Shown: in pieces, positions 1 to 64,000 of the stretch
How positions within the stretch are numbered: the first letter of the stretch is position 1
How the letters are laid out: each line of letters starts with the position of its first letter
Assembly: GCA_033439265.1 (NCBI GenBank)
Contig: JAVTVX010000017.1
Coordinates: 5,551,001 to 5,615,000 of the forward strand
Direction of reading: 5' to 3'
Source of the DNA: Dillenia suffruticosa
Lineage: Eukaryota > Streptophyta > Magnoliopsida > Dilleniales > Dilleniaceae
Length of the DNA stretch: 64,000 nucleotides
Made by a program: the position numbers and the translations under genes
The notes under the pieces: generated by a model
The model's input: only the letters and a program-made list of their open reading frames with translations
Told to the model about the DNA's origin: nothing
Databases searched by the model: none

Positions 1-510
1 TAAATATAAAATTTTATTTAAAAGATATCAATAATCGGTAAAACATTTGCTTCATTTGAGTCATTATTATAGCCACCCACTCGCAAACATGGAATAAACT
101 AAGAGCATCAATGATTATTTAGGAAGAGCTGAGCCAATTGGAGGAAGGTTTGACTTCGGCTATGAAAGTTTAATCCCGGTGCTTTCATCACCACCCACTT
201 CTGAATCGATGGCGATGGAGGTTAGGTTGTAACAATCATAAATAATCACAAGAAGAGAAAACTATATAGGGCTAATGGGCGAGATATTTTGATTAACAAA
301 GAGAATTATATTATTTCAGGCAGTTCTCTTCCAATACTCTTCCAATAAGACTCGAGAAAAGTGAAAGATTTTGGATTATTTGTTTTTAATATTTGATGTT
401 GTTTGGATGGACCTAATGATGGAGGGTTGCATATGCTTAACCACAAATTTAGCATTTGATTCCGTCATTTAGTCTTAATTGTTCGGACATAATGTGAAAT
501 GGGACCATTC

Positions 511-737
511 TTTTTTTTTTTTTTTGATATCATGTCTTGGACACCGTCCAGTATCCGAGACTTTACCCCGATTAATCCGAACCAATCGCTACAGTGGCTC
601 TTTTGGGATGGTGAATTTCTCAACGGAGAACGCTTCATACACATGAGAACCCAATACTCCCAACGAGAATCGAATCTCGATCATGCTTAACGATACTTAA
701 CCCCACATTCAGTTGAGTCAACTCACGTCGATAAATA
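511..737 (-). repeat. tRNA-derived SINE (family A), copy 1
   Basis: Read on the minus strand, the element starts near 737, has a degenerate pol III A box (TGACTCAACTGA) and, about 32 bases later, a B-box-like GATTCGATTCT, and ends in a 15-base poly(A) (the T run at 511-525). The flanks GGGACCATTCT (501-511) and AGGCCATTCT (738-747) look like an imperfect target-site duplication. The same sequence recurs at 17829-18045 and, more diverged, at 5144-5325. Confidence 0.7.
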
Positions 738-1984
738 AGGCCATTCTGATATACCATTTATAGCATCACTTATCTTAACACAAAGCTTTACTTGTTGGGG
801 AAAGAGTTTTCCTCCTCCCCTCTGGCACATTGTGCTGTGAGGAGAAGTTAGCAAAATGAAATATTACTTCTCTAGTTTTTTATTTCCCTGTTTAAGTATA
901 TTTGGGAAATAAAGTTCCCTTAAAATTTAAGGTGAACATAATGGTAAATGTAACCCTAGTTGGAGCTGGAGGTAAGATAAAAGGAGAGAAAGTGTCAAAA
1001 GATAATAGATAACTAATGATATAAAACGTAGATTTTTTTTCTCTTTTTTTTTTTTTTGGATAACTTTCTCTCTCCTTTCTCTTTCTCTTTCTCTCTCTAA
1101 AAAAAGGAATACTCATGAAAATCATTATTGAAAAATTTGTCATGAGTGAAAATTTGTCTTAATTCTACCACAGAAATAGAATGAATAATTCTAATGATAG
1201 TAATATTTTCTAGAGTAAACTCATTCCCAATCTGTTGTTTTCGTACCATACATGTCTTTAGGCTAGAAGTCATAATCTTATTGGTATGATAAAGGCAATA
1301 AAAGGGGGTCTCGTTCCATAGAATATAAATTTTATACTCAAAAACTCATCGTCAGCGGTACTTGTAGGGTTTTTAATTAATCAGCAGAAGTCCAATCTGA
1401 TGAAGTTACAGAACATGGAAATATACTGCTCCCTTAATTTTCTAAGTTGTTATGACATCTGCCAAAAAGGTTATGATAGTAACATTTGCGTTGGACCCTC
1501 GACGATCTAGAAGCTTTGCTAATAAATTCAAATTAAACAATATTTTGACATTTTCTTTTCCTTGTTCCCTTACGAATCCAGTTTAATTTTAAAGGAGCAG
1601 GTATTGCTTCATTCCTAAGCTATCGGAATTATTTTTTTCTTTTAAATTTTGCTCCAGGCCAAGCTAATCTAATATGGAAGAAATTGTTAACTTTGGTAAG
1701 TGCTGGACTAATTGGAGACGTAGAAGAATTCCTCGAAGCTTTAAAATATGAAAGATTCCTCACATTCCAATGGACCTGAGACATTTTTTTATTAAGATGA
1801 GCCAAAAAAAAAAAAAAAAGATGAGAGAGAGAGAGAGAGAGAGGGGTGATATGTGCATCCATCGAAATTGCATCTTAATCAGTGAAAAATAGGTTTAAAT
1901 TTGAATTCATGATAATTGTATCAAAAACACTTTGAATTCTTATATAGAAGTTTGTAACTCAATCAACATTATGATCATTGTCTT

Positions 1985-2060
1985 TTTTTTATTTGTTTAT
2001 CATTATTATTCGGATTTTATCTGATTAATTCAGTTTAAGTATTGTGGGGTCCATTTTAGA
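1985..2060 (-). repeat. Partial, diverged SINE family A 3' segment
   Basis: On the minus strand this carries the family core GAATTAATCAGATAAAATCC, matching the 3' part of the copies at 511-737 and 17829-18045. No tRNA-like head is visible, so it is a truncated or strongly decayed copy. Confidence 0.4.
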
Positions 2061-3510
2061 GATTAGTTTTTTAAAATAAATTTTTATCATTTTCAGAACT
2101 CAAAATCAAGATTTTTAATTAAAGGAGTAGAATACCCCGACCATTTAACCCAAAAGGAATTTGATCACGTTATGATCATTGTCATTAAAAAGGTAACAGG
2201 GAAATGATACACTATACAATCATTGTCCCTGTCCGTGAGATAGTCGAGTTTGAACACTACCAATTAATTGATAATGGAAAATTTTTCACGTGAAGCTCGC
2301 ATAAAATTAGTTCAACAGGCTCACCTTTCTGGCAAGAGGAGCACTCAAGTCGAGAGAGACTCGGGAATTACGTTTTTCAGAACCCGACTCACTTTCCAAG
2401 AATACATGGTTTGTCATCTTTTCATTGATAATCCCAAATCTCACTCACTCTAATCTCATTATGCATGCACAAACATGATTCATGCAAAAACCACTATATT
2501 AAAACGTAATCAGGGACTTATCTTGAACAAAGCAATCTAAAGCATTCCAACACACAGACCCCCATGCACACATATAATATATATACACGCACTTGTAAAT
2601 AAAAATTACAAACGTTTTTCAGGAGAAAATGCATATATATATATATATATATTTATAGTTTAACTGTTCAAGAATTCAGGGTTGTTGTCGTCAAGGGAAA
2701 TGCTTGTCGCTGCTGCAATGAAATCTTGTGAATTTCCATGAGATTGTTGTTTTATTATTGCATTCTTTGTTCGTAAAACGTTTCGATGTTTTTGCAAGCA
2801 TGATGCGGAATCTCGAGGTTGGTGAGCGTAGCGACATGAACTTCAGATTTGAAGATCTTCATGAATGAAACATAAGAAAAGTTCAGCATGTGTGGTGTGT
2901 GCCCCTAACCCTAACCACCTCGGAGGGGCCTCTTGAAAGAGTTTTTTTGAAGTTCACGTTTATCTTTTATACATTTTAAAATCAACTTAGAATTTATAGT
3001 AACTTACAATTTTGGTTTTAGCTACAATCTCTACATGTATTCGTATCCTTGTATCTTATAAATTTCGATAAAAATCCAATGGTTATAAATTTTATGTATA
3101 TCGATTCTTGTGAAAATTTTCGAAATTCCCCCATAATTCCACCTGAACCAAAATAATTTTCAATAAAACTGACTATGCAAATTTTGTTAAAATTCTTGCT
3201 TATTAATTCATATCTATAATCTAATAATTTATGATATATAAAAGTATATATTTGACAGATTTTTTGGTTAATATTGCCCTCATTAAAAAATAAATTTTCT
3301 ATATCAATCTTACGTATTTCATTAATTTTTTAATCTCCCTCTCACTTATCTATTTGATTTTATTTCCCTTGAAATTACTAATTTCTTCCTCACACATGCC
3401 TATTATATACATATATACTTATTCATTCAAACCTTATACACATGCAATTCAAAATTAATATATATAAAATTATACAGAAATATTTAAGAAGATACACACG
3501 AAACAAATTT

Positions 3511-3545
<35 letters not shown>

Positions 3546-5112
3546 CAAACCTAATTAATAAGATCGTTTCTTATAAAAACATTCGAAATAAAATCTTATT
3601 TGTATCGGGATAAGAAAATAATGCATGGGACATCCATTTTATGTGCCCCTCCCCGCATTTGAGAAATCCATAGAGCGAGTTTGAACCTTTAAGATCTTGG
3701 TATTTGCATATCAACCCCGCCCACAACTATTATTTCGAATTTGTCCCCTAAGTTGCAGACTTAAGAGCATAAATGATGATACATATAGCATTTATGTTTT
3801 GTCAAGGATTCTAATTGTGAATGCCAACAATAAGGTCAAGATCGACATTTTATAATTTTTAAAGGCTTAATTTTTTAAAATAATGCAATATATTTAAATT
3901 AATTACGCTTCGAATATTTTTTCTTCTGTTTTGGCTTTTGGGTTACCATGACAATCAAATCCAAACGCATTGATAACATATTCGTCGGAAACAGGTGGAG
4001 TATTCACACCCATCTGACCAAAAGAATCAAAGGCAGAGTCCAAAGTTGGACCCCATGTCCCTTAAATCCACTTCAAAGCCACAAGAACTAGAAGAGAAGT
4101 TAGTTGTTGGCCGTTGGTTGGCTGATGTTTTTAACCGTCCATTTTCTTTTGACCTTTGCTCAGTGCCTCAAAAACCAGCCGTCCCAACAGGAACTTGGCG
4201 CCGGCTCTAGCCCCATCTCCGCAAACATCTCTCTGTCTCACTTCAAGTGCCAGCCTTTAGATCAATCTAGAGAGAGAGAGAGAGGGGTGGTCTGATGTCA
4301 TTGATAAAAAGAGTACTTATGTCCCCACTTGTTGTGGGCGTATACTTTCACTGTCTATGTCAAAAGATTTTCGCCCAAACCTGACTTTGCACTAGTACTA
4401 AGATTATGACATCTCCTGCCGTCCTACACTGAGTGAAATCATCCTAGCCCTTCACCCAGTTGACTTTTCACTCTTAATTTTTCTCTACACGACTTTGGGT
4501 TCTCTCTCTCTCTCTCTCACACAATCAAATCAACAAATAATGTCAACTTAATTAGGATCTTCGCGTGTAAGGGACCATTAATAGAAATGGCCGCTCCAAC
4601 TCATTCGGATGGTAAGGAAGGTAGTACTAAATTGGTCTAAAACCTTGCTTTTAGTAAGACCACGTCCTCAACAAAATATGGGGAAGAATTTGATTAACAT
4701 GGAGAATGGAATGTTCAGTTGCCTCCTTCATAAACTAACCTTATCTATCATCCACAAGTCGTCCAAATGAAAACATACATACATATATACATGCGTGGCC
4801 TATAATTTATGCGTCTTAGTGATGATCTCCACTTTTGTTTCAATTTAAGGTACAATTCGAACCTGTCCTACTTATATCTCACACATTCATGTTTGGCCCG
4901 AAAGCTTCAGCAGAAGACGAAGTTGGGCACAGGGCATACTTAGAGGATACTAATTTTTATAAGATATTTAAGTATATGTAGGATAACAATGGATAAAATT
5001 GGAGCAAAATCTTTAAAATAGTATTAAAATTTTCAATTCTGTCTGTAGTAGAGGTAGGAGGTGATTTTATGAGTATTGAGAGTCACCCTTCCTTGTTGGA
5101 CTCTCTTTAAAT

Positions 5113-5143
<31 letters not shown>

Positions 5144-5146
<3 letters not shown>

Positions 5147-5325
5147 TGTACTATACCAATCGGTATCTAAAGTTATACTCTAATTAATCCGATTCAGAAC
5201 TTACAGTAGCCCATTAAGTGGGTTACCTTCCCAACGTAGTTTTTTCCATATTCAAGTCACGAGTCGAATTCGAGAACTTTGTAAGAGATGTAACGTCACA
5301 TCCCGCTAAACTAACTATCCGTTGG
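5144..5325 (-). repeat. SINE family A, diverged copy 3
   Basis: Read on the minus strand it begins with a very good A box (TAGTTTAGCGGG) followed by a B-box-like GAATTCGACTC, then the family core CGGATTAATTAGAGTATAAC. It inserted beside the AT microsatellite at 5115-5143. TAAATTAAAT (about 5109) and TAAATAAAAT (about 5326) may be the target duplication, but low complexity makes that unsure. Confidence 0.6.
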
Positions 5326-7498
5326 TAAATAAAATAAAAAAGATGCTTCTTTGATATACTCTCATGTAGAAAAAAAAAAAAAAAACTTAAGTGCATTATA
5401 CTATTTGAAAAAAAAATAATGATCAGATTGATAAAAATTTAATGTTACATATTTAATTGACGCTAGAAAAGACAAAAAGAAGTTTATGGTATACATTTTT
5501 AATAATCAATAAAATATAAACTCTATTTTTTTCGTGAAGCCTTTTTTTTTCAATTCAAATAGCTATTTATCTCTCTCTCTCTCTCTCTCAATCTCTCAAT
5601 CAAAGAGTTATGCCTAAAATTAAACAATGAGAGGTAACTCTTTCTTACACAAAATAAATCAGAATTAGTATTAAAATTCAAATTTATTATATTAAATAAA
5701 ATCAATAAATATATTAACTTCTAGATAATTTCTTATACCAAATAACTATTACACCGATCGGATATACATGAACACAAGAGCACTATGGTGTGGAACCACA
5801 ATATTAAAAACTAAGTAGGAGCACTACATTAATGAATAGAACTACCTATCATGGGGCCCGAAGAGGCCCCTGGGTCCAACCCATTAGCGAAGAACGATTT
5901 TGACAAGGATCCACCGGCGGTCCCAATCACTCCCAAATCACACTCATCATTTGACCACAAAAACTTAAGGCTTGTGGGACCCCAATAAGCCATGCGTTTG
6001 AAAGAAAGCGAAGTACAAGTAGCGGTGCTTATAGAGCCGCTCGAGCCGGCAAGCGATGACGTGGCCTTAACGACCGGTCAATTTAAGTTTTTGAACGCTT
6101 CAGGTAAACTCAGTCGTACCGGCCACTTATGTGAGCTATGATATGATTTTAAAAGGTCGATGCTTTATTTTAAAAAAGAAAGAAAGAGAGTTAAGATTTT
6201 TTTCTTAAACTTGATTTAATAAAAAGGTTGGAAACCTTTTTGTGGAACTGAGCTTTCACCTTGGGAATTTCAAACGCCGAGGAAGAGGGTTAAGGCCAAC
6301 TCACTGCACGCATCTTATGTTTGCTCTTGTTCCCCTTGTTTTCTTCCTCTCTTCCTCCCCTGCTTCATCTATTTCCATTTGTCTCCTTAACTAATTCTTC
6401 TTTTGCTTCTTTCATCTCTCAACATTTCTTCTGATTACATTTCTAAATTTTAAATTCAAGTATGAAAGTAAATATAGGCAAGGAAACTTAGATCACCAAG
6501 CGAACTTGGGTTACAAGGTTTGAGGTCGTAGGCTTAATTGGCCCGGCTCCAAGGACTCGAGTTGTCTCATCATCAAGTTTGGGAATTTATACATCTTGAA
6601 AAATTAATTTTCATAGAATAGATTTTGTTTAGCTTGACCAAATCTTAAAAATATTAGTATTCGATAAAGAATTTAAAATCTAAAAAATGTAAGGATTCAA
6701 AAAAGAATTTAAACTTAATATTTAAATTTGGTCAGATTTGAAACATAAATTTAATATAAATGTGATTCAAACAGTCCCCAAAGGAACTTGATACAATTTC
6801 ATCTATCAATCCCGTGATCTGAGATTCAAATTCTTGTGCAATAAAAAAATGATTCAAACACGAGGAAACCCATCTTACACTGAGTTTCGTCCCCTTTTTC
6901 AAGTTTTGGGCTAGCTTAAATATTTTCCAGCATATTGCTTCATACAATGACCTCGATTTAATTTCATATTTAAATATCAAATAATTACAAAGAAATTTCA
7001 TATTGTGCTATCAACATGTAACATGCTATAAAATTTCATTCTTTGTACTTTGGATAACCTAGTGGGGCACTCAGGTTGATCCAAAGAACCATTAGGATTT
7101 TCTGAATAGTTACTTTTTCTTTCTCTTTGGTCCTGCCCCCCGGGGGGGAGGACTTGGGGTCAAAATTTTCCCCCAACAAGTTTGATGGTGGTAAAAATAA
7201 AACATTATATTACATGGTATCCCTGTGGGTAGATAACAATAATATGGTATGAATGGGGGGTACATGTGCAAAAATTGTGCTAAAAACATAATTAAATGAG
7301 AATTGATTAAGACATCAGAGTGTATAAAACCAAAGTAACATTCCGAATAAGCAACCCATCTTAGTTCTTTGCCTTTTAAACTCCCCACTAATGATCCCAG
7401 CTTTATTTAATTAATTCCCTCTTACCTCAGTCACTTTTTACCTCCACCGTCTCTTGCTCCAACTCCTTCCTCCCCTTCTCTATCCTCCATTCCACCCC

Positions 7499-7506
7499 TA
7501 TTTAAA
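7499..7506 (+). promoter_or_regulatory. TATA-like box of the NSP2 gene
   Basis: TATTTAAA lies 71 bases before the NSP2 start codon, downstream of a pyrimidine-rich stretch (7441-7498). Position and sequence fit a plant core promoter; the transcription start itself cannot be seen. Confidence 0.5.
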
Positions 7507-7576
7507 TCTCTCTTAACCTCAACGCTCGCGCGCACACACACACTCCACGAACACTTCTAACAATAATTAAGACATC

Positions 7577-9109
7577 ATGGCTATGGCAATTGACGAAAAC
7601 CCTACCATGGACATCGATTTTTCGGCCAGTTACAACACCACTGCCACGACCACAACCACAACCACAACTACTACCACGACCACGACCACTACAACAGAAG
7701 ATGATCTTGGTTGTTGTAACTGGAACGATTGGTTTCCGGTGGTTGACTGGGACGCTTTGTCGGGAGACCGGGATGATTTCCAGAACCTGTTTGAATCCAT
7801 GATCGATGAAAACGGGCCCAACCCGGACCTGGCTGTTGAGAATTATAACAGCCCGGGATCAAATGAGACGATGATGATGGTGATTGATGAAGCTAACGGG
7901 GAGGATGATTTCAAGGGACTTAGGCTGGTTCATTTATTGATGGCGGCTGCTGAGGCGTTGACCGGCGCCAACGAAAGTAGGGATCTGGCTCGGGTGATAT
8001 TGGTTCGGCTCAAGGAGTTGGTTTCCCCAACCGACGGCTCCAACATGGAACGCCTCGCCGCCTATTTCACAGACGCCTTGCACGGTTTGCTAGAAGGCGC
8101 CTGGGGAGGAACCGGTAATCACATACATGGAAAGCACATGTTAGGCAATGGACCTCACCACCACAATCACCGCGATGATCATCATCAGACGGACGTCCTT
8201 GCAGCCTTTCAATTGTTACAAGACATGTCGCCTTATGTTAAGTTTGGTCACTTTACAGCCAATCAAGCCATTTTGGAAGCTGTGTCCCATGATCGTAGGG
8301 TGCACATAGTGGACTATGACATCATGGAGGGGATCCAATGGGCCTCCTTGATGCAAGCACTCGTGTCCAGGAAAGATGGTCCTCCCGCGCCGCACCTTAG
8401 AATAACCGCCTTGTCACGTGGCGGGAGCGGAAGGAGGTCAATTGGGACCGTGCAGGAAACCGGGCGAAGATTGGTCGCCTTCGCGGCCTCAATCGGGCTT
8501 CCCTTTTCGTTTCACCAATGCAGGCTTGACTCTGACGAGACCTTTAGACCGTCCGCTTTAAAGTTGGTTAGAGGGGAGGCTTTGGTGATGAATTGCATGT
8601 TACACTTGCCCCACTTTAGTTACCGGGCACCCGACTCGGTCGCTTCATTTTTATCGGGTGCCAAAACCTTGAGCCCGAGAATGGTGACCCTTGTGGAAGA
8701 GGAGTCTGGGCATGCGGGCGATGGTGGGTTCATGGGCCGGTTCATGGACTCATTACACCATTTTTCGGCTCTTTATGATTCGCTTGAGGCGGGGTTCCCG
8801 ATGCAGAGTCGGGCTAGGGCATTGGTGGAGAAAGTCTTTCTTGGGCCCAGAATTGCCGGGTCATTGGCCAGGATATACCGGGCCCAGCCAGAGGAAGAAG
8901 AGGCGGGCTCTTGGGGAATGTGGTTGGCCGGAGCAGGGTTCAAGCCAGTGGGGATAAGCTTTGCCAATCACTGTCAAGCAAAGTTGTTGCTAGGATTGTT
9001 TCATGATGGGTATAGGGTGGAGGAGTTGGCAAGTAATAGACTTGTTTTAGGGTGGAAATCTCGGCGGTTGCTTTCAGCTTCTATTTGGTCCTCTGATATT
9101 GATGTGTAA
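7577..9109 (+). CDS. NSP2: GRAS transcription regulator, NSP2-like
   Basis: A single-exon gene of 510 residues, close to the usual NSP2 length. NSP2 is a nuclear GRAS protein that partners NSP1 downstream of the common symbiosis (Nod/Myc factor) pathway and affects strigolactone biosynthesis genes; non-nodulating mycorrhizal plants have it too. The N-terminus is a disordered threonine run (19 Thr among residues 21-40) and an acidic stretch. The GRAS domain starts near residue 113 with a leucine heptad region ([10 protein letters not shown]), is interrupted by a His-rich loop (residues 183-204), carries the VHIID motif as VHIVD at 242-246, and ends in a SAW-type tail (residues 493-506, with two Trp). 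The assignment to NSP2 rather than HAM or SCL rests on the block around residues 112-176. A miR171h-like site overlaps codons 139-146. The start is the first ATG after the TATA box and a leader with no other strong candidate. Confidence 0.93.
7992..8012 (+). promoter_or_regulatory. Candidate miR171h cleavage site within NSP2
   Basis: The sequence GGGTGATATTGGTTCGGCTC lies within the codons for residues 139-146. From memory the legume miR171h (GAGCCGAAUCAAUAUCACUC) pairs with it over nearly the full length, with one G:U wobble and one mismatch toward the end. miR171h is known to restrict NSP2 expression in Medicago. Whether this plant makes that miRNA cannot be seen here. Confidence 0.75.
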
Positions 9110-10959
9110 ATTTTTAGCTCTATTTCTTATTACTTATTATTATTATTTTCATCATTATCATTTGGAATGGTCCCCTACTATGGGATCCGAGAGCAAAAAA
9201 AAAAAAGGAAAAAACAATCATGAGAGTTTGTTTCCTTTGCCAACGAAAACATGTTGTTTGCGTATTGCACGGCACAAGTGCGCCTAGAGAGAAGAAAATA
9301 GATGAGAAAGCTCAATAATTTTCACTGGGGTTCACCCATTAAGTTGTAGTGCTTGTGCTACAAAATTTAATCAGACCACCGTTCACATCTTGTAGTTTTG
9401 GGCTTTTCATATGTGAAAATGCTCAGCGTCGACATGTTCATAAATTCAGGTATTTTGTAAATCCTTAACTATTTTCAGTGACTTAAACTATAAAAATAAT
9501 ATATAAAAAAAATACTAACAACAGTAATTTGATGATTGTTGTGAGAATTCCTGAGTCTTTTCTCTTCTCCTTTCATAATTTTCATTTTTAATTCTATCAG
9601 CATTCATTACGGCGAATCTGATTCATATTTGAAAGGCTTCGAAAAGAAACGATGGAAAATCCATTAGGGACAGTCATTAAGGTGTCGGCATGAAAAAGGA
9701 CAAGTACTATGAAGATTTAATCATGGATTCCGTGACTATGATTAGCCAACTCCGATTTAAAGATGTCGAAGGTATTTTTCGATTAAACGCATAGAGATAT
9801 TAGTGAGTCAACATCCCAAATAATAGGAAGATTTTGCAGAGACCCAAAACATCAGCTTAATAGGATGTTCTTTTCGATAAAACTCTTAATGACTTTTCTA
9901 ATTGTATTTTTCCTTGCGACTATACCATGTTGTCAAGACATCTTCCAATGGCTCATCTTGTGCTTTCGCTTTCTCTGGTTGTATAGATTTGAAAGACTTG
10001 TTCCAGAGTTCCAAACTCCTACGTTTTAGATGAAAATATAAAAGCAAAAAACAGATAAGGGAAACATAAGATGGAACAATTATGCATATGTTGGTTTGTA
10101 CTATGTAGTTGGAACCTATGAAAACATGCATGTTTATGGCTGCAATCATTTTCGTTGGCAGGAGGAACTGCAACTCTATCCTTTGTCCTTTAGTACAAAA
10201 GGCAGTACAATTTAGTATTACACATAGGAATAAGCTCTTTCTACAATCATTATTACGATGTTTTAATTTGAATCGTACCATTGTGTTGGATTATGGTCCG
10301 TGTCCGCCCCCAAAATTTCTATAACCATTTATTTAAAATTTGAAAAAGGAGAAAAAATGGGGAGAATGATTTTTTGGATAAAACTTCCCTCAACTCCCTC
10401 ACTCTCTTTCTCTTCCTATAAAAAAAAAATAGAAAAACCGCTCCCTCTCCTTTCAAAATGCCAAGTGTCCATTTTCCTTCCATGGTTATATAAAAAAATG
10501 AGTGAAAAATAGATTCTTCTCACACGGAAAAGAAAAAATAAAAAGAAGCGTTTTGAAGAAAATTAATCATTATCATCAAAAGGTATTTGGATTGTAAATA
10601 AAAAAAGATAATCTGATTTTATAATATTTTTTAGATCTAAAATACCCGATCACCGAAAGAGTTAAGTAATTTTAACCCTTTAAAAAATTTTGAAATTTTT
10701 AATATAAATATTTAAGTTTGTTGATTTGTTTTAAACCTTCTTCACGTTGTAATATCAATTTGAGGCAGCTGCATGAGAAGGAGCTTGTTTTAGTTTAGGA
10801 CTTGATAGGGAAAGATTAGGCATTTAAGTAGGATGAGATCTGAAATTTGATAACCAACAAGGATGAACTAAATTGAATAATAAGCCGATGATGGTTGATC
10901 TTACTGTTGTTTTGCAGGGTACATCTTAGGCAAAAACGTCAATTAACATATATTGTACT

Positions 10960-10963
<4 letters not shown>

Positions 10964-11036
<73 letters not shown>
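10964..11036. repeat. (AG)n microsatellite, about 36 units
   Basis: An uninterrupted dinucleotide run of about 73 bases, a good polymorphic marker candidate. The apparent ORF across it (Arg-Glu repeats) is an artefact. Confidence 0.95.
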
Positions 11037-11038
<2 letters not shown>

Positions 11039-11364
11039 TTGGTTGTTAGCCTATCCCTGTCTTCCATGTGTTGTTGCTGCATAGACAAAGGGAGATTCTA
11101 TGGAATAAGCCTAGAACAAATGATATATTTAGAGATTCAAACCCATTAAAAAATTTAAATGCAACAGTAGGTGATAGTGTACTTAGTTCAAAATTTCTCT
11201 ATTTTAAGGCATTTCGCTGTGCATTTGTTTTGTAAGCGCAGTGCAGTGTCAGCAAAAACTTATTAAAGGGGAAATGCTACGCTTCTGCGCCCCCACTTTC
11301 TTCATCTTTGCATCATTGGCACGCCATCCAAACCTTGTCTATTTAAACTAATGTAAATTGATCC

Positions 11365-11450
11365 TTTTTTTTTTTTTTTACAAAGATTCGAATCTGAGAT
11401 TTTAAGATCGAGAAAGAAAATTTTGACCACTAAACTGTCCTCTTAAAGAC
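11365..11450 (-). repeat. Short tRNA-derived SINE (family B) with TSD
   Basis: The poly(T) at 11365-11379 is the poly(A) tail of a minus-strand element of about 86 bases. It has an A-box-like AGTTTAGTGGTC and a B-box-like GATTCGAATCT. ATTGATCC occurs on both sides (11357-11364 and 11451-11458), an 8-base target-site duplication. A homologue lies at 30361-30447. Confidence 0.7.
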
Positions 11451-12104
11451 ATTGATCCATTTTATTAACAATTATCATATGATAATAATCCTTGCATGTA
11501 CCGCTAGCGTATAATATTTTATTTCATGCGTTAAACAAATGGTAATAGCCAAGCAATAAAGGGAAAAAATCCTAAGGGTCATCCTTGTTTTGATTTTATT
11601 AAAATTTCTTTTTTCAACTACTAAAAATGGTATTTCCGTGTAACACATGTCTAAGAATCTCAGATTCGAAACTACAAATAACTTATCTCTCCTATTTTAT
11701 CTCACACTTACTATGGAAGAAAATTTAGAGAGACCCGTTAATGACCCCCCAAGTCCCGAGATATTAAATCAAAAAAAAAAAAGAAAAGAAATAACATAAA
11801 GGGCATAGATCTCTCCAAACATAGCTGATTTTCAGTATCATTTTTATCTTCAATGAAAAGATTACTATAAAGATTTAAGAAAAGAATGTTTTGCAGTGAC
11901 TCAAAATTATTTTCCTAGAAATAGTACTGTCTTGACTGATGGGTTATGATTCTCGTTTAACTTTGAAATTTGTTCAATATGTAAGGTACAACTTGATGTT
12001 TAATGTATTTAATAATTTTTATAGAATTCTAATAATAATTTTAATTTATTTATTGATAGTATAAAAATATTCTATAGTGCTATATTTATAAGCTTTCTTT
12101 ATTT

Positions 12105-12270
12105 TTTTTATTAGACCATCGATATTTGAAATCATATTTCGACTAATCTAGTATAAACATAATTAAGAGGTGACTCTTCCAATATAGTCTTTTTTATTAT
12201 TAAATTTTAAATTCGAGATTTAATTAAAAAATCTAATACTTTGTTTAAGCCGTTGGTAATACTTATGAGC
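12105..12270 (-). repeat. Diverged SINE family A copy
   Basis: Plus-strand segments around 12121-12160 (GATATTTGAAATC, then CGACTAATCTAG) and 12215-12262 (AATTCGAGATT, then GCCGTTGGTAAT) line up in order with the 3' core, B box and 5' end of the better copies at 511-737 and 5144-5325. It is strongly decayed; the ends are approximate. Confidence 0.4.
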
Positions 12271-12389
12271 TTTTTATTTTTCGGTTTTCTACCTTATGAG
12301 CTTTCTAAAAAGAAAGATATTACCGCAATTGCGAGTCTAACGGGCTTCCACAAAGATAGGCATGGTTGAACTTGAAGCTGTATAATTTA

Positions 12390-12480
12390 TATATATATTT
12401 TTTGGTATCATGTTTTGGACACCGCTCAATATTTGGGGTTTTTTCTCGATTAATTCAGATCAACTGCTGTAAGTGTCTTG
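12390..12480 (-). repeat. 5'-truncated SINE family A copy
   Basis: The plus strand reads TGGTATCATGTTTTGGACAC and continues to CTCGATTAATTCAGATC, matching the 3' half of copy 1 (511-737). The tRNA-like head is missing, as expected for truncated retroposition. It lies just upstream of the aminotransferase 5' region. Confidence 0.6.
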
Positions 12481-12613
12481 TACTTTTAATTGTAGGCCTC
12501 CTTAAAGTATTCACTCGACTGGGCTCTGCATCAATTGGACCACGCAATGGCATCATCCCACAAAAGACTGAAGCCCAAACGGGTTTGCTTGTTTGGCCCA
12601 GCACACTTTCCAT

Positions 12614-12825
12614 GTGGAGCAGAGCCGATTCTCCTCTCTCGGCTCCGACTCATTTCTGTATGGGACTGCGTTTCTCACCATGTTACTCGCCTCCCTATGG
12701 AAAACCCTCTCTCTCCACGTCGAGCAGAGCCGGTTCTCCTCTCTTGGCTCTGACTCATTTCTGACTTTGGGATTTCGTTTCTTACCATATTATTCACCTC
12801 CTTATGAAACCCTCTCTTTCCGCCA
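12614..12825 (+). repeat. Imperfect tandem duplication spanning the aminotransferase start
   Basis: Two adjacent units of about 105-107 bases, 12614-12718 and 12719-12825, are clearly homologous: both contain GAGCAGAGCCG, TTCTCCTCTC, GACTCATTTCTG and an ATG followed by a CCCTCTCT(C/T)TCC stretch. The ATG of unit 2 (12804) is the proposed start codon. The equivalent ATG of unit 1 (12697) opens an 18-codon upstream ORF ending at 12753. Confidence 0.8.
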
Positions 12826-13900
12826 AAATGCGACTTTCGATTTTGTCATTATCTCCGGTGGAACCCATTTCCCATGGAATGCTAATACCTTGGAGTCTCA
12901 ACCCTACGTCACTACTCTCCATTTCCAGAACCTCATTCGGCAGACGAGGTTGTAGTATTAAAAATAGCAACTCCTTATACCCTTCTGTCATGGCGAGGGT
13001 TTCGACTATTTCCACGGAAAAAGGGGCTGTTTCGGATGGTACAGAGCAATCCCAAGTGACCCAGCAACCCTTGCCGGTAAATAAGCGGAACCCTTTTTTT
13101 GTTGAGCTAATTAGATTTTGTGGAGATTGTGGTTATGGTTTGTTTCGGAAATGGGGTTCTAGGTTTTTTGAATTGTGGATTTTCTTGATTCTAATTATCT
13201 TTAAGTTTATATCTGGAGAAAATTCCATGGTGGGTGGGTTGAGTTTTGATTGGCTTAATCTACTTTGATGCTTGATCTAATCTTGTAGCTGTGATGTGCT
13301 TGTTTGGTTGGAATTCATGATTTCTGCGAATTTAATATTGGGAGTATGTAAAATTAGCCTAGCATTTACCAAAGACCGAGGATATTTATTGAATTGAATG
13401 TGCTACTTCAAAGCTGTCCGCGCGCAAGATATAAGAGTTCTTCTGCTGTTGGCCTTATAGTGTATGACGAAAAAACTTGGTTTTGTTTCTAAAAGGAGAA
13501 AAAAAAATGGTTCATATGCAAATCTATTTGATCTTTGGTATGTTAATGCTGTCTGCTAGGTGCAGTAACCTTTAATATGCCTTCAAGACAAGTCATTCAT
13601 CATGGTGGCGATAAAAGTTTATTGGTCCAATTAGAAGCGCTCATGGATCTAGGCTATAGTCTTTCATTAAATATTAAATGCTTCTTTATGGTTGGTGGAT
13701 GGAAATTTAAGCTATCCAAGAGGCATTATTTCAGAAAAAAATGGAGTATGGTACTTGCTACTGACCTACTGAAGCTTCATCCCATGCCAATCATAGCTAT
13801 CAAACTAAAAGTCTGTAGGAGGAAGCAGTTTGTAGTTTCTGAACTGGCCCTCTCCTGAATTGTCCTGGTAGTTCAATGCTACAGGGAGGCATATTTTGTA

Positions 13901-13965
<65 letters not shown>

Positions 13966-16491
13966 GCTTGTCTTTGCCTGGATTTTTTGTCGTCAGCAAT
14001 TTTTGGGACATCCTAATTGTTTGCCATGTAACATTAGCTTTTCTGGGAACTTCCCTTTAACGTGTTGATTTCTCTGGCTGCTTATACTGTAAATATTGTT
14101 TCGTCAAATGGACCAACAGGGAGAAAATCTGAACCGGGACATTTAACATTTCTAGGATCCCTTCTCCTTTACTGTGACCAATAGGTAAAAGGTCTAATTT
14201 TTGCTGCCAGGTTTATGTCATAGGTTATCATATGGCATACAAAGGTTTAGCTATTATAAGAATGTGATTTAAGGAATATTTGGATAATGTTTTCCCCTAT
14301 TAGTTTAGAACAAACCATCATTTCTTCAATACCTCAAAGGAGCCTTAGATGCTGTGAAGTAAATGCATATTTCTAGCCATTGCCATCGGTTGGAATTTGC
14401 TTCATATTTTCTACCCATTAACTATATTGCTCAATCCAAAGTATGCTAGTGGAAAAATAACACATTAAATCAGTAGCTTCTCTCTTGTATAATCCGCAGG
14501 GAAAGAAATTGTGTTCTTGTTGCAAATGGATATTATGTATATTTCTGAGGAGATTAGGTGATTATAATTCCTCATACCCAGCTCAATTATGCTTTTGGTT
14601 AATTAAGATTGAGCAGTGAGGGAATATCTATATATGTTAAAATTAGTTGTTTATAGGCCTTCATCCTCTCTATTGCTGGTGTTCTCACGCCCTTAGTTTC
14701 CCTGTTCGAAGTCTTTTTACAACAGATAATCATCAGCCACTTTGAAATCCACAATTCTTCTACTTTTTGCATGAAACTTCAATGAGTTTGATATACAAAG
14801 GCGAGAGCAGATAAACACCGCCAAAAGATACTTCTGTGAAACTGGTTATTTCTGTGGACCAGTCTCTCAATTCATTAGCCCATGTTCAGTATGTTATTTT
14901 GCTGCCTGAGCTTGGACATGGAAACACACAAGAGTTGACTTAAACCTTGCAACTGGCCGTCATATGGCATGGCATTTTTTTTTTTGTTCATAGTCACTTT
15001 ACACTTAAATACTTGGATAGGCTCAATCAGACTTGATTTGAAGATTGGGCATGGTTTATTGGAATGAGCTTGTTTTGATTTCTATGTGAGTGCTGTCAAA
15101 TATGGTTGTCTTTGGCTGTATGAATTTTTATTTTCCGATTGTGTAGGTAGAACTAGACAATTTTTTATCAGTCCTATATTTTGATTGTATAAGACAAGAT
15201 TGGGACATCGTTTGACTTATAGGTCAGAATCAAGTATGTAGTCAGATCCTACATGGGATGTATCTGTGGTTATTGTGTCTTTCATTAAATTAAGTTGCAT
15301 TTTGTACTAAATGTTGCATACAACTATGTTCTATTGTGTCAGGTTGCTAAGCGGTTGGAGAAATTCAAGACTACAATCTTCACACAAATGAGTTCACTTG
15401 CCATTAAATATGGGGCTATAAACCTTGGCCAAGGATTTCCTAACTTTGATGGTCCTGACTTCGTAAAAGAAGCAGCCATTCAAGCCATCAAAGATGGAAA
15501 AAATCAGTATGCCCGTGGATATGGTGTTCCGGATCTCAACTCTGCCGTGGCAGAAAGGTTTAAGATAGACACTGGTCTTGTAGTGGACCCTGAGAAGGAA
15601 GTTACTGTTACCTCAGGTTGTACTGAAGCAATTGCTGCTACCATGTTAGGTCTGATAAACCCTGGTGATGAGGTGATCCTGTTTGCACCTTTTTATGATT
15701 CTTATGAAGCTACTCTCTCCATGGCTGGTGCTAAGATAAAAGCAATCACATTGCGACCTCCTGATTTTTCTGTCCCCATGGGTGAGCTAAGGTCTGCAAT
15801 CTCGAAAAATACCCGAGCGATCCTAATAAATACTCCTCACAACCCTACAGGAAAGATGTTCACTAGGGATGAGCTCGAAGAGATCGCATCTCTCTGCAAA
15901 GAGAATGATGTATTGGTTTTTACTGATGAAGTTTATGACAAGTTGGCTTTTGAAATGGATCACATATCTATGGCTTCTCTTCCCGGCATGTATGAGAGGA
16001 CAGTGACCATGAACTCTTTAGGGAAGACATTTTCTTTAACAGGATGGAAAATTGGTTGGGCAATAGCTCCCCCACACCTAATGTGGGGAGTGCGCCAAGC
16101 ACATTCATTCCTTACTTTTGCCACCTGTACTCCGATGCAGTTTGCAGCTGCAGCAGCACTGCGAGCCCCAGACTCTTACTATGAGGAGCTGAAGAGGGAT
16201 TACATGGAAAAGAAGGCAATTTTGGTGGAGGGACTGAAGGCAGTTGGTTTCAAGGTGTTCCCATCAAGTGGGACTTACTTCGTGGTGGTAGATCACACTC
16301 CATTTGGACAGAAAGATGACGTTGCGTTTTGTGAGTATCTGATCAAGGAAGTTGGGGTTGTAGCAATCCCGACAAGCGTCTTTTACTTGAACCCTGAAGA
16401 TGGAAAAAATCTGGTAAGGTTTACCTTCTGCAAGGATGAAGGCACCCTGAGAGGTGCAGTTCAAAGGATGAAGGAGAAAATGACAAAATGA
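12804..16491 (+). CDS. PLP-dependent class I/II aminotransferase, organellar kynurenine/cysteine-conjugate type
   Basis: Two exons: 12804-13076 and 15343-16491, joined in phase 0 (donor GTAA at 13077, acceptor AG at 15341-15342), giving 473 residues. Exon 1 encodes a Ser/Arg-rich, acid-poor N-terminus typical of an organelle transit peptide; Met63 (12990) begins a stretch resembling the start of shorter relatives, so a second start is possible. Exon 2 encodes the whole fold-type I domain: GQGFPNF, NPTG (residues 258-261), DEVYDKL, the Schiff-base Lys319 in NSLGKTFS, and the carboxylate-binding Arg450. The family (kynurenine/glutamine transaminase-like, Arabidopsis At1g77670) moves amino groups between amino and keto acids; the plant substrate is uncertain. 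The 2.27-kb intron contains a 56-base AT microsatellite. The next gene downstream, the MORN protein, is also its neighbour in Arabidopsis. Confidence 0.92.
13907..13962. repeat. (TA)n microsatellite in aminotransferase intron
   Basis: A 56-base pure TA run within the single intron, about 830 bases after the donor site. Confidence 0.95.
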
Positions 16492-19400
16492 TCCAACTAT
16501 GTTTGTTTCCAGTCCTAGCTTGCTATAACAGCTTAATCGTTGTTGTCTTTGGTCCTTGGCCATATATTCTCATTGACTGATAAAACATCGTTGAGTAAAA
16601 AGAATTGCATTTTGCGTAACCTTGGAAATCAATGATGAGTTACTTTTACTCTTCACAAATCAATTCAACACCCAAAAGATCATATCTTGTAGCCCTCTCA
16701 TAAACTGAAGCAACTCATTTTGGACAAATTTGTTAAGAATTTATGACAAGATCCAAAAATATTTCTTTTGAGTCCTGACTATCATTTCGGGTGACCCATT
16801 CCTTTTTTACCTTTTTATGAGTTTGGTTGACCCATTCGTATGGTCCCACTCAAGTGCTGGTCGCCCAAACCACCTGCAAAGTGCCCTGTCATGCACTTGG
16901 TTGTATCTTCTGCCGCGGCTACAACTTGTTCAGAAATTGCAAGGGGTCGACTGTTATTGCACGGCATGGAAGTCTTCTAGCGTACTTGCTCGTTTGGTTG
17001 AAAATGTTTATAATAATTCTTTATATCACTCCGGAAACAACAAGAAATTTCTCGAAAAATACAGCCCAATTGCAAGATTGTGTCCAACAATTGCCTTCTC
17101 TGACAAACATAAGCCCCAAATAATTATGAAAAGAAAAGGAAGGAAACATGGTTCTCGGAAGGCGATTTAATCAACATTTTCTCACAAGAAGTCGTGAAAA
17201 AACAATGTCATGATTTGGACACAATTGAGGCACGAAGAGGAACGCGATTCATGCAAATAAGGACCAGGCCTGGAAAATGAAATTTCTCAAGTGAGTGTGA
17301 TTTCTCTCTGCCTCAGTCCACTAAACAAAATTGTAAGTAGCCATGCAATTGGGTCTCTTACTCCGGGAAAAATGGTGGCCTACTGTACGAGTAGTAGGAG
17401 CTATTGACTATGCGCTCTCTGTCACAACTGAAAAAGAGAGTATGGGTAGGGTCATTCCTACAAACATGCTAGTGCAAGCCTCCCTCAGAGCTGAGAACAT
17501 GAAAGGTCCCTGGTGAAGCATTTGGGGGAGAGTGCATGTGGTATAGTGGTTTGGTGGTCCTATTCATAATTAGCTTCATGCCTCCATGTGTGTAAAGTAT
17601 CTTGGACCCTTTGCAATATTGTATCACTCTAGAACGAGACCACTCGGCCCTCAAGTGCTTTCGTCCGTTTGTTCAAATGTGTTATAGCCCCTAAAAGATG
17701 CAGGATCTCCAAACCCACTTTCTACCCACCCCTTTTCCCTTTATCATATTAGACTTGTACCTTTTTCAAACTTGGCAAGGCTTTATCCTTACAGGATTGC
17801 AACGCCTGATTAAGCCCAATTAGATCTTCTTTTTTGGGTACCATATCTTGGATATCACCCGATATCCGAGATTTTATCTCGATTAATCCGTTCTGACCGT
17901 TGTAGTGGCTCCTTTTCGAAGGGCGGATTTCCTAACGGAGAACACTCCATACACATGAGGGTCTGATACTCCCAGTAAAAGTCGAATCTCAGTCATGTTT
18001 AAAGAAACTCAACCTCACATCCAGTTGAGTTTAAGGGAACGCTCCAACTAGGTCTTAGTAAGGCTTAAATGTACTAATCTTAATTCCATGACCCTTTACA
18101 CCCTTCTATGCAGAAACTCTCAAATGCGTTGATTAATACTTGAGAAAATTACTTTTAATTTTGTTTAGAAAGATTTGTTAATTCAAAATTATAAAAATAA
18201 TAATAAAAAAATAAATTCTATCAATGGATTTTGTAAGAGTAACACTAACATCGGATGCCATTAAACAAAAGAAATTAGCTTTATTTATTCTATTTATAAG
18301 ATAGGCACAGCCAAGATGGAAAAATATATGCTGCCTTTAGGTATCTACGAGGGTTCACCCACCCACCTTGGTTACGACATTTTTTTTTTCTATTGCATCT
18401 TAAATCTCTATTATTGTTAATATTTTACTTATTTCTACATATGATTCAATTTTAAAAAAAAAAATTTGAATTTTACCGTTTAACCTTTATATTTTCTAAA
18501 CACCACCTTAAACAGCGAAGCATCTCTTTCTTTGCTGCTCTGCCTGCCTCTCTAAGTTTGATTGGATTTGAAGAATTTCAAGTTGGTCTCAAATAATTAT
18601 ATTTACAATTTAAAGTTATGAAATTATTTTATTCATATATTTAATAATATATTCCCATAGAAAATCTTAATTAATAAATCTGAATTGGATAAGGTGTCGA
18701 ATCTATAGTCGCATCACATATTCATTTGACATGAGAAATATGAAAAATTTGAAACTTTTGACAGGGCATCTGGTGATCAGCCCCCAACTGATTCTGTAGT
18801 TGAACCAGTTGGTTGGAGTATGAGTACCGTCCTGCAGCAATACGAAGATGAATACATGTATGGGCAAGCAAACAGAAGAAGACGCTTGTGTTTACTGTTT
18901 CTTGCAAATAGAGAAATTGAAATTAATAATAATAAAAATAAAATAAAAGAAAAAACAGAAATTAAAAAAGTACTCTCCTTGTTCTCCCGCGCAAACATGT
19001 TGCTTTCCATGCTGCAACTATCCTGCTCATGTTATCTCCATCTGGTTTCAGATTATTGTTGCTTCTTTTGGCTTCATTTCCTTTAATGGCGATCAACACT
19101 GCAAACCCTTCCTTTATTACCCAATAAATTAAATATATAATACCATATGTGAGAAAAATGATCTTCTTTTTTAAAACTTTAATTCAAGTTTGTTGGATTT
19201 AGAGTTATAGAATGCAGCAATCAGATACTATTATTCAATATATCATAGTCAAACTTAAATATACTCCGGTAAAAGAAATTACCAAGTATACTAATCGGTG
19301 GGCTATGTTTATTTTTTCAAAAATAGATTTGTTCGGAAAAGAATTAAAACTAATTAAAATTTTAATATAAAAATAATCGACGTAATAACAAATATCATCT

Positions 19401-20472
19401 TTTTTTTACCCGTAAGATTCTATATTTTTAAGTAAATTAAATTAAAAGGTAATCTAGATAGCTCAAGCTAAGTTGAGATCTTCCAAATATGAATAGCCTT
19501 GGCCCAATCAATTTTCCAAAGATTGGTGCTTGCCCATCACTATCACATCATATAAACTCTTCATGAACCCATGATTTCCTCTTTACTAAAAGCATTTTAA
19601 ATTCATTAGTCCAATACTTTTCTTTTTTCCATTTTTTTGCTAAAAAAAAAGAATTCAACATTGAGCATTTAATCTCTGTATATCAACTCAGTTGTGTGCA
19701 CCAGCGTCACTAAGGCACCTGTGAAAAGTTACCTTCCCTAATGTAAAAAATGGTTCACCTACCTAAATTTAATCAATCGGAGGCACTAGGGCATGCATAT
19801 ATCTGGGGCATGACCCTGCAATGATTACATTTATTCTTACTTGTTTTATATAACCACTCAGCCATGGATTCCCAAATATACCATTCTCAAAGTTGATAAT
19901 TATCCTTCTCAGCATTTTCTTTTATCGTAATCTAGTGATCAGGGTCATTAAATTCTCTTATTCAACACGTTTCATCTGCTTTTTTTTTTTTTTTTTTTTT
20001 TTTTTTATTATCCTCATTTTCATGACAACTGAGAACCCTTTAATGGTGCTAAAGGCGAGAGTCTGGTGGCTTTTATAGGTTTCCTACCCAATTAAAAATG
20101 ATATTTAAATATAAATTTAATACTTATTTAATTTTTTTTTTTTAAATCGTGAATTCAAAATTGTTATCATATAAAAAGTTACAAGCCCTCAAATATTATT
20201 TCAAGAAACTTTATTACTAATTTAATAAATAATAATGGTCGATGGCGATATCATTAATCTCGTTTCTTTTGCTTTGGATTGCTAATTATGTGTTTGTACC
20301 TTGCCTTTTTCCTTTAAAAAAAAAAAAAAAAAAAAAATCCATCATGCATTGCTTTCTCATGAAGCAAAAAATTTTGTGCAGTGAAATCAAGGAGACTTAG
20401 TTTGAGTGGTTGGAAAGAGGCCATCAATGGCAACCTTTTGGTCTAATCGCCTTCCTTCCAAATTCTCCAATT

Positions 20473-20505
<33 letters not shown>

Positions 20506-22085
20506 TTCTTCTCCTTCGCAAATTGCGATGTGCCTTTTGTCTACTCCTCATCATTCACCTCCACCGTCCAATTATTATTATCATTTCACCCTCAACCCCG
20601 AAAGAAGCCAACGCACCCACGACGCTCCGCACGTGACATTCAATTGACAAGAAAACCACACCCATAATCACCACCCGTTACATTACAACACGCGGTCCCT
20701 TAATGTCACGAGCCTCAAATTACGATCGTTTAATGTTGATAATTATTATACGCATCAATGAATCAAAATATAAATATAAGCATATATTAATTATGAATTT
20801 ATATTTTTTAAATTAGAATAATTTTGAATTACTCAAAATATATTTCAAATTAAATTAAAATAATTCAAAACATTTACTAATAAAATATTACATGAGATTT
20901 AATTTATTTTGGTTTTGACTTATTTAGATTGCGTCACATTATTCACGATCCAAATTAACATGTTTGATTATTTTAATAAGAATTTAAAATATTTAAATTT
21001 GAATAATTTGAATCGCTTAAAATACCTTTAAAATAAATAAAAAATTACAATTTCCTAAAATATTACTTAGGATTCATATTGTAATTTTTGAACATTTCAA
21101 TAAAAATCATAATTCAAATTAGATAATTAAGGAAAGATTACACTTTTTTCCCAAGGAGTAGTTACTTTTCTCCTCCATTCGTTCGCCCAAATATATTATT
21201 ATGCTTAAAGTTTTAAATGAGTTAAATTTTTAATAAAACTTTATTAAGTTTATATTGCTAACAAAATAACAAGATAAAATTTTAAATTATTTTATAAATA
21301 ATACAAAATTCGACTCAATAAATTTTAAAAAATAATTTTTTTTTTTGTCTGAGCTCAACTCGGCAATTTCCAAATAGTGGTTCAGATAGATCGAATGGAT
21401 CAGATTTTTCGTTCCGATTAATTTCGATTTGAATAATGTAATTCATTTAGTGAAGGATTAAATAACATCGGTGGGGACCACATCGGCAGAAATATAATGT
21501 TTTATGCGGCACAGAAACACTTCGTTTTTCCCGAATTCAAAATTCTAAACAGAAGATATTTGAAAATGTAAAAAGCGTGGCACGTGCCGCCCTGCTACGA
21601 TCAAGTGAAAAGGAGGTCCGAATCTAGATCCAACGATCAGATCTTCCCGTCAAAACCGGCAACAACATGAACCTCATCGAACGGCTAGAGGTCCACATCA
21701 TCCACTGAATCAGTCGGAGGAGATTGAAACAAATTGTTTCCTCCTAAAAGCACAGGCGCAGACATCGCATAAATCGAGGCACAAACACAATTACAACTCG
21801 TCTCATTTTAATTCCAAGTTTGCCTGTTTACTTCTTCCCCCACTCGTCTCCCTTCTGTCTTAAAACGCCTCGCTCCTTCCTTAAACCTGCGCCTGTGTTT
21901 TCCTCTTCCCACCACTGATTATCCTGCCCACGCCTGAGATGTTAACGGCGCTGGGTAAAATCACTTTGTTGAGAAGAATCTCACGGTACAGGAGAGAACA
22001 CCGATACTAGAGAGAAAAGGATCGGACGTCAGAGATTGAATCTTGAAGTCGGGTCCACACTGGATCATCATCGTCACCGTCCAAA
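16492..22085. other. Intergenic spacer between aminotransferase and MORN gene
   Basis: It begins with the aminotransferase 3' region. No gene is recognised. A full SINE lies at 17829-18045. Homopolymer runs include a T run of about 29 bases (19979-20007) and A runs at 20317-20338 and 20480-20505. From about 20700 to 21450 it is extremely AT-rich. The last 500 bases are the MORN gene promoter and leader. Overlapping ORFs at 16817-17170 in two frames resemble no known protein. Confidence 0.65.
17829..18045 (-). repeat. tRNA-derived SINE (family A), copy 2
   Basis: Homologous along its length to copy 1 at 511-737: the plus strand carries TATCCGAGATTTTATCTCGA, ATTAATCCG and CCTAACGGAGAACACTCCAT in the same order. 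The flanks AATTAGATCTT (17818-17828) and AACTAGGTCTT (18046-18056) look like an 11-base target-site duplication with two differences. The 3' tail on the minus strand is a short A-rich run. Confidence 0.72.
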
Positions 22086-22977
22086 ATGAGCCAAACAAAG
22101 CTAACAAGAACGCAGTCTTCACTCCTTAGATCGTCTCCAACAATCCGATCTTCAATACACACCCTTTCATCAGTAGTAATCGCCGAAGACCAACAACAGA
22201 CGACTCAAAATCAAGAACCAGAAGAAGATGAGGAAGAAACCAAGAAAAGGAGAAGGACCCACAAACCCGGTTCGACCATACAAAGAAGCCGGTTCATAAT
22301 CCCAAACTTAGCCATGGCTTCCTTCACTTTCTGCGCACTTTCTTTCGCTTTTTTCTTCTATTATCTTCGAAAAGACGAAATACCCACTTCAGAAAACCTC
22401 CTACTTGCTTTAATTTTCATAGCCATTGCTCTCTTTTTCGCCGGGAAAAACAAGGGCTTTATTATCCAAACCGGTTCAATCCTCAAACACATATGGTCCT
22501 ACCATTCCCGGTTCAAAACAAACGGTAAACCCGTTCAGTGGTTCATTGGGGATAGCGGGTGTTCCTCAAATCCCAAAAAGGACAAAATTGTGAGAGAGGG
22601 TGTTGAATTTTACAGTAATGGTGACTTTTATGAAGGTGAATTTCACAAAGGAAGGTGTAATGGAAGTGGGGTTTACAATTATTTTGCAAATGGGAGATAT
22701 GAAGGAGATTGGATTGATGGGAGGTATGATGGGTATGGAATTGAGAGCTGGGCAAGAGGGAGCCGGTATAGGGGGCAATACAGACAGGGTTTAAGGCATG
22801 GTTTGGGCGTGTACAGGTTTTATACAGGGGATTCTTATGCTGGGGAATGGTGTAATGGGCAGAGTCATGGAATTGGAGTTCAGACTTGCTCTGATGGGAG
22901 TTGTTATGTTGGGGAGTTTAAGTATGGGGTCAAGCATGGCCTTGGTTGCTACCATTTTAGGTGAGTTTAGTTTTCGG

Positions 22978-23028
<51 letters not shown>

Positions 23029-24900
23029 TTACGTTGCTTCCATGTTTAAAGTTTCCTGTGATTCCGCTGTTTTGGGTGTCAGTAATTAGTTTTCTTGTTT
23101 TGAAGTGTTCAGTGATTGATTTAATGGTTGTGATTTTATTGATGAGAATTTTAGGTGAAAGATTGAATTTCTTACATGATGGATTATTTCGTGAGCATGA
23201 TAAATTCAATGCAAGATTGCTATTTGTGCATCATTCATACGAAAAAATATATTTATATGCTCATCTTTGTGGGTTTTTTTGTATTAAATTTCTAGTTTCT
23301 ATGTTGGGGTGTTTTAAGTATGGTCTCGAGCATGGCCTTGGTTTTGGTGAGGTTCTTTATTCTTTGATCGCGGTTTTGCGTTTTTGGATTTTGATTGTGT
23401 TGTGTTTGTGTGATATTGAACTTTCTGGTTTAGGACTGCTTTTTGATTGATTTAACATTTTGAAACTTAATTGATGAGAATTTCGGGTGACAGATTTTGA
23501 TGTTGAGTTCTTTATTGGGCTTCATGATTGTGTTTGAAATGTTAAACTTTTGTGCAAATTGCTAGTTATGGGTCTTTCTCATGAGTAATGAAAGAGTAGA
23601 GTTTTAGGTTTCCTAATTGGTTTCGTGGATTTAAAGGGATAGATCAAAGATATTGCCCATTGCGTGTTGTAACTATAGTTTTTGTGTTTGTGTTTAATTT
23701 TCTTTCCTCTAAAGTCAACGTGGCAAACAATTGGCACTTGATGGATGAATTTTGAGTTTATGATAGTTTATATGGTCTGCTAAATCGTCACAATCATGTT
23801 CCGAAGTCTATACATTTTTGACTTGCAATGTGACAATGTCTGACAATTGTCTATGTTCAATTTTTCAATTACAATTTGCGAGCTGCAGTTTCCTTTGTGA
23901 CTTGGCGACAGAAAGATTGATGTTTGTGAAATTTACAATTCTTGTAGCTTTTGGTGGGATGAGTTGCTTTTCTTATATAAAAGTTTTTGTCAGGGTATAA
24001 TTTTATTGAGAAGAACCGCATCGAAACAGAAGTTTTATGGAGAGCCTGCCTTTTTTACCTTGTTTTGCTGTCTACCGTTTCTGATTTTCTTTTCTGCTGT
24101 ACCGCAGTCTGGGGAAACTAGAGCATCTATAATTGATCTCTTAGCTTTTCTGCTTATTTGACATCTAGTTATTGCATTCCATATTGCATTGGATCTGTTG
24201 AATATTGCTGTCATGCTTTTGTTTCAGCTCAGTGCCTGTATTTTCCGTGTTAATTTTTTTTTTTTCCAGAATATTCTTCAGTTTAAAATGACTGGTGGTG
24301 TGATTGCCCCTAATTGATTACAAGAAATAAACTAACCAGAAGATATGAATTGTTCTTGCAGAAATGGAGACAAATATGCTGGGGAATACTTTGGTGACAA
24401 AATCCATGGATTTGGTGTCTACCACTTTGCCAATGGTCACTGTTACGAAGGGTCATGGCATGAAGGGCGTAAACAAGGATATGGCATGTACACTTTTCGA
24501 AATGTTGAAACTAGATGTGGAGAGTGGGATGGCGGTACCCTTAAGAACCCCCTTCCCCCATTAACGGTTTCAGTCCTTCGAGCAGTTCAGGTATTGATTT
24601 TATCCACTTTTGCACCTTGCAACATATTCTTGACTTCTGGATTCTACATCGTATTTTTAAAACTGTTTTCAATCTAATTATGTTATGAATTTCTGCATTT
24701 GGTTTTAGGCTGCAAGAAAAACTGCAGAAAATGCAATTCACCATCGGAGAGTGGATGACCAAGTAAACAAGGCAGTCATGGCAGCAAATAGAGCAGCGAC
24801 TGCTGCTAGAGTTGCTGCTGTTAAAGCTGTTCAGAACCGAATGGATGGAAAATTTTGTGACGCATATGTCTACGGAGCAACCCCTTTTTCAGTAGTGTAA
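22086..24900 (+). CDS. MORN-repeat protein with N-terminal membrane anchor
   Basis: Three exons: 22086-22960, 24362-24590 and 24709-24900, giving 431 residues with consistent phases (2, then 0) and GT-AG borders. Residues 1-70 are basic and Ser/Glu-rich, probably cytosolic. Two hydrophobic segments (about 75-94 and 104-120) form a hairpin or double-spanning anchor. Residues 181-345 hold seven MORN repeats of about 23 residues (YEGEFHKGRCNGSGVY, YEGDWIDGRYDGYG, YRGQY, YAGEW, YVGEF, YAGEY, YEGSW). The C-terminus is Ala-rich and helical (about 369-412). MORN repeats in plants bind phospholipids and are seen in PIP5 kinases; this shorter kinase-free type (Arabidopsis At1g77660/At1g21920, database-labelled SET7/9-like because of the repeats alone) has no assigned reaction. 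There is no SET domain here. Intron 1 holds a long ATT repeat and a relic copy of the exon 1 end. Confidence 0.9.
22977..23028. repeat. (ATT)n microsatellite beside a splice donor
   Basis: About 17 ATT units start only some 16 bases after the exon 1 donor (GTGAGT at 22961) of the MORN gene. Confidence 0.95.
23300..23343 (+). repeat. Relic copy of MORN exon 1 end inside intron 1
   Basis: This intronic stretch matches exon 1 positions 22905-22948 (TATGTTGGGG, then AAGTATGG, then AGCATGGCCTTGGTT) at roughly nine in ten bases. Weaker homology continues into flanking intron sequence (23139 and 23471 share TTGATGAGAATTT). The copy has a one-base shift relative to the exon and no good donor in the right place, so it is unlikely to be a used exon. 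Confidence 0.65.
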
Positions 24901-27476
24901 ATTTTCCTTTAATTTGCTAGTGTATCACTAAGATGGATCACCCTGGTGAATGAAAGACTCATCAGAGGTTGAGAAAGCTAATCACAGTGTAACCTGTACA
25001 TAACTGATGTATATCAATGGAAGATGAATTTTCCGGGAGGTTTTCAGCTTCTGTTCTTGCCCAATTGTTCTTCGTTTTTTTGGTATATTTTGTGGAGCTC
25101 AACCTTGAGAGGCACCATTGCCTTAGTTTGTCTCGCTTATTGCAATAATCAGACGAGACATTACATGATCAACAACACCAGCAAACGTGATGAATAGGTG
25201 ACACCAAAGCCTTATCTTCAATGTTTGAACCTTAACCGGAATGTTTGGGGTTACGGCTACGTCTTAGGAAGCCTTGATTCACCAACCTCAATCGCCATCT
25301 CTAGTTTAGCCTAACAAGTACCATTCCCAAACTGAATTTTCAGCCAAAATTTGGTGATCTCGATGTTTATCAAATAAGCATATACCCAAGTCTAATCTAT
25401 ATGGCTGCAAATGAAGATTTGCCCCCAAGCTATATGATATGAACATTTAATATCAAAATAAAATAAGGAATTGACAACTGTGAGGAGATACTAAATTGCC
25501 ATCTTTACCCATAAAGATCTACAAATTTTCAGCGCATGATTGATGTGACAAATGTACCGATTGAGATACATCTTACATGCAAACAAAAGCTTAAGGTTTG
25601 ACATGCAACTGATCATGGAGCAAAAAAGACATGAGAGAGAGATTTCAAATTATGGGAAGAGATTAACGTTTATCATTGCTTGAGGATGTCCAAAACAAGG
25701 AACATCAAAGTTGATCTATGCCCATGCCCTTGTCAAGGACACGGAGACACAAGTAACATGACACAACGCGAGGGAATCAATGTGCACCTTTGTCACTTAG
25801 GTCCCAATCCTTACCATCTTAGGCAATTGCACAACACTGATTCTCCTCCAACAAAACCGGATGGTCTCAATCTATCATGTTTGAAATTAACTTTTAAAAA
25901 TCTATGTGCGACAGATTGCAAGCCTATTAGTTTAAGCTACATGTAGAACAAGTCCCTGTATTTTATTTCAGATGCTCATATTATATTACATTATACTACT
26001 GTGAGCAAGCCATGTGACTACTTTTCTTCCTTTTCTCTCGATGGGTAGTGTTGGAAGTGCATATTATTGTCATTGAAGCACATGATAAGGGGAGGTTTTT
26101 CTCATCCTAAGAGAACATAATCATCGTTTTATTATAATTTAACAAAAACAGTATAGATTTTTATTTCAACTACTCATTTCTGCTTTATCTAATTCTTAAA
26201 CTATTTTTACAAATTTAAACTTAGGATCATGCAGATTACTTTGGTTGCCTAAAAAATTTATATATTTTATAGTTTTGATGGTACAAGTTTACTACCCCTT
26301 TATGAAGTGGGCTGTGTCTCCTCGTATTGATTGTTAAATCATAAATGTACGAAATTGAGGGGGACGGTCAGCCTGTGTCTGACCAACCACTCCCACATGC
26401 AATTTGCAAAAGTTGTATCGAAGAAAGAGAGGAGTGTTTTACAGAGATTTTTTGGGATTATGTAATGAGATGGTTATGCCATCTTTTGACTAATCCTAGT
26501 TGATGGTTCTGTTTTTTTTTTCCCTTAAAAAAACCCAATTAATTGTACTAACATCAGCAATGACCCAAGTACATGCAGAGAGAGAGAAGGAGAGAGAGAG
26601 AGAGCATTAAATTTGTTCTTGGTTCCATATAATCTGTCTTGGGGCAGTATTATTTTATACATGAAGGTCCATTCTGGGTATTATCATCAGCTCAATTGCC
26701 ATTACAATATTACCAGTTTTGTCCATTTGGTCACCCTGGGAGGATTCAATCTCTGACCAGTGCAGTTGAGTCGGTTTGAATGTAGATTTTTGGGATTGTG
26801 GGTTTTATATCTCTGAATCTCAGATCTGGGGTTTGTGCTGCGTTGCGTGGCAGAATCTCCATAAGATTAGATGCAATTTAACACCCACCTCTCAAAGAGG
26901 ACATGTTAAATTTCATTGGAGGGAAATGTACTCAAGGAAAAAGAAAAAAAAAAAAAGAATTGTTCATATAAATGATCATGATTTTTCTTTGAAAACGATT
27001 GAAAACAATTTAAATAATTATGACATTAAAAATATAAATAATTTTACTCTTAGAGCCGTCTCCAAAATTATTTTAAGTTAAGTCATATGTGAGGTCAATA
27101 TTAAAACAGTCACTATGTTTTTTTCTTTTATATTTCGGACTCTATAATTTTGATGTGAATATATAAGAGAATGGCTCAATATTTAGACAAAAATACCATT
27201 TTTCAAGAGTTGGTCATTTAAAGGTTGCCAAGGATTCCCCTCATTAGTTCAATTAAAAATAACAATTTGTTCATAAATGAACCAATGAAGGATTACTCTG
27301 CAATTTTTGAAAAATAGTATATATCAATTTAAAATCAAATACAATAACTTTATAATATAATTATTGACCAAAATATAACCAGAGAGTATAAAATATAAAT
27401 GACCCTAATTTCATTATATATGTATTGTCCCAATGGAGTCTAGTAATTACATGTTCGAATCTCATTGTAATCCAAA

Positions 27477-27514
<38 letters not shown>

Positions 27515-27524
27515 ACGAAAAAAG

Positions 27525-27610
27525 ATCTAAGAGATCCAATTCTAAAAATAGATCTCATAGTACTCGAATTAGATTTAATCGGGTAAAATCCAGTGACGGT
27601 GAAAAAAAAA
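27525..27610 (+). repeat. SINE family A 3' segment with A tail
   Basis: The sequence CGAATTAGATTTAATCGGGT followed by AAAATCCAGTGACGGTG and nine A residues matches the 3' core of the family. The tRNA-like head is not recognisable. Confidence 0.5.
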
Positions 27611-28129
27611 GGTATCTACATATTTTGCTTTTATTTTCATGTGGACTAAGCGACCCACAAACGTTCTCCGGTCATTAACCCCAACAAAAAATCATACATA
27701 TATTTCAAATAAATGAGTCCAAATCAGATGAGGGAAAGGTTTTGGACCACCCGATGCACTTTTTACTTGATTTTTTTTTAATTCAAGATTAGTGACGTGT
27801 ATAAGATAGAAAACAGGCATGTTTGGGTCAACTTAACCTTGAAAATTAATTATTAATTTTTCTTCCCGAATCCTGTCCTGTATGAGTAAAATATAAATAA
27901 TAATTAATAAATAATGATGACCCAAGCATATTTTTAAGTTCAATGGATGCATTGCGTTTTTGAAAATTAATAGCTGTACTTGTCGCCTATGCCAATCTGA
28001 ATATTAAATAAAAGCATATTATAAAAATGGGTTGACATTTTTTTTTTATTTCGATAATGCTGATTAATAATTAGGGTTCTCCAAATCCAACGTGATACTT
28101 GTTATTTGAAGCAAGATCACAAGATCTCT

Positions 28130-28217
28130 AAGAAAACAGTATAATAGTATAAATTCTCCTCTCTCAATCTGATAATTTCATATTCAAATTCTTATATAAT
28201 TATAAAAAAAAAAAAAG
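28130..28217 (+). repeat. SINE family B copy, diverged
   Basis: Reads ATTCTCCTCTCTCAATCTG, then CATATTCAAATTCTTATATA and a 12-base A tail, in the same order as the minus-strand element at 30361-30447. No clear target-site duplication. Confidence 0.5.
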
Positions 28218-28467
28218 ACCACAAGTGGGTTTGGTGGACCAACGGTTCGGAGACCGCTAGAAACTCTTAGAAATATAACAAAATATAGTCATTTCGATTT
28301 TCCACCGTTTGGCCCGTTTTCATATTTATAAGGTTAGTGGCTGATAGATTATATATTATTGTATTTAATTTTATAAAACTTGTTAAACTTGTGGTCACCC
28401 AACGGTAGGATGTAGCTTAGCATGGAAGAGGTATGGGACTAATACCCTGCATCTCCAATTTTTATTT

Positions 28468-28588
28468 GATTAGTGTTTGGTATGATTTGATTGAAATCAA
28501 TCCCATTGATTTGATTAATGCAGCATAGCAACTGAACTTATTACTTGATCAGTGTTTGGTATGATTTGATTGAGATCAATCCCGTTGA
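28468..28588 (+). repeat. Spaced 42-base direct repeat
   Basis: 28468-28509 and 28547-28588 are nearly identical (both carry AGTGTTTGGTATGATTTGAT and ATCAATCCC), differing at about three positions and separated by 37 bases. Nature unknown; possibly part of a degraded MITE or a local duplication. Confidence 0.75.
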
Positions 28589-29059
28589 GTCTGAGAAAAT
28601 TATACAATAATGAGCTTGGGTGCCATGTGATTTACTTCCCTAAGTTGGAAAACTCTAAGAAGCAAATCTCTCTTGTGGTTGTTGAATCCTATAATGGGTT
28701 TGAAATCCCAATGAGTTTGGACCCTGGACACCGATTGGATGAAGCAAATCAATTTAATTAGAATCTGGTTTTGGTCACGTCTTGAGCAATGGCTCTGGCT
28801 ATATGCCAAAAATGTAGTGCCTGATGAGCAGTTGTTCAAAAATTGCCCAAAAGATTACATTTAAAAATGAAAACATATAAAAAAGTTTTAGAATCTTGAT
28901 TAATGGGTAGGTCAAAAAATTCACGTATTATACCTTTTTTATTAACCTAAAGTATTAGCTATTTGCACAAATTTGTCACCAAGCGATAGTGGGACCCCTT
29001 TCTGAGGAAAAGAAAGGAAAAACGTGGTCAGTGTGTGATATGATTGTATAGTTTTTCCT

Positions 29060-29202
29060 ACGCTCCTTTAATTATAAATTTTAAATTCAAGACATATGAA
29101 TAAAAAAATAAGATTTAAGAGAATCAACTTATTAATAGATTTTATAATATTTGAATCAGATTAATCGGATAAAATTTCAATATCAGATAATGATAAGAAA
29201 AA
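29060..29202 (+). repeat. SINE family A copy, diverged
   Basis: The plus strand holds GATTAATCGGATAAAATTTC and ATATCAGATAATGATAAG followed by a short A run, matching the family 3' core; an AAATTCAAG B-box relic lies about 60-70 bases upstream. The 5' end is approximate. Confidence 0.45.
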
Positions 29203-30360
29203 TTCATTTACATCAAATATATGGTTTCCCCAAATCTAATAGCTACTTTTCAACACAATTATTAGAATAAGAGTCATATGCTTATAGGCCATAAGATGAC
29301 CAAATTTGAAATCGTCGAGTAGTTCTAACCTTTAATCAAACAGAACCAAAGTCCCAAGTCCAAGGTGATTGTGACATTAGCCTTAAATTTAAAGCTAGGG
29401 CCTAGGAATAGGATGTTACAGTCACATATATCTTTCTCATTGGAATTTTGATGTATTCAGCTCAAACGTTTGCCAGCCGGGGACACAGGTCACCTTTGTT
29501 GACATTTTATGCAAAATATAGGTCTTAAAAAGTCGAGGGCAGTTAATGGAATCACAAAATAGACCCCCCAAGTACCTCTCACCTAAAAGCCTACCCCATT
29601 AAATTGTGCAGTCAAATGCTTTGAATTTTTCATCTTTCAAACCATGATTTGACATTTCCTTTTTTTTTTTTTTGGTTGAATTTGACTTTCATTTTTGTTT
29701 TCTTTTATTTATTTATTTTTTGTTGTTAACTTTACGTATGAAGAAATATTGATAAAGGTCACTAGCTGATGATACTTCCTTTGGTTTGCAATGCATTTTC
29801 CATAACAAAACTATGTTAAAAGTTTGTGTTTAAAAAAAAAAAAAAAGTAAAGCGTACTTGTGCATTTTGGTGAAGAACGGTATAATGTTGGAAAGAAAAT
29901 AGTTAATTATGAAATTCTCAAAAAAAAAAATTATACGACACAATATAATTTTAATTATTCAGAATAGTTTAGAGATTTTTTGAACATAATATATTAATAA
30001 AATTGAATAATATTAGTATTTTGTCGATTTATCATCAACAATAAGAGAAAACTGATTCTCTCAATTGAACCGGGTAATGGTGAGAATGAAGCAGGTCTGT
30101 ACGAGCAAGCTCGTTCTGTTCTCAAAAGTTCCAAACTGTGCTGTTGGGCCTGGTAGCTATTCATTGGACCTACTTATGCATGAATCAAACCCGGAAGACA
30201 TCTTTTGTTCGGGCTTGATAATAATAAAACCTTATCACTCTTTGGACCATATTACTAAAATTAAGACTTTGGGGGTATTCGCGTAATGGTTCTAGTCATT
30301 ATTTTTGAGAAAATTTTGGGCTTAGATGCTGCTTTACACTAATCGGACAATCCTAATGAT

Positions 30361-30447
30361 TTTTTTTTATTGGTTACACAAGGATTCAAATTCTGAATCT
30401 CAGAGTTGGGAGAGGAGAATTATGACTACCAGACTGTTACCTCGAGA
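30361..30447 (-). repeat. Short SINE (family B) with 14-base TSD
   Basis: On the minus strand this 87-base element runs from an A-box-like AACAGTCTGGTAGTC through a B-box-like ATTTGAATCCT to an A tail. ACAATCCTAATGAT (30347-30360) and ACAATCTTAATGAT (30448-30461) flank it, a 14-base target-site duplication with one difference. It is homologous to 11365-11450. Confidence 0.75.
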
Positions 30448-31089
30448 ACAATCTTAATGATGCCAAAGTATCAATATGGAAAATTGTATCTGAAATTAGT
30501 CTTGATTGCCTTCTAACTCATCAAAACTATGATTTTTTTAAGGGAACAAATTTGGTATCACTATTTTTCCACCCTGGTTACTCAGAAAGCTTCAAGTTGG
30601 TCCTCTCTGTGTCTTGTCCAATTGAAAGGCCATGAATAACATTTCCTGAATTTGCTAAAAGACTTGATGAAGTTAAAAAAGCGTGAAGAAGAATAGGAAA
30701 ATGAGTTCGTAAATAATAAGGTTTGACAAGCAGTTTTTCCCATGTCCGGGAAAATTTTTCATCTTTGATGAGAATCAATGCGTTTAATAAAAAGAACAAT
30801 GGTTTATGTGTTGGGGAGGGTCTTTGGCAGACTAAAAGTAGGAAGAAAATTAGAAGGGAAGGCGGAGGGCTGGGGGGCTTGTTACGGTCCGAGTTGATCC
30901 ATCCAATCTGGTTCTTCTCGTTATCATAGATCACCATCATATTTTGAATCGAAACATCTGCACAAATTATCGTAAGAACAAGAAAAGTCAGCAATAAAAT
31001 CTAACCGTTGATAAAGATATTTAAAACACGAAGAGAAGATCGGACTGTCCTTTAGCCTAATTTACCTCCCATGAGGTTGTCGTCTCTTA

Positions 31090-31530
31090 GATCCTTCTGA
31101 CACCCCTCAAGAATCCCCAAACACACATTTCCCTCTAGAATCTCCAAGAGGCGTCAATGATGATTTCTGGTATATGTTTGTGATTAGAACGATGCGGGTT
31201 GCTGTTGTTTCTGGGACTGAAGTCCACGATGAGTAGACGGAATCCTGTAGAAGCAGGGATAATGAGGAATTGACGACGATGCTAAGTGAAAGAGATTTAG
31301 GAGATGAGGCTGTAAGAGAAATTGTCCAACAGTTGAGAGACTGAACTGGTCGCCGCAAATATAACAGATTTCTCAAAGTTCTTTTCGCAGACTTGAATGT
31401 CCTCGTCATCAATCAAAGCGCTTTTCAGGGCTTCAGCTACTGATTCGGAAAGCTTTCTTTTCTCTGTGCTGGGATCGCCCTTTATTGCTACCATCACTGG
31501 TCCCTTCACTTTCTCCGCTGCTAGTTCCAT
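31090..31530 (-). pseudogene. Decayed P-loop kinase-like gene
   Basis: An ATG at 31530 opens a reading that resembles the start of a plant intronless P-loop NTPase/kinase-like family (GHPGTGKST, then LIDKDD; later VVVDSPLS, from memory). Here the P loop reads GDPSTEKRK, lacking the second Gly and the Ser/Thr, followed by ALIDDEDI. The frame stops at 31297. The next conserved block continues in another frame (LSIVVNSSLS near 31260-31290), which implies at least one frameshift, and family similarity fades towards 31100. It is probably a host-gene fragment that no longer makes an active enzyme. A lineage-specific short protein cannot be fully excluded. Confidence 0.5.
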
Positions 31531-31959
31531 CTCTCTCTCTCTCTGAGTTTCTAAAATCAATATTAGAGCACCGGTAAAAGAAAAAAATCCTAGTTAACGA
31601 TCTTACTTGCTGGCTTAGAATTTCACAGACATTCATCAAACATACCGTGGCCATAGTTTTTCAGGAGGGCGTTTTCGGCGTAAAGCACGTGTTTTTCTTT
31701 AACACGAGGTCTTTGTGGAATCGAAGTCGCAGTCCCCAACCCCAAATCCGTACATTGGACTAGTGATTTGTAGGATGCAATCTTTGCAGTTAATTTACCA
31801 ATTGGGTATAATCTGATTCGGGAGAAGCGTGGCAGCCCTCTAAGTTCATTATTAAAATTCGTTTTCTTTTCGAAATTTTTTAATGGAAAATTGTTTCCTG
31901 CAAACATTGTTTTAATCTTTACGATACTTCCTTTTTTTTTTCGGTTCATTTGATTAAGT

Positions 31960-32140
31960 CACCGCTTAATATTCAAAATTTTATCTTAATTGATTTGGAT
32001 CGATCTGAGTGTCGAGTCTCATTTGAGGGAAATATCTTACAATATTATTTTTTTCGTATTCAGAGAGAATTAAACTCTCGATTTGATTAAGGGACGAAAG
32101 TATCCTTTTCACCTATACCAATAAATGTAGGTATCTCTAC
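31960..32140 (-). repeat. Diverged SINE family A copy
   Basis: The plus strand shows TTATCTTAATTGATTTGGATC, then AGAGAATTAAACTCTCGATT and CCAATAAATG, in the order of the 3' core, B box and head of copies 511-737 and 5144-5325. Ends are approximate and divergence is high. Confidence 0.4.
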
Positions 32141-33010
32141 GATACTTTCCGCATGTACAATTGTCGAGCCTAACAATTTTACAAAACGGGTTTGGGAGTA
32201 TCTCATCGCAACTACGTACTTATATATATACATAATTACATACTAAAATTTCAAAATAATAATTTTAACTCAAATATTGGTATTACTAATTAAATTTTAA
32301 ATTATTCAATACGAATAAAATATTATAAATTGGCCTAATACAACACACAAACAGATATATGATTGATACAATATAAGCTGATGTTTGATCGAAACTTTCA
32401 AAATAAGTTAATATTTTAATTGAGATAATATGAATTAATTTTTTCAAAGATTTAGTAGAAAATATGAGAAATACTGTTTATATGGGTGAATATATAACAA
32501 TATTAACAACATATTTCAACTTGCCATCAAAGAAATTCGGTGTTTCCAAATTTAATTCATGTTTTTGATTTGGGTCTTTGTTTGTAGTTAAATTCATATG
32601 CAGGAGAGTTCGATTTTGGCAGAAGAAAAGGAAGATGAAACATAGAGATAACCCCTCCAGGCAAGCAAGCCATAGTTGCCAATGGGACACTGAGGTCTCT
32701 TCTTGGATAATTCCGCACTCCTTTAATACAATATATGTATATACATATATACTAAAACAACATCCTTTGCTTTGCTAATCAGAAAAAAACAACGGAAGGC
32801 GGAAAGAGAAACCCTGCATCCGACATTTCTTTAGATAGATAGGAGTGGGAAATAGAATCGCTTATTGCAGCTTCAAAAGCCATTCCTTTCTCTCATTCAA
32901 AATTTTGCTTGGGTATATATGAATACCATGACTCAATTCTTCACATGAATAGTATTTCTTCTTCTAACCTCGAAAACCTACTTTGAATTTCCCTAGTTAT
33001 AATCATATCC

Positions 33011-33895
33011 ATGTCGTTGAGTCCTCCTCGGGTAAGGTCCAATGGCAGCAGAAGATACAATCTCTACTGGTGCCACCATTGCCACCAGACTGTTAGGATA
33101 GCTGCAAACAACCCTTCAGAGCTCATCTGTCCACGTTGTTTTGGCGAGTTTCTATACGAGATCAATGCAACTAGACCAGGACTACGACTAGTCATTCACT
33201 TCACCCAATTTGATCCCTCCCCTGAAGCCCGTATGCTAGAAGCACTCACGCTGATGCTCGACCCACCAGCCGGACTGCGTAATTACAGACTATTAGACAC
33301 AGACGAATGGGAGCCAGAAGCGGGAATTCTAGCGCGTCCTTGGCCTGGGATAATCATGAGAAGATCCGGTCCTGCTAGGCCAATCAGACCCATTTCTCGC
33401 CCAGAGAATCGAGTTCCACCAGCTTTTGATCCACGCAACTACTTTGTTGGTCCAGGGCTGAATGAGCTCATTGAAGAGCTGACCCAAAATGACCGGCCGG
33501 GTCCCCCTCCTGCGCCTCCTTCAGTAATCGATGCAGTGCCAACAGTGAAAATCACGGAAGAGCATTTGTTGAATGATTCACATTGTCCGGTATGTAAAGA
33601 AGAGTTCAAGATTGGTGGGGATGCAAAGGAGTTGCCTTGCAAGCACATATATCATTTGGAGTGCATAGTGCCCTGGTTGCAGCTTCACAATTCTTGTCCA
33701 GTTTGTAGGCTAGAGGTGCCTGTGCCAGCATCTTTGGAATGTAATCACTCAGAAAACAATGAGTCTGATAGTTCTCGCAATGGGCATGAAAGGAACCACC
33801 GACCCTTTAGGTGGGGACACTTGACCTCCATATGGCCATTTTGGTCTAGGTACAGACCTCTAAATTTGGAAAGCGACGCTGCTCGTGGAGGTTAG
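33011..33895 (+). CDS. Zinc-ribbon/RING-H2 E3 ubiquitin ligase
   Basis: Intronless, 294 residues. An N-terminal zinc ribbon (C21-x2-C24 and C40-x2-C43, in YWCHHCHQ and ICPRCFGEF) is followed by a Pro/Arg-rich linker and a RING-H2 domain with all eight ligands: C192, C195, C210, H212, H215, C218, C229, C232 (HCPVCKEEF, LPCKHIYH, WLQLHNSCPVC). The C-terminus is Trp-rich (HLTSIWPFWSRY). This arrangement is that of the RNF126/RING1-like cytosolic E3 ligases, which take ubiquitin from an E2 and pass it to substrates; plant relatives are often stress-induced. The substrate cannot be told. Pro221-Trp222 is present; it sits in the usual E2-contact position. No signal peptide or membrane span. The start is the first Met of the conserved N-terminus. 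Confidence 0.92.
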   Translation: MSLSPPRVRSNGSRRYNLYWCHHCHQTVRIAANNPSELICPRCFGEFLYEINATRPGLRLVIHFTQFDPSPEARMLEALTLMLDPPAGLRNYRLLDTDEWEPEAGILARPWPGIIMRRSGPARPIRPISRPENRVPPAFDPRNYFVGPGLNELIEELTQNDRPGPPPAPPSVIDAVPTVKITEEHLLNDSHCPVCKEEFKIGGDAKELPCKHIYHLECIVPWLQLHNSCPVCRLEVPVPASLECNHSENNESDSSRNGHERNHRPFRWGHLTSIWPFWSRYRPLNLESDAARGG

Positions 33896-35187
33896 TGTTG
33901 AATGCCTAAACCTTTAAATCTCATTCAACAATAGCATTGGCTTTTCCTTGTGATTGCATGAAAGTAACTAAAACAAGGTAAACTAATAGTGTACCACCAA
34001 ATGCACTACACTAAGAAAATGAAAATAAATAAAAATTGGAATGAAAAAGGAAATGCATAAAAAGGGTAGCTTAACCTGTATTCCCTTTCCTAGAAAACAG
34101 GTACGCTCTGCTTGTACGAATTTTCAGATGCATACATTATATCTGTTCACCGTAGTCTTTCCTACCGATTGCGCTGAACTTGTCTTTTTTAACAGCAAAC
34201 TCATGGTGGCATTCTTGCTCTATTCTTTAGTCCCTTAATGTTGCTGTTGGTGTAAGAAGTGGCCCATCAAATTTGCAACAGAAAGGAATGTAAGTACGTA
34301 TATCTACTCTTGAGAGGCTAGCACATAATCTGATTCCATCTGCAATTCTTGTGAACAACTCAGTCAACGCTTCATTTGAAAATTCTATGCGTTGCAGTGT
34401 TGCTTAAATTATCATTCAGTGACCCCTCTTGCTCTTGGTCGAATGCCATCCATGAACATAGTCTTCACAGATGATAATGATTCCTTTTCATATTTTTCTG
34501 GTGTAGGCTCGTATAATAGACTAATGTCAGTTGCAAGCAAGAAGGGTACGTCAACATATGGCTTCAGCGGTATCACTTGGTCTAAGACAATGAATGGCAT
34601 TTGAGAGTCCAATCTTCCTTACAGTGAAGTGGTGCGTCCAGACTTGTCTGGGGTCACTGCAATGCCATATTCAAGTCATAATGTCCTTTGGGGACAGCTC
34701 AAACGGTAGAATCTCTCCACTTCTATCCTCCCTTCTCCGGTTCAAACCTGTTTGGTTGCATCTTATTGTACCAAAAAAAAAAAAAAATTCAAGTCATAAT
34801 AACCAAGCAACCAAGGATAATGATGCCTAGGAATAATTCCACTCCAGAATTCAGCTCAATTAAACGGCACAAAAAAATGTACTAAATGTATAAACATTTC
34901 ATATCAAAAGTTATTGCTAGTTACGAATGTCATACAATTTGAGTAAGCCCCACTTGTCATAGAGCTCAACATTTGGGTAATATTAATCAGATACTTATCC
35001 TTTCTGCTATTATCAGCATCTGTTTAATGCAACAATTGACTCCCGCCACCAAGTGATCAAACTTCAACCATTAAAGAAACCACCTTTTTGTGCTACCATT
35101 TGGAAGCATAGTTGTTCGGTAAAGAAAATTAGGAGCTCAAAACAGTCTCCCTCTTCCTATAAAAATTAATCTGCAATATTTCCCAAT
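33896..35187. other. Convergent 3' spacer between RING and trans-editing genes
   Basis: Contains the 3' regions of two convergent genes and one clean SINE insertion (34683-34786). No further gene is recognised. Confidence 0.65.
34683..34786 (+). repeat. Young-looking tRNA-derived SINE with perfect 14-base TSD
   Basis: The 104-base insert has a tRNA-like head GGGACAGCTCAAACGGTAGA (A box region), a good B box GGTTCAAACCT, and a 15-base poly(A). It is bracketed by ATTCAAGTCATAAT at 34669-34682 and 34787-34800, an exact 14-base duplication, so both ends and orientation are certain. Confidence 0.88.
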
Positions 35188-38100
35188 TCACAAGTGCTTG
35201 GGTTGATAATGGATACCAGCATGAAACCCTTCTGTATAGGCTGTGTTCTTGTAGATCACCTGCAACAAAGAACCCATCGTTGAGCAACAAAAGAAAGAAG
35301 AAACAGTGCAAAACATGTAAAGGGAGAAGAATCTGATAACTGTCATCTGCTTCAGGATTGTCTAGTTGTGTAACACAATTTTGCTTGGTAGCCAAAACCA
35401 AAAGCCACAATGGAAACATAACTTTTGCTTTTAATGTTTCCACCGTATGAGAGCTTTGAAACTTTAACAATAAGTAGTGAAAACTAATGATTAGTAATTG
35501 CTGCTTTAGTGTGTTCTCGTGGTTTTGGCTTATGTAAATGGACAGAGATGTTCTCTGCGTTGTGTATTTGCCATGATCTCTGTGTCATCCCCATCAAGTT
35601 CAATTATAAAAGCCAAAGATGAGTTATCCAAATCAAATCTAGTCCAGTGTTGGTGTGGAAGGACAATAATTACGGTCTTTCATGAAAGCAACAGGGAAAA
35701 AAATGAGATAACTGGTCTCCTTTTAATAGGCATAAACAAATCAGCAAGATCACAGAACTGCTAGTACAATAAATTGTGCTATTTATAGTTCTGGAAAGTA
35801 AGGCACAAACTTTCTGACTTAATTTTTAGGCAGATGCAACATTTTGACCCATCTTTCCTACATGGGATCCCAATAAGAAATTAAGACCTATTTCCACTGA
35901 AACCAGTATACAGTACATCAATCAAAATGACTGTAGAGAGGACATTTTCCTCACCATCACAAATTGGGGAGAAAACAATTTCCTCACTATCAATCATAAG
36001 TGATATGGTTCAATGAAACCAGAATGATCAACTTTGCTATGTCCAGCATAAAAATCAATTTAGGCCCCAATGCACTAGCCATTTACAGCATAAACATTTC
36101 TCAGCCTGTATTCCAACACGAAGTCTCTTATACAAGCAAAATGCTTCTTTCTCCACCTCATAAACCAAATAAATCCAGAAAAATAGAAATTGACATTAAT
36201 ACTCACAGCTAGGTGCTTCAACTCTGAGCCAAGATATTTTCTGATACTATCAGATACAATGAGTCCCAGCTGCTCACCATGCTGATTGATAGTGTCCTTA
36301 GTTATCTGCATGGTGTCATCTCTTTAGTCAAATATTACTACACACCTATGTTGAGGCCAAAACAGAAAAATAATCTCCTTACTTCAGAAAGGACCAGTGT
36401 TGCAGCTTTATCTACAATTTCATCCAAAAGTTGTCCACAAGAAAAAGAGGAGACTGATGGATTCACAGCCTTAGATGGTTTGCCATCAACCTTTTGCGAG
36501 TTACTAGATGTTTTAGCAACTTTTGCTGGACCCAAAAAAACAAAAGGGATAAGGAGGGGCAGGGAAAACACGCAGTCAATCACAAGCACAAGAAGCTTGA
36601 AGAAATTATACACACTTTTCGGAAGTCATCTTGCTACATTCATCATACTAATCAGAAAAATTATTTAAATGGCAAGGCATGCACATTTCCCTTGCAAAAA
36701 GGAAAATATGTGCTCCAGTCAAGTGTTCATTGTGGATTTAATGTGTAGCCGATCATCTATGTGCATGCTCTGCACTCAAAATGGGAGGAAAATTTGGAAA
36801 AGAAGATCCTACTCAGACTAGAATAAACACATTTCTCACGTACAAATCATTATCAAAATTCAATTAACAGAATCGATAGCATCATCCATATGGGTTCATA
36901 GAGGTATCTAGTTCCATTAGTATAGCAAACCCCACCAGTGGAACATATTTCTGCATAGATGACGAGTAATGTGAAACTGTTTCAAATAATTTACCTGTAA
37001 CCAGTGGAGATTTGTTATCCAGAGAAGTGTGATTAGTGGAAGATGGCAAATTCGACAAAGTTGTCTCAGGAGGATCAGGGAGCACTATGGAACCAGATGG
37101 AACAAAAGAAGCTAGATCAGGAGGTTGATCCTTTCCTACTGGAGGGTTAGCCTGCCAAACATCAGGATCATTACAAAATCAGAAATCAATATACAAGGAA
37201 TGATACAAACCCAACCCAGAAAAACGAAAATTAGAGGATATTGAATTGTATATCACCTCCAGATCAACATAAGGGGACTCTTTTCCGATTGATAGCAAAA
37301 ACTTGTCAAGATCCTGAGACTTAAGAGCTGCAACCAGCAAATAAAGTCATTACAAGCGGGTGACAATAAGTTTATAAATCACAAATAACATGTCTTGTTT
37401 TCATGTATGAAAACATATGTTGGCACTTGAACTTTTTACTTTTCCTACACGTTACTCAAACCTTGGATCTAGTTGAGTCTTTATACCTTTTAGCTATTTG
37501 GCCACCAATTGACAGAATTATTGACCCCATTACATGCCATCATGTAACACAGAATACTGACACTCACTTATAAGATACTACAGAGTATATTTTCAGTGTG
37601 ATGTTTAACCCAGAAATCAGTGACACACACCCAACTAAAAATAAAAGAAAGCCACACATAATAAGAAATCAAGGATGGAAGAGTTGCTCTGATGTTTAAT
37701 TCAGGAGACAGAGTAGGAGAATGCACCAAGATTGATCTCATTAATTCTCCTCCCCCTCTGCCCTCATTGTCATTTCCCATTTAAAATTTTGCTCTCTTCA
37801 CTTTCTCTCCCAATTTACTTCTGCAGCCAACAATTGGAGAACTATAGGGCTTGAAGACTAAAGCGCTTTTTTTTTTTTTTGTTATAAATTTTCATCCAGA
37901 AGAAAATTCTTATTTTAACAAATTATTCAAACCTGTAGAAATCACCTTGAGAAAATCAAATCCAGAAAGTCTCACCACCATTCTCTTTCTAGTAAAGAGC
38001 TGGCCAACCTCACTGTTTGACTATGCCATCGTCCACTGATTGTGGATTTGATTTATTTTTTCCGTCAAGAGTTTATTGCGAGTACTCTTTTTGGCTAAAA

Positions 38101-41100
38101 CCTCAATATTGTAAGAATAGAATCGCTATTGGGCAGGATAAATTGATTCGTTGAAACCATTAAATGGGTGCAGTTTAATGATTTAAGAATAGTTTAGAAT
38201 TGTAGCAGAGTCTCATGGTTGGAAAGGTCTCACCTGCTAACAAAATGGCAATGACTTTGGGTTCATTGTCCCAATTGCCCTCAAATTCAAAGAAAACTCA
38301 AGTCTCTGCCTTTCTGTTTTCAACAGATAAGACCACTACTGGATGACCCATTTAGTAAAACCCCCCAAAAAGGGAGGGAAAGAAATGGGTCATGAACTAA
38401 AAAGTGATGGAGCTGTGATGTAGAGTTGAAGAAGAAAAGCACTAAAGCCAATGATTCAGTTTTTTTTTTTTGGGGGGGGGAAGCAAGCTGCTTTCTTCAG
38501 CAATCTTTGAAAGAGAGGAACTAATTGTAAGATTTGTAACAAAGTGACTATAGGAAGAACCAAGAGAAGAAAGGGAGACATAAAGTGACTACGTAACCTG
38601 TGGAATTAGTTGCAAGCATTTAAGGACAGGGATGCCATTAAAAACAATTAGAATTTATTTAAAAATAGATATCATGAAAATTGAGGGGGCCCAAATTAGG
38701 TTTTACACTGTTTTGTTACCAAGTTGTAAAAAGCTCATCAATCTAAGCTCAAGAAGCACAAAATCAACAAGAGAATATTGATCAAACTTACTCAACACCA
38801 CTATAGAGGAGATGGAAAGGTAATGCAGGTCTCCAGACATTCATAATTACTTAAGTCATGCTAAAAATTGGAATGTAACAACTGGCAAAGGAGATAAACA
38901 AATCTCCCATTGTCCACTATCAAAATCCCACCAACCTTTCAAGCAGCTTCATCTCCCCAACCACACCCCCACCAAAAAGTCCTAAAAATTTATAGGAGAG
39001 AACCCCAGCACTTCCTATTCTTGCTCTCTCTGCAATGTAAATTTCCACCACATGCATTATGCAAAAATTGGTCCAGAAAATTACTTTTTGGGATAACAAT
39101 AAAACCCCCTTTATGTCAATCTTACAACTTAATAAATCAAAGACCAAAACTAAATGTTTCAACTCTGAACTTTACTCAGCAACTCCCAGGTGTGACACTG
39201 AAAAAGCTTAGACTAAAAAGTACTCATGCCCATACTTAATGTTGCTTCTTTCTTAATCTCCACTACATCCAAAAGAATCTTCTCTGTGTCTAAGCCAAGA
39301 CCACTTTCCTTATCAATACAATTTTTCAAAACAATCATTAGGGTAGCTGATCTCAAAATATAATGCTGGATGAGAAAAATACCACAGGATGACTAAAGCT
39401 TGTTAAAAGTTAAGATGGAACTACAAAGTCACTTGTGCATAAGATCCAGAAAAGAGAAAGTCATGTTACCACAAATTCATAAATACATAAGGCTGAAAAG
39501 AAAAATGAAGCAAGTATATATGAAGCATGATGAAGCAAAAGTTTCAAGGCAGTTCTTTCTCACTTACAGATTGTCATGTCATTTGACAATGGGTGGAAAA
39601 AGCAACAATCCTGAGCTCTGAATCCTTCATCCAACAATAATGAAACGTGACTTCATAAACAGGAAACTAGGTTAGAACATTCCGCTGCACTAATTTATAA
39701 TGATCATCAACAATTTAACAAACTAGCTAAATTGGCTATAAACAATGCGAATAGAAGAAAAAACGTTGGGAGAAACCTCTCAGGTTAAAGAAAATAAGAG
39801 AACAATAGGAGAAAGAAAATCTTAGGCACACTTTAATTTTGCTAAAAGTATCTCAGTTGGGAGAAACCTCTCAGGTTAAAGAAAATAAGAGAACAATAGG
39901 AGAAAGAAAATCTTAGGCACACTTTAATTTTGCTAAAAGTATCTCAGTGATGATCTCCTAAACTTTTCTGGCTGTGTGTTCCAAGGGAATACCACCAAAA
40001 CTGCCTGTTCTGCAACTCATGGTAAGAACTAGTACTGAGACAATTACCATTCCTTCCTTTTCAAATTGGCAGAAAATGCAAAACCCAGAGATTTTACACA
40101 ACAGGTTACATAGATAATATAATTCATACAAATAGTCAATGTTAGATCGACCAACCAAGGTGATGTCACAAGGAGTTGCACAGGTGTCAGAAAGCTATTC
40201 ATCAATCTTTCTCGCCACATTAGGTCAGTTCATCAACCTAAGATTGACTATTTGTTTGAATAATATTATTCACACAAAGTTCATAATATCAAAGAGTTAA
40301 AGAAAAGGGGGGAGAAAAGGAGAAGGGGCATATACCCTAAGCCAGAAATTAATAGAGAAAAATGGTACTTCTCCATGTCAAATTAGCCCTCCCTACTCCT
40401 TTCCCTTTGAACTTTTCCTGGGAATAGCAGGATCAAACAATCCATCTTTAGCCAAAGCATTCATCATTGTTTTCCAATCACACATCATCCGCCACAAGAC
40501 ACAGTCCATACAATTAAGCCTATTTGGGAAAATTTATGTCCATTGCCATTCCATCCAAAACCCAGCAATTTTGCCATACAACCTCAAGAGTTCCAAAGTT
40601 TTAAAAGAAATATATATATATATATATAAATTGGTACCAGTTAAAATTCTCCTGAAGCTGCCACTCATGCAACAAAGCAGGTCTTTCTAACATCCACCTC
40701 CACAGCCACTCAAAGCACCGAACCCAGTAGAATTACAAGGCAGGCCAACAAACATTCTCCCTATCCTCAAGCGTTTGACATGGATTGACAAGGATTTTGT
40801 TCACTACTTACATTAAAAACTCAATATTCTGATCCAACTAATAGTCAACAACCAAGTTTTCAAATTCTGTCAGATGATCCAAATAGCTGTGTTGTATCCA
40901 ACATGCCAAAATGTTAAACCTTTGCTCTGTATCTTCACCCTTCGTTGAAGATGCAGAATGCCTTGAAATCAACACAAAGCTACAACTTATTCAAAAGAAG
41001 ATCCACTATTTTATCCACTTTTCCTAATCTTATTCTGTTTACAATGACTTTCCTTCTTGTTCATTTCAATTTTAGCCACTATTGCTGAAGCAAAATCCAT

Positions 41101-42936
41101 GAAAAGCCACCTAAAACTTGAGCAAAAAATGGCACTGAATGATCATGTAACATGGTATATTCATTTTCACATCTCTGTTTCAATTATTATTGCCAGCTAA
41201 TGTGAAGTTTAAGATTGTGCTTCACCTCACAGTATGAAACTTCGTTTTTATTCTCAAAGCAAGGCATCATTTATAAGAAAATGATATTCAACTAACTTAC
41301 ATGGTACTGAGAAGGGCAAACAGATTACAAACTTAGAACGTAAAAGTCAAAGGACATAAGGAGACCGCAATCAGGTGACAATTGAAGCTTTGTGATTGTA
41401 AAGAAAATTGCTCTTGAAGCTTACCGAGCTGATTCATTAATTACTGCAAATGGTGTAACACAGCCGAGTGGCACCTGAAACATCGTTAGAGAACAACTAT
41501 ATCAGACAAGAAATTAAAAGACATACCTGTCTGCTTCTAATCATATCCGTTTCAAGCTTTAAGAGCCACTAGATGATCACATGTTGACAAGGCATAAAGA
41601 TCAGGGAAACCAACAAAAAAAAACCATGACCTTTAAAACCGAGATGGTAAGACTTTAGAGTTTTCTATTTCTTTCATGACAATCAATTTTCAAACTTTGG
41701 CCCTGGTAGTCTCTCAGCATGAAAACTGTACTTTCGTACATAGAGTGGACAAAATTCAAGGTGAATTATGCAGGATATCCCTATCCGGATGATCAGGGGA
41801 GAGTATAGAATATCTCTCCAGATAATCATGCTGAGTATAGTAAGCTTGGCACCTATTAAAAAGTTAAACTGCTCAAACACATTGAGTCACAGCAAAACCA
41901 TCAAGCTGAATAAAAGCTCGAATGTTCTACAGTCTCAACTATGGGTGTTAAAACACTCGATTTGAGTTAGGTAGTATCAATACCTGAGCTCAGCTCGAGT
42001 GTTGATTAGGTGAGCTCGAGCTCATCGAGCTTGCATTTCTCAAGCTTGAACTCGGCTCAAAGTGCCATCGAATAGTGTCATTGGATAGCGTCACGGGTAG
42101 TGTCATGAGCTCGATTAAATTACATTCTCCTTTAATTAATTGATTTCAGGTAATATATTCAAAGAATATACCTATAAACATAATTTCACATATAAAAATT
42201 ATTTTAAAAAAAATATAATTAATCGGTCTCGAGTAACTCTACAAGCCTTCAAGCTCGACACATTTGGGCTTGAGCTCGATCTCAATGCTGAGCTACCCGA
42301 GCTCAAGCTCGTGCTAGGTTTGACCAAGCTCGAGTCGAGTTTTGACTGGATAGTGTCATAGGTACCCGTGACACTAACCGAGTCTCATAACACCCCTAGT
42401 CTCAACCAACTAATTAATAGGTCAGGACAGAAATAGTACAATTTCTGCACAATACACAGGAAAAAGAGGAGGAAACCAAGAGGGGAAAGTGATTTGAGTA
42501 TAACAACCTGAAGTGTTTCCTGCAGTGTCTCTTCAGGAGCCATCCTTAGACCTCCTTTTCCCAAACCAAGCCTTGTGGATAGAACTAACCATCATAGACA
42601 TGTTACAAAATTTCAGTAAGCATTTGAATGCTAAAAGGAAAATAAAAGACGAAAAGAGAAATTCTTATAGAATTTGTAATTGTGGTGAGATGGCAAAATT
42701 TCCATATAGCATGTGAAAATAGGAGGCAACAAGAAAAAAGATAGAAAAAATTTATGCACCTTTCAAATCTACTCTAGTATTGGCCAGGGCAGAAATAATA
42801 TAAAGCCTGTTTTTCTTGTCCTGCATGAATCAGTAATGTAAATTCAAGGTCATAAATACAGATAGAAGATATCATTCTTTATATGTTAGCACGGCCATGA
42901 GTAAAAATGGAGGCATATCTAACTTGATCACCAAAA

Positions 42937-42976
<40 letters not shown>

Positions 42977-43884
42977 AGAAAGGTTAATACTTTCCAACAA
43001 ATTACCTTCAAGAACAAATTCTTGCTCAATGCACCTCCTAAATGCCCAACATATTTTGCCTGTTTAAAAACAAGAATGTTGCTTAACAGAACAAATTAAA
43101 ATAAAGAAAAATCTAGTCCTTACTTGTTCTAATAGTTTTAGGTTTACCTGAGCATCGACTGTCATCACAACGGGGTGCTCATATGTAACAAAGGGAATTT
43201 GAAGCTCCTAAGAGTAATCGGATACATGAATCAGTCCCATGAAAAACTAACAAAGAACTTCAAAATCAGAAACATTCTTACTTGCATCAACATATCTAAA
43301 TTTAAAAATTACACCACAGACAAACGCATAGAACTGAATTACTTGGAAATCAATCACACTATTCACTAGTACGAGACCACTAGAAGAGAAAGAGACCAAA
43401 AAATGCAGGTGGGTTAGTCTCATCTTATCCATCTTGCTATACAGGTGAGAAGCCACGAATCATACAAATTATAAAAACGATATAATAGGGAGATAGTAGG
43501 GAAAGAGTCAAAAATCACGCATGGGCTATGCGTTACATGTGGAAATTGTATAAAACGGGCGGCTACCAATCATCAGCTACTCATAAAAAAATTGTAATAA
43601 AATTTAAAGATAAAATATGAACAAAAAATTCCATGAATCAAGCCTAACCCTATTGTCTACACATAACCTAAACTGCCACCAAATGATCAATGGCAGTCGA
43701 TTTTAAATTCGAGTAAAGAAATCCCGCATCGCAAATTGGAATCAGTAGATAGAAAGAAGCCAAGAAGACCGATTTGCAGCAAAGAAAGAGATGATAACAA
43801 AGAAAACTAGGAGAGAGAGAGAGAGAGAGCAAGTGAATAGTATACCTTTAGACGGGCAAGCAACTGCTCCTTCGAAAAACCCAT
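35188..43884 (-). CDS. YbaK/ProX-type aminoacyl-tRNA deacylase-like protein (PRORSD1 type)
   Basis: Twelve minus-strand exons: 43846-43884, 43148-43207, 43006-43059, 42760-42820, 42508-42584, 41425-41474, 39568-39650, 37257-37327, 36995-37151, 36383-36525, 36207-36305, 35188-35259. All borders are GT-AG, the phases agree, and the total is 966 bases (321 residues plus stop). Residues 1 to about 170 form the YbaK/ProX fold (MGFSKEQLLARLKELQ, EHPVVMTVDAQ, GALSKNLFLKDKK, LGLGKGGLRMAPEE, LGCVTPFAV, FHPLSNDMT, VDLEANPPVGKD). Bacterial relatives clear mischarged Ala-tRNA(Pro) or Cys-tRNA(Pro) in trans; the conserved Lys of the YbaK family fits the KNLFLKD block. A low-complexity linker and a helical C-terminus follow, ending in YKNTAYTEGFHAG. 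The closest relative known to me is Arabidopsis At1g44835. Activity on plant tRNA is inferred from the family. Confidence 0.9.
39765..39946. repeat. Perfect 91-base tandem duplication in an intron
   Basis: 39765-39855 and 39856-39946 are identical (both GTTGGGAGAAACCTCTCAGG to TAAAAGTATCTCA), lying in intron 6 of the trans-editing gene, about 115 bases upstream of exon 7 in transcript sense. Identity implies a recent event or an assembly artefact. Confidence 0.95.
41940..42398. mobile_element. Non-autonomous hAT-like MITE in intron 5
   Basis: A 459-base element with terminal inverted repeats (5' TATGGGTGTTA, and the reverse complement of the 3' end TAGGGGTGTTA) flanked by GTCTCAAC at 41932-41939 and 42399-42406, an 8-base duplication typical of hAT. 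The interior has no transposase but is full of GAGCTCGAGCTC-like runs that form subterminal inverted repeats. It lies in the intron between exons 5 and 6 of the trans-editing gene. Confidence 0.8.
42943..42971. repeat. (AG)n microsatellite in intron
   Basis: About 14 AG units in intron 3 of the trans-editing gene. A shorter run (43811-43829) lies close to the exon 1 donor. Confidence 0.9.
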
Positions 43885-46800
43885 TTTGCGGCTCTCCCTT
43901 TGCTTTGCCGTCTGTCTCTCTCGCTCGCCCTCTCTCTCGCTCGCCGATTTTTGTCGTACTGCAAATTGCAAAACGCGGAATGCAACTCGGATTCTGAGTT
44001 TGTCCTTGGGCGTTCGGAGAATTTGTGGTACTCAGGACGGGTCATCCGAGATATCCGGGTTTGGGCAATTCGTGATAACCCGTTTATCTTTAAGAGTTAT
44101 TTATCCGGCCCAAAAAATCCGAGTTTTGGAAAGGGTCAAAATTTTATCGATTTTCTTCTTCTATTGTTCTCTTTCTTGGAGAGAAAGCAAAACTTAAATA
44201 AAAAATTTTTGTATCATAGAAAATAAGGATTTTGTTTAATTCACCTGACTATTTAATTTATTTTTTTCCCTTTTTTAAAAATAATCAATGAACTTTGTTA
44301 ATATTGCTAAAAATAAAAAATAAAAAATAAAAAAGTTCTTGTGGCATTGCTCCTATGATTTTTTTTTTTTTTCTTTAGCCCAGTTTTCCAGACTTGGGTT
44401 CTCTCCCTCTCGTCCTCTTAATTAAAAAAGGAAAAATGTGAAAGGATCTTTCATTCGATCCACGCTACACCTATTGGTTTCCACAAAACGTTGCGTTTCT
44501 TTCTTTTTCTTTTTTTTTTTTTCTAAAATCGAATGATGCGTTTTGATGATTAACCAAAAGGAACCATACGAACAAGAAATATAATATAGTAAGAGAATAG
44601 AGGTTTCTAGAATGAAAAATTATAAATTTTGAGATGTTATATGAATATGAACTTCTTTTCAGCTCATTTGATTTTTAAACAATATATCATATGTTATTAC
44701 ATGTAATTTTCCTTTTAATAAATTTAGATATGTGTTTTTAAAATGATAAAATTCAGATAAAATATAAATTAATTGTGAAGATTCGAACAAATTTAATTTT
44801 CCTTTCTAAAATTCGGACGAAACGCTTCATCTCATAATTAATAAAATATATTTAATTTTTCTGTCTTTTTTTTTTTTTTTATATTAGAAAGACAAATACC
44901 ATTTGTAAGACCAAAGGGACCTACCGAAGCAATACATTTGATTATAGAGCATGAAATGATCCTAAAACAATACATTTGATTCGGTATGTTTTACACGTAT
45001 TTCAATAAAACACATAAAAATGCTGAAAATGACTCACCCATATCAACATAACACCTGCAATAAAGATCTAAACGACGCGTTTATACATTTCCCTTAACCA
45101 CGAGACCAAGGCCATAAGCAGTTGATTTTGCCTTCTCGTGTAGAAAATGGAAACCTTTTTTTTTTTACTTCATAAAATATTAGAAAATAGATATCGACAG
45201 AGCTATTTGTTCTTGGTGTGATTATAAATATTGCTTCAAGTGAAATATTCTATTTTAATTAAAATTAATTTTTATTGAGAGAATATGCAGTTGCAGCCCC
45301 ACCGAAGCAAACATATTCATTTACTATATGATTTATTGGGAATAATAGGTTTGATGCAGGACTTGTGGTGGTATTTAAAAATTTTCAACTTTCCTCAATT
45401 TGTCTTTAACTCATCTTTATTTTATCAGTAAATTTAATTTCAAATTTTTTGAAAAGGGAAATTGTTCAATCTTTCACCATCCCAAGCATGGGATCATAAA
45501 TCCTACTTTACGATTTTGGGCAATTGTCACAGTGGGGGTGAGGCATCCAGGGCCAGGAGTTAGTCCATGGGATGATATGATTGATGTTTTCCATTACTTG
45601 TCGTGTTGGACCATCCTTATGAAAATCAAGTTGCTATTTACATTTTATACCAAAGAGTACAATCATGCAAACAGCATTCTTACATGCCTGAAATTATTGG
45701 ATTCCACATTTAACTTCCCGCAGCTAAATCCAAGTCGCCTCCTTCCATTTTTCCTTGAGACAATTTGCCTAACCATATGCTTAAAGAATCCAGTACAACT
45801 ACAGTTCTCTAGAGAGAAATAGTGACTTTATTTCCAGAAAATGGTCAGACCATCTTCATACACATGACTACGATTGCAGTATACATAAACAAAAATGCAA
45901 AAGTTCAAAATCTAGGTAAGAAAAATTATAAAATCGTGTGGATTTCGATTTTGGGATTTGATCGATGCTTTTTTCGAAAATCACGTGAACATGCAGATTG
46001 CAGACTAGAATTTGAAGTTGGCCATGTTCGCCTAAATTGGTACCATGTTCATCCAAGTGGGTGGGACCGAAAATCATTCGCAGGTCCAAGAGTAATTGGC
46101 ATCTTATTAGGGACCCATGAGAATACTCTATTTAAGTTAGGGTTTTTTTTGGCAGGAAAAATAATTTTAGAAATAATTGAATATGTTAAGTTTTTATATA
46201 GATTAATTGAATTGAATACCGTACTGGCTTTTGAAGTAAAAGTTAAAATTTTTTAATATTGTTTATTTTTTATATATATTTATTTTGTGAATTATGTGGC
46301 AATATCATAGCCCTCAAGCAAAATCAAACTCAATTCGGCCCTAATAAATTCTAGTACTTTTCTTAAATATACAATCACTTGTAATCATCTCAGAATGTGA
46401 GAAGGGCGAGTAGCCTATTTGAGAGAGCTCACCCACCTTGCAGTAGATACCAAATTCAATGTAAATATAGAACAATTGAGGCTGGGGTCCCATATGCTCA
46501 AGCATGGTACGAGAGGACAGTCCATGTGCCCCTTTCTGCTACGCCCTCCTGATTTTGACCGATATGTGTGGTAAATTTTGTAGGAATGGACTTAAGTTGA
46601 AATCATTGTGGAATTTTAGAAAAATAGCTAACATTTAACACTGAATTGGAATATTTGAAAGAAGTTTTTCCCTAATTCTAATATCATCACCCAAAGCCAT
46701 ACCCCCAGAAAAACATTTAGAATTTTTATATCTGGAAATTTTCCCCACTAATAGTGAATATTTTCCCAAAGAAAGTTAACCCCACCCACCCCCAAAAAAA

Positions 46801-47261
46801 AGGCTATTAATGTCACAGAGCCGAATGAGCATACCCCATATTTATAAAAGAGGAAAATATGAAAGAAGAGAAATTAAAATCATATCATATCAACCAGTGA
46901 ACATTATTGAAATAAAGATGCGAAAATATTACTATAATGTTATTTTCAGTACAAAACCATGAATAACAATTCATTTAAACATACTTTGGAAATAACGTAT
47001 GCCTTTTTAACACGAATCCAGATGTAAGAGAGCCCAAAAATGCCTCTCTCCATGTGAACTCCTTTTCTTCTCCTACTCAAATCGACTAATATATGAATTT
47101 TAAACCTAAATAAATATACCAAATATTTGTCACAGTCAGTAATGTCTTCAAGCACATAGCAACTGAAGATCCTCAACGAATAGTAATATGTTTTCAGGAA
47201 AAATAAAAAATAAAAGTAAGAAATGATGGTTGGCTTGATTTGAATTCAATTATGTTTAGCT
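43885..47261. other. Spacer between trans-editing gene 5' end and ERF014 3' end
   Basis: The first 200 bases are the trans-editing gene's leader and promoter, with a CT-rich stretch (43912-43946). Two end-to-end plus-strand ORFs (45400-45822 and 45822-46256) match nothing I know and look like chance. The rest is AT-rich with several poly(T) runs; nothing else is seen. Confidence 0.6.
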
Positions 47262-47906
47262 TTAGCAGAAGCTCCACAGGCGAATATCACCTTGATCTTC
47301 ATAAACTTCTTCAAATGTTGGAGGACTAAAGAATGCACCGTGAATCATCTGATCAAAGAATTTCGGAGATTGGAAACCACCGAAATCATACCAAGGCTCA
47401 ATTGCAGCAGCAAACTCATCAGCCCCATAAGATGGCAGTAGTGAGAAGCAATAATCGATTTGATCAGACGGTGAGGATGCCAAGGATGGGGATGACATGG
47501 ACGGTGATGATGAGGAGGGAAGTGGGGGTGATGTTGGGGTGGTGACATTGTCCGAGCAACTATTGGCAGCTGCAGCAGCCACTCTTTGGATTGATTTTGG
47601 AGACATGACAGTGTCGGGATAGTGATGAATTGCGGAGTCAGGAAAGTTAAGGTTGGCTGACGAGCCTTTAAGGCATATGAGTGCAGCATCATAGGCTCTA
47701 GCGGCTGCTTCTGGGGTTGAGTATGAGCCTAACCAAATTCTTGTTTTTTGGTTTGGTGCTCTTATTTCTGATACCCATGAGCCCCAGCTTCTCATTCGCA
47801 CTCCCTTGTACTTCTTCTTCCTGTTTGATGATGACGATGATGAAGACGACGGTGAAGGCATTGGCTTGATATGTTCTGCTTGGATCTGATGCTCATTCTT
47901 CACCAT
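47262..47906 (-). CDS. ERF014: AP2/ERF transcription factor, ERF014-like
   Basis: Intronless, 214 residues. A Ser run (19-27) and basic NRKKK patch precede one AP2 domain (about 33-89: [19 protein letters not shown], then [20 protein letters not shown] and [11 protein letters not shown]). The domain has Val at the DREB-type position 14 and Ala at 19, as in the group II/III ERF008-ERF014 cluster. Next come the [13 protein letters not shown] motif, a Ser/Pro-rich region, and an acidic C-terminus ending GDIRLWSFC, nearly identical to what I recall for Arabidopsis ERF014 (At1g44830); this tail separates it from ERF012/ERF013. It should bind GCC- or DRE-like promoter elements in the nucleus. Its neighbours on both sides (YbaK protein and aminoacylase) are also the neighbours of At1g44830, supporting orthology. 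A TATA box lies at 48089-48096. Confidence 0.92.
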
Positions 47907-48088
47907 TCTTGTGGATTTCCTGCAAGTGATATTTCAAATGCTGTGCTGATGAAAAAAATCTCAAAGTGTCTTCAAAGTTCTAGCCTTTTTCTCTCTTTTT
48001 GGGTGTGTTTTGTTGTTTTTTACTTTTGTTTGAATTAATAAAGATATGAGATGTGTGAACTGAATGTGAGGGGTTGGGATGAAGTTGA

Positions 48089-48096
48089 TATTTATA
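48089..48096 (-). promoter_or_regulatory. TATA box of the ERF014-like gene
   Basis: Reads TATAAATA on the minus strand, 183 bases before the start codon. A good consensus match in the right orientation. Confidence 0.6.
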
Positions 48097-50427
48097 GATG
48101 GGGGTTTGAATTTTTTTTTTTTTTTTTTTTAAGATTTTGAGTTATCAGATCCCTCTAGTCAAGGGTTAGTAAGGGGTTCTAAACATCAGGACAAGAAATA
48201 GATAAATAAATAAAAGGACGAAAAGAAAACACAAAAAACAAAAGGATTTCCAAACATGAACATGAATATGGGTGACAGATATTATGCAATTTTTTTTCTT
48301 AAATTATCAGATAAAAAAAATAAGCATGTCTCCTTCGTCAGTCAAATGTCAAATATATCCCTCCCATGGTCAATAGTATTGCCCATAATTTGTACGCATC
48401 TCAAGTTTGGTAGCTTCTGTGCTGTTATTTTCAAATGTTTACACCTCCCCATGAAAATCCAGAAATGGGAAATGGGAAAGCAAAATGTAAACTAAAGAAA
48501 TCAAAAAAAATGTAAACTAAAGAAATCAGAAACCATTACCTAGATCTAATTTGATCTTCAGCGGTCTTTTCTTGGGAAACCAAAATAACCATACGAACAT
48601 GAAAGAGTATATGTGTACATAAATATATGATTTACCCCAAGTCAAACATTGAAGTTATCATCAGAAATCTATATCAGTCAATTCACATGACATTTCAATC
48701 ACAACATTTAACAGCTTCGAGGAAAGTACTTCAGAGGTAGAAACTAGGCAATGTGTCATTTCTCAGTTCATCAAATGAAAGAATCTATGCAACCAAAACT
48801 AGGATAAAGAAAAAGGTAACAAGCCATGCAAACGTTGAAAGGCAGCGCCATTGACTTTTTTAGCTTAAAACCAGTGAGATATGACAGAGAGCAGAAGCTA
48901 CTTTGAGAAGAAAAATGAATTTTTGACAGTCTGGAATCCATACGACCATATCATTTTCGGACTCTCCATGAAATAAATGTTAATTACTGGAAAAATGTTA
49001 CTCTTTTAGGTTATTTGAATCTGAAAATACATGACAATGGCTCTTGATTGATCCAGAACCAAGGGGCAAATTGGTAATTTTAAACCATCTGGGTATTTTA
49101 TAAGAGGATGTTCTACATCTGAGATAATTAAAATATCTCATGATTTGATGTATGTTTTAAGAGATGATGACGTGAAACATAGGATTCTCTTTCTGAAAGG
49201 AGGCAATTAGGCAGCTTCCAGGACATGCAGCTTAACTCTTTTGAGTGCGTTACACTAATAATACTATAAATCATCAATCAAAAAATAAAAATAAAAAAAG
49301 AAATGTAACACTAGACTCAACACGCGCAGTAGCACAGTTAGTTGCATGGCTTTTGTAAACAGCTGGTGCTTCTCTGTCTTGCAGTTCTTAAAACCGCGTC
49401 ATGGGCCTCCCCCCAAGTACTTCTCTCTCTCTCAAAAAGTATTGAGGGATTAATTTATGACTTCTCCCCAACCGTCTACTGCCTAGCTTACGCCTCCACG
49501 ACTTGACCTTGCTCTACCCACACACTCTCTCGCTTTCTAAAAGTTTCATTCAATGTGATTCTCTTTGGTACGGTGTACAACCATGAGCAACAACATTTTT
49601 TCTTCAGAAGTGCACTACAACCCATCACAAACAACCCCTTTTATTACATACCACCAACCCAATTGGGGTCCTCGTCCTACATCCATTCTCTCCGATCTTA
49701 AAATCTGCCAGAGATTTCATTTCCGTCGTACGAAATGGAAAAGTTTAAATGAAAGGAATAACAAATTATTCATTTAAAGAATATGACAAATGACAAAATA
49801 TTTTGAGGGGTAAGAAAGAAAAGCACATCTTTTTCATAGATAGGCTCCAGAACCAATGCATTGTACTTTTGCGTAGTTTATTCCCGTTGCGATGCGAGTG
49901 CAGAGGTTATGCAAGGCTCTTCCCGAAAGCTCGGCCAAATTTTAGCAGAGCCGATCTTGTTTTATTTTGTTTTAAGGGATATATTTTAGTTAAAATAATT
50001 TTTTTAATTATTTTTCAGTAAAAATAATTTAGATTATGCGAGTGCTATATATATATATATATTTTTATCCTTTTCACACACATGAGGCATTTCTGAGCGA
50101 GGACAAGGAAATTGGCTGTCAATCTTTCCGATGCGCCAAGCTGCCATTAATAAGTGGAGTTTCTAGTAATTTTGGGGATTTCTCAGGGTTATATCATATA
50201 GTGCTTTCTCATCGATTAGGTCATTAAATGAAAGTCTACAACCAAAAATTCAATCATTGAGAACACATCTTATATTCAGTCATGAAAAAAATCAGGGTCG
50301 AAATTATGAATTATAATTGGCATTTTGGCATGCTCCATAGAAAAGCAAAAAAGAAAAAAGACCAAGACCCGACAGCAGATCACAATCCATAAATAAACCA
50401 ATTGCATGCATGTGGTCCTAATTAAAT

Positions 50428-50428
<1 letters not shown>

Positions 50429-50481
<53 letters not shown>
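50429..50481. repeat. (AG)n microsatellite, about 26 units
   Basis: Uninterrupted dinucleotide run in the ERF014 to aminoacylase spacer. Confidence 0.95.
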
Positions 50482-53400
50482 CTTCAATTCAAGTGTGTAC
50501 ATAACACATTGCTTGCTGCAATGATTTCATCGGGTACAAGAATAGGGTCGTCAATCCGTACAAAGCTACTCTCCCTCCTCTCACTTTCCTTCTTTCTCAA
50601 GCCCCAGTAAAAAATTTCACATTCCAAGGAATCTCTTACCCAAGTAATAAATATTGCCGGGAGGGGGGGCGGGGGAAGAGTTTGTTTTAATTTAATTCCC
50701 CTAGTTTTAGTTTGATATTCAACCAGGTGAGTTGCCGGTATGATTCGTTTTTATACAGGGTAAGAATTTTCTATAAAAGTTGTCACATGTTAAGATCACA
50801 TTTCCTTCTTTTGTGCATTTTCTTTATTTATCAAAACTTGAGGAACATAATTAGGGCTCGATCTGGCGGAAATATGAAGGAACTTTCCATTAGTACTTGG
50901 GGACGTAAGCCACACATGCTCATATTTTGCATTGTGCCTGCAAAAGTCCTGGTTTGATCACCAAACACAGCTCATACCCTAATCTGAACACAGAAAAGAG
51001 ATCATTTTTGGAAACAAAAAGCTGCATTCCTATGGCGGTTCATTGAAATTTTCATCCCACAAATTTTTGCAGTATTATTCCCACGTTAGGTTAATGGAAA
51101 ATAATTGAATATTGAGTAACTATTTCGTATGTGAATACAGATGGTTCAAGGAAAACAGAAGGAAGATGGAGCTACACCAGACAAGCACATCTTTGGACAA
51201 GATATTGGATGGCGGAGTTTTACATTTCTCAATTTTTTTTTTCCTTTTTTTAAATGGTATTATCATTGCTTACATGACCCAAAAACATAAAAAAAGGAAC
51301 GCATACTAATGCTTTCAGTTAAATTTTATGGACACAATAGTTTATTAATTTTCAAGTTTTGGCAATTTTCGAAGATGAAGAATCTCTAGCTTAACCCAAT
51401 ATGGCCACATAAGTCCATCAATCATTGTTCTCCTTCCTTGTCACTATCCTAAGCGCTTGCCTTCTACACATTCTCAACAAGCTTCCCTTTTCCTGGCCTA
51501 TATCATGCACTTCATCCGTGCCTGCCCCAAACTACGATACATGAATGTGTTCACTTTCACCTCATGCAGATAATATACTATATACACCTATTATGCAACT
51601 AGTGGGTGCAGTTTTCAGGTTCATATATCCCCACATGTCTGACCGGGCACCTATAATTTTTTCCGTACCTAAGCATGAAAATGAAGGGGAACATGTAATA
51701 ATGGAAAATTTATTAAAAACTAAGGAGGGTTAGGACAAGGAGAGTAGGCCCAATGAGCTGACGGAATGAGACAGATGGCATTGGCATTGTTAGTTCAGAA
51801 AATATAAAATAAAGGGGAAGATGGGATACGGGAGGATGGGCGAAAGTGCATAGGAGCCTTTGAATTTTTGTAGTATGTTGGAGGATGAAGAGGCAAGATC
51901 CATGTGGGTGTGGTCTATGAAGCATCAAATAGCATCGTTTTAGAGAGGGAGAGAAAGTTCCAAGAAGAGGATGGAGTATCAACAACCATATACAGAAAGG
52001 TGACTAAATCAATGCTTGTAGTTGTCATTGTGTGAATAAAACTTTTATCTTTTGAAAAGACCAACTCGATTGACTCAAGAGGCATAGCTAGGAACTAACC
52101 TTCAAGTGATGCATATAATTAGATTTTTACCTTCTTTTTTTTTTTCCACCAGATGTTAAAAAATAAGACATTTACATATATACATGCATTCATTTGTCTA
52201 AATTCAAAATACTCTTTCTATTTTTTTTTTTGGATTAGAATTTAAGGGGCTCCGTTCTTTCACTGTAGTTAAGGCAAAAGCCTTAAGAGATTTGTCTCAA
52301 AGCAGCTGCTCATCTTTAAGTTCTTTTGTTTGTGGAGGAAGAAGATTCTGAAATCATTCTTGAATGTTTAATGGACAAAATTGATATAGCTAAACTGCAC
52401 AAAGGATAGGAGAGGATATTGTGGAATTGAAAGGTAAATTTCAAAAAATTGTTCTCAGTATGTTAGATAGGCAAATTAGGGAAATAAATATAGGGTCAAA
52501 AAATGAGGTATGATGGGACAACCAAATATTTTGATTTTTGGAAGGTTTTCTATGTTAATCACAAAAAAAAAATGACCCCATTCTTCAGTTCTCATTATCA
52601 TGCATGAAAACTTTATAATCTAAGGTTAAACAACGACAACTTCCTTACATGCTTTATCTCCTCCAAATTCTGTAATTTGGCAATACCAAAATAACCTGCT
52701 TGGTTCCCTGCTAATCCTTGATGTTTTCTTTTTACTAAAATGGAAATATGAAAGTTCAAGATTTTTCAGCGCGGGCTCCAAGTGTTACTACTGAAATCAG
52801 TTCTAGTAAATTCCTTGGGTAGAGTAGCCGTACCTGGGGCAGAGAGCTGAACTTGAGTCTCCTAGAACCCGCCCAAAAAGGGATTGATGTTGAGTGGGCC
52901 TCCGAAAGTAATAGCCCAAAATACCTTCCAGTCTACTTCATCCACACTATTCTAATCATACAGAGCTCTCTGTTTTTGTATCAAATCAAATCAATTGAGT
53001 ATTATCCACATGGTTATATTTAACAAACACATTCACGTTATGCACTGATCCTCACATAATTATATCCGACGTTAACCCACCTGCATTCCTTGTCTATGGA
53101 ACCCCTTTCTGTTTTTACTTAATATCTCAAGGGACAATTTAGGTTTTTCATATCCAATTATGCTGTCCTAGTTTTGAAACTTAGTTTCAAAATTTTCTCA
53201 AGCTATTCTAAATCTAGATTTTTGAGAAAGCAGAGTCGATGGATTAATACATAGTTCAAAGTTATTTTCTCTGGTGATCTGGAAGTTCTTCATATAAAGA
53301 AAAGGCAGAGAAAAGAACAAAACATTTGACAGGTCACTAGGTTCAATATGGCTATTAGAAAACAAAATTTGTCCTCCAAATTGGTCATTGTACATTGACA

Positions 53401-53743
53401 TACAATTTTTCTTTTTTAATAGAAGCCGATGTTAATATAGGATTGTTGTTCGACAATGCACAGATATCTCATTCATAAAGCATACCGATCAAGGGGAACA
53501 GAAAAAAAGGAATGAAAGATGATGAATTAAACAACTAAGCAAAGATGCTTAAGCAACATATTATTTAGAAAATTCCTTTATGGCATAATTAGTTAGATTG
53601 CAACAACAACAGCTTGTAAGATAGGTGCAGTGAGGATCATACCAGTTCCGCATCATTAAAATGTAGATCATCAGTACAAGAGTCATCCTCTTTTTTCTAT
53701 CATTACTGTACTGAAAACTCTTGACATGAAGGAAAAGGCTGAT

Positions 53744-56700
53744 CTAATAAGAACCATCCTCAAAGGAACTCAAAGAGCTGATTATTGATTCGTACACCTT
53801 GATTCCATTCAAATAGATAGTAGCCTTCAGGAACTGCAGTGAAAGAATATCCATAAGGCCATTGATAAAAAATTCTCAAAAGTTTTATAAAAGAAAAACA
53901 TTATATATCTATAAATTGGTGATATTTTCATGATTTCCATACCTCATTATGGTCATGGAGTAAGATAGGAGTATTCTTAATTGGAGAGAAACCAAAAGCA
54001 GGAATACCCTTCTGTCTCACATATCTAGCATCAGTTGTTGAAGCCAAGATTTCAGGCTTTGATAGTTTTCCTCCAGCTGCTGTGATAGCTTGCTTGAAAA
54101 TAGACCACCATGGATTTGAATCATCTGTAGCAGTTGCCAGAGGGTGCCCCTTGTGGTCTGTCATTGGCCCTTTCTCGATTATCTGTGACATTCAAGAAAT
54201 GATCAGCCTCTTCCAGGTTAAGCTTTGGGAGGCTCAGAGTACATTGAAGGAACACAATTCAAATTCAGAATTTCGCTTTCAAGGATAGAGAATTTATGTC
54301 TGATGAGTTCCTATCACATAGAGGGAGTTTAGCTGCTTTCCAACATGTAAGAAGTACAAATCTCTTTAAAGCTTACAGATGCTTCTTTAAAAAATAAAAT
54401 AAAATAAAAGAAGGCCTTTAAGGCCTTAAAAATGATGACAAGCGACAGAAGATGCATCAGTTCAAAGAAGAGGCCCAATCACCAACAGTGTGGTGAGTCC
54501 CTAATCAACAAAGCAAAACTAACAGTTGAGCCCCATTTAGCCAGCCAATCAGCATCAGCATACCCTTCTGGGAAGATATGAAATATAAACAATCAACCAA
54601 TTCCAATCACAAGGCAGAAGTGCTTTACAACCATCAATCACTGCAGCAAGAAGATGACTATCAGCATTGCTGCTGAAAATTAAATTCTCTGGAACTTGAG
54701 AATCCAATTCCACCACAAGATAGCAGCCAGAGAGATTTCACCTTAACATCAAACCCTTTCAAACAGTCCATCACTCAGCAAACAGATTTTACCTCACACC
54801 TTGTATCATTCTTTTAGCCCAGCCAGCATAAAGCATTTTTATACAAAGAGATTACATCAAGGAATATAATTCTTCATCCAAAAAAAAAAACGTGTATATT
54901 TATTTACATGAGCATTAGGTAACCAACCATGGGAAGCACACACAGAGAGATAACTCTGTTCTTGCGTTCCTATTGTTTCTATTAGAAAAGTTGAGGTGAA
55001 GAGGAAAAGGCACATATAAAGATAAATTTGGAAAGAAAGGTAAAGACTATAGGAGAAGACCATCAAGCAGCCAGTTATTGTAAAAGAAAATGGCATGCAA
55101 AATACTAGCTAAATAACACAGCAATGCCTAAAAGGACAAACCAGACTCCTGAAAAGGAGGGATTGCATGAAATTTCCTTTATCAACAAAGCCAGCAAAGT
55201 CATTATGCATATCAGCAATAATTAAGTTCAAATTTTCTTTGCAGGTCCTACATGGGAAACAAAGAGTCTTGAGCTTACAGAATATCATTTTTCATCATAC
55301 TGATAAACAAAAAAGCTCCATCCGCTGAAAACCTAAGGAAACTATTGCTATATAATAATGCACTTAAAGTTCCAGGAACCAATGAAGACATATTATTCCA
55401 TACAACAAGACAACTAAACGCATCAAATTTAACACAAAAAATGACAATTCATGAGATTAACATTTACTCACAAGGACGGAAGCACATAAGTTAGAATAGA
55501 ATAAAGAACCACATTCAGAGTCATTTTAAGATAATATCACCATAAGAAAACCTAGGTCCATGTGAATCGAAAGCCAGTCAGACAAGGAGAAAAAAAAAGG
55601 GTGAAGGATTAATTAACAAGCTGTACAAAGGTTCAACATGTGTATATAAAAATCAACTGAAAACATTATTTTGGTCTTTTGATCAGCAATACGACATCTT
55701 ATTTATACTGCCTAAGAAATACCAATCAACTATCTTTAGAAAAATGAGACTCTACTGTTCCAGCCGCGCATAATGCTCATGGACCAGCAGTTCAATCACT
55801 TTCTTCACTCATTGTAACCCTAGTTAGTTATCCTCACAGGTGTAAATGAGGCAATAAACCAATCACCCCTGTCCCAATTGAGGTGAACTTTTAACTTGTC
55901 TATTAATTCCCAAACGCAAGTGCAGATAAGTCTGCTTGGACAGGCCAGGAAGCAGACCACTACTGCACAAGAGCCCCTTACAACAAACAACAGAAAAAGG
56001 ATCAAGAAACAAGCACAGGCTTATCTAGTGAACAAGCTTAGTCAATCCCAAAACCATAATTGCAGCTCACTCAACATTCTTTCTTCAATTGAATAAAGCA
56101 CAGGGAAAAACAAAACTTACCATCTCTTCGCAAGTCACAACCTCCTAAAAACTGGCATAACTCCCAATTTTTCAATCTTAACAATCTGAATCATTGAATC
56201 TTAGACTTATATAGAAGGCATGTCAATAAAACTTCAATCATTGAAGTCAAACCTCGTTGACTACAAATAGTTTGGAAGTCATGCTAATGTGGTGCTAACT
56301 TGACACTAATCTCACATTAAGGTGGCTAGTCAAACCCCCTCCATTAAAAAAAAGAAAATGTTTGGAAGTGACTCCAACATGATGATTAATTAAGTTTTTT
56401 TACCCCAAAATTAGGATTTTACCTGTGCTCCATCCTTAAACAATGAGAATGGGAGGCCAGTATTTCCATGTGATACAAGGGAGACAGGCAGTCATTGTTT
56501 CCTTACCTCCCTCAAGTCATTTCCAAACCCATTTGTTGTTGCTTCTTCTTCTTCTTCTTCTTTTTATATATATATATATATAAAGGATGGAGCTGGTCAT
56601 GGCTATATACAAGAGAACAATAAGCATGCCACCAATACTGGTCACATTAAGTATGGGAGGATAGTCTAACCAGCCTGCCACATATCAAATCAGTACCGCC

Positions 56701-58424
56701 ATGCGTTTTGCTATGAATACATTCACAAATTAAAAACAATAATAATAATAATAAAGTATCATCTAATCAAAAAGAGGCCAGAGGTCATACTCATATAACT
56801 TGAAACTTAAATTAACTGAAACCATTACAAGCTCCAATTAACAGTTAGATAACTTATGTTTTCCCGAGACTCTGATATTTGCCCTTTCATCTGTTTATGG
56901 GCAATCAAATCAAACAAAGCCAGTTATTTGAATCTCATCTACGGATGTTACTAGAGCCAGTTAATAATCAGCTCGACTCTACCCCATTGGTGGCAAGTAT
57001 ATGTAGATGACAAATGAGGAAAGGGGCAAATATGGAGGAAGTCTGTCCTGCCCCTTTTACAGTCCCCAATAAATTTTGCATTTGAAGACTTTGGTACATA
57101 ATATATTTTCTCATACATCCTATTATATAAGCTATTTTGCATGTCATAGAATCTACGTACTCTTTTTTTTTGGGGGGGGGGGATGAAGAGCGTGGGCATA
57201 TGAAGAAAAATTTTCTTGTGCAGTCGGGGTATGAGAAGCAAATAGCCCCTTACATTGCCTTGTCAACACCCTACTTATCATTGAATGTGCGTCATATTAA
57301 AAAAATGTATTCCAGAATTGAACAGTTTTCACCTGATAGGTCAAGTTCCTGGCAGCTGGTGCCCACTCATCAACAATTCTTTTCTTCAGAAGATCCGAGT
57401 CAGCAGTAGGAGGGAGGCGAATATCAAAACCGGCTTCAGCCTCCGAGGGTTGCATATTCATCACAAAACCCTACATAACACTCTTCATTCCTATCAATAT
57501 TAACAACAAAAGACTAACTTAAACCATAACAAAATAGTAAAACAATCCAATGATTGAAGTCAAGAAACTCACAGTTGGCGAAGGAATCCCGGCTTTGAGA
57601 TACACCAGATTCACCGATATAACTTCACTAATCATAGCATTTCCAGCCTTAACAACATCAAAATGACTCTCCCTGAACTTAGTAATAACCTCAACACTTT
57701 TCATCAAATTCTCCATGGCACTATTATCAAACATCTTCGAACCATGTCCAGGCGTCCCACTAGCCCTAATAATTAAATTCCACGGAGTCCGGTCCGCATA
57801 AAAAACCCTAAAAACATCTTTAGTTGAAGCCTGACCTTCATCCAGCACAAACCCAACATTCAAATTCTCAAACTCCTTAGAAGCAGTAAACTTAGCAGCC
57901 CCATCAAACCCACCAATCTCCTCGTCCGGAACATACGACACATGTATTGTCCTAGCCGGAACAAACCCTTTACTCCGAAGATTCTTTAAAGCCTCCAAAT
58001 ACTGCATTCCTATGCATTTGTCATCCTGCGCACCTCTGGCGAAGATTTCACCGTCCAAGGTTTTGTGGGCGGCGAAAGGAGGGTGAACCCACTTGGAGGG
58101 CTCGGCAGGGACGCTATCGAGATGGGAATTGAGGAGGATTGAGGAGAGAGATGGATTTGAGCCAAGAAGAGTAAGCAGAAGGACTGGTTTGTTTGGGGTG
58201 AATTCTAGAGTTTGGGTTTGGAGACCTGGAATGGATTGGGCAAAGGCTTTGAGAAAGGAAATGGGCGCGGTGTAATTGGGGTTTGGATGAGCCGTGTTGA
58301 ATCTGAGGTATTGCTGGAAGCGAGAGATAGGTGAATCTTCTTCTTCTGGGTGATACGGGGATGTGAGAGAGAGGAGAGAGAGCAGGAGAGTGAGCAGGAA
58401 ATAGGAGGGATAGTGTTTGAACAT
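53744..58424 (-). CDS. Aminoacylase-1-like M20 metallopeptidase
   Basis: Four minus-strand exons: 57573-58424, 57333-57470, 53943-54182 and 53744-53833. All join in phase 0 with GT-AG borders, giving 439 residues, the usual length for plant aminoacylase-1. An N-terminal hydrophobic segment (about 7-22) suggests a secretory signal. The di-zinc site is complete in sequence: NSHLDS (H101, with D103), GAQDDK (D134), PDEEIGG (E168 catalytic base, E169), LDEG (E196), and C-terminal HDHNE (406-410). TPGHGS (H227) is the dimer-contributed active-site His. The C-terminal exon carries the end of the catalytic domain. The family hydrolyses N-acyl-L-amino acids to amino acid plus carboxylate. The likely orthologue is Arabidopsis At1g44820, which sits next to ERF014 there as here. 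Intron 2 (3.15 kb) contains an RNase H-like fragment. Confidence 0.93.
54481..54740 (-). repeat. LINE-type RNase H (RVT_3) domain fragment
   Basis: On the minus strand, intron 2 of the aminoacylase gene encodes an RNase H-like stretch: VVELDS (first catalytic acids), then LLAAVIDGCKALL and DWNW, then in a shifted frame HIFPEGYADADWLAKWG, equivalent to the family's H-REAN-ADWLA block. This is the C-terminal domain found in plant non-LTR elements. No reverse transcriptase, poly(A) or target duplication was recognised, so it is an old fragment with a frameshift. Confidence 0.55.
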
Positions 58425-58683
58425 GGTTGTTGGGAAAAACAGGTGGTGAGAAGAGAAACAGAGTGTGAGTGAGAGGGAAGATGGATGGAGTATAAAGAGA
58501 GAAGATGTTCAGGAGTCTGGGAACGAACAACGGACATGGCTCTGTTCTTTCCTTCCGCCCTTTTTATTATTATTTTATTTTTTCCGGATGCCAAAAATGC
58601 CTTCTTAGAACCAAGGCAGTTGAATTGCTTGGGCTGGCCCAGGGGTTGGGCTAGCCTTGTGGAATCCTGGTTGAGATAGGTAA

Positions 58684-59029
58684 GGGTACATTTAGTAGTA
58701 AAAAATGAGAATGTTTTTCAAAAAATAATTTCTAAAAAAATGAAATTATATTTAAATATTTCACTTTTTAATTTTTTAAAAATAAAAATTAAAAAACATG
58801 ATTAAAAGAAATAGAAAACAACTTTAAAATTGTTTTCTATTATTTTTCATTATAATTAATACCTGTATTTTTTAAATTTTTTTAATTTTATTAGAGAAAA
58901 TTAGAAATAGAAAAGTATGTATCTTTTGAATATATTTTTAAATCTTCTACTCTTTTCTTTAAAAATAGAACATATAAAAAAAATTAGAAATAATAAATTA
59001 GAAAACATTTTTTATAACAAAACGCACTC
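58684..59029. mobile_element. Tourist/PIF-Harbinger-like MITE
   Basis: A 346-base AT-rich segment with terminal inverted repeats, GGGTACATTTAGTAGTAAAA at the left and (reverse complement of the right end) GAGTGCGTTTTGTTATAAAA, agreeing at about 15 of 21 positions, flanked by TAA (58681-58683 and 59030-59032). TAA/TTA duplication and short G-rich ends are typical of Tourist elements. There is no transposase. The divergence of the ends suggests age. Confidence 0.6.
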
Positions 59030-60389
59030 TAAGATTTTCACATCGGACCTCCAAACACTTGCTTTGCAAGAAAATGAAAACGAAAAAAATAAACTAATAC
59101 AAAATGATATGATATATAAAAATGAATATTGAAAATAAAAACGCAGACCAATATATAAATATTAAAAATATAATAATTTTTATATCAAATTAATTATTTT
59201 ATACAAATAATAGAATAGATATTTTTATAATAAAATTTTAAAATGATTAAATATATAATTATTAATTATAAAATACGTAATATAAAAATTATAAATAAAT
59301 AAATTATTTATTAAATATAGAAAATTAGTATATATAAAAAGTTTAAGAACTTTATACGGCATGTTGAAATATTTCAGAAATAAAAAATCTTTAGAGAAAA
59401 CATTAATATGAAGAAATTTCGGTGCATCATAGACCAGCACAATTTAAAGGTCGAAAGGGCTAAAGGTCTATTATTAGAAAAAAAAAAGCCAAAATTTGAA
59501 ATATATATTAAAAATATAAATAATTTTCATTATAAACTTATTTTTACATTATTTATGATCAAAAGATTTAATTGGCCAAATCAATTAAATCATAATTAAA
59601 TTAGTATATATAAAATAGATGTTTTAAATTCAATAATTAAATTGAAAAGGTTAGTTTTTTATGAATTCAAATTCGAATGTTTATCAAAACCATAGACCTA
59701 ATTCCAAATTAGTTATGATTAAGGTTGCTACTCGAAGCAAGTTTGGTCAAATTAAGTATTAACTCAAATACATTAAGAAAAAAAATCTTAATTTAAGTCT
59801 AACCTAATTTGACCTTAGGTCTAATTCCATGGTATACTATAATAGATTCTCATCATTTTTGCTTTAAGATGTGATTGTATAATTTGGCGGAGTCTATTAT
59901 TTTGTTTTATTTTGAGGCGGGGGTGGAGATGGATTGCGGAGAAATACAATAAATGAGAAATTACAATAAAATGTTTGAAATTCTCATATTAGGTACTCGT
60001 AAAAGATTAAAAAAAAAAAAGAAAGTAATGTAACATCAATAATGGTAGTTATTAACGGATAATTCATATATTGAAAATGATATTATATTTCTTAATCAAA
60101 ACTCGAGATCGAATTTTGAAAATAAAAAAAAATTATATTATGAGAATTATTCTTAAAAAGGGTTTAACAGTAGGTCAGATCAAACTAATGCGAATATGAT
60201 TCAAAACTAGAAGAAAGAAGATGGTTGGGTTTATGTTTGAGGGTCCTGGCCATTGAATTAGCATCCAGCCCAACCAAAATTCAATTTGCGTTAATGTTTC
60301 TTTGCCAAGGTCAACCCAATCTTTCTTAAGAGTCAAGTTAGGTCAAGCTCAACCCACCACAACCAAAAGCCAGAAACATTCCGCAAAAT

Positions 60390-60442
60390 CTGATAACAAC
60401 AGATACTATATCTGATCTTAGTTGAAAGGTTGAGAAAGGTAC
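60390..60442 (-). pseudogene. U2 snRNA pseudogene, 5' fragment
   Basis: On the minus strand, TACCTTTCTC, ACTAAGATC, ATAGTATCTGTT and TTATCAG appear in the order and spacing of the first 53 bases of U2 snRNA, about 43 of 53 identical by eye. The branch-point recognition GTAGTA is changed to ATAGTA, four G bases of stem I are changed to A, and nothing of stems II-IV follows. It is therefore a truncated, decayed copy and not a working snRNA. Confidence 0.75.
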
Positions 60443-61019
60443 AAAAACACTTCGGCTCATTATCAAAATTTGGGTTAATGTTTCTTATGAGCGGATCGAT
60501 TGCATGAGTTTATAGACCCGATTGACTTTTATTATAGAAGTTTAAGAGATTATTTGAAAGCGTATAAAATTTATGAAATTGTGCTTCAAGTGATGCAAAA
60601 CATGTTACAATTTGAATCGACACATGCGACATAAAAATCATAAAATTTTCATCTAACAACGAAAGTTCTAAATTTCTAAATTTATAATAAAAGAAAAAGA
60701 AATCAACAAATAAAGTTAATCAGTAACCATTGGTGCAATGCTAAAAAATTTTTCAGAACCATATAATAAAGGAATCATCACATTCACAGAACAAACACAT
60801 AAAACTATATTTACGTATTTGTAGACATAGATGTCTCCCATATATATATACGCCCACAAACACACACACAGGCGCGCGTGTATATAACAGCTTTGGTCAT
60901 TATTATGGTTTCTAATCATGAGAGAACCCTAGACACTTAGAAATGGGCTCAATGCTAGGATAAATCAGATTCGCTCTATATTTGGCAATATTTTGATTGA
61001 AAATGAATAGGGACATATG

Positions 61020-61053
<34 letters not shown>

Positions 61054-62111
61054 AATTTATTCGATTTAAAAAAAAAAAAAGTAAATACAGCTAACAAGCT
61101 TTGCTAGGCTAGCATCCATATTCAATTTAACCATTTGGGGCATTGCTTTTGCACTGACCGAACATGCCGCTCCTCTACAGCATCTGTCTGGAAGATGGTA
61201 ACTTGAATTTATCAAATATAACTCAGGACTCCCTCAAACTATACATTATTTCTCATAAACCAGATTTGATAGCTGATAAGAGCAAAGGATACTAAGTTTT
61301 TACTACTCATTATATAATATGGACTTTCACAATAAATCTTTATTTTTTTGTGGTATATATTTTTTTTAAAATTTTTAAAAGACTAAGTTTCTCAAACTAT
61401 ACATTTTTTTTCCTAATTTTTTTTAAAAGACTTTCTATTAAAAATGAAAAAGATATTACCAAACAAATGCAATATTACTACATTTATTTATTTTTCCAAT
61501 AAAAACGGAGATACACTAAGCGTTTACTAAGTTGTCTCTTACTATAAAATGTTAATTTGTACATAAATTAATGATTTAAATTGAATTTATTTCGGTATTT
61601 AAATATTTATTGACTGCTTATACATAATTTCTTAGTTAAAATGATAAAAATTTTTTATTCAAAAAATTCTAGTTTAACGTGAAAACTAGTATATAAAAAA
61701 ATAAAACCTTTTACTTTAACCACTAATTATTATATTTAAAATAAGAAAAATTAATTTATAAATACTTTTATGAAGGGGATAAAAACGCTGCCGTATTTTG
61801 TTTACATGGGAAGTGATTGAATCGGTGAACCCCTCCAAAAATGGTAAAACGGGGTGGAACGGAAAGTATCAAGACGAGCGCGGACAAAGCACGCAGAAAT
61901 TGATTGCCGTCTCATAACGTGGGCGGTATCTATTGGACCAAGAATATCAAACCTGCGTGGCGCTCAACTACTCTGCATTCTTTCCAACGCAGTACCCATC
62001 CACGCGCCGTAGTCTTCCATTTTCCCCCTTCGGTCAAGAGAGTCCGTGTGTCTTCCCGTCTGATTTCCCCTTCTCTCGCGAACTCAAAGACTAGAGGGGA
62101 GAGAGAGAGAG

Positions 62112-64000
62112 ATGAAGAAAGTCGGATTACGGGCTTGGGCGGTGTTGGTAGTGATATGCTGGGCACAGAAGAGCGAAGGAATCTGGTTAGACGTTCCGAG
62201 TACAGGAACCAAGTGCGTGTCGGAGGAAATCCAGAATAACGTCGTTGTTTTAGGCGATTATGTTGTTGTTCCTATGGAGGATCATGCCAAACATGACGCC
62301 TCCATCTCCGTCAGAGTAATCATACATACTCTTCTTTCCGTTTCTTTATTGATTTTTCGAGTTTCTTTTGATTTTCTTTTTATAAACAAATTTGATTCTC
62401 TGATCACTCTGTTGGATTCCTATTCTTTCCTTTCTCAATTTTAAGATTAGAGTTTATCTGTGTGAAATGGGAAAATGTCTTTTTTTTTTTCCCTAATTGA
62501 AGGCTAATGCTACATTTTATTGCCTGCTAGCGTTGATCGTGAACAATTGCATTGCGGTAGACAAGTTTAAGTATGGTGGCTGTTTTTTTTTTCTTTTCTT
62601 TTTTTTTGGGTGACATGAATAAGCAAATTTAAAATTGAATTTGTTAGAAGCCTAGGTCTTTATGTTGAGAGAAAGTGGTGAAATTGCGGTATATATTTGA
62701 AGGAGTGGAATTGGGGGCGGTCAATGTTCTTTTGATTATGCCTAGTACTGTTAAATAAAATGGGAATTTTGGGGGATGCAAATGCCATATCATGGAATTC
62801 TAGAAAGCATAAAGAATGCGGTATAGGGCTTTACCTTTAAGTGAACATTTAAGACTGGATGGTGTTCCTGTGCTTAAGTAGTCATTGGAAGTGCAGCTTT
62901 CATTAGGGCTTCAAATAAATCAGGCCTTCTGTGAATAGCTCTGTCATTTGACTTGCTTACTGCTAGGTGGAACCCGTTAATTACTTAAATAAGTTCAGCA
63001 GAAACATGGTTTGTATGTTTGTCTTTTTAACAAGTTGGCCTAAAGCGATCGGCTCCTTTAAGTTCCAGTTTCGCTTGGCTCCTTCAACTAATAAATGAAC
63101 CAACAAGGAACACGGTTTTTTGCTCTATTTTGATACCAAAATATATATATATATATATATTTCATATTGCCTCCCTCCACTAGCTGGAATGATAGTGATA
63201 CATAATATAAGAGGCTTATTCATCAATGTGTCCTCGGTTAGCTGAAGCTAGTGTGCTGCCTTACCTCTGAATTTGATATTGTTGAAATGTGGAGTCCATG
63301 ATGACATAGCCTTGAAGTGTTAATTCTCGTGACAACTGTATGAGCATCCTCTCTATAAGTTCTTACTAACCACATTAAATTAACTTATAGTAATGATGGA
63401 TTCTGCCTGCTGGTCTCATTTGAGATGTTCTTAGCAATATTATGGTGTTCATGTGGATTAATTGTATGTTCTTTTTTTAGGCTTGTAAGATTGATTGTTT
63501 AGATGTTAGTGCAGAATATTTTGATACTGGCTTGAGGTTTTCCTCCCAGCAAGCCCACAGAGTTAAAAATATTCAACTTTCATCCATATAATTCGCAAAC
63601 CTTGTATAAATTGTTTTCTCCATTAAATTGTCCTGATCCTCCCCCCCCCCCCCAAAAAAAACCCCTCCAAGCACACACTCAAATAGTGATTTCAAGTGCA
63701 GCAAGAAATGTCCCTTCTTTTGTTTCACTAGCTGCATGAACGTTGAAAAAATCTGACTAAAATTATTTCAACTAACAATATACTATATGTCAACAATTTC
63801 TTTGCACGTGTGTGTCATTGGCATGAGTGTGCTTGCATATGGATATTTAGGTGACTTCTCCCTTTGGGAACAATCTTCATCACAAAGAGAATGCTACCGT
63901 TGGTCAGTTTGCATTTACAACCACTGAGGCAGGAAACTACTTGGCTTGTTTTTGGTTGGACAGTCATCATCAAGGATCCACTGGGATATCTGTTAATCTT
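62112..64000 (+). CDS. p24-delta cargo receptor (transmembrane emp24 domain protein), 3' end outside window
   Basis: Two exons visible: 62112-62315 and 63851 onward, phase 0, giving the first 118 residues. The start encodes a cleavable signal peptide ([19 protein letters not shown], cleavage near SEG-IWL). The GOLD domain follows: [60 protein letters not shown]. Cys35 and Cys101 are the pair that forms the GOLD disulfide. The p24 proteins cycle between ER and Golgi in COPI/COPII vesicles, sorting GPI-anchored proteins and K/HDEL receptors. The coiled coil, membrane span and KKXX-type tail lie beyond 64000. The sequence favours the plant delta-1 class (At1g21900-like); At1g21900 is also close to a MORN and an ERF gene. 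Confidence 0.93.
63141..63162. repeat. (AT)n microsatellite in p24 intron 1
   Basis: About 11 AT units within the first intron. Confidence 0.85.

What the first reader, a model, noticed from the sequence alone, without database searches (positions are those of the whole stretch)
12804..64000. Window looks like an unfractionated ancestor of three Arabidopsis chromosome 1 segments
Seven genes here (aminotransferase, MORN, RING, YbaK protein, ERF014, aminoacylase, p24-delta) sit in one run. From memory, Arabidopsis has aminotransferase+MORN at At1g77660-77670, p24+ERF+MORN at At1g21900-21920, and aminoacylase+ERF014+YbaK at At1g44820-44835. Complementary gene loss after whole-genome duplication would explain all three from this order.
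Basis: partly seen in the sequence, partly recalled or inferred. Interest (0 to 1): 0.7.

Follow-up and report, generated by a model that had tools for sequence, protein, structure and literature searches.

The report
Plant gene run behind scattered Arabidopsis segments
The seven-gene run is real and fits the ordinary picture in which Arabidopsis, after extra genome doublings, kept different members of one old gene row in different places, while this plant still has the row together on two sister chromosomes; it is a neat but expected case.

Summary
Aminotransferase (GTK type), MORN, RING, YbaK, ERF014-like AP2, M20 aminoacylase and p24 lie in this order, each with its Pfam domain. The window is C17:5551001-5615000 of a 596 Mb plant genome. 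A colinear sister copy lies on C20 (Ks 0.07-0.26 in 8 exons). In the exons tested, six of the seven genes are open there; the C20 aminoacylase is a broken remnant, so fractionation has begun here too. GTK, YbaK, ERF014-type and NSP2-type GRAS genes were found only on C17 and C20. Locus numbers give the predicted order. A fourth run, At4g08250-08310, is suggested by the window's NSP2 gene and by UMAMIT genes beyond its end. Not tested: no Arabidopsis sequence was on hand, so orthology rests on labels and order. 'Ancestor' and 'unfractionated' are too strong for a living, recently doubled genome. The pattern is textbook; interest is low.

The parts
7577..9109 (+). GRAS transcription factor, NSP2 type (outside the finding's range, probably part of the same row)
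   Evidence: Single open frame; Pfam GRAS 350.5 bits; N-terminal [15 protein letters not shown] resembles the OG-NSP2-1 motif DDFHDLIESMMCD printed in PMC5332381, whose Arabidopsis member is At4g08250; C17 and C20 (91%), next match 40%
12990..16491 (+). Aminotransferase, glutamine transaminase/kynurenine aminotransferase type (main exon 15343-16491; a first exon from 12990 is inferred, without Pfam support)
   Evidence: Pfam Aminotran_1_2 237.2 bits; PDB kynurenine/glutamine transaminases at about 1e-75, best hits two bacterial aminotransferases; C17 and C20 (96%), 9 further matches at 25-46% over parts
22086..24566 (+). MORN-repeat protein, two exons read; a further exon at about 24.7-24.9 kb is likely
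   Evidence: Pfam MORN on two exons; twin on C20 (96%), four further matches at 59-77% and five at 33-43%
33011..33895 (+). RING-H2 protein with zinc-ribbon
   Evidence: Pfam zf-RING_2 and Zn_ribbon_19; twin on C20 (83%), the other 36 matches at 33-60%, mostly over the RING part (130 of 313 candidates scored)
36380..43207 (-). YbaK/ProXp-ala-like protein, at least 7 exon pieces; both ends of the gene not modelled
   Evidence: Exon frames; Pfam tRNA_edit just above cut-off on joined exon pieces; all 12 genome matches lie on C17 or C20
47262..47906 (-). ERF014-like AP2/ERF transcription factor
   Evidence: Pfam AP2 48.1 bits; C17 and C20 (92%), all other listed matches 58% or less (150 of 223 candidates scored)
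53931..58424 (-). M20 aminoacylase (start = first ATG of the frame; a further 3' exon is likely)
   Evidence: Pfam Peptidase_M20 74.4 bits, M20_dimer 19.9 bits just under its cut-off of 21; C20 copy broken and partly deleted
62112..64000 (+). p24 (EMP24/GP25L) protein, cut by the window end; stop at about 64709
   Evidence: Pfam EMP24_GP25L 177.5 bits on 4 joined exons; twin on C20, another pair on C21/C8 at 57-63% in the main exon

Best explanation
The window is an ordinary chromosome segment of a living eudicot with a recent whole-genome duplication. It keeps a gene row that the common ancestor with Arabidopsis most likely had after the gamma triplication: NSP2 - GTK - MORN - RING - YbaK - ERF - aminoacylase - p24 - (DC1) - UMAMIT, UMAMIT - CHZ. 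In the Arabidopsis line the segment was doubled twice (beta, then alpha) and the copies lost different subsets of genes, leaving short runs near At1g21890-21920, At1g44820-44835, At1g77640-77670 and At4g08250-08310. The same process has started in the source genome: of the two sister copies, C20 no longer has an open aminoacylase. Shown here: the row, the sister copy, the broken aminoacylase, the single-place status of several genes. Inferred: orthology to Arabidopsis, and that alpha and beta caused the scatter.
For: Gene identities and order. C20 copy colinear across the window and its flanks, with gaps, HSPs at 66-92% DNA identity; Ks 0.07-0.26 in 8 of 10 exon queries, the other two being aminoacylase exons, one out of frame and one without a hit. 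C20 aminoacylase: internal stops and frame changes in exon 1, a stop in the next exon, most of a later exon not found. GTK, ERF014-type AP2, NSP2-type GRAS and YbaK were found at this one place plus its sister, so this genome offers no other candidate for those Arabidopsis loci among the matches scored. Papers label most Arabidopsis loci as required; UMAMIT19 = At1g21890 is the locus number next to p24 At1g21900, as UMAMIT-type genes follow p24 here. Monte Carlo with assumed family sizes: three or more clusters of three or more of these families within 5 loci in 0 of 20000 random placements; within 15 loci in 1 of 5000.
Against: No Arabidopsis, grape or other plant sequence was compared. MORN has four more copies (59-77%) and p24 another pair (57-63%) in this genome, so those two genes of the At1g21 run could be orthologous to other places; aminoacylase too has another pair. 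That ERF012/ERF013 are of the ERF014 subtype is recalled only, and I first recalled the opposite. The RING gene has no assigned Arabidopsis place. At1g44800 as UMAMIT18 and At1g44780 and At4g08310 as CHZ genes are recalled. Arabidopsis strands, and absence of the other genes from each run, were not checked.
Confidence: 0.8

Rival explanations
1. The Arabidopsis runs descend from different gamma copies: At1g44820-835 is orthologous to the window, while At1g21900-920 and At1g77640-670 are orthologous to another gamma segment, so the complementary loss is partly much older.
For: MORN, p24 and aminoacylase have other copies in this genome: MORN on C19, C30, C2 and C5, p24 on C21 and C8, aminoacylase on C21 and C8.
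Against: GTK, which anchors the At1g77 run, and the ERF014-type gene were found only on C17/C20. The other copies are not close together: p24 at C21:0.83 Mb and C8:11.46 Mb against aminoacylase at C21:4.16 Mb and C8:0.12 Mb, MORN on other contigs.
Confidence: 0.13
2. Chance: common families that happen to be near each other, fitted from memory.
For: AP2/ERF, RING and UMAMIT are large families; 150 AP2 matches were scored in this genome alone.
Against: Genes found at a single place here (GTK, YbaK) anchor two of the runs; three clusters within 5 loci were not seen in 20000 random placements (family sizes assumed); papers confirm most labels.
Confidence: 0.03
3. Functional clustering (a selected neighbourhood or biosynthetic cluster) keeps the row together.
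For: None seen, and not searched for in expression data. The row is kept on both sister chromosomes, but so are introns and spacers, as expected of a young duplication.
Against: Unrelated functions by family: amino acid metabolism, tRNA editing, secretory transport, transcription. By label Arabidopsis has split the row.
Confidence: 0.03

Closest known systems
Arabidopsis alpha/beta duplicated segments and their fractionation against less duplicated eudicots such as grape (established; recalled. Seen here: abstract and section list of PMC9194900, passages of PMC6204039)
   Same: One row in one genome matches several partial rows in Arabidopsis
   Different: The comparison genome here has its own recent doubling, and the relation was tested by labels and locus order, not by sequence
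Homoeologous segments of a recent plant whole-genome duplication
   Same: Colinearity of C17 and C20 with low Ks
   Different: Nothing essential; the aminoacylase loss is a typical single-gene loss

Membership tests
Segment pair from a recent whole-genome duplication (C17/C20) | Long colinear gene order with aligned introns and spacers | tested here: met
   colinear HSPs from window -20 kb to +98.9 kb, with unaligned gaps and a few stray repeat HSPs
Segment pair from a recent whole-genome duplication (C17/C20) | Low Ks over the genes | tested here: met
   0.07-0.26 in 8 exons; the broken aminoacylase exon, 0.55, is out of frame and not meaningful
Segment pair from a recent whole-genome duplication (C17/C20) | Other loci on the same two contigs also pair | tested here: met
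   further AP2, RING and GRAS matches on C17 and C20 at about 1.4, 4, 7, 20 and 24 Mb; pairing judged by position and score, not by alignment
   labels in paper passages
Fractionated Arabidopsis counterpart of the row | MORN genes at At1g21920 and At1g77660 | tested here: inconclusive
   papers print 'H3K4 methyltransferase'; the link of that label to MORN is recalled
Fractionated Arabidopsis counterpart of the row | Same relative order | tested here: met
   AGI locus numbers (numbering along the chromosome is recalled convention) give ACY-ERF-YbaK, p24-ERF-MORN and ERF-MORN-GTK, the window order reversed
Fractionated Arabidopsis counterpart of the row | Sequence best hits and gene trees show orthology | not testable with these tools
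   no plant genome other than the source was on hand
Fractionated Arabidopsis counterpart of the row | Complementary retention across segments | not tested
   absence of the other genes from each run was not checked against the Arabidopsis annotation
'Unfractionated ancestor' | No gene loss in the source genome's copies | tested here: not met
   C20 aminoacylase broken and partly deleted

The most novel reading that the evidence does not exclude
The window and its C20 sister display the post-gamma row behind a complete alpha/beta quartet in Arabidopsis (At1g21, At1g44, At1g77, At4g08), and the source genome repeats the same kind of loss now: among the seven genes, in the exons tested, the aminoacylase is the first to go, a gene that I saw named in only one of the Arabidopsis runs.
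Probability: 0.6. Interest if true: 0.28.

Novelty: new member of a known kind. Interest (0 to 1): 0.2.

Why it matters
It is a compact teaching case: one row of about ten genes would explain four scattered Arabidopsis runs, and the source genome shows one gene of that row being lost after its own doubling. It would help transfer gene names and orthology (ERF012-014, p24delta5, UMAMIT17-20, NSP2) between Arabidopsis and other eudicots. It does not change the understanding of genome duplication.

Tried and rejected
Considered and rejected: that the KGVRKRKWGK-type ERF genes at C13:6328111 and C35:19661827 are the relatives of At1g21910, which would have placed the At1g21 run on another segment. 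The idea came from a recalled sequence that I later judged to belong to another ERF (ORA47/ERF018); neither recall was checked against a database. A stop codon at the start of the sixth YbaK exon piece on C20 lies directly before an AG that fits the splice acceptor, so I do not count it as a break; this is a reading of the sequence, not a transcript. Rfam and tRNA scans of the window found nothing. Seven of the other open frames in the window gave no Pfam family at E 0.01. A paper search for two or more of six of the loci together found none; two searches on fractionation and complementary loss with strict terms found none, a looser one listed 15 of 45 papers. No paper held two or more of At4g08250, At4g08310, At1g44780, At1g44800, At4g08300 and At4g08290 with a CHZ label (four papers, none with At4g08310 or At1g44780). 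PMC4986339 and PMC3845248 were opened for ERF subtypes and did not help. Identity of the species was not pursued. The UMAMIT genome-wide search did not complete.

Full report
What is there. The window is C17:5551001-5615000 of a 596 Mb, 37-contig genome, not named. Reading frames, a frame-conserving comparison with the sister copy and Pfam give, in order: GRAS (+, 7.6-9.1 kb), aminotransferase (+, to 16.5 kb), MORN (+, 22.1-24.6 kb), RING with zinc-ribbon (+, 33.0-33.9 kb), YbaK/tRNA_edit (-, about 36.4-43.2 kb), AP2/ERF (-, 47.3-47.9 kb), M20 aminoacylase (-, about 53.9-58.4 kb) and p24 (+, from 62.1 kb, ending about 0.7 kb beyond the window). The aminotransferase matches solved bacterial aminotransferases best and kynurenine/glutamine transaminases next. 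The YbaK call rests on joined exon pieces that pass the Pfam cut-off by 1.5 bits, with no single stretch passing on its own, plus a recognisable exon series. Exons were read by eye from frames; no transcript was available.

The row is longer than reported. Before it lies a GRAS gene whose N-terminus resembles the motif printed for orthogroup NSP2-1, which contains Arabidopsis At4g08250 (passages of PMC5332381). Beyond the window, at window coordinates of about 66-98 kb, lie a DC1-like fragment (Pfam C1_2 at 17.5 bits, below its cut-off of 26), two UMAMIT-like genes in tandem (the second matches Pfam EamA above its cut-off, the first did not) and a CHZ-domain gene on the minus strand.

A sister copy. 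C20:6157990-6275699 aligns with C17 from -20 kb to +98.9 kb, and again at +113 kb, in the same order and orientation, introns and spacers included, with HSPs at 66-92% identity and unaligned gaps between. Ks is 0.07-0.26 for eight exons of GRAS, aminotransferase, MORN (two), RING, ERF and p24 (two). The seven YbaK exon pieces and the last two p24 exons are present on C20. Other AP2, RING and GRAS loci also appear to pair between C17 and C20, and other contigs likewise. This is the mark of a recent whole-genome duplication. One gene is lost: in the C20 aminoacylase, exon 1 is split over frames and holds stops, the next exon carries a stop, and of a later exon only 19 of 87 residues find a match. 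The C17 frames are open. So in the exons tested one of the seven genes is already single-copy.

Copy number in the genome. Each search lists only scored candidates above an E-value limit. GTK: C17 and C20, nine other matches at 25-46% over parts (62 of 62 candidates scored). ERF014-type: C17 and C20 at 100 and 92%, other listed matches 58% or less (150 of 223 scored). NSP2-type GRAS: C17 and C20 at 100 and 91%, next 40% (84 of 106 scored). YbaK: 12 of 12 matches on C17 or C20. RING: C17 and C20 at 100 and 83%, 36 others at 33-60% (130 of 313 scored). MORN: four more at 59-77%, on C19, C30, C2 and C5, and five at 33-43%. p24: C21 and C8 at 57-63% in the main exon, three at 48-51%, and C26 and C24 at 31-35%. 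Aminoacylase: C21 and C8 at 57-63%. Older sister segments, for example from gamma, seem to have lost most of this row or to hold it dispersed, so the window is not unfractionated in any absolute sense; flanks of those other copies were not read.

Arabidopsis. At1g77670 is GTK (PMC9806585). At1g44835 is ProXp-ala, with a plant C-terminal domain (PMC9425024). At1g44820 is a putative aminoacylase (PMC9366325). At1g21900 is p24delta5 (PMC10036638). At1g21920 and At1g77660 are called H3K4 methyltransferases (PMC4763085 and PMC6784238), which I know from recall to be the label of MORN-repeat proteins. At1g21910, At1g44830 and At1g77640 are AP2/ERF genes (PMC5318435 and PMC3485569). With AGI numbers as order, the runs are p24-ERF-MORN, aminoacylase-ERF-YbaK and ERF-MORN-aminotransferase, each the window order reversed; the ERF of the last run, At1g77640, is my addition. 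UMAMIT19 is At1g21890, next to p24 by number; UMAMIT20 and 17 are At4g08290 and At4g08300 (PMC10607921; 'nodulin MtN21 family' in PMC3519560), near NSP2 At4g08250. This suggests a fourth run at At4g08250-08310. At1g44800 as UMAMIT18 and the CHZ genes At1g44780 and At4g08310 are recalled. A random-placement control with assumed family sizes gave no trial of 20000 with three or more clusters within 5 loci; 299 had one and 2 had two. With a 15-locus span, of 5000 trials 706 had one, 63 two and 1 three.

Reading. Two rounds of doubling in the Arabidopsis line (beta, alpha; established, recalled) predict up to four Arabidopsis segments per segment of a genome without them, and four are suggested by label. 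GTK, YbaK, ERF014-type and NSP2 genes found at a single place argue that the runs descend from this segment and not from gamma sisters; MORN, p24 and aminoacylase leave that open. The words ancestor and unfractionated should be replaced by: living segment that has kept the row, itself recently doubled, with one loss already visible on the sister.

Limits. Labels are not best hits, strands in Arabidopsis were not checked, the absence of each gene from each Arabidopsis run was not checked, and the RING gene has no assigned partner.

Noticed in passing
window 12570-12821: A direct repeat of about 105-110 bases just upstream of the aminotransferase start: 12606-12715 and 12709-12821 align crosswise with C20:6184801-6185020, so it is present on both sister copies.
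   Followed up: no
G000:C20:6228650-6230400: Broken, partly deleted aminoacylase on the sister chromosome, while the C17 frames are open.
   Followed up: yes
C17 at window -15925 to -15694 (fetched locus L022): Short conserved minus-strand frame (VILCSALGTWVFSVLGALVAIPVGIRRKSLAPLVFFGTTGTMIDIIMG...), conserved on C20, with no Pfam family at E 0.01; possibly another member of the row.
   Followed up: partly
G000 contigs: Many contigs seem to fall into sister pairs by matching hits (C17/C20, C13/C35, C2/C5, C19/C30, C8/C21, C9/C15, C16/C34), as expected of a genome-wide recent doubling.
   Followed up: partly
C17 at window about +98.9 to +113.4 kb: About 14 kb on C17 without a counterpart on C20, the largest break seen in the stretch compared.
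   Followed up: no
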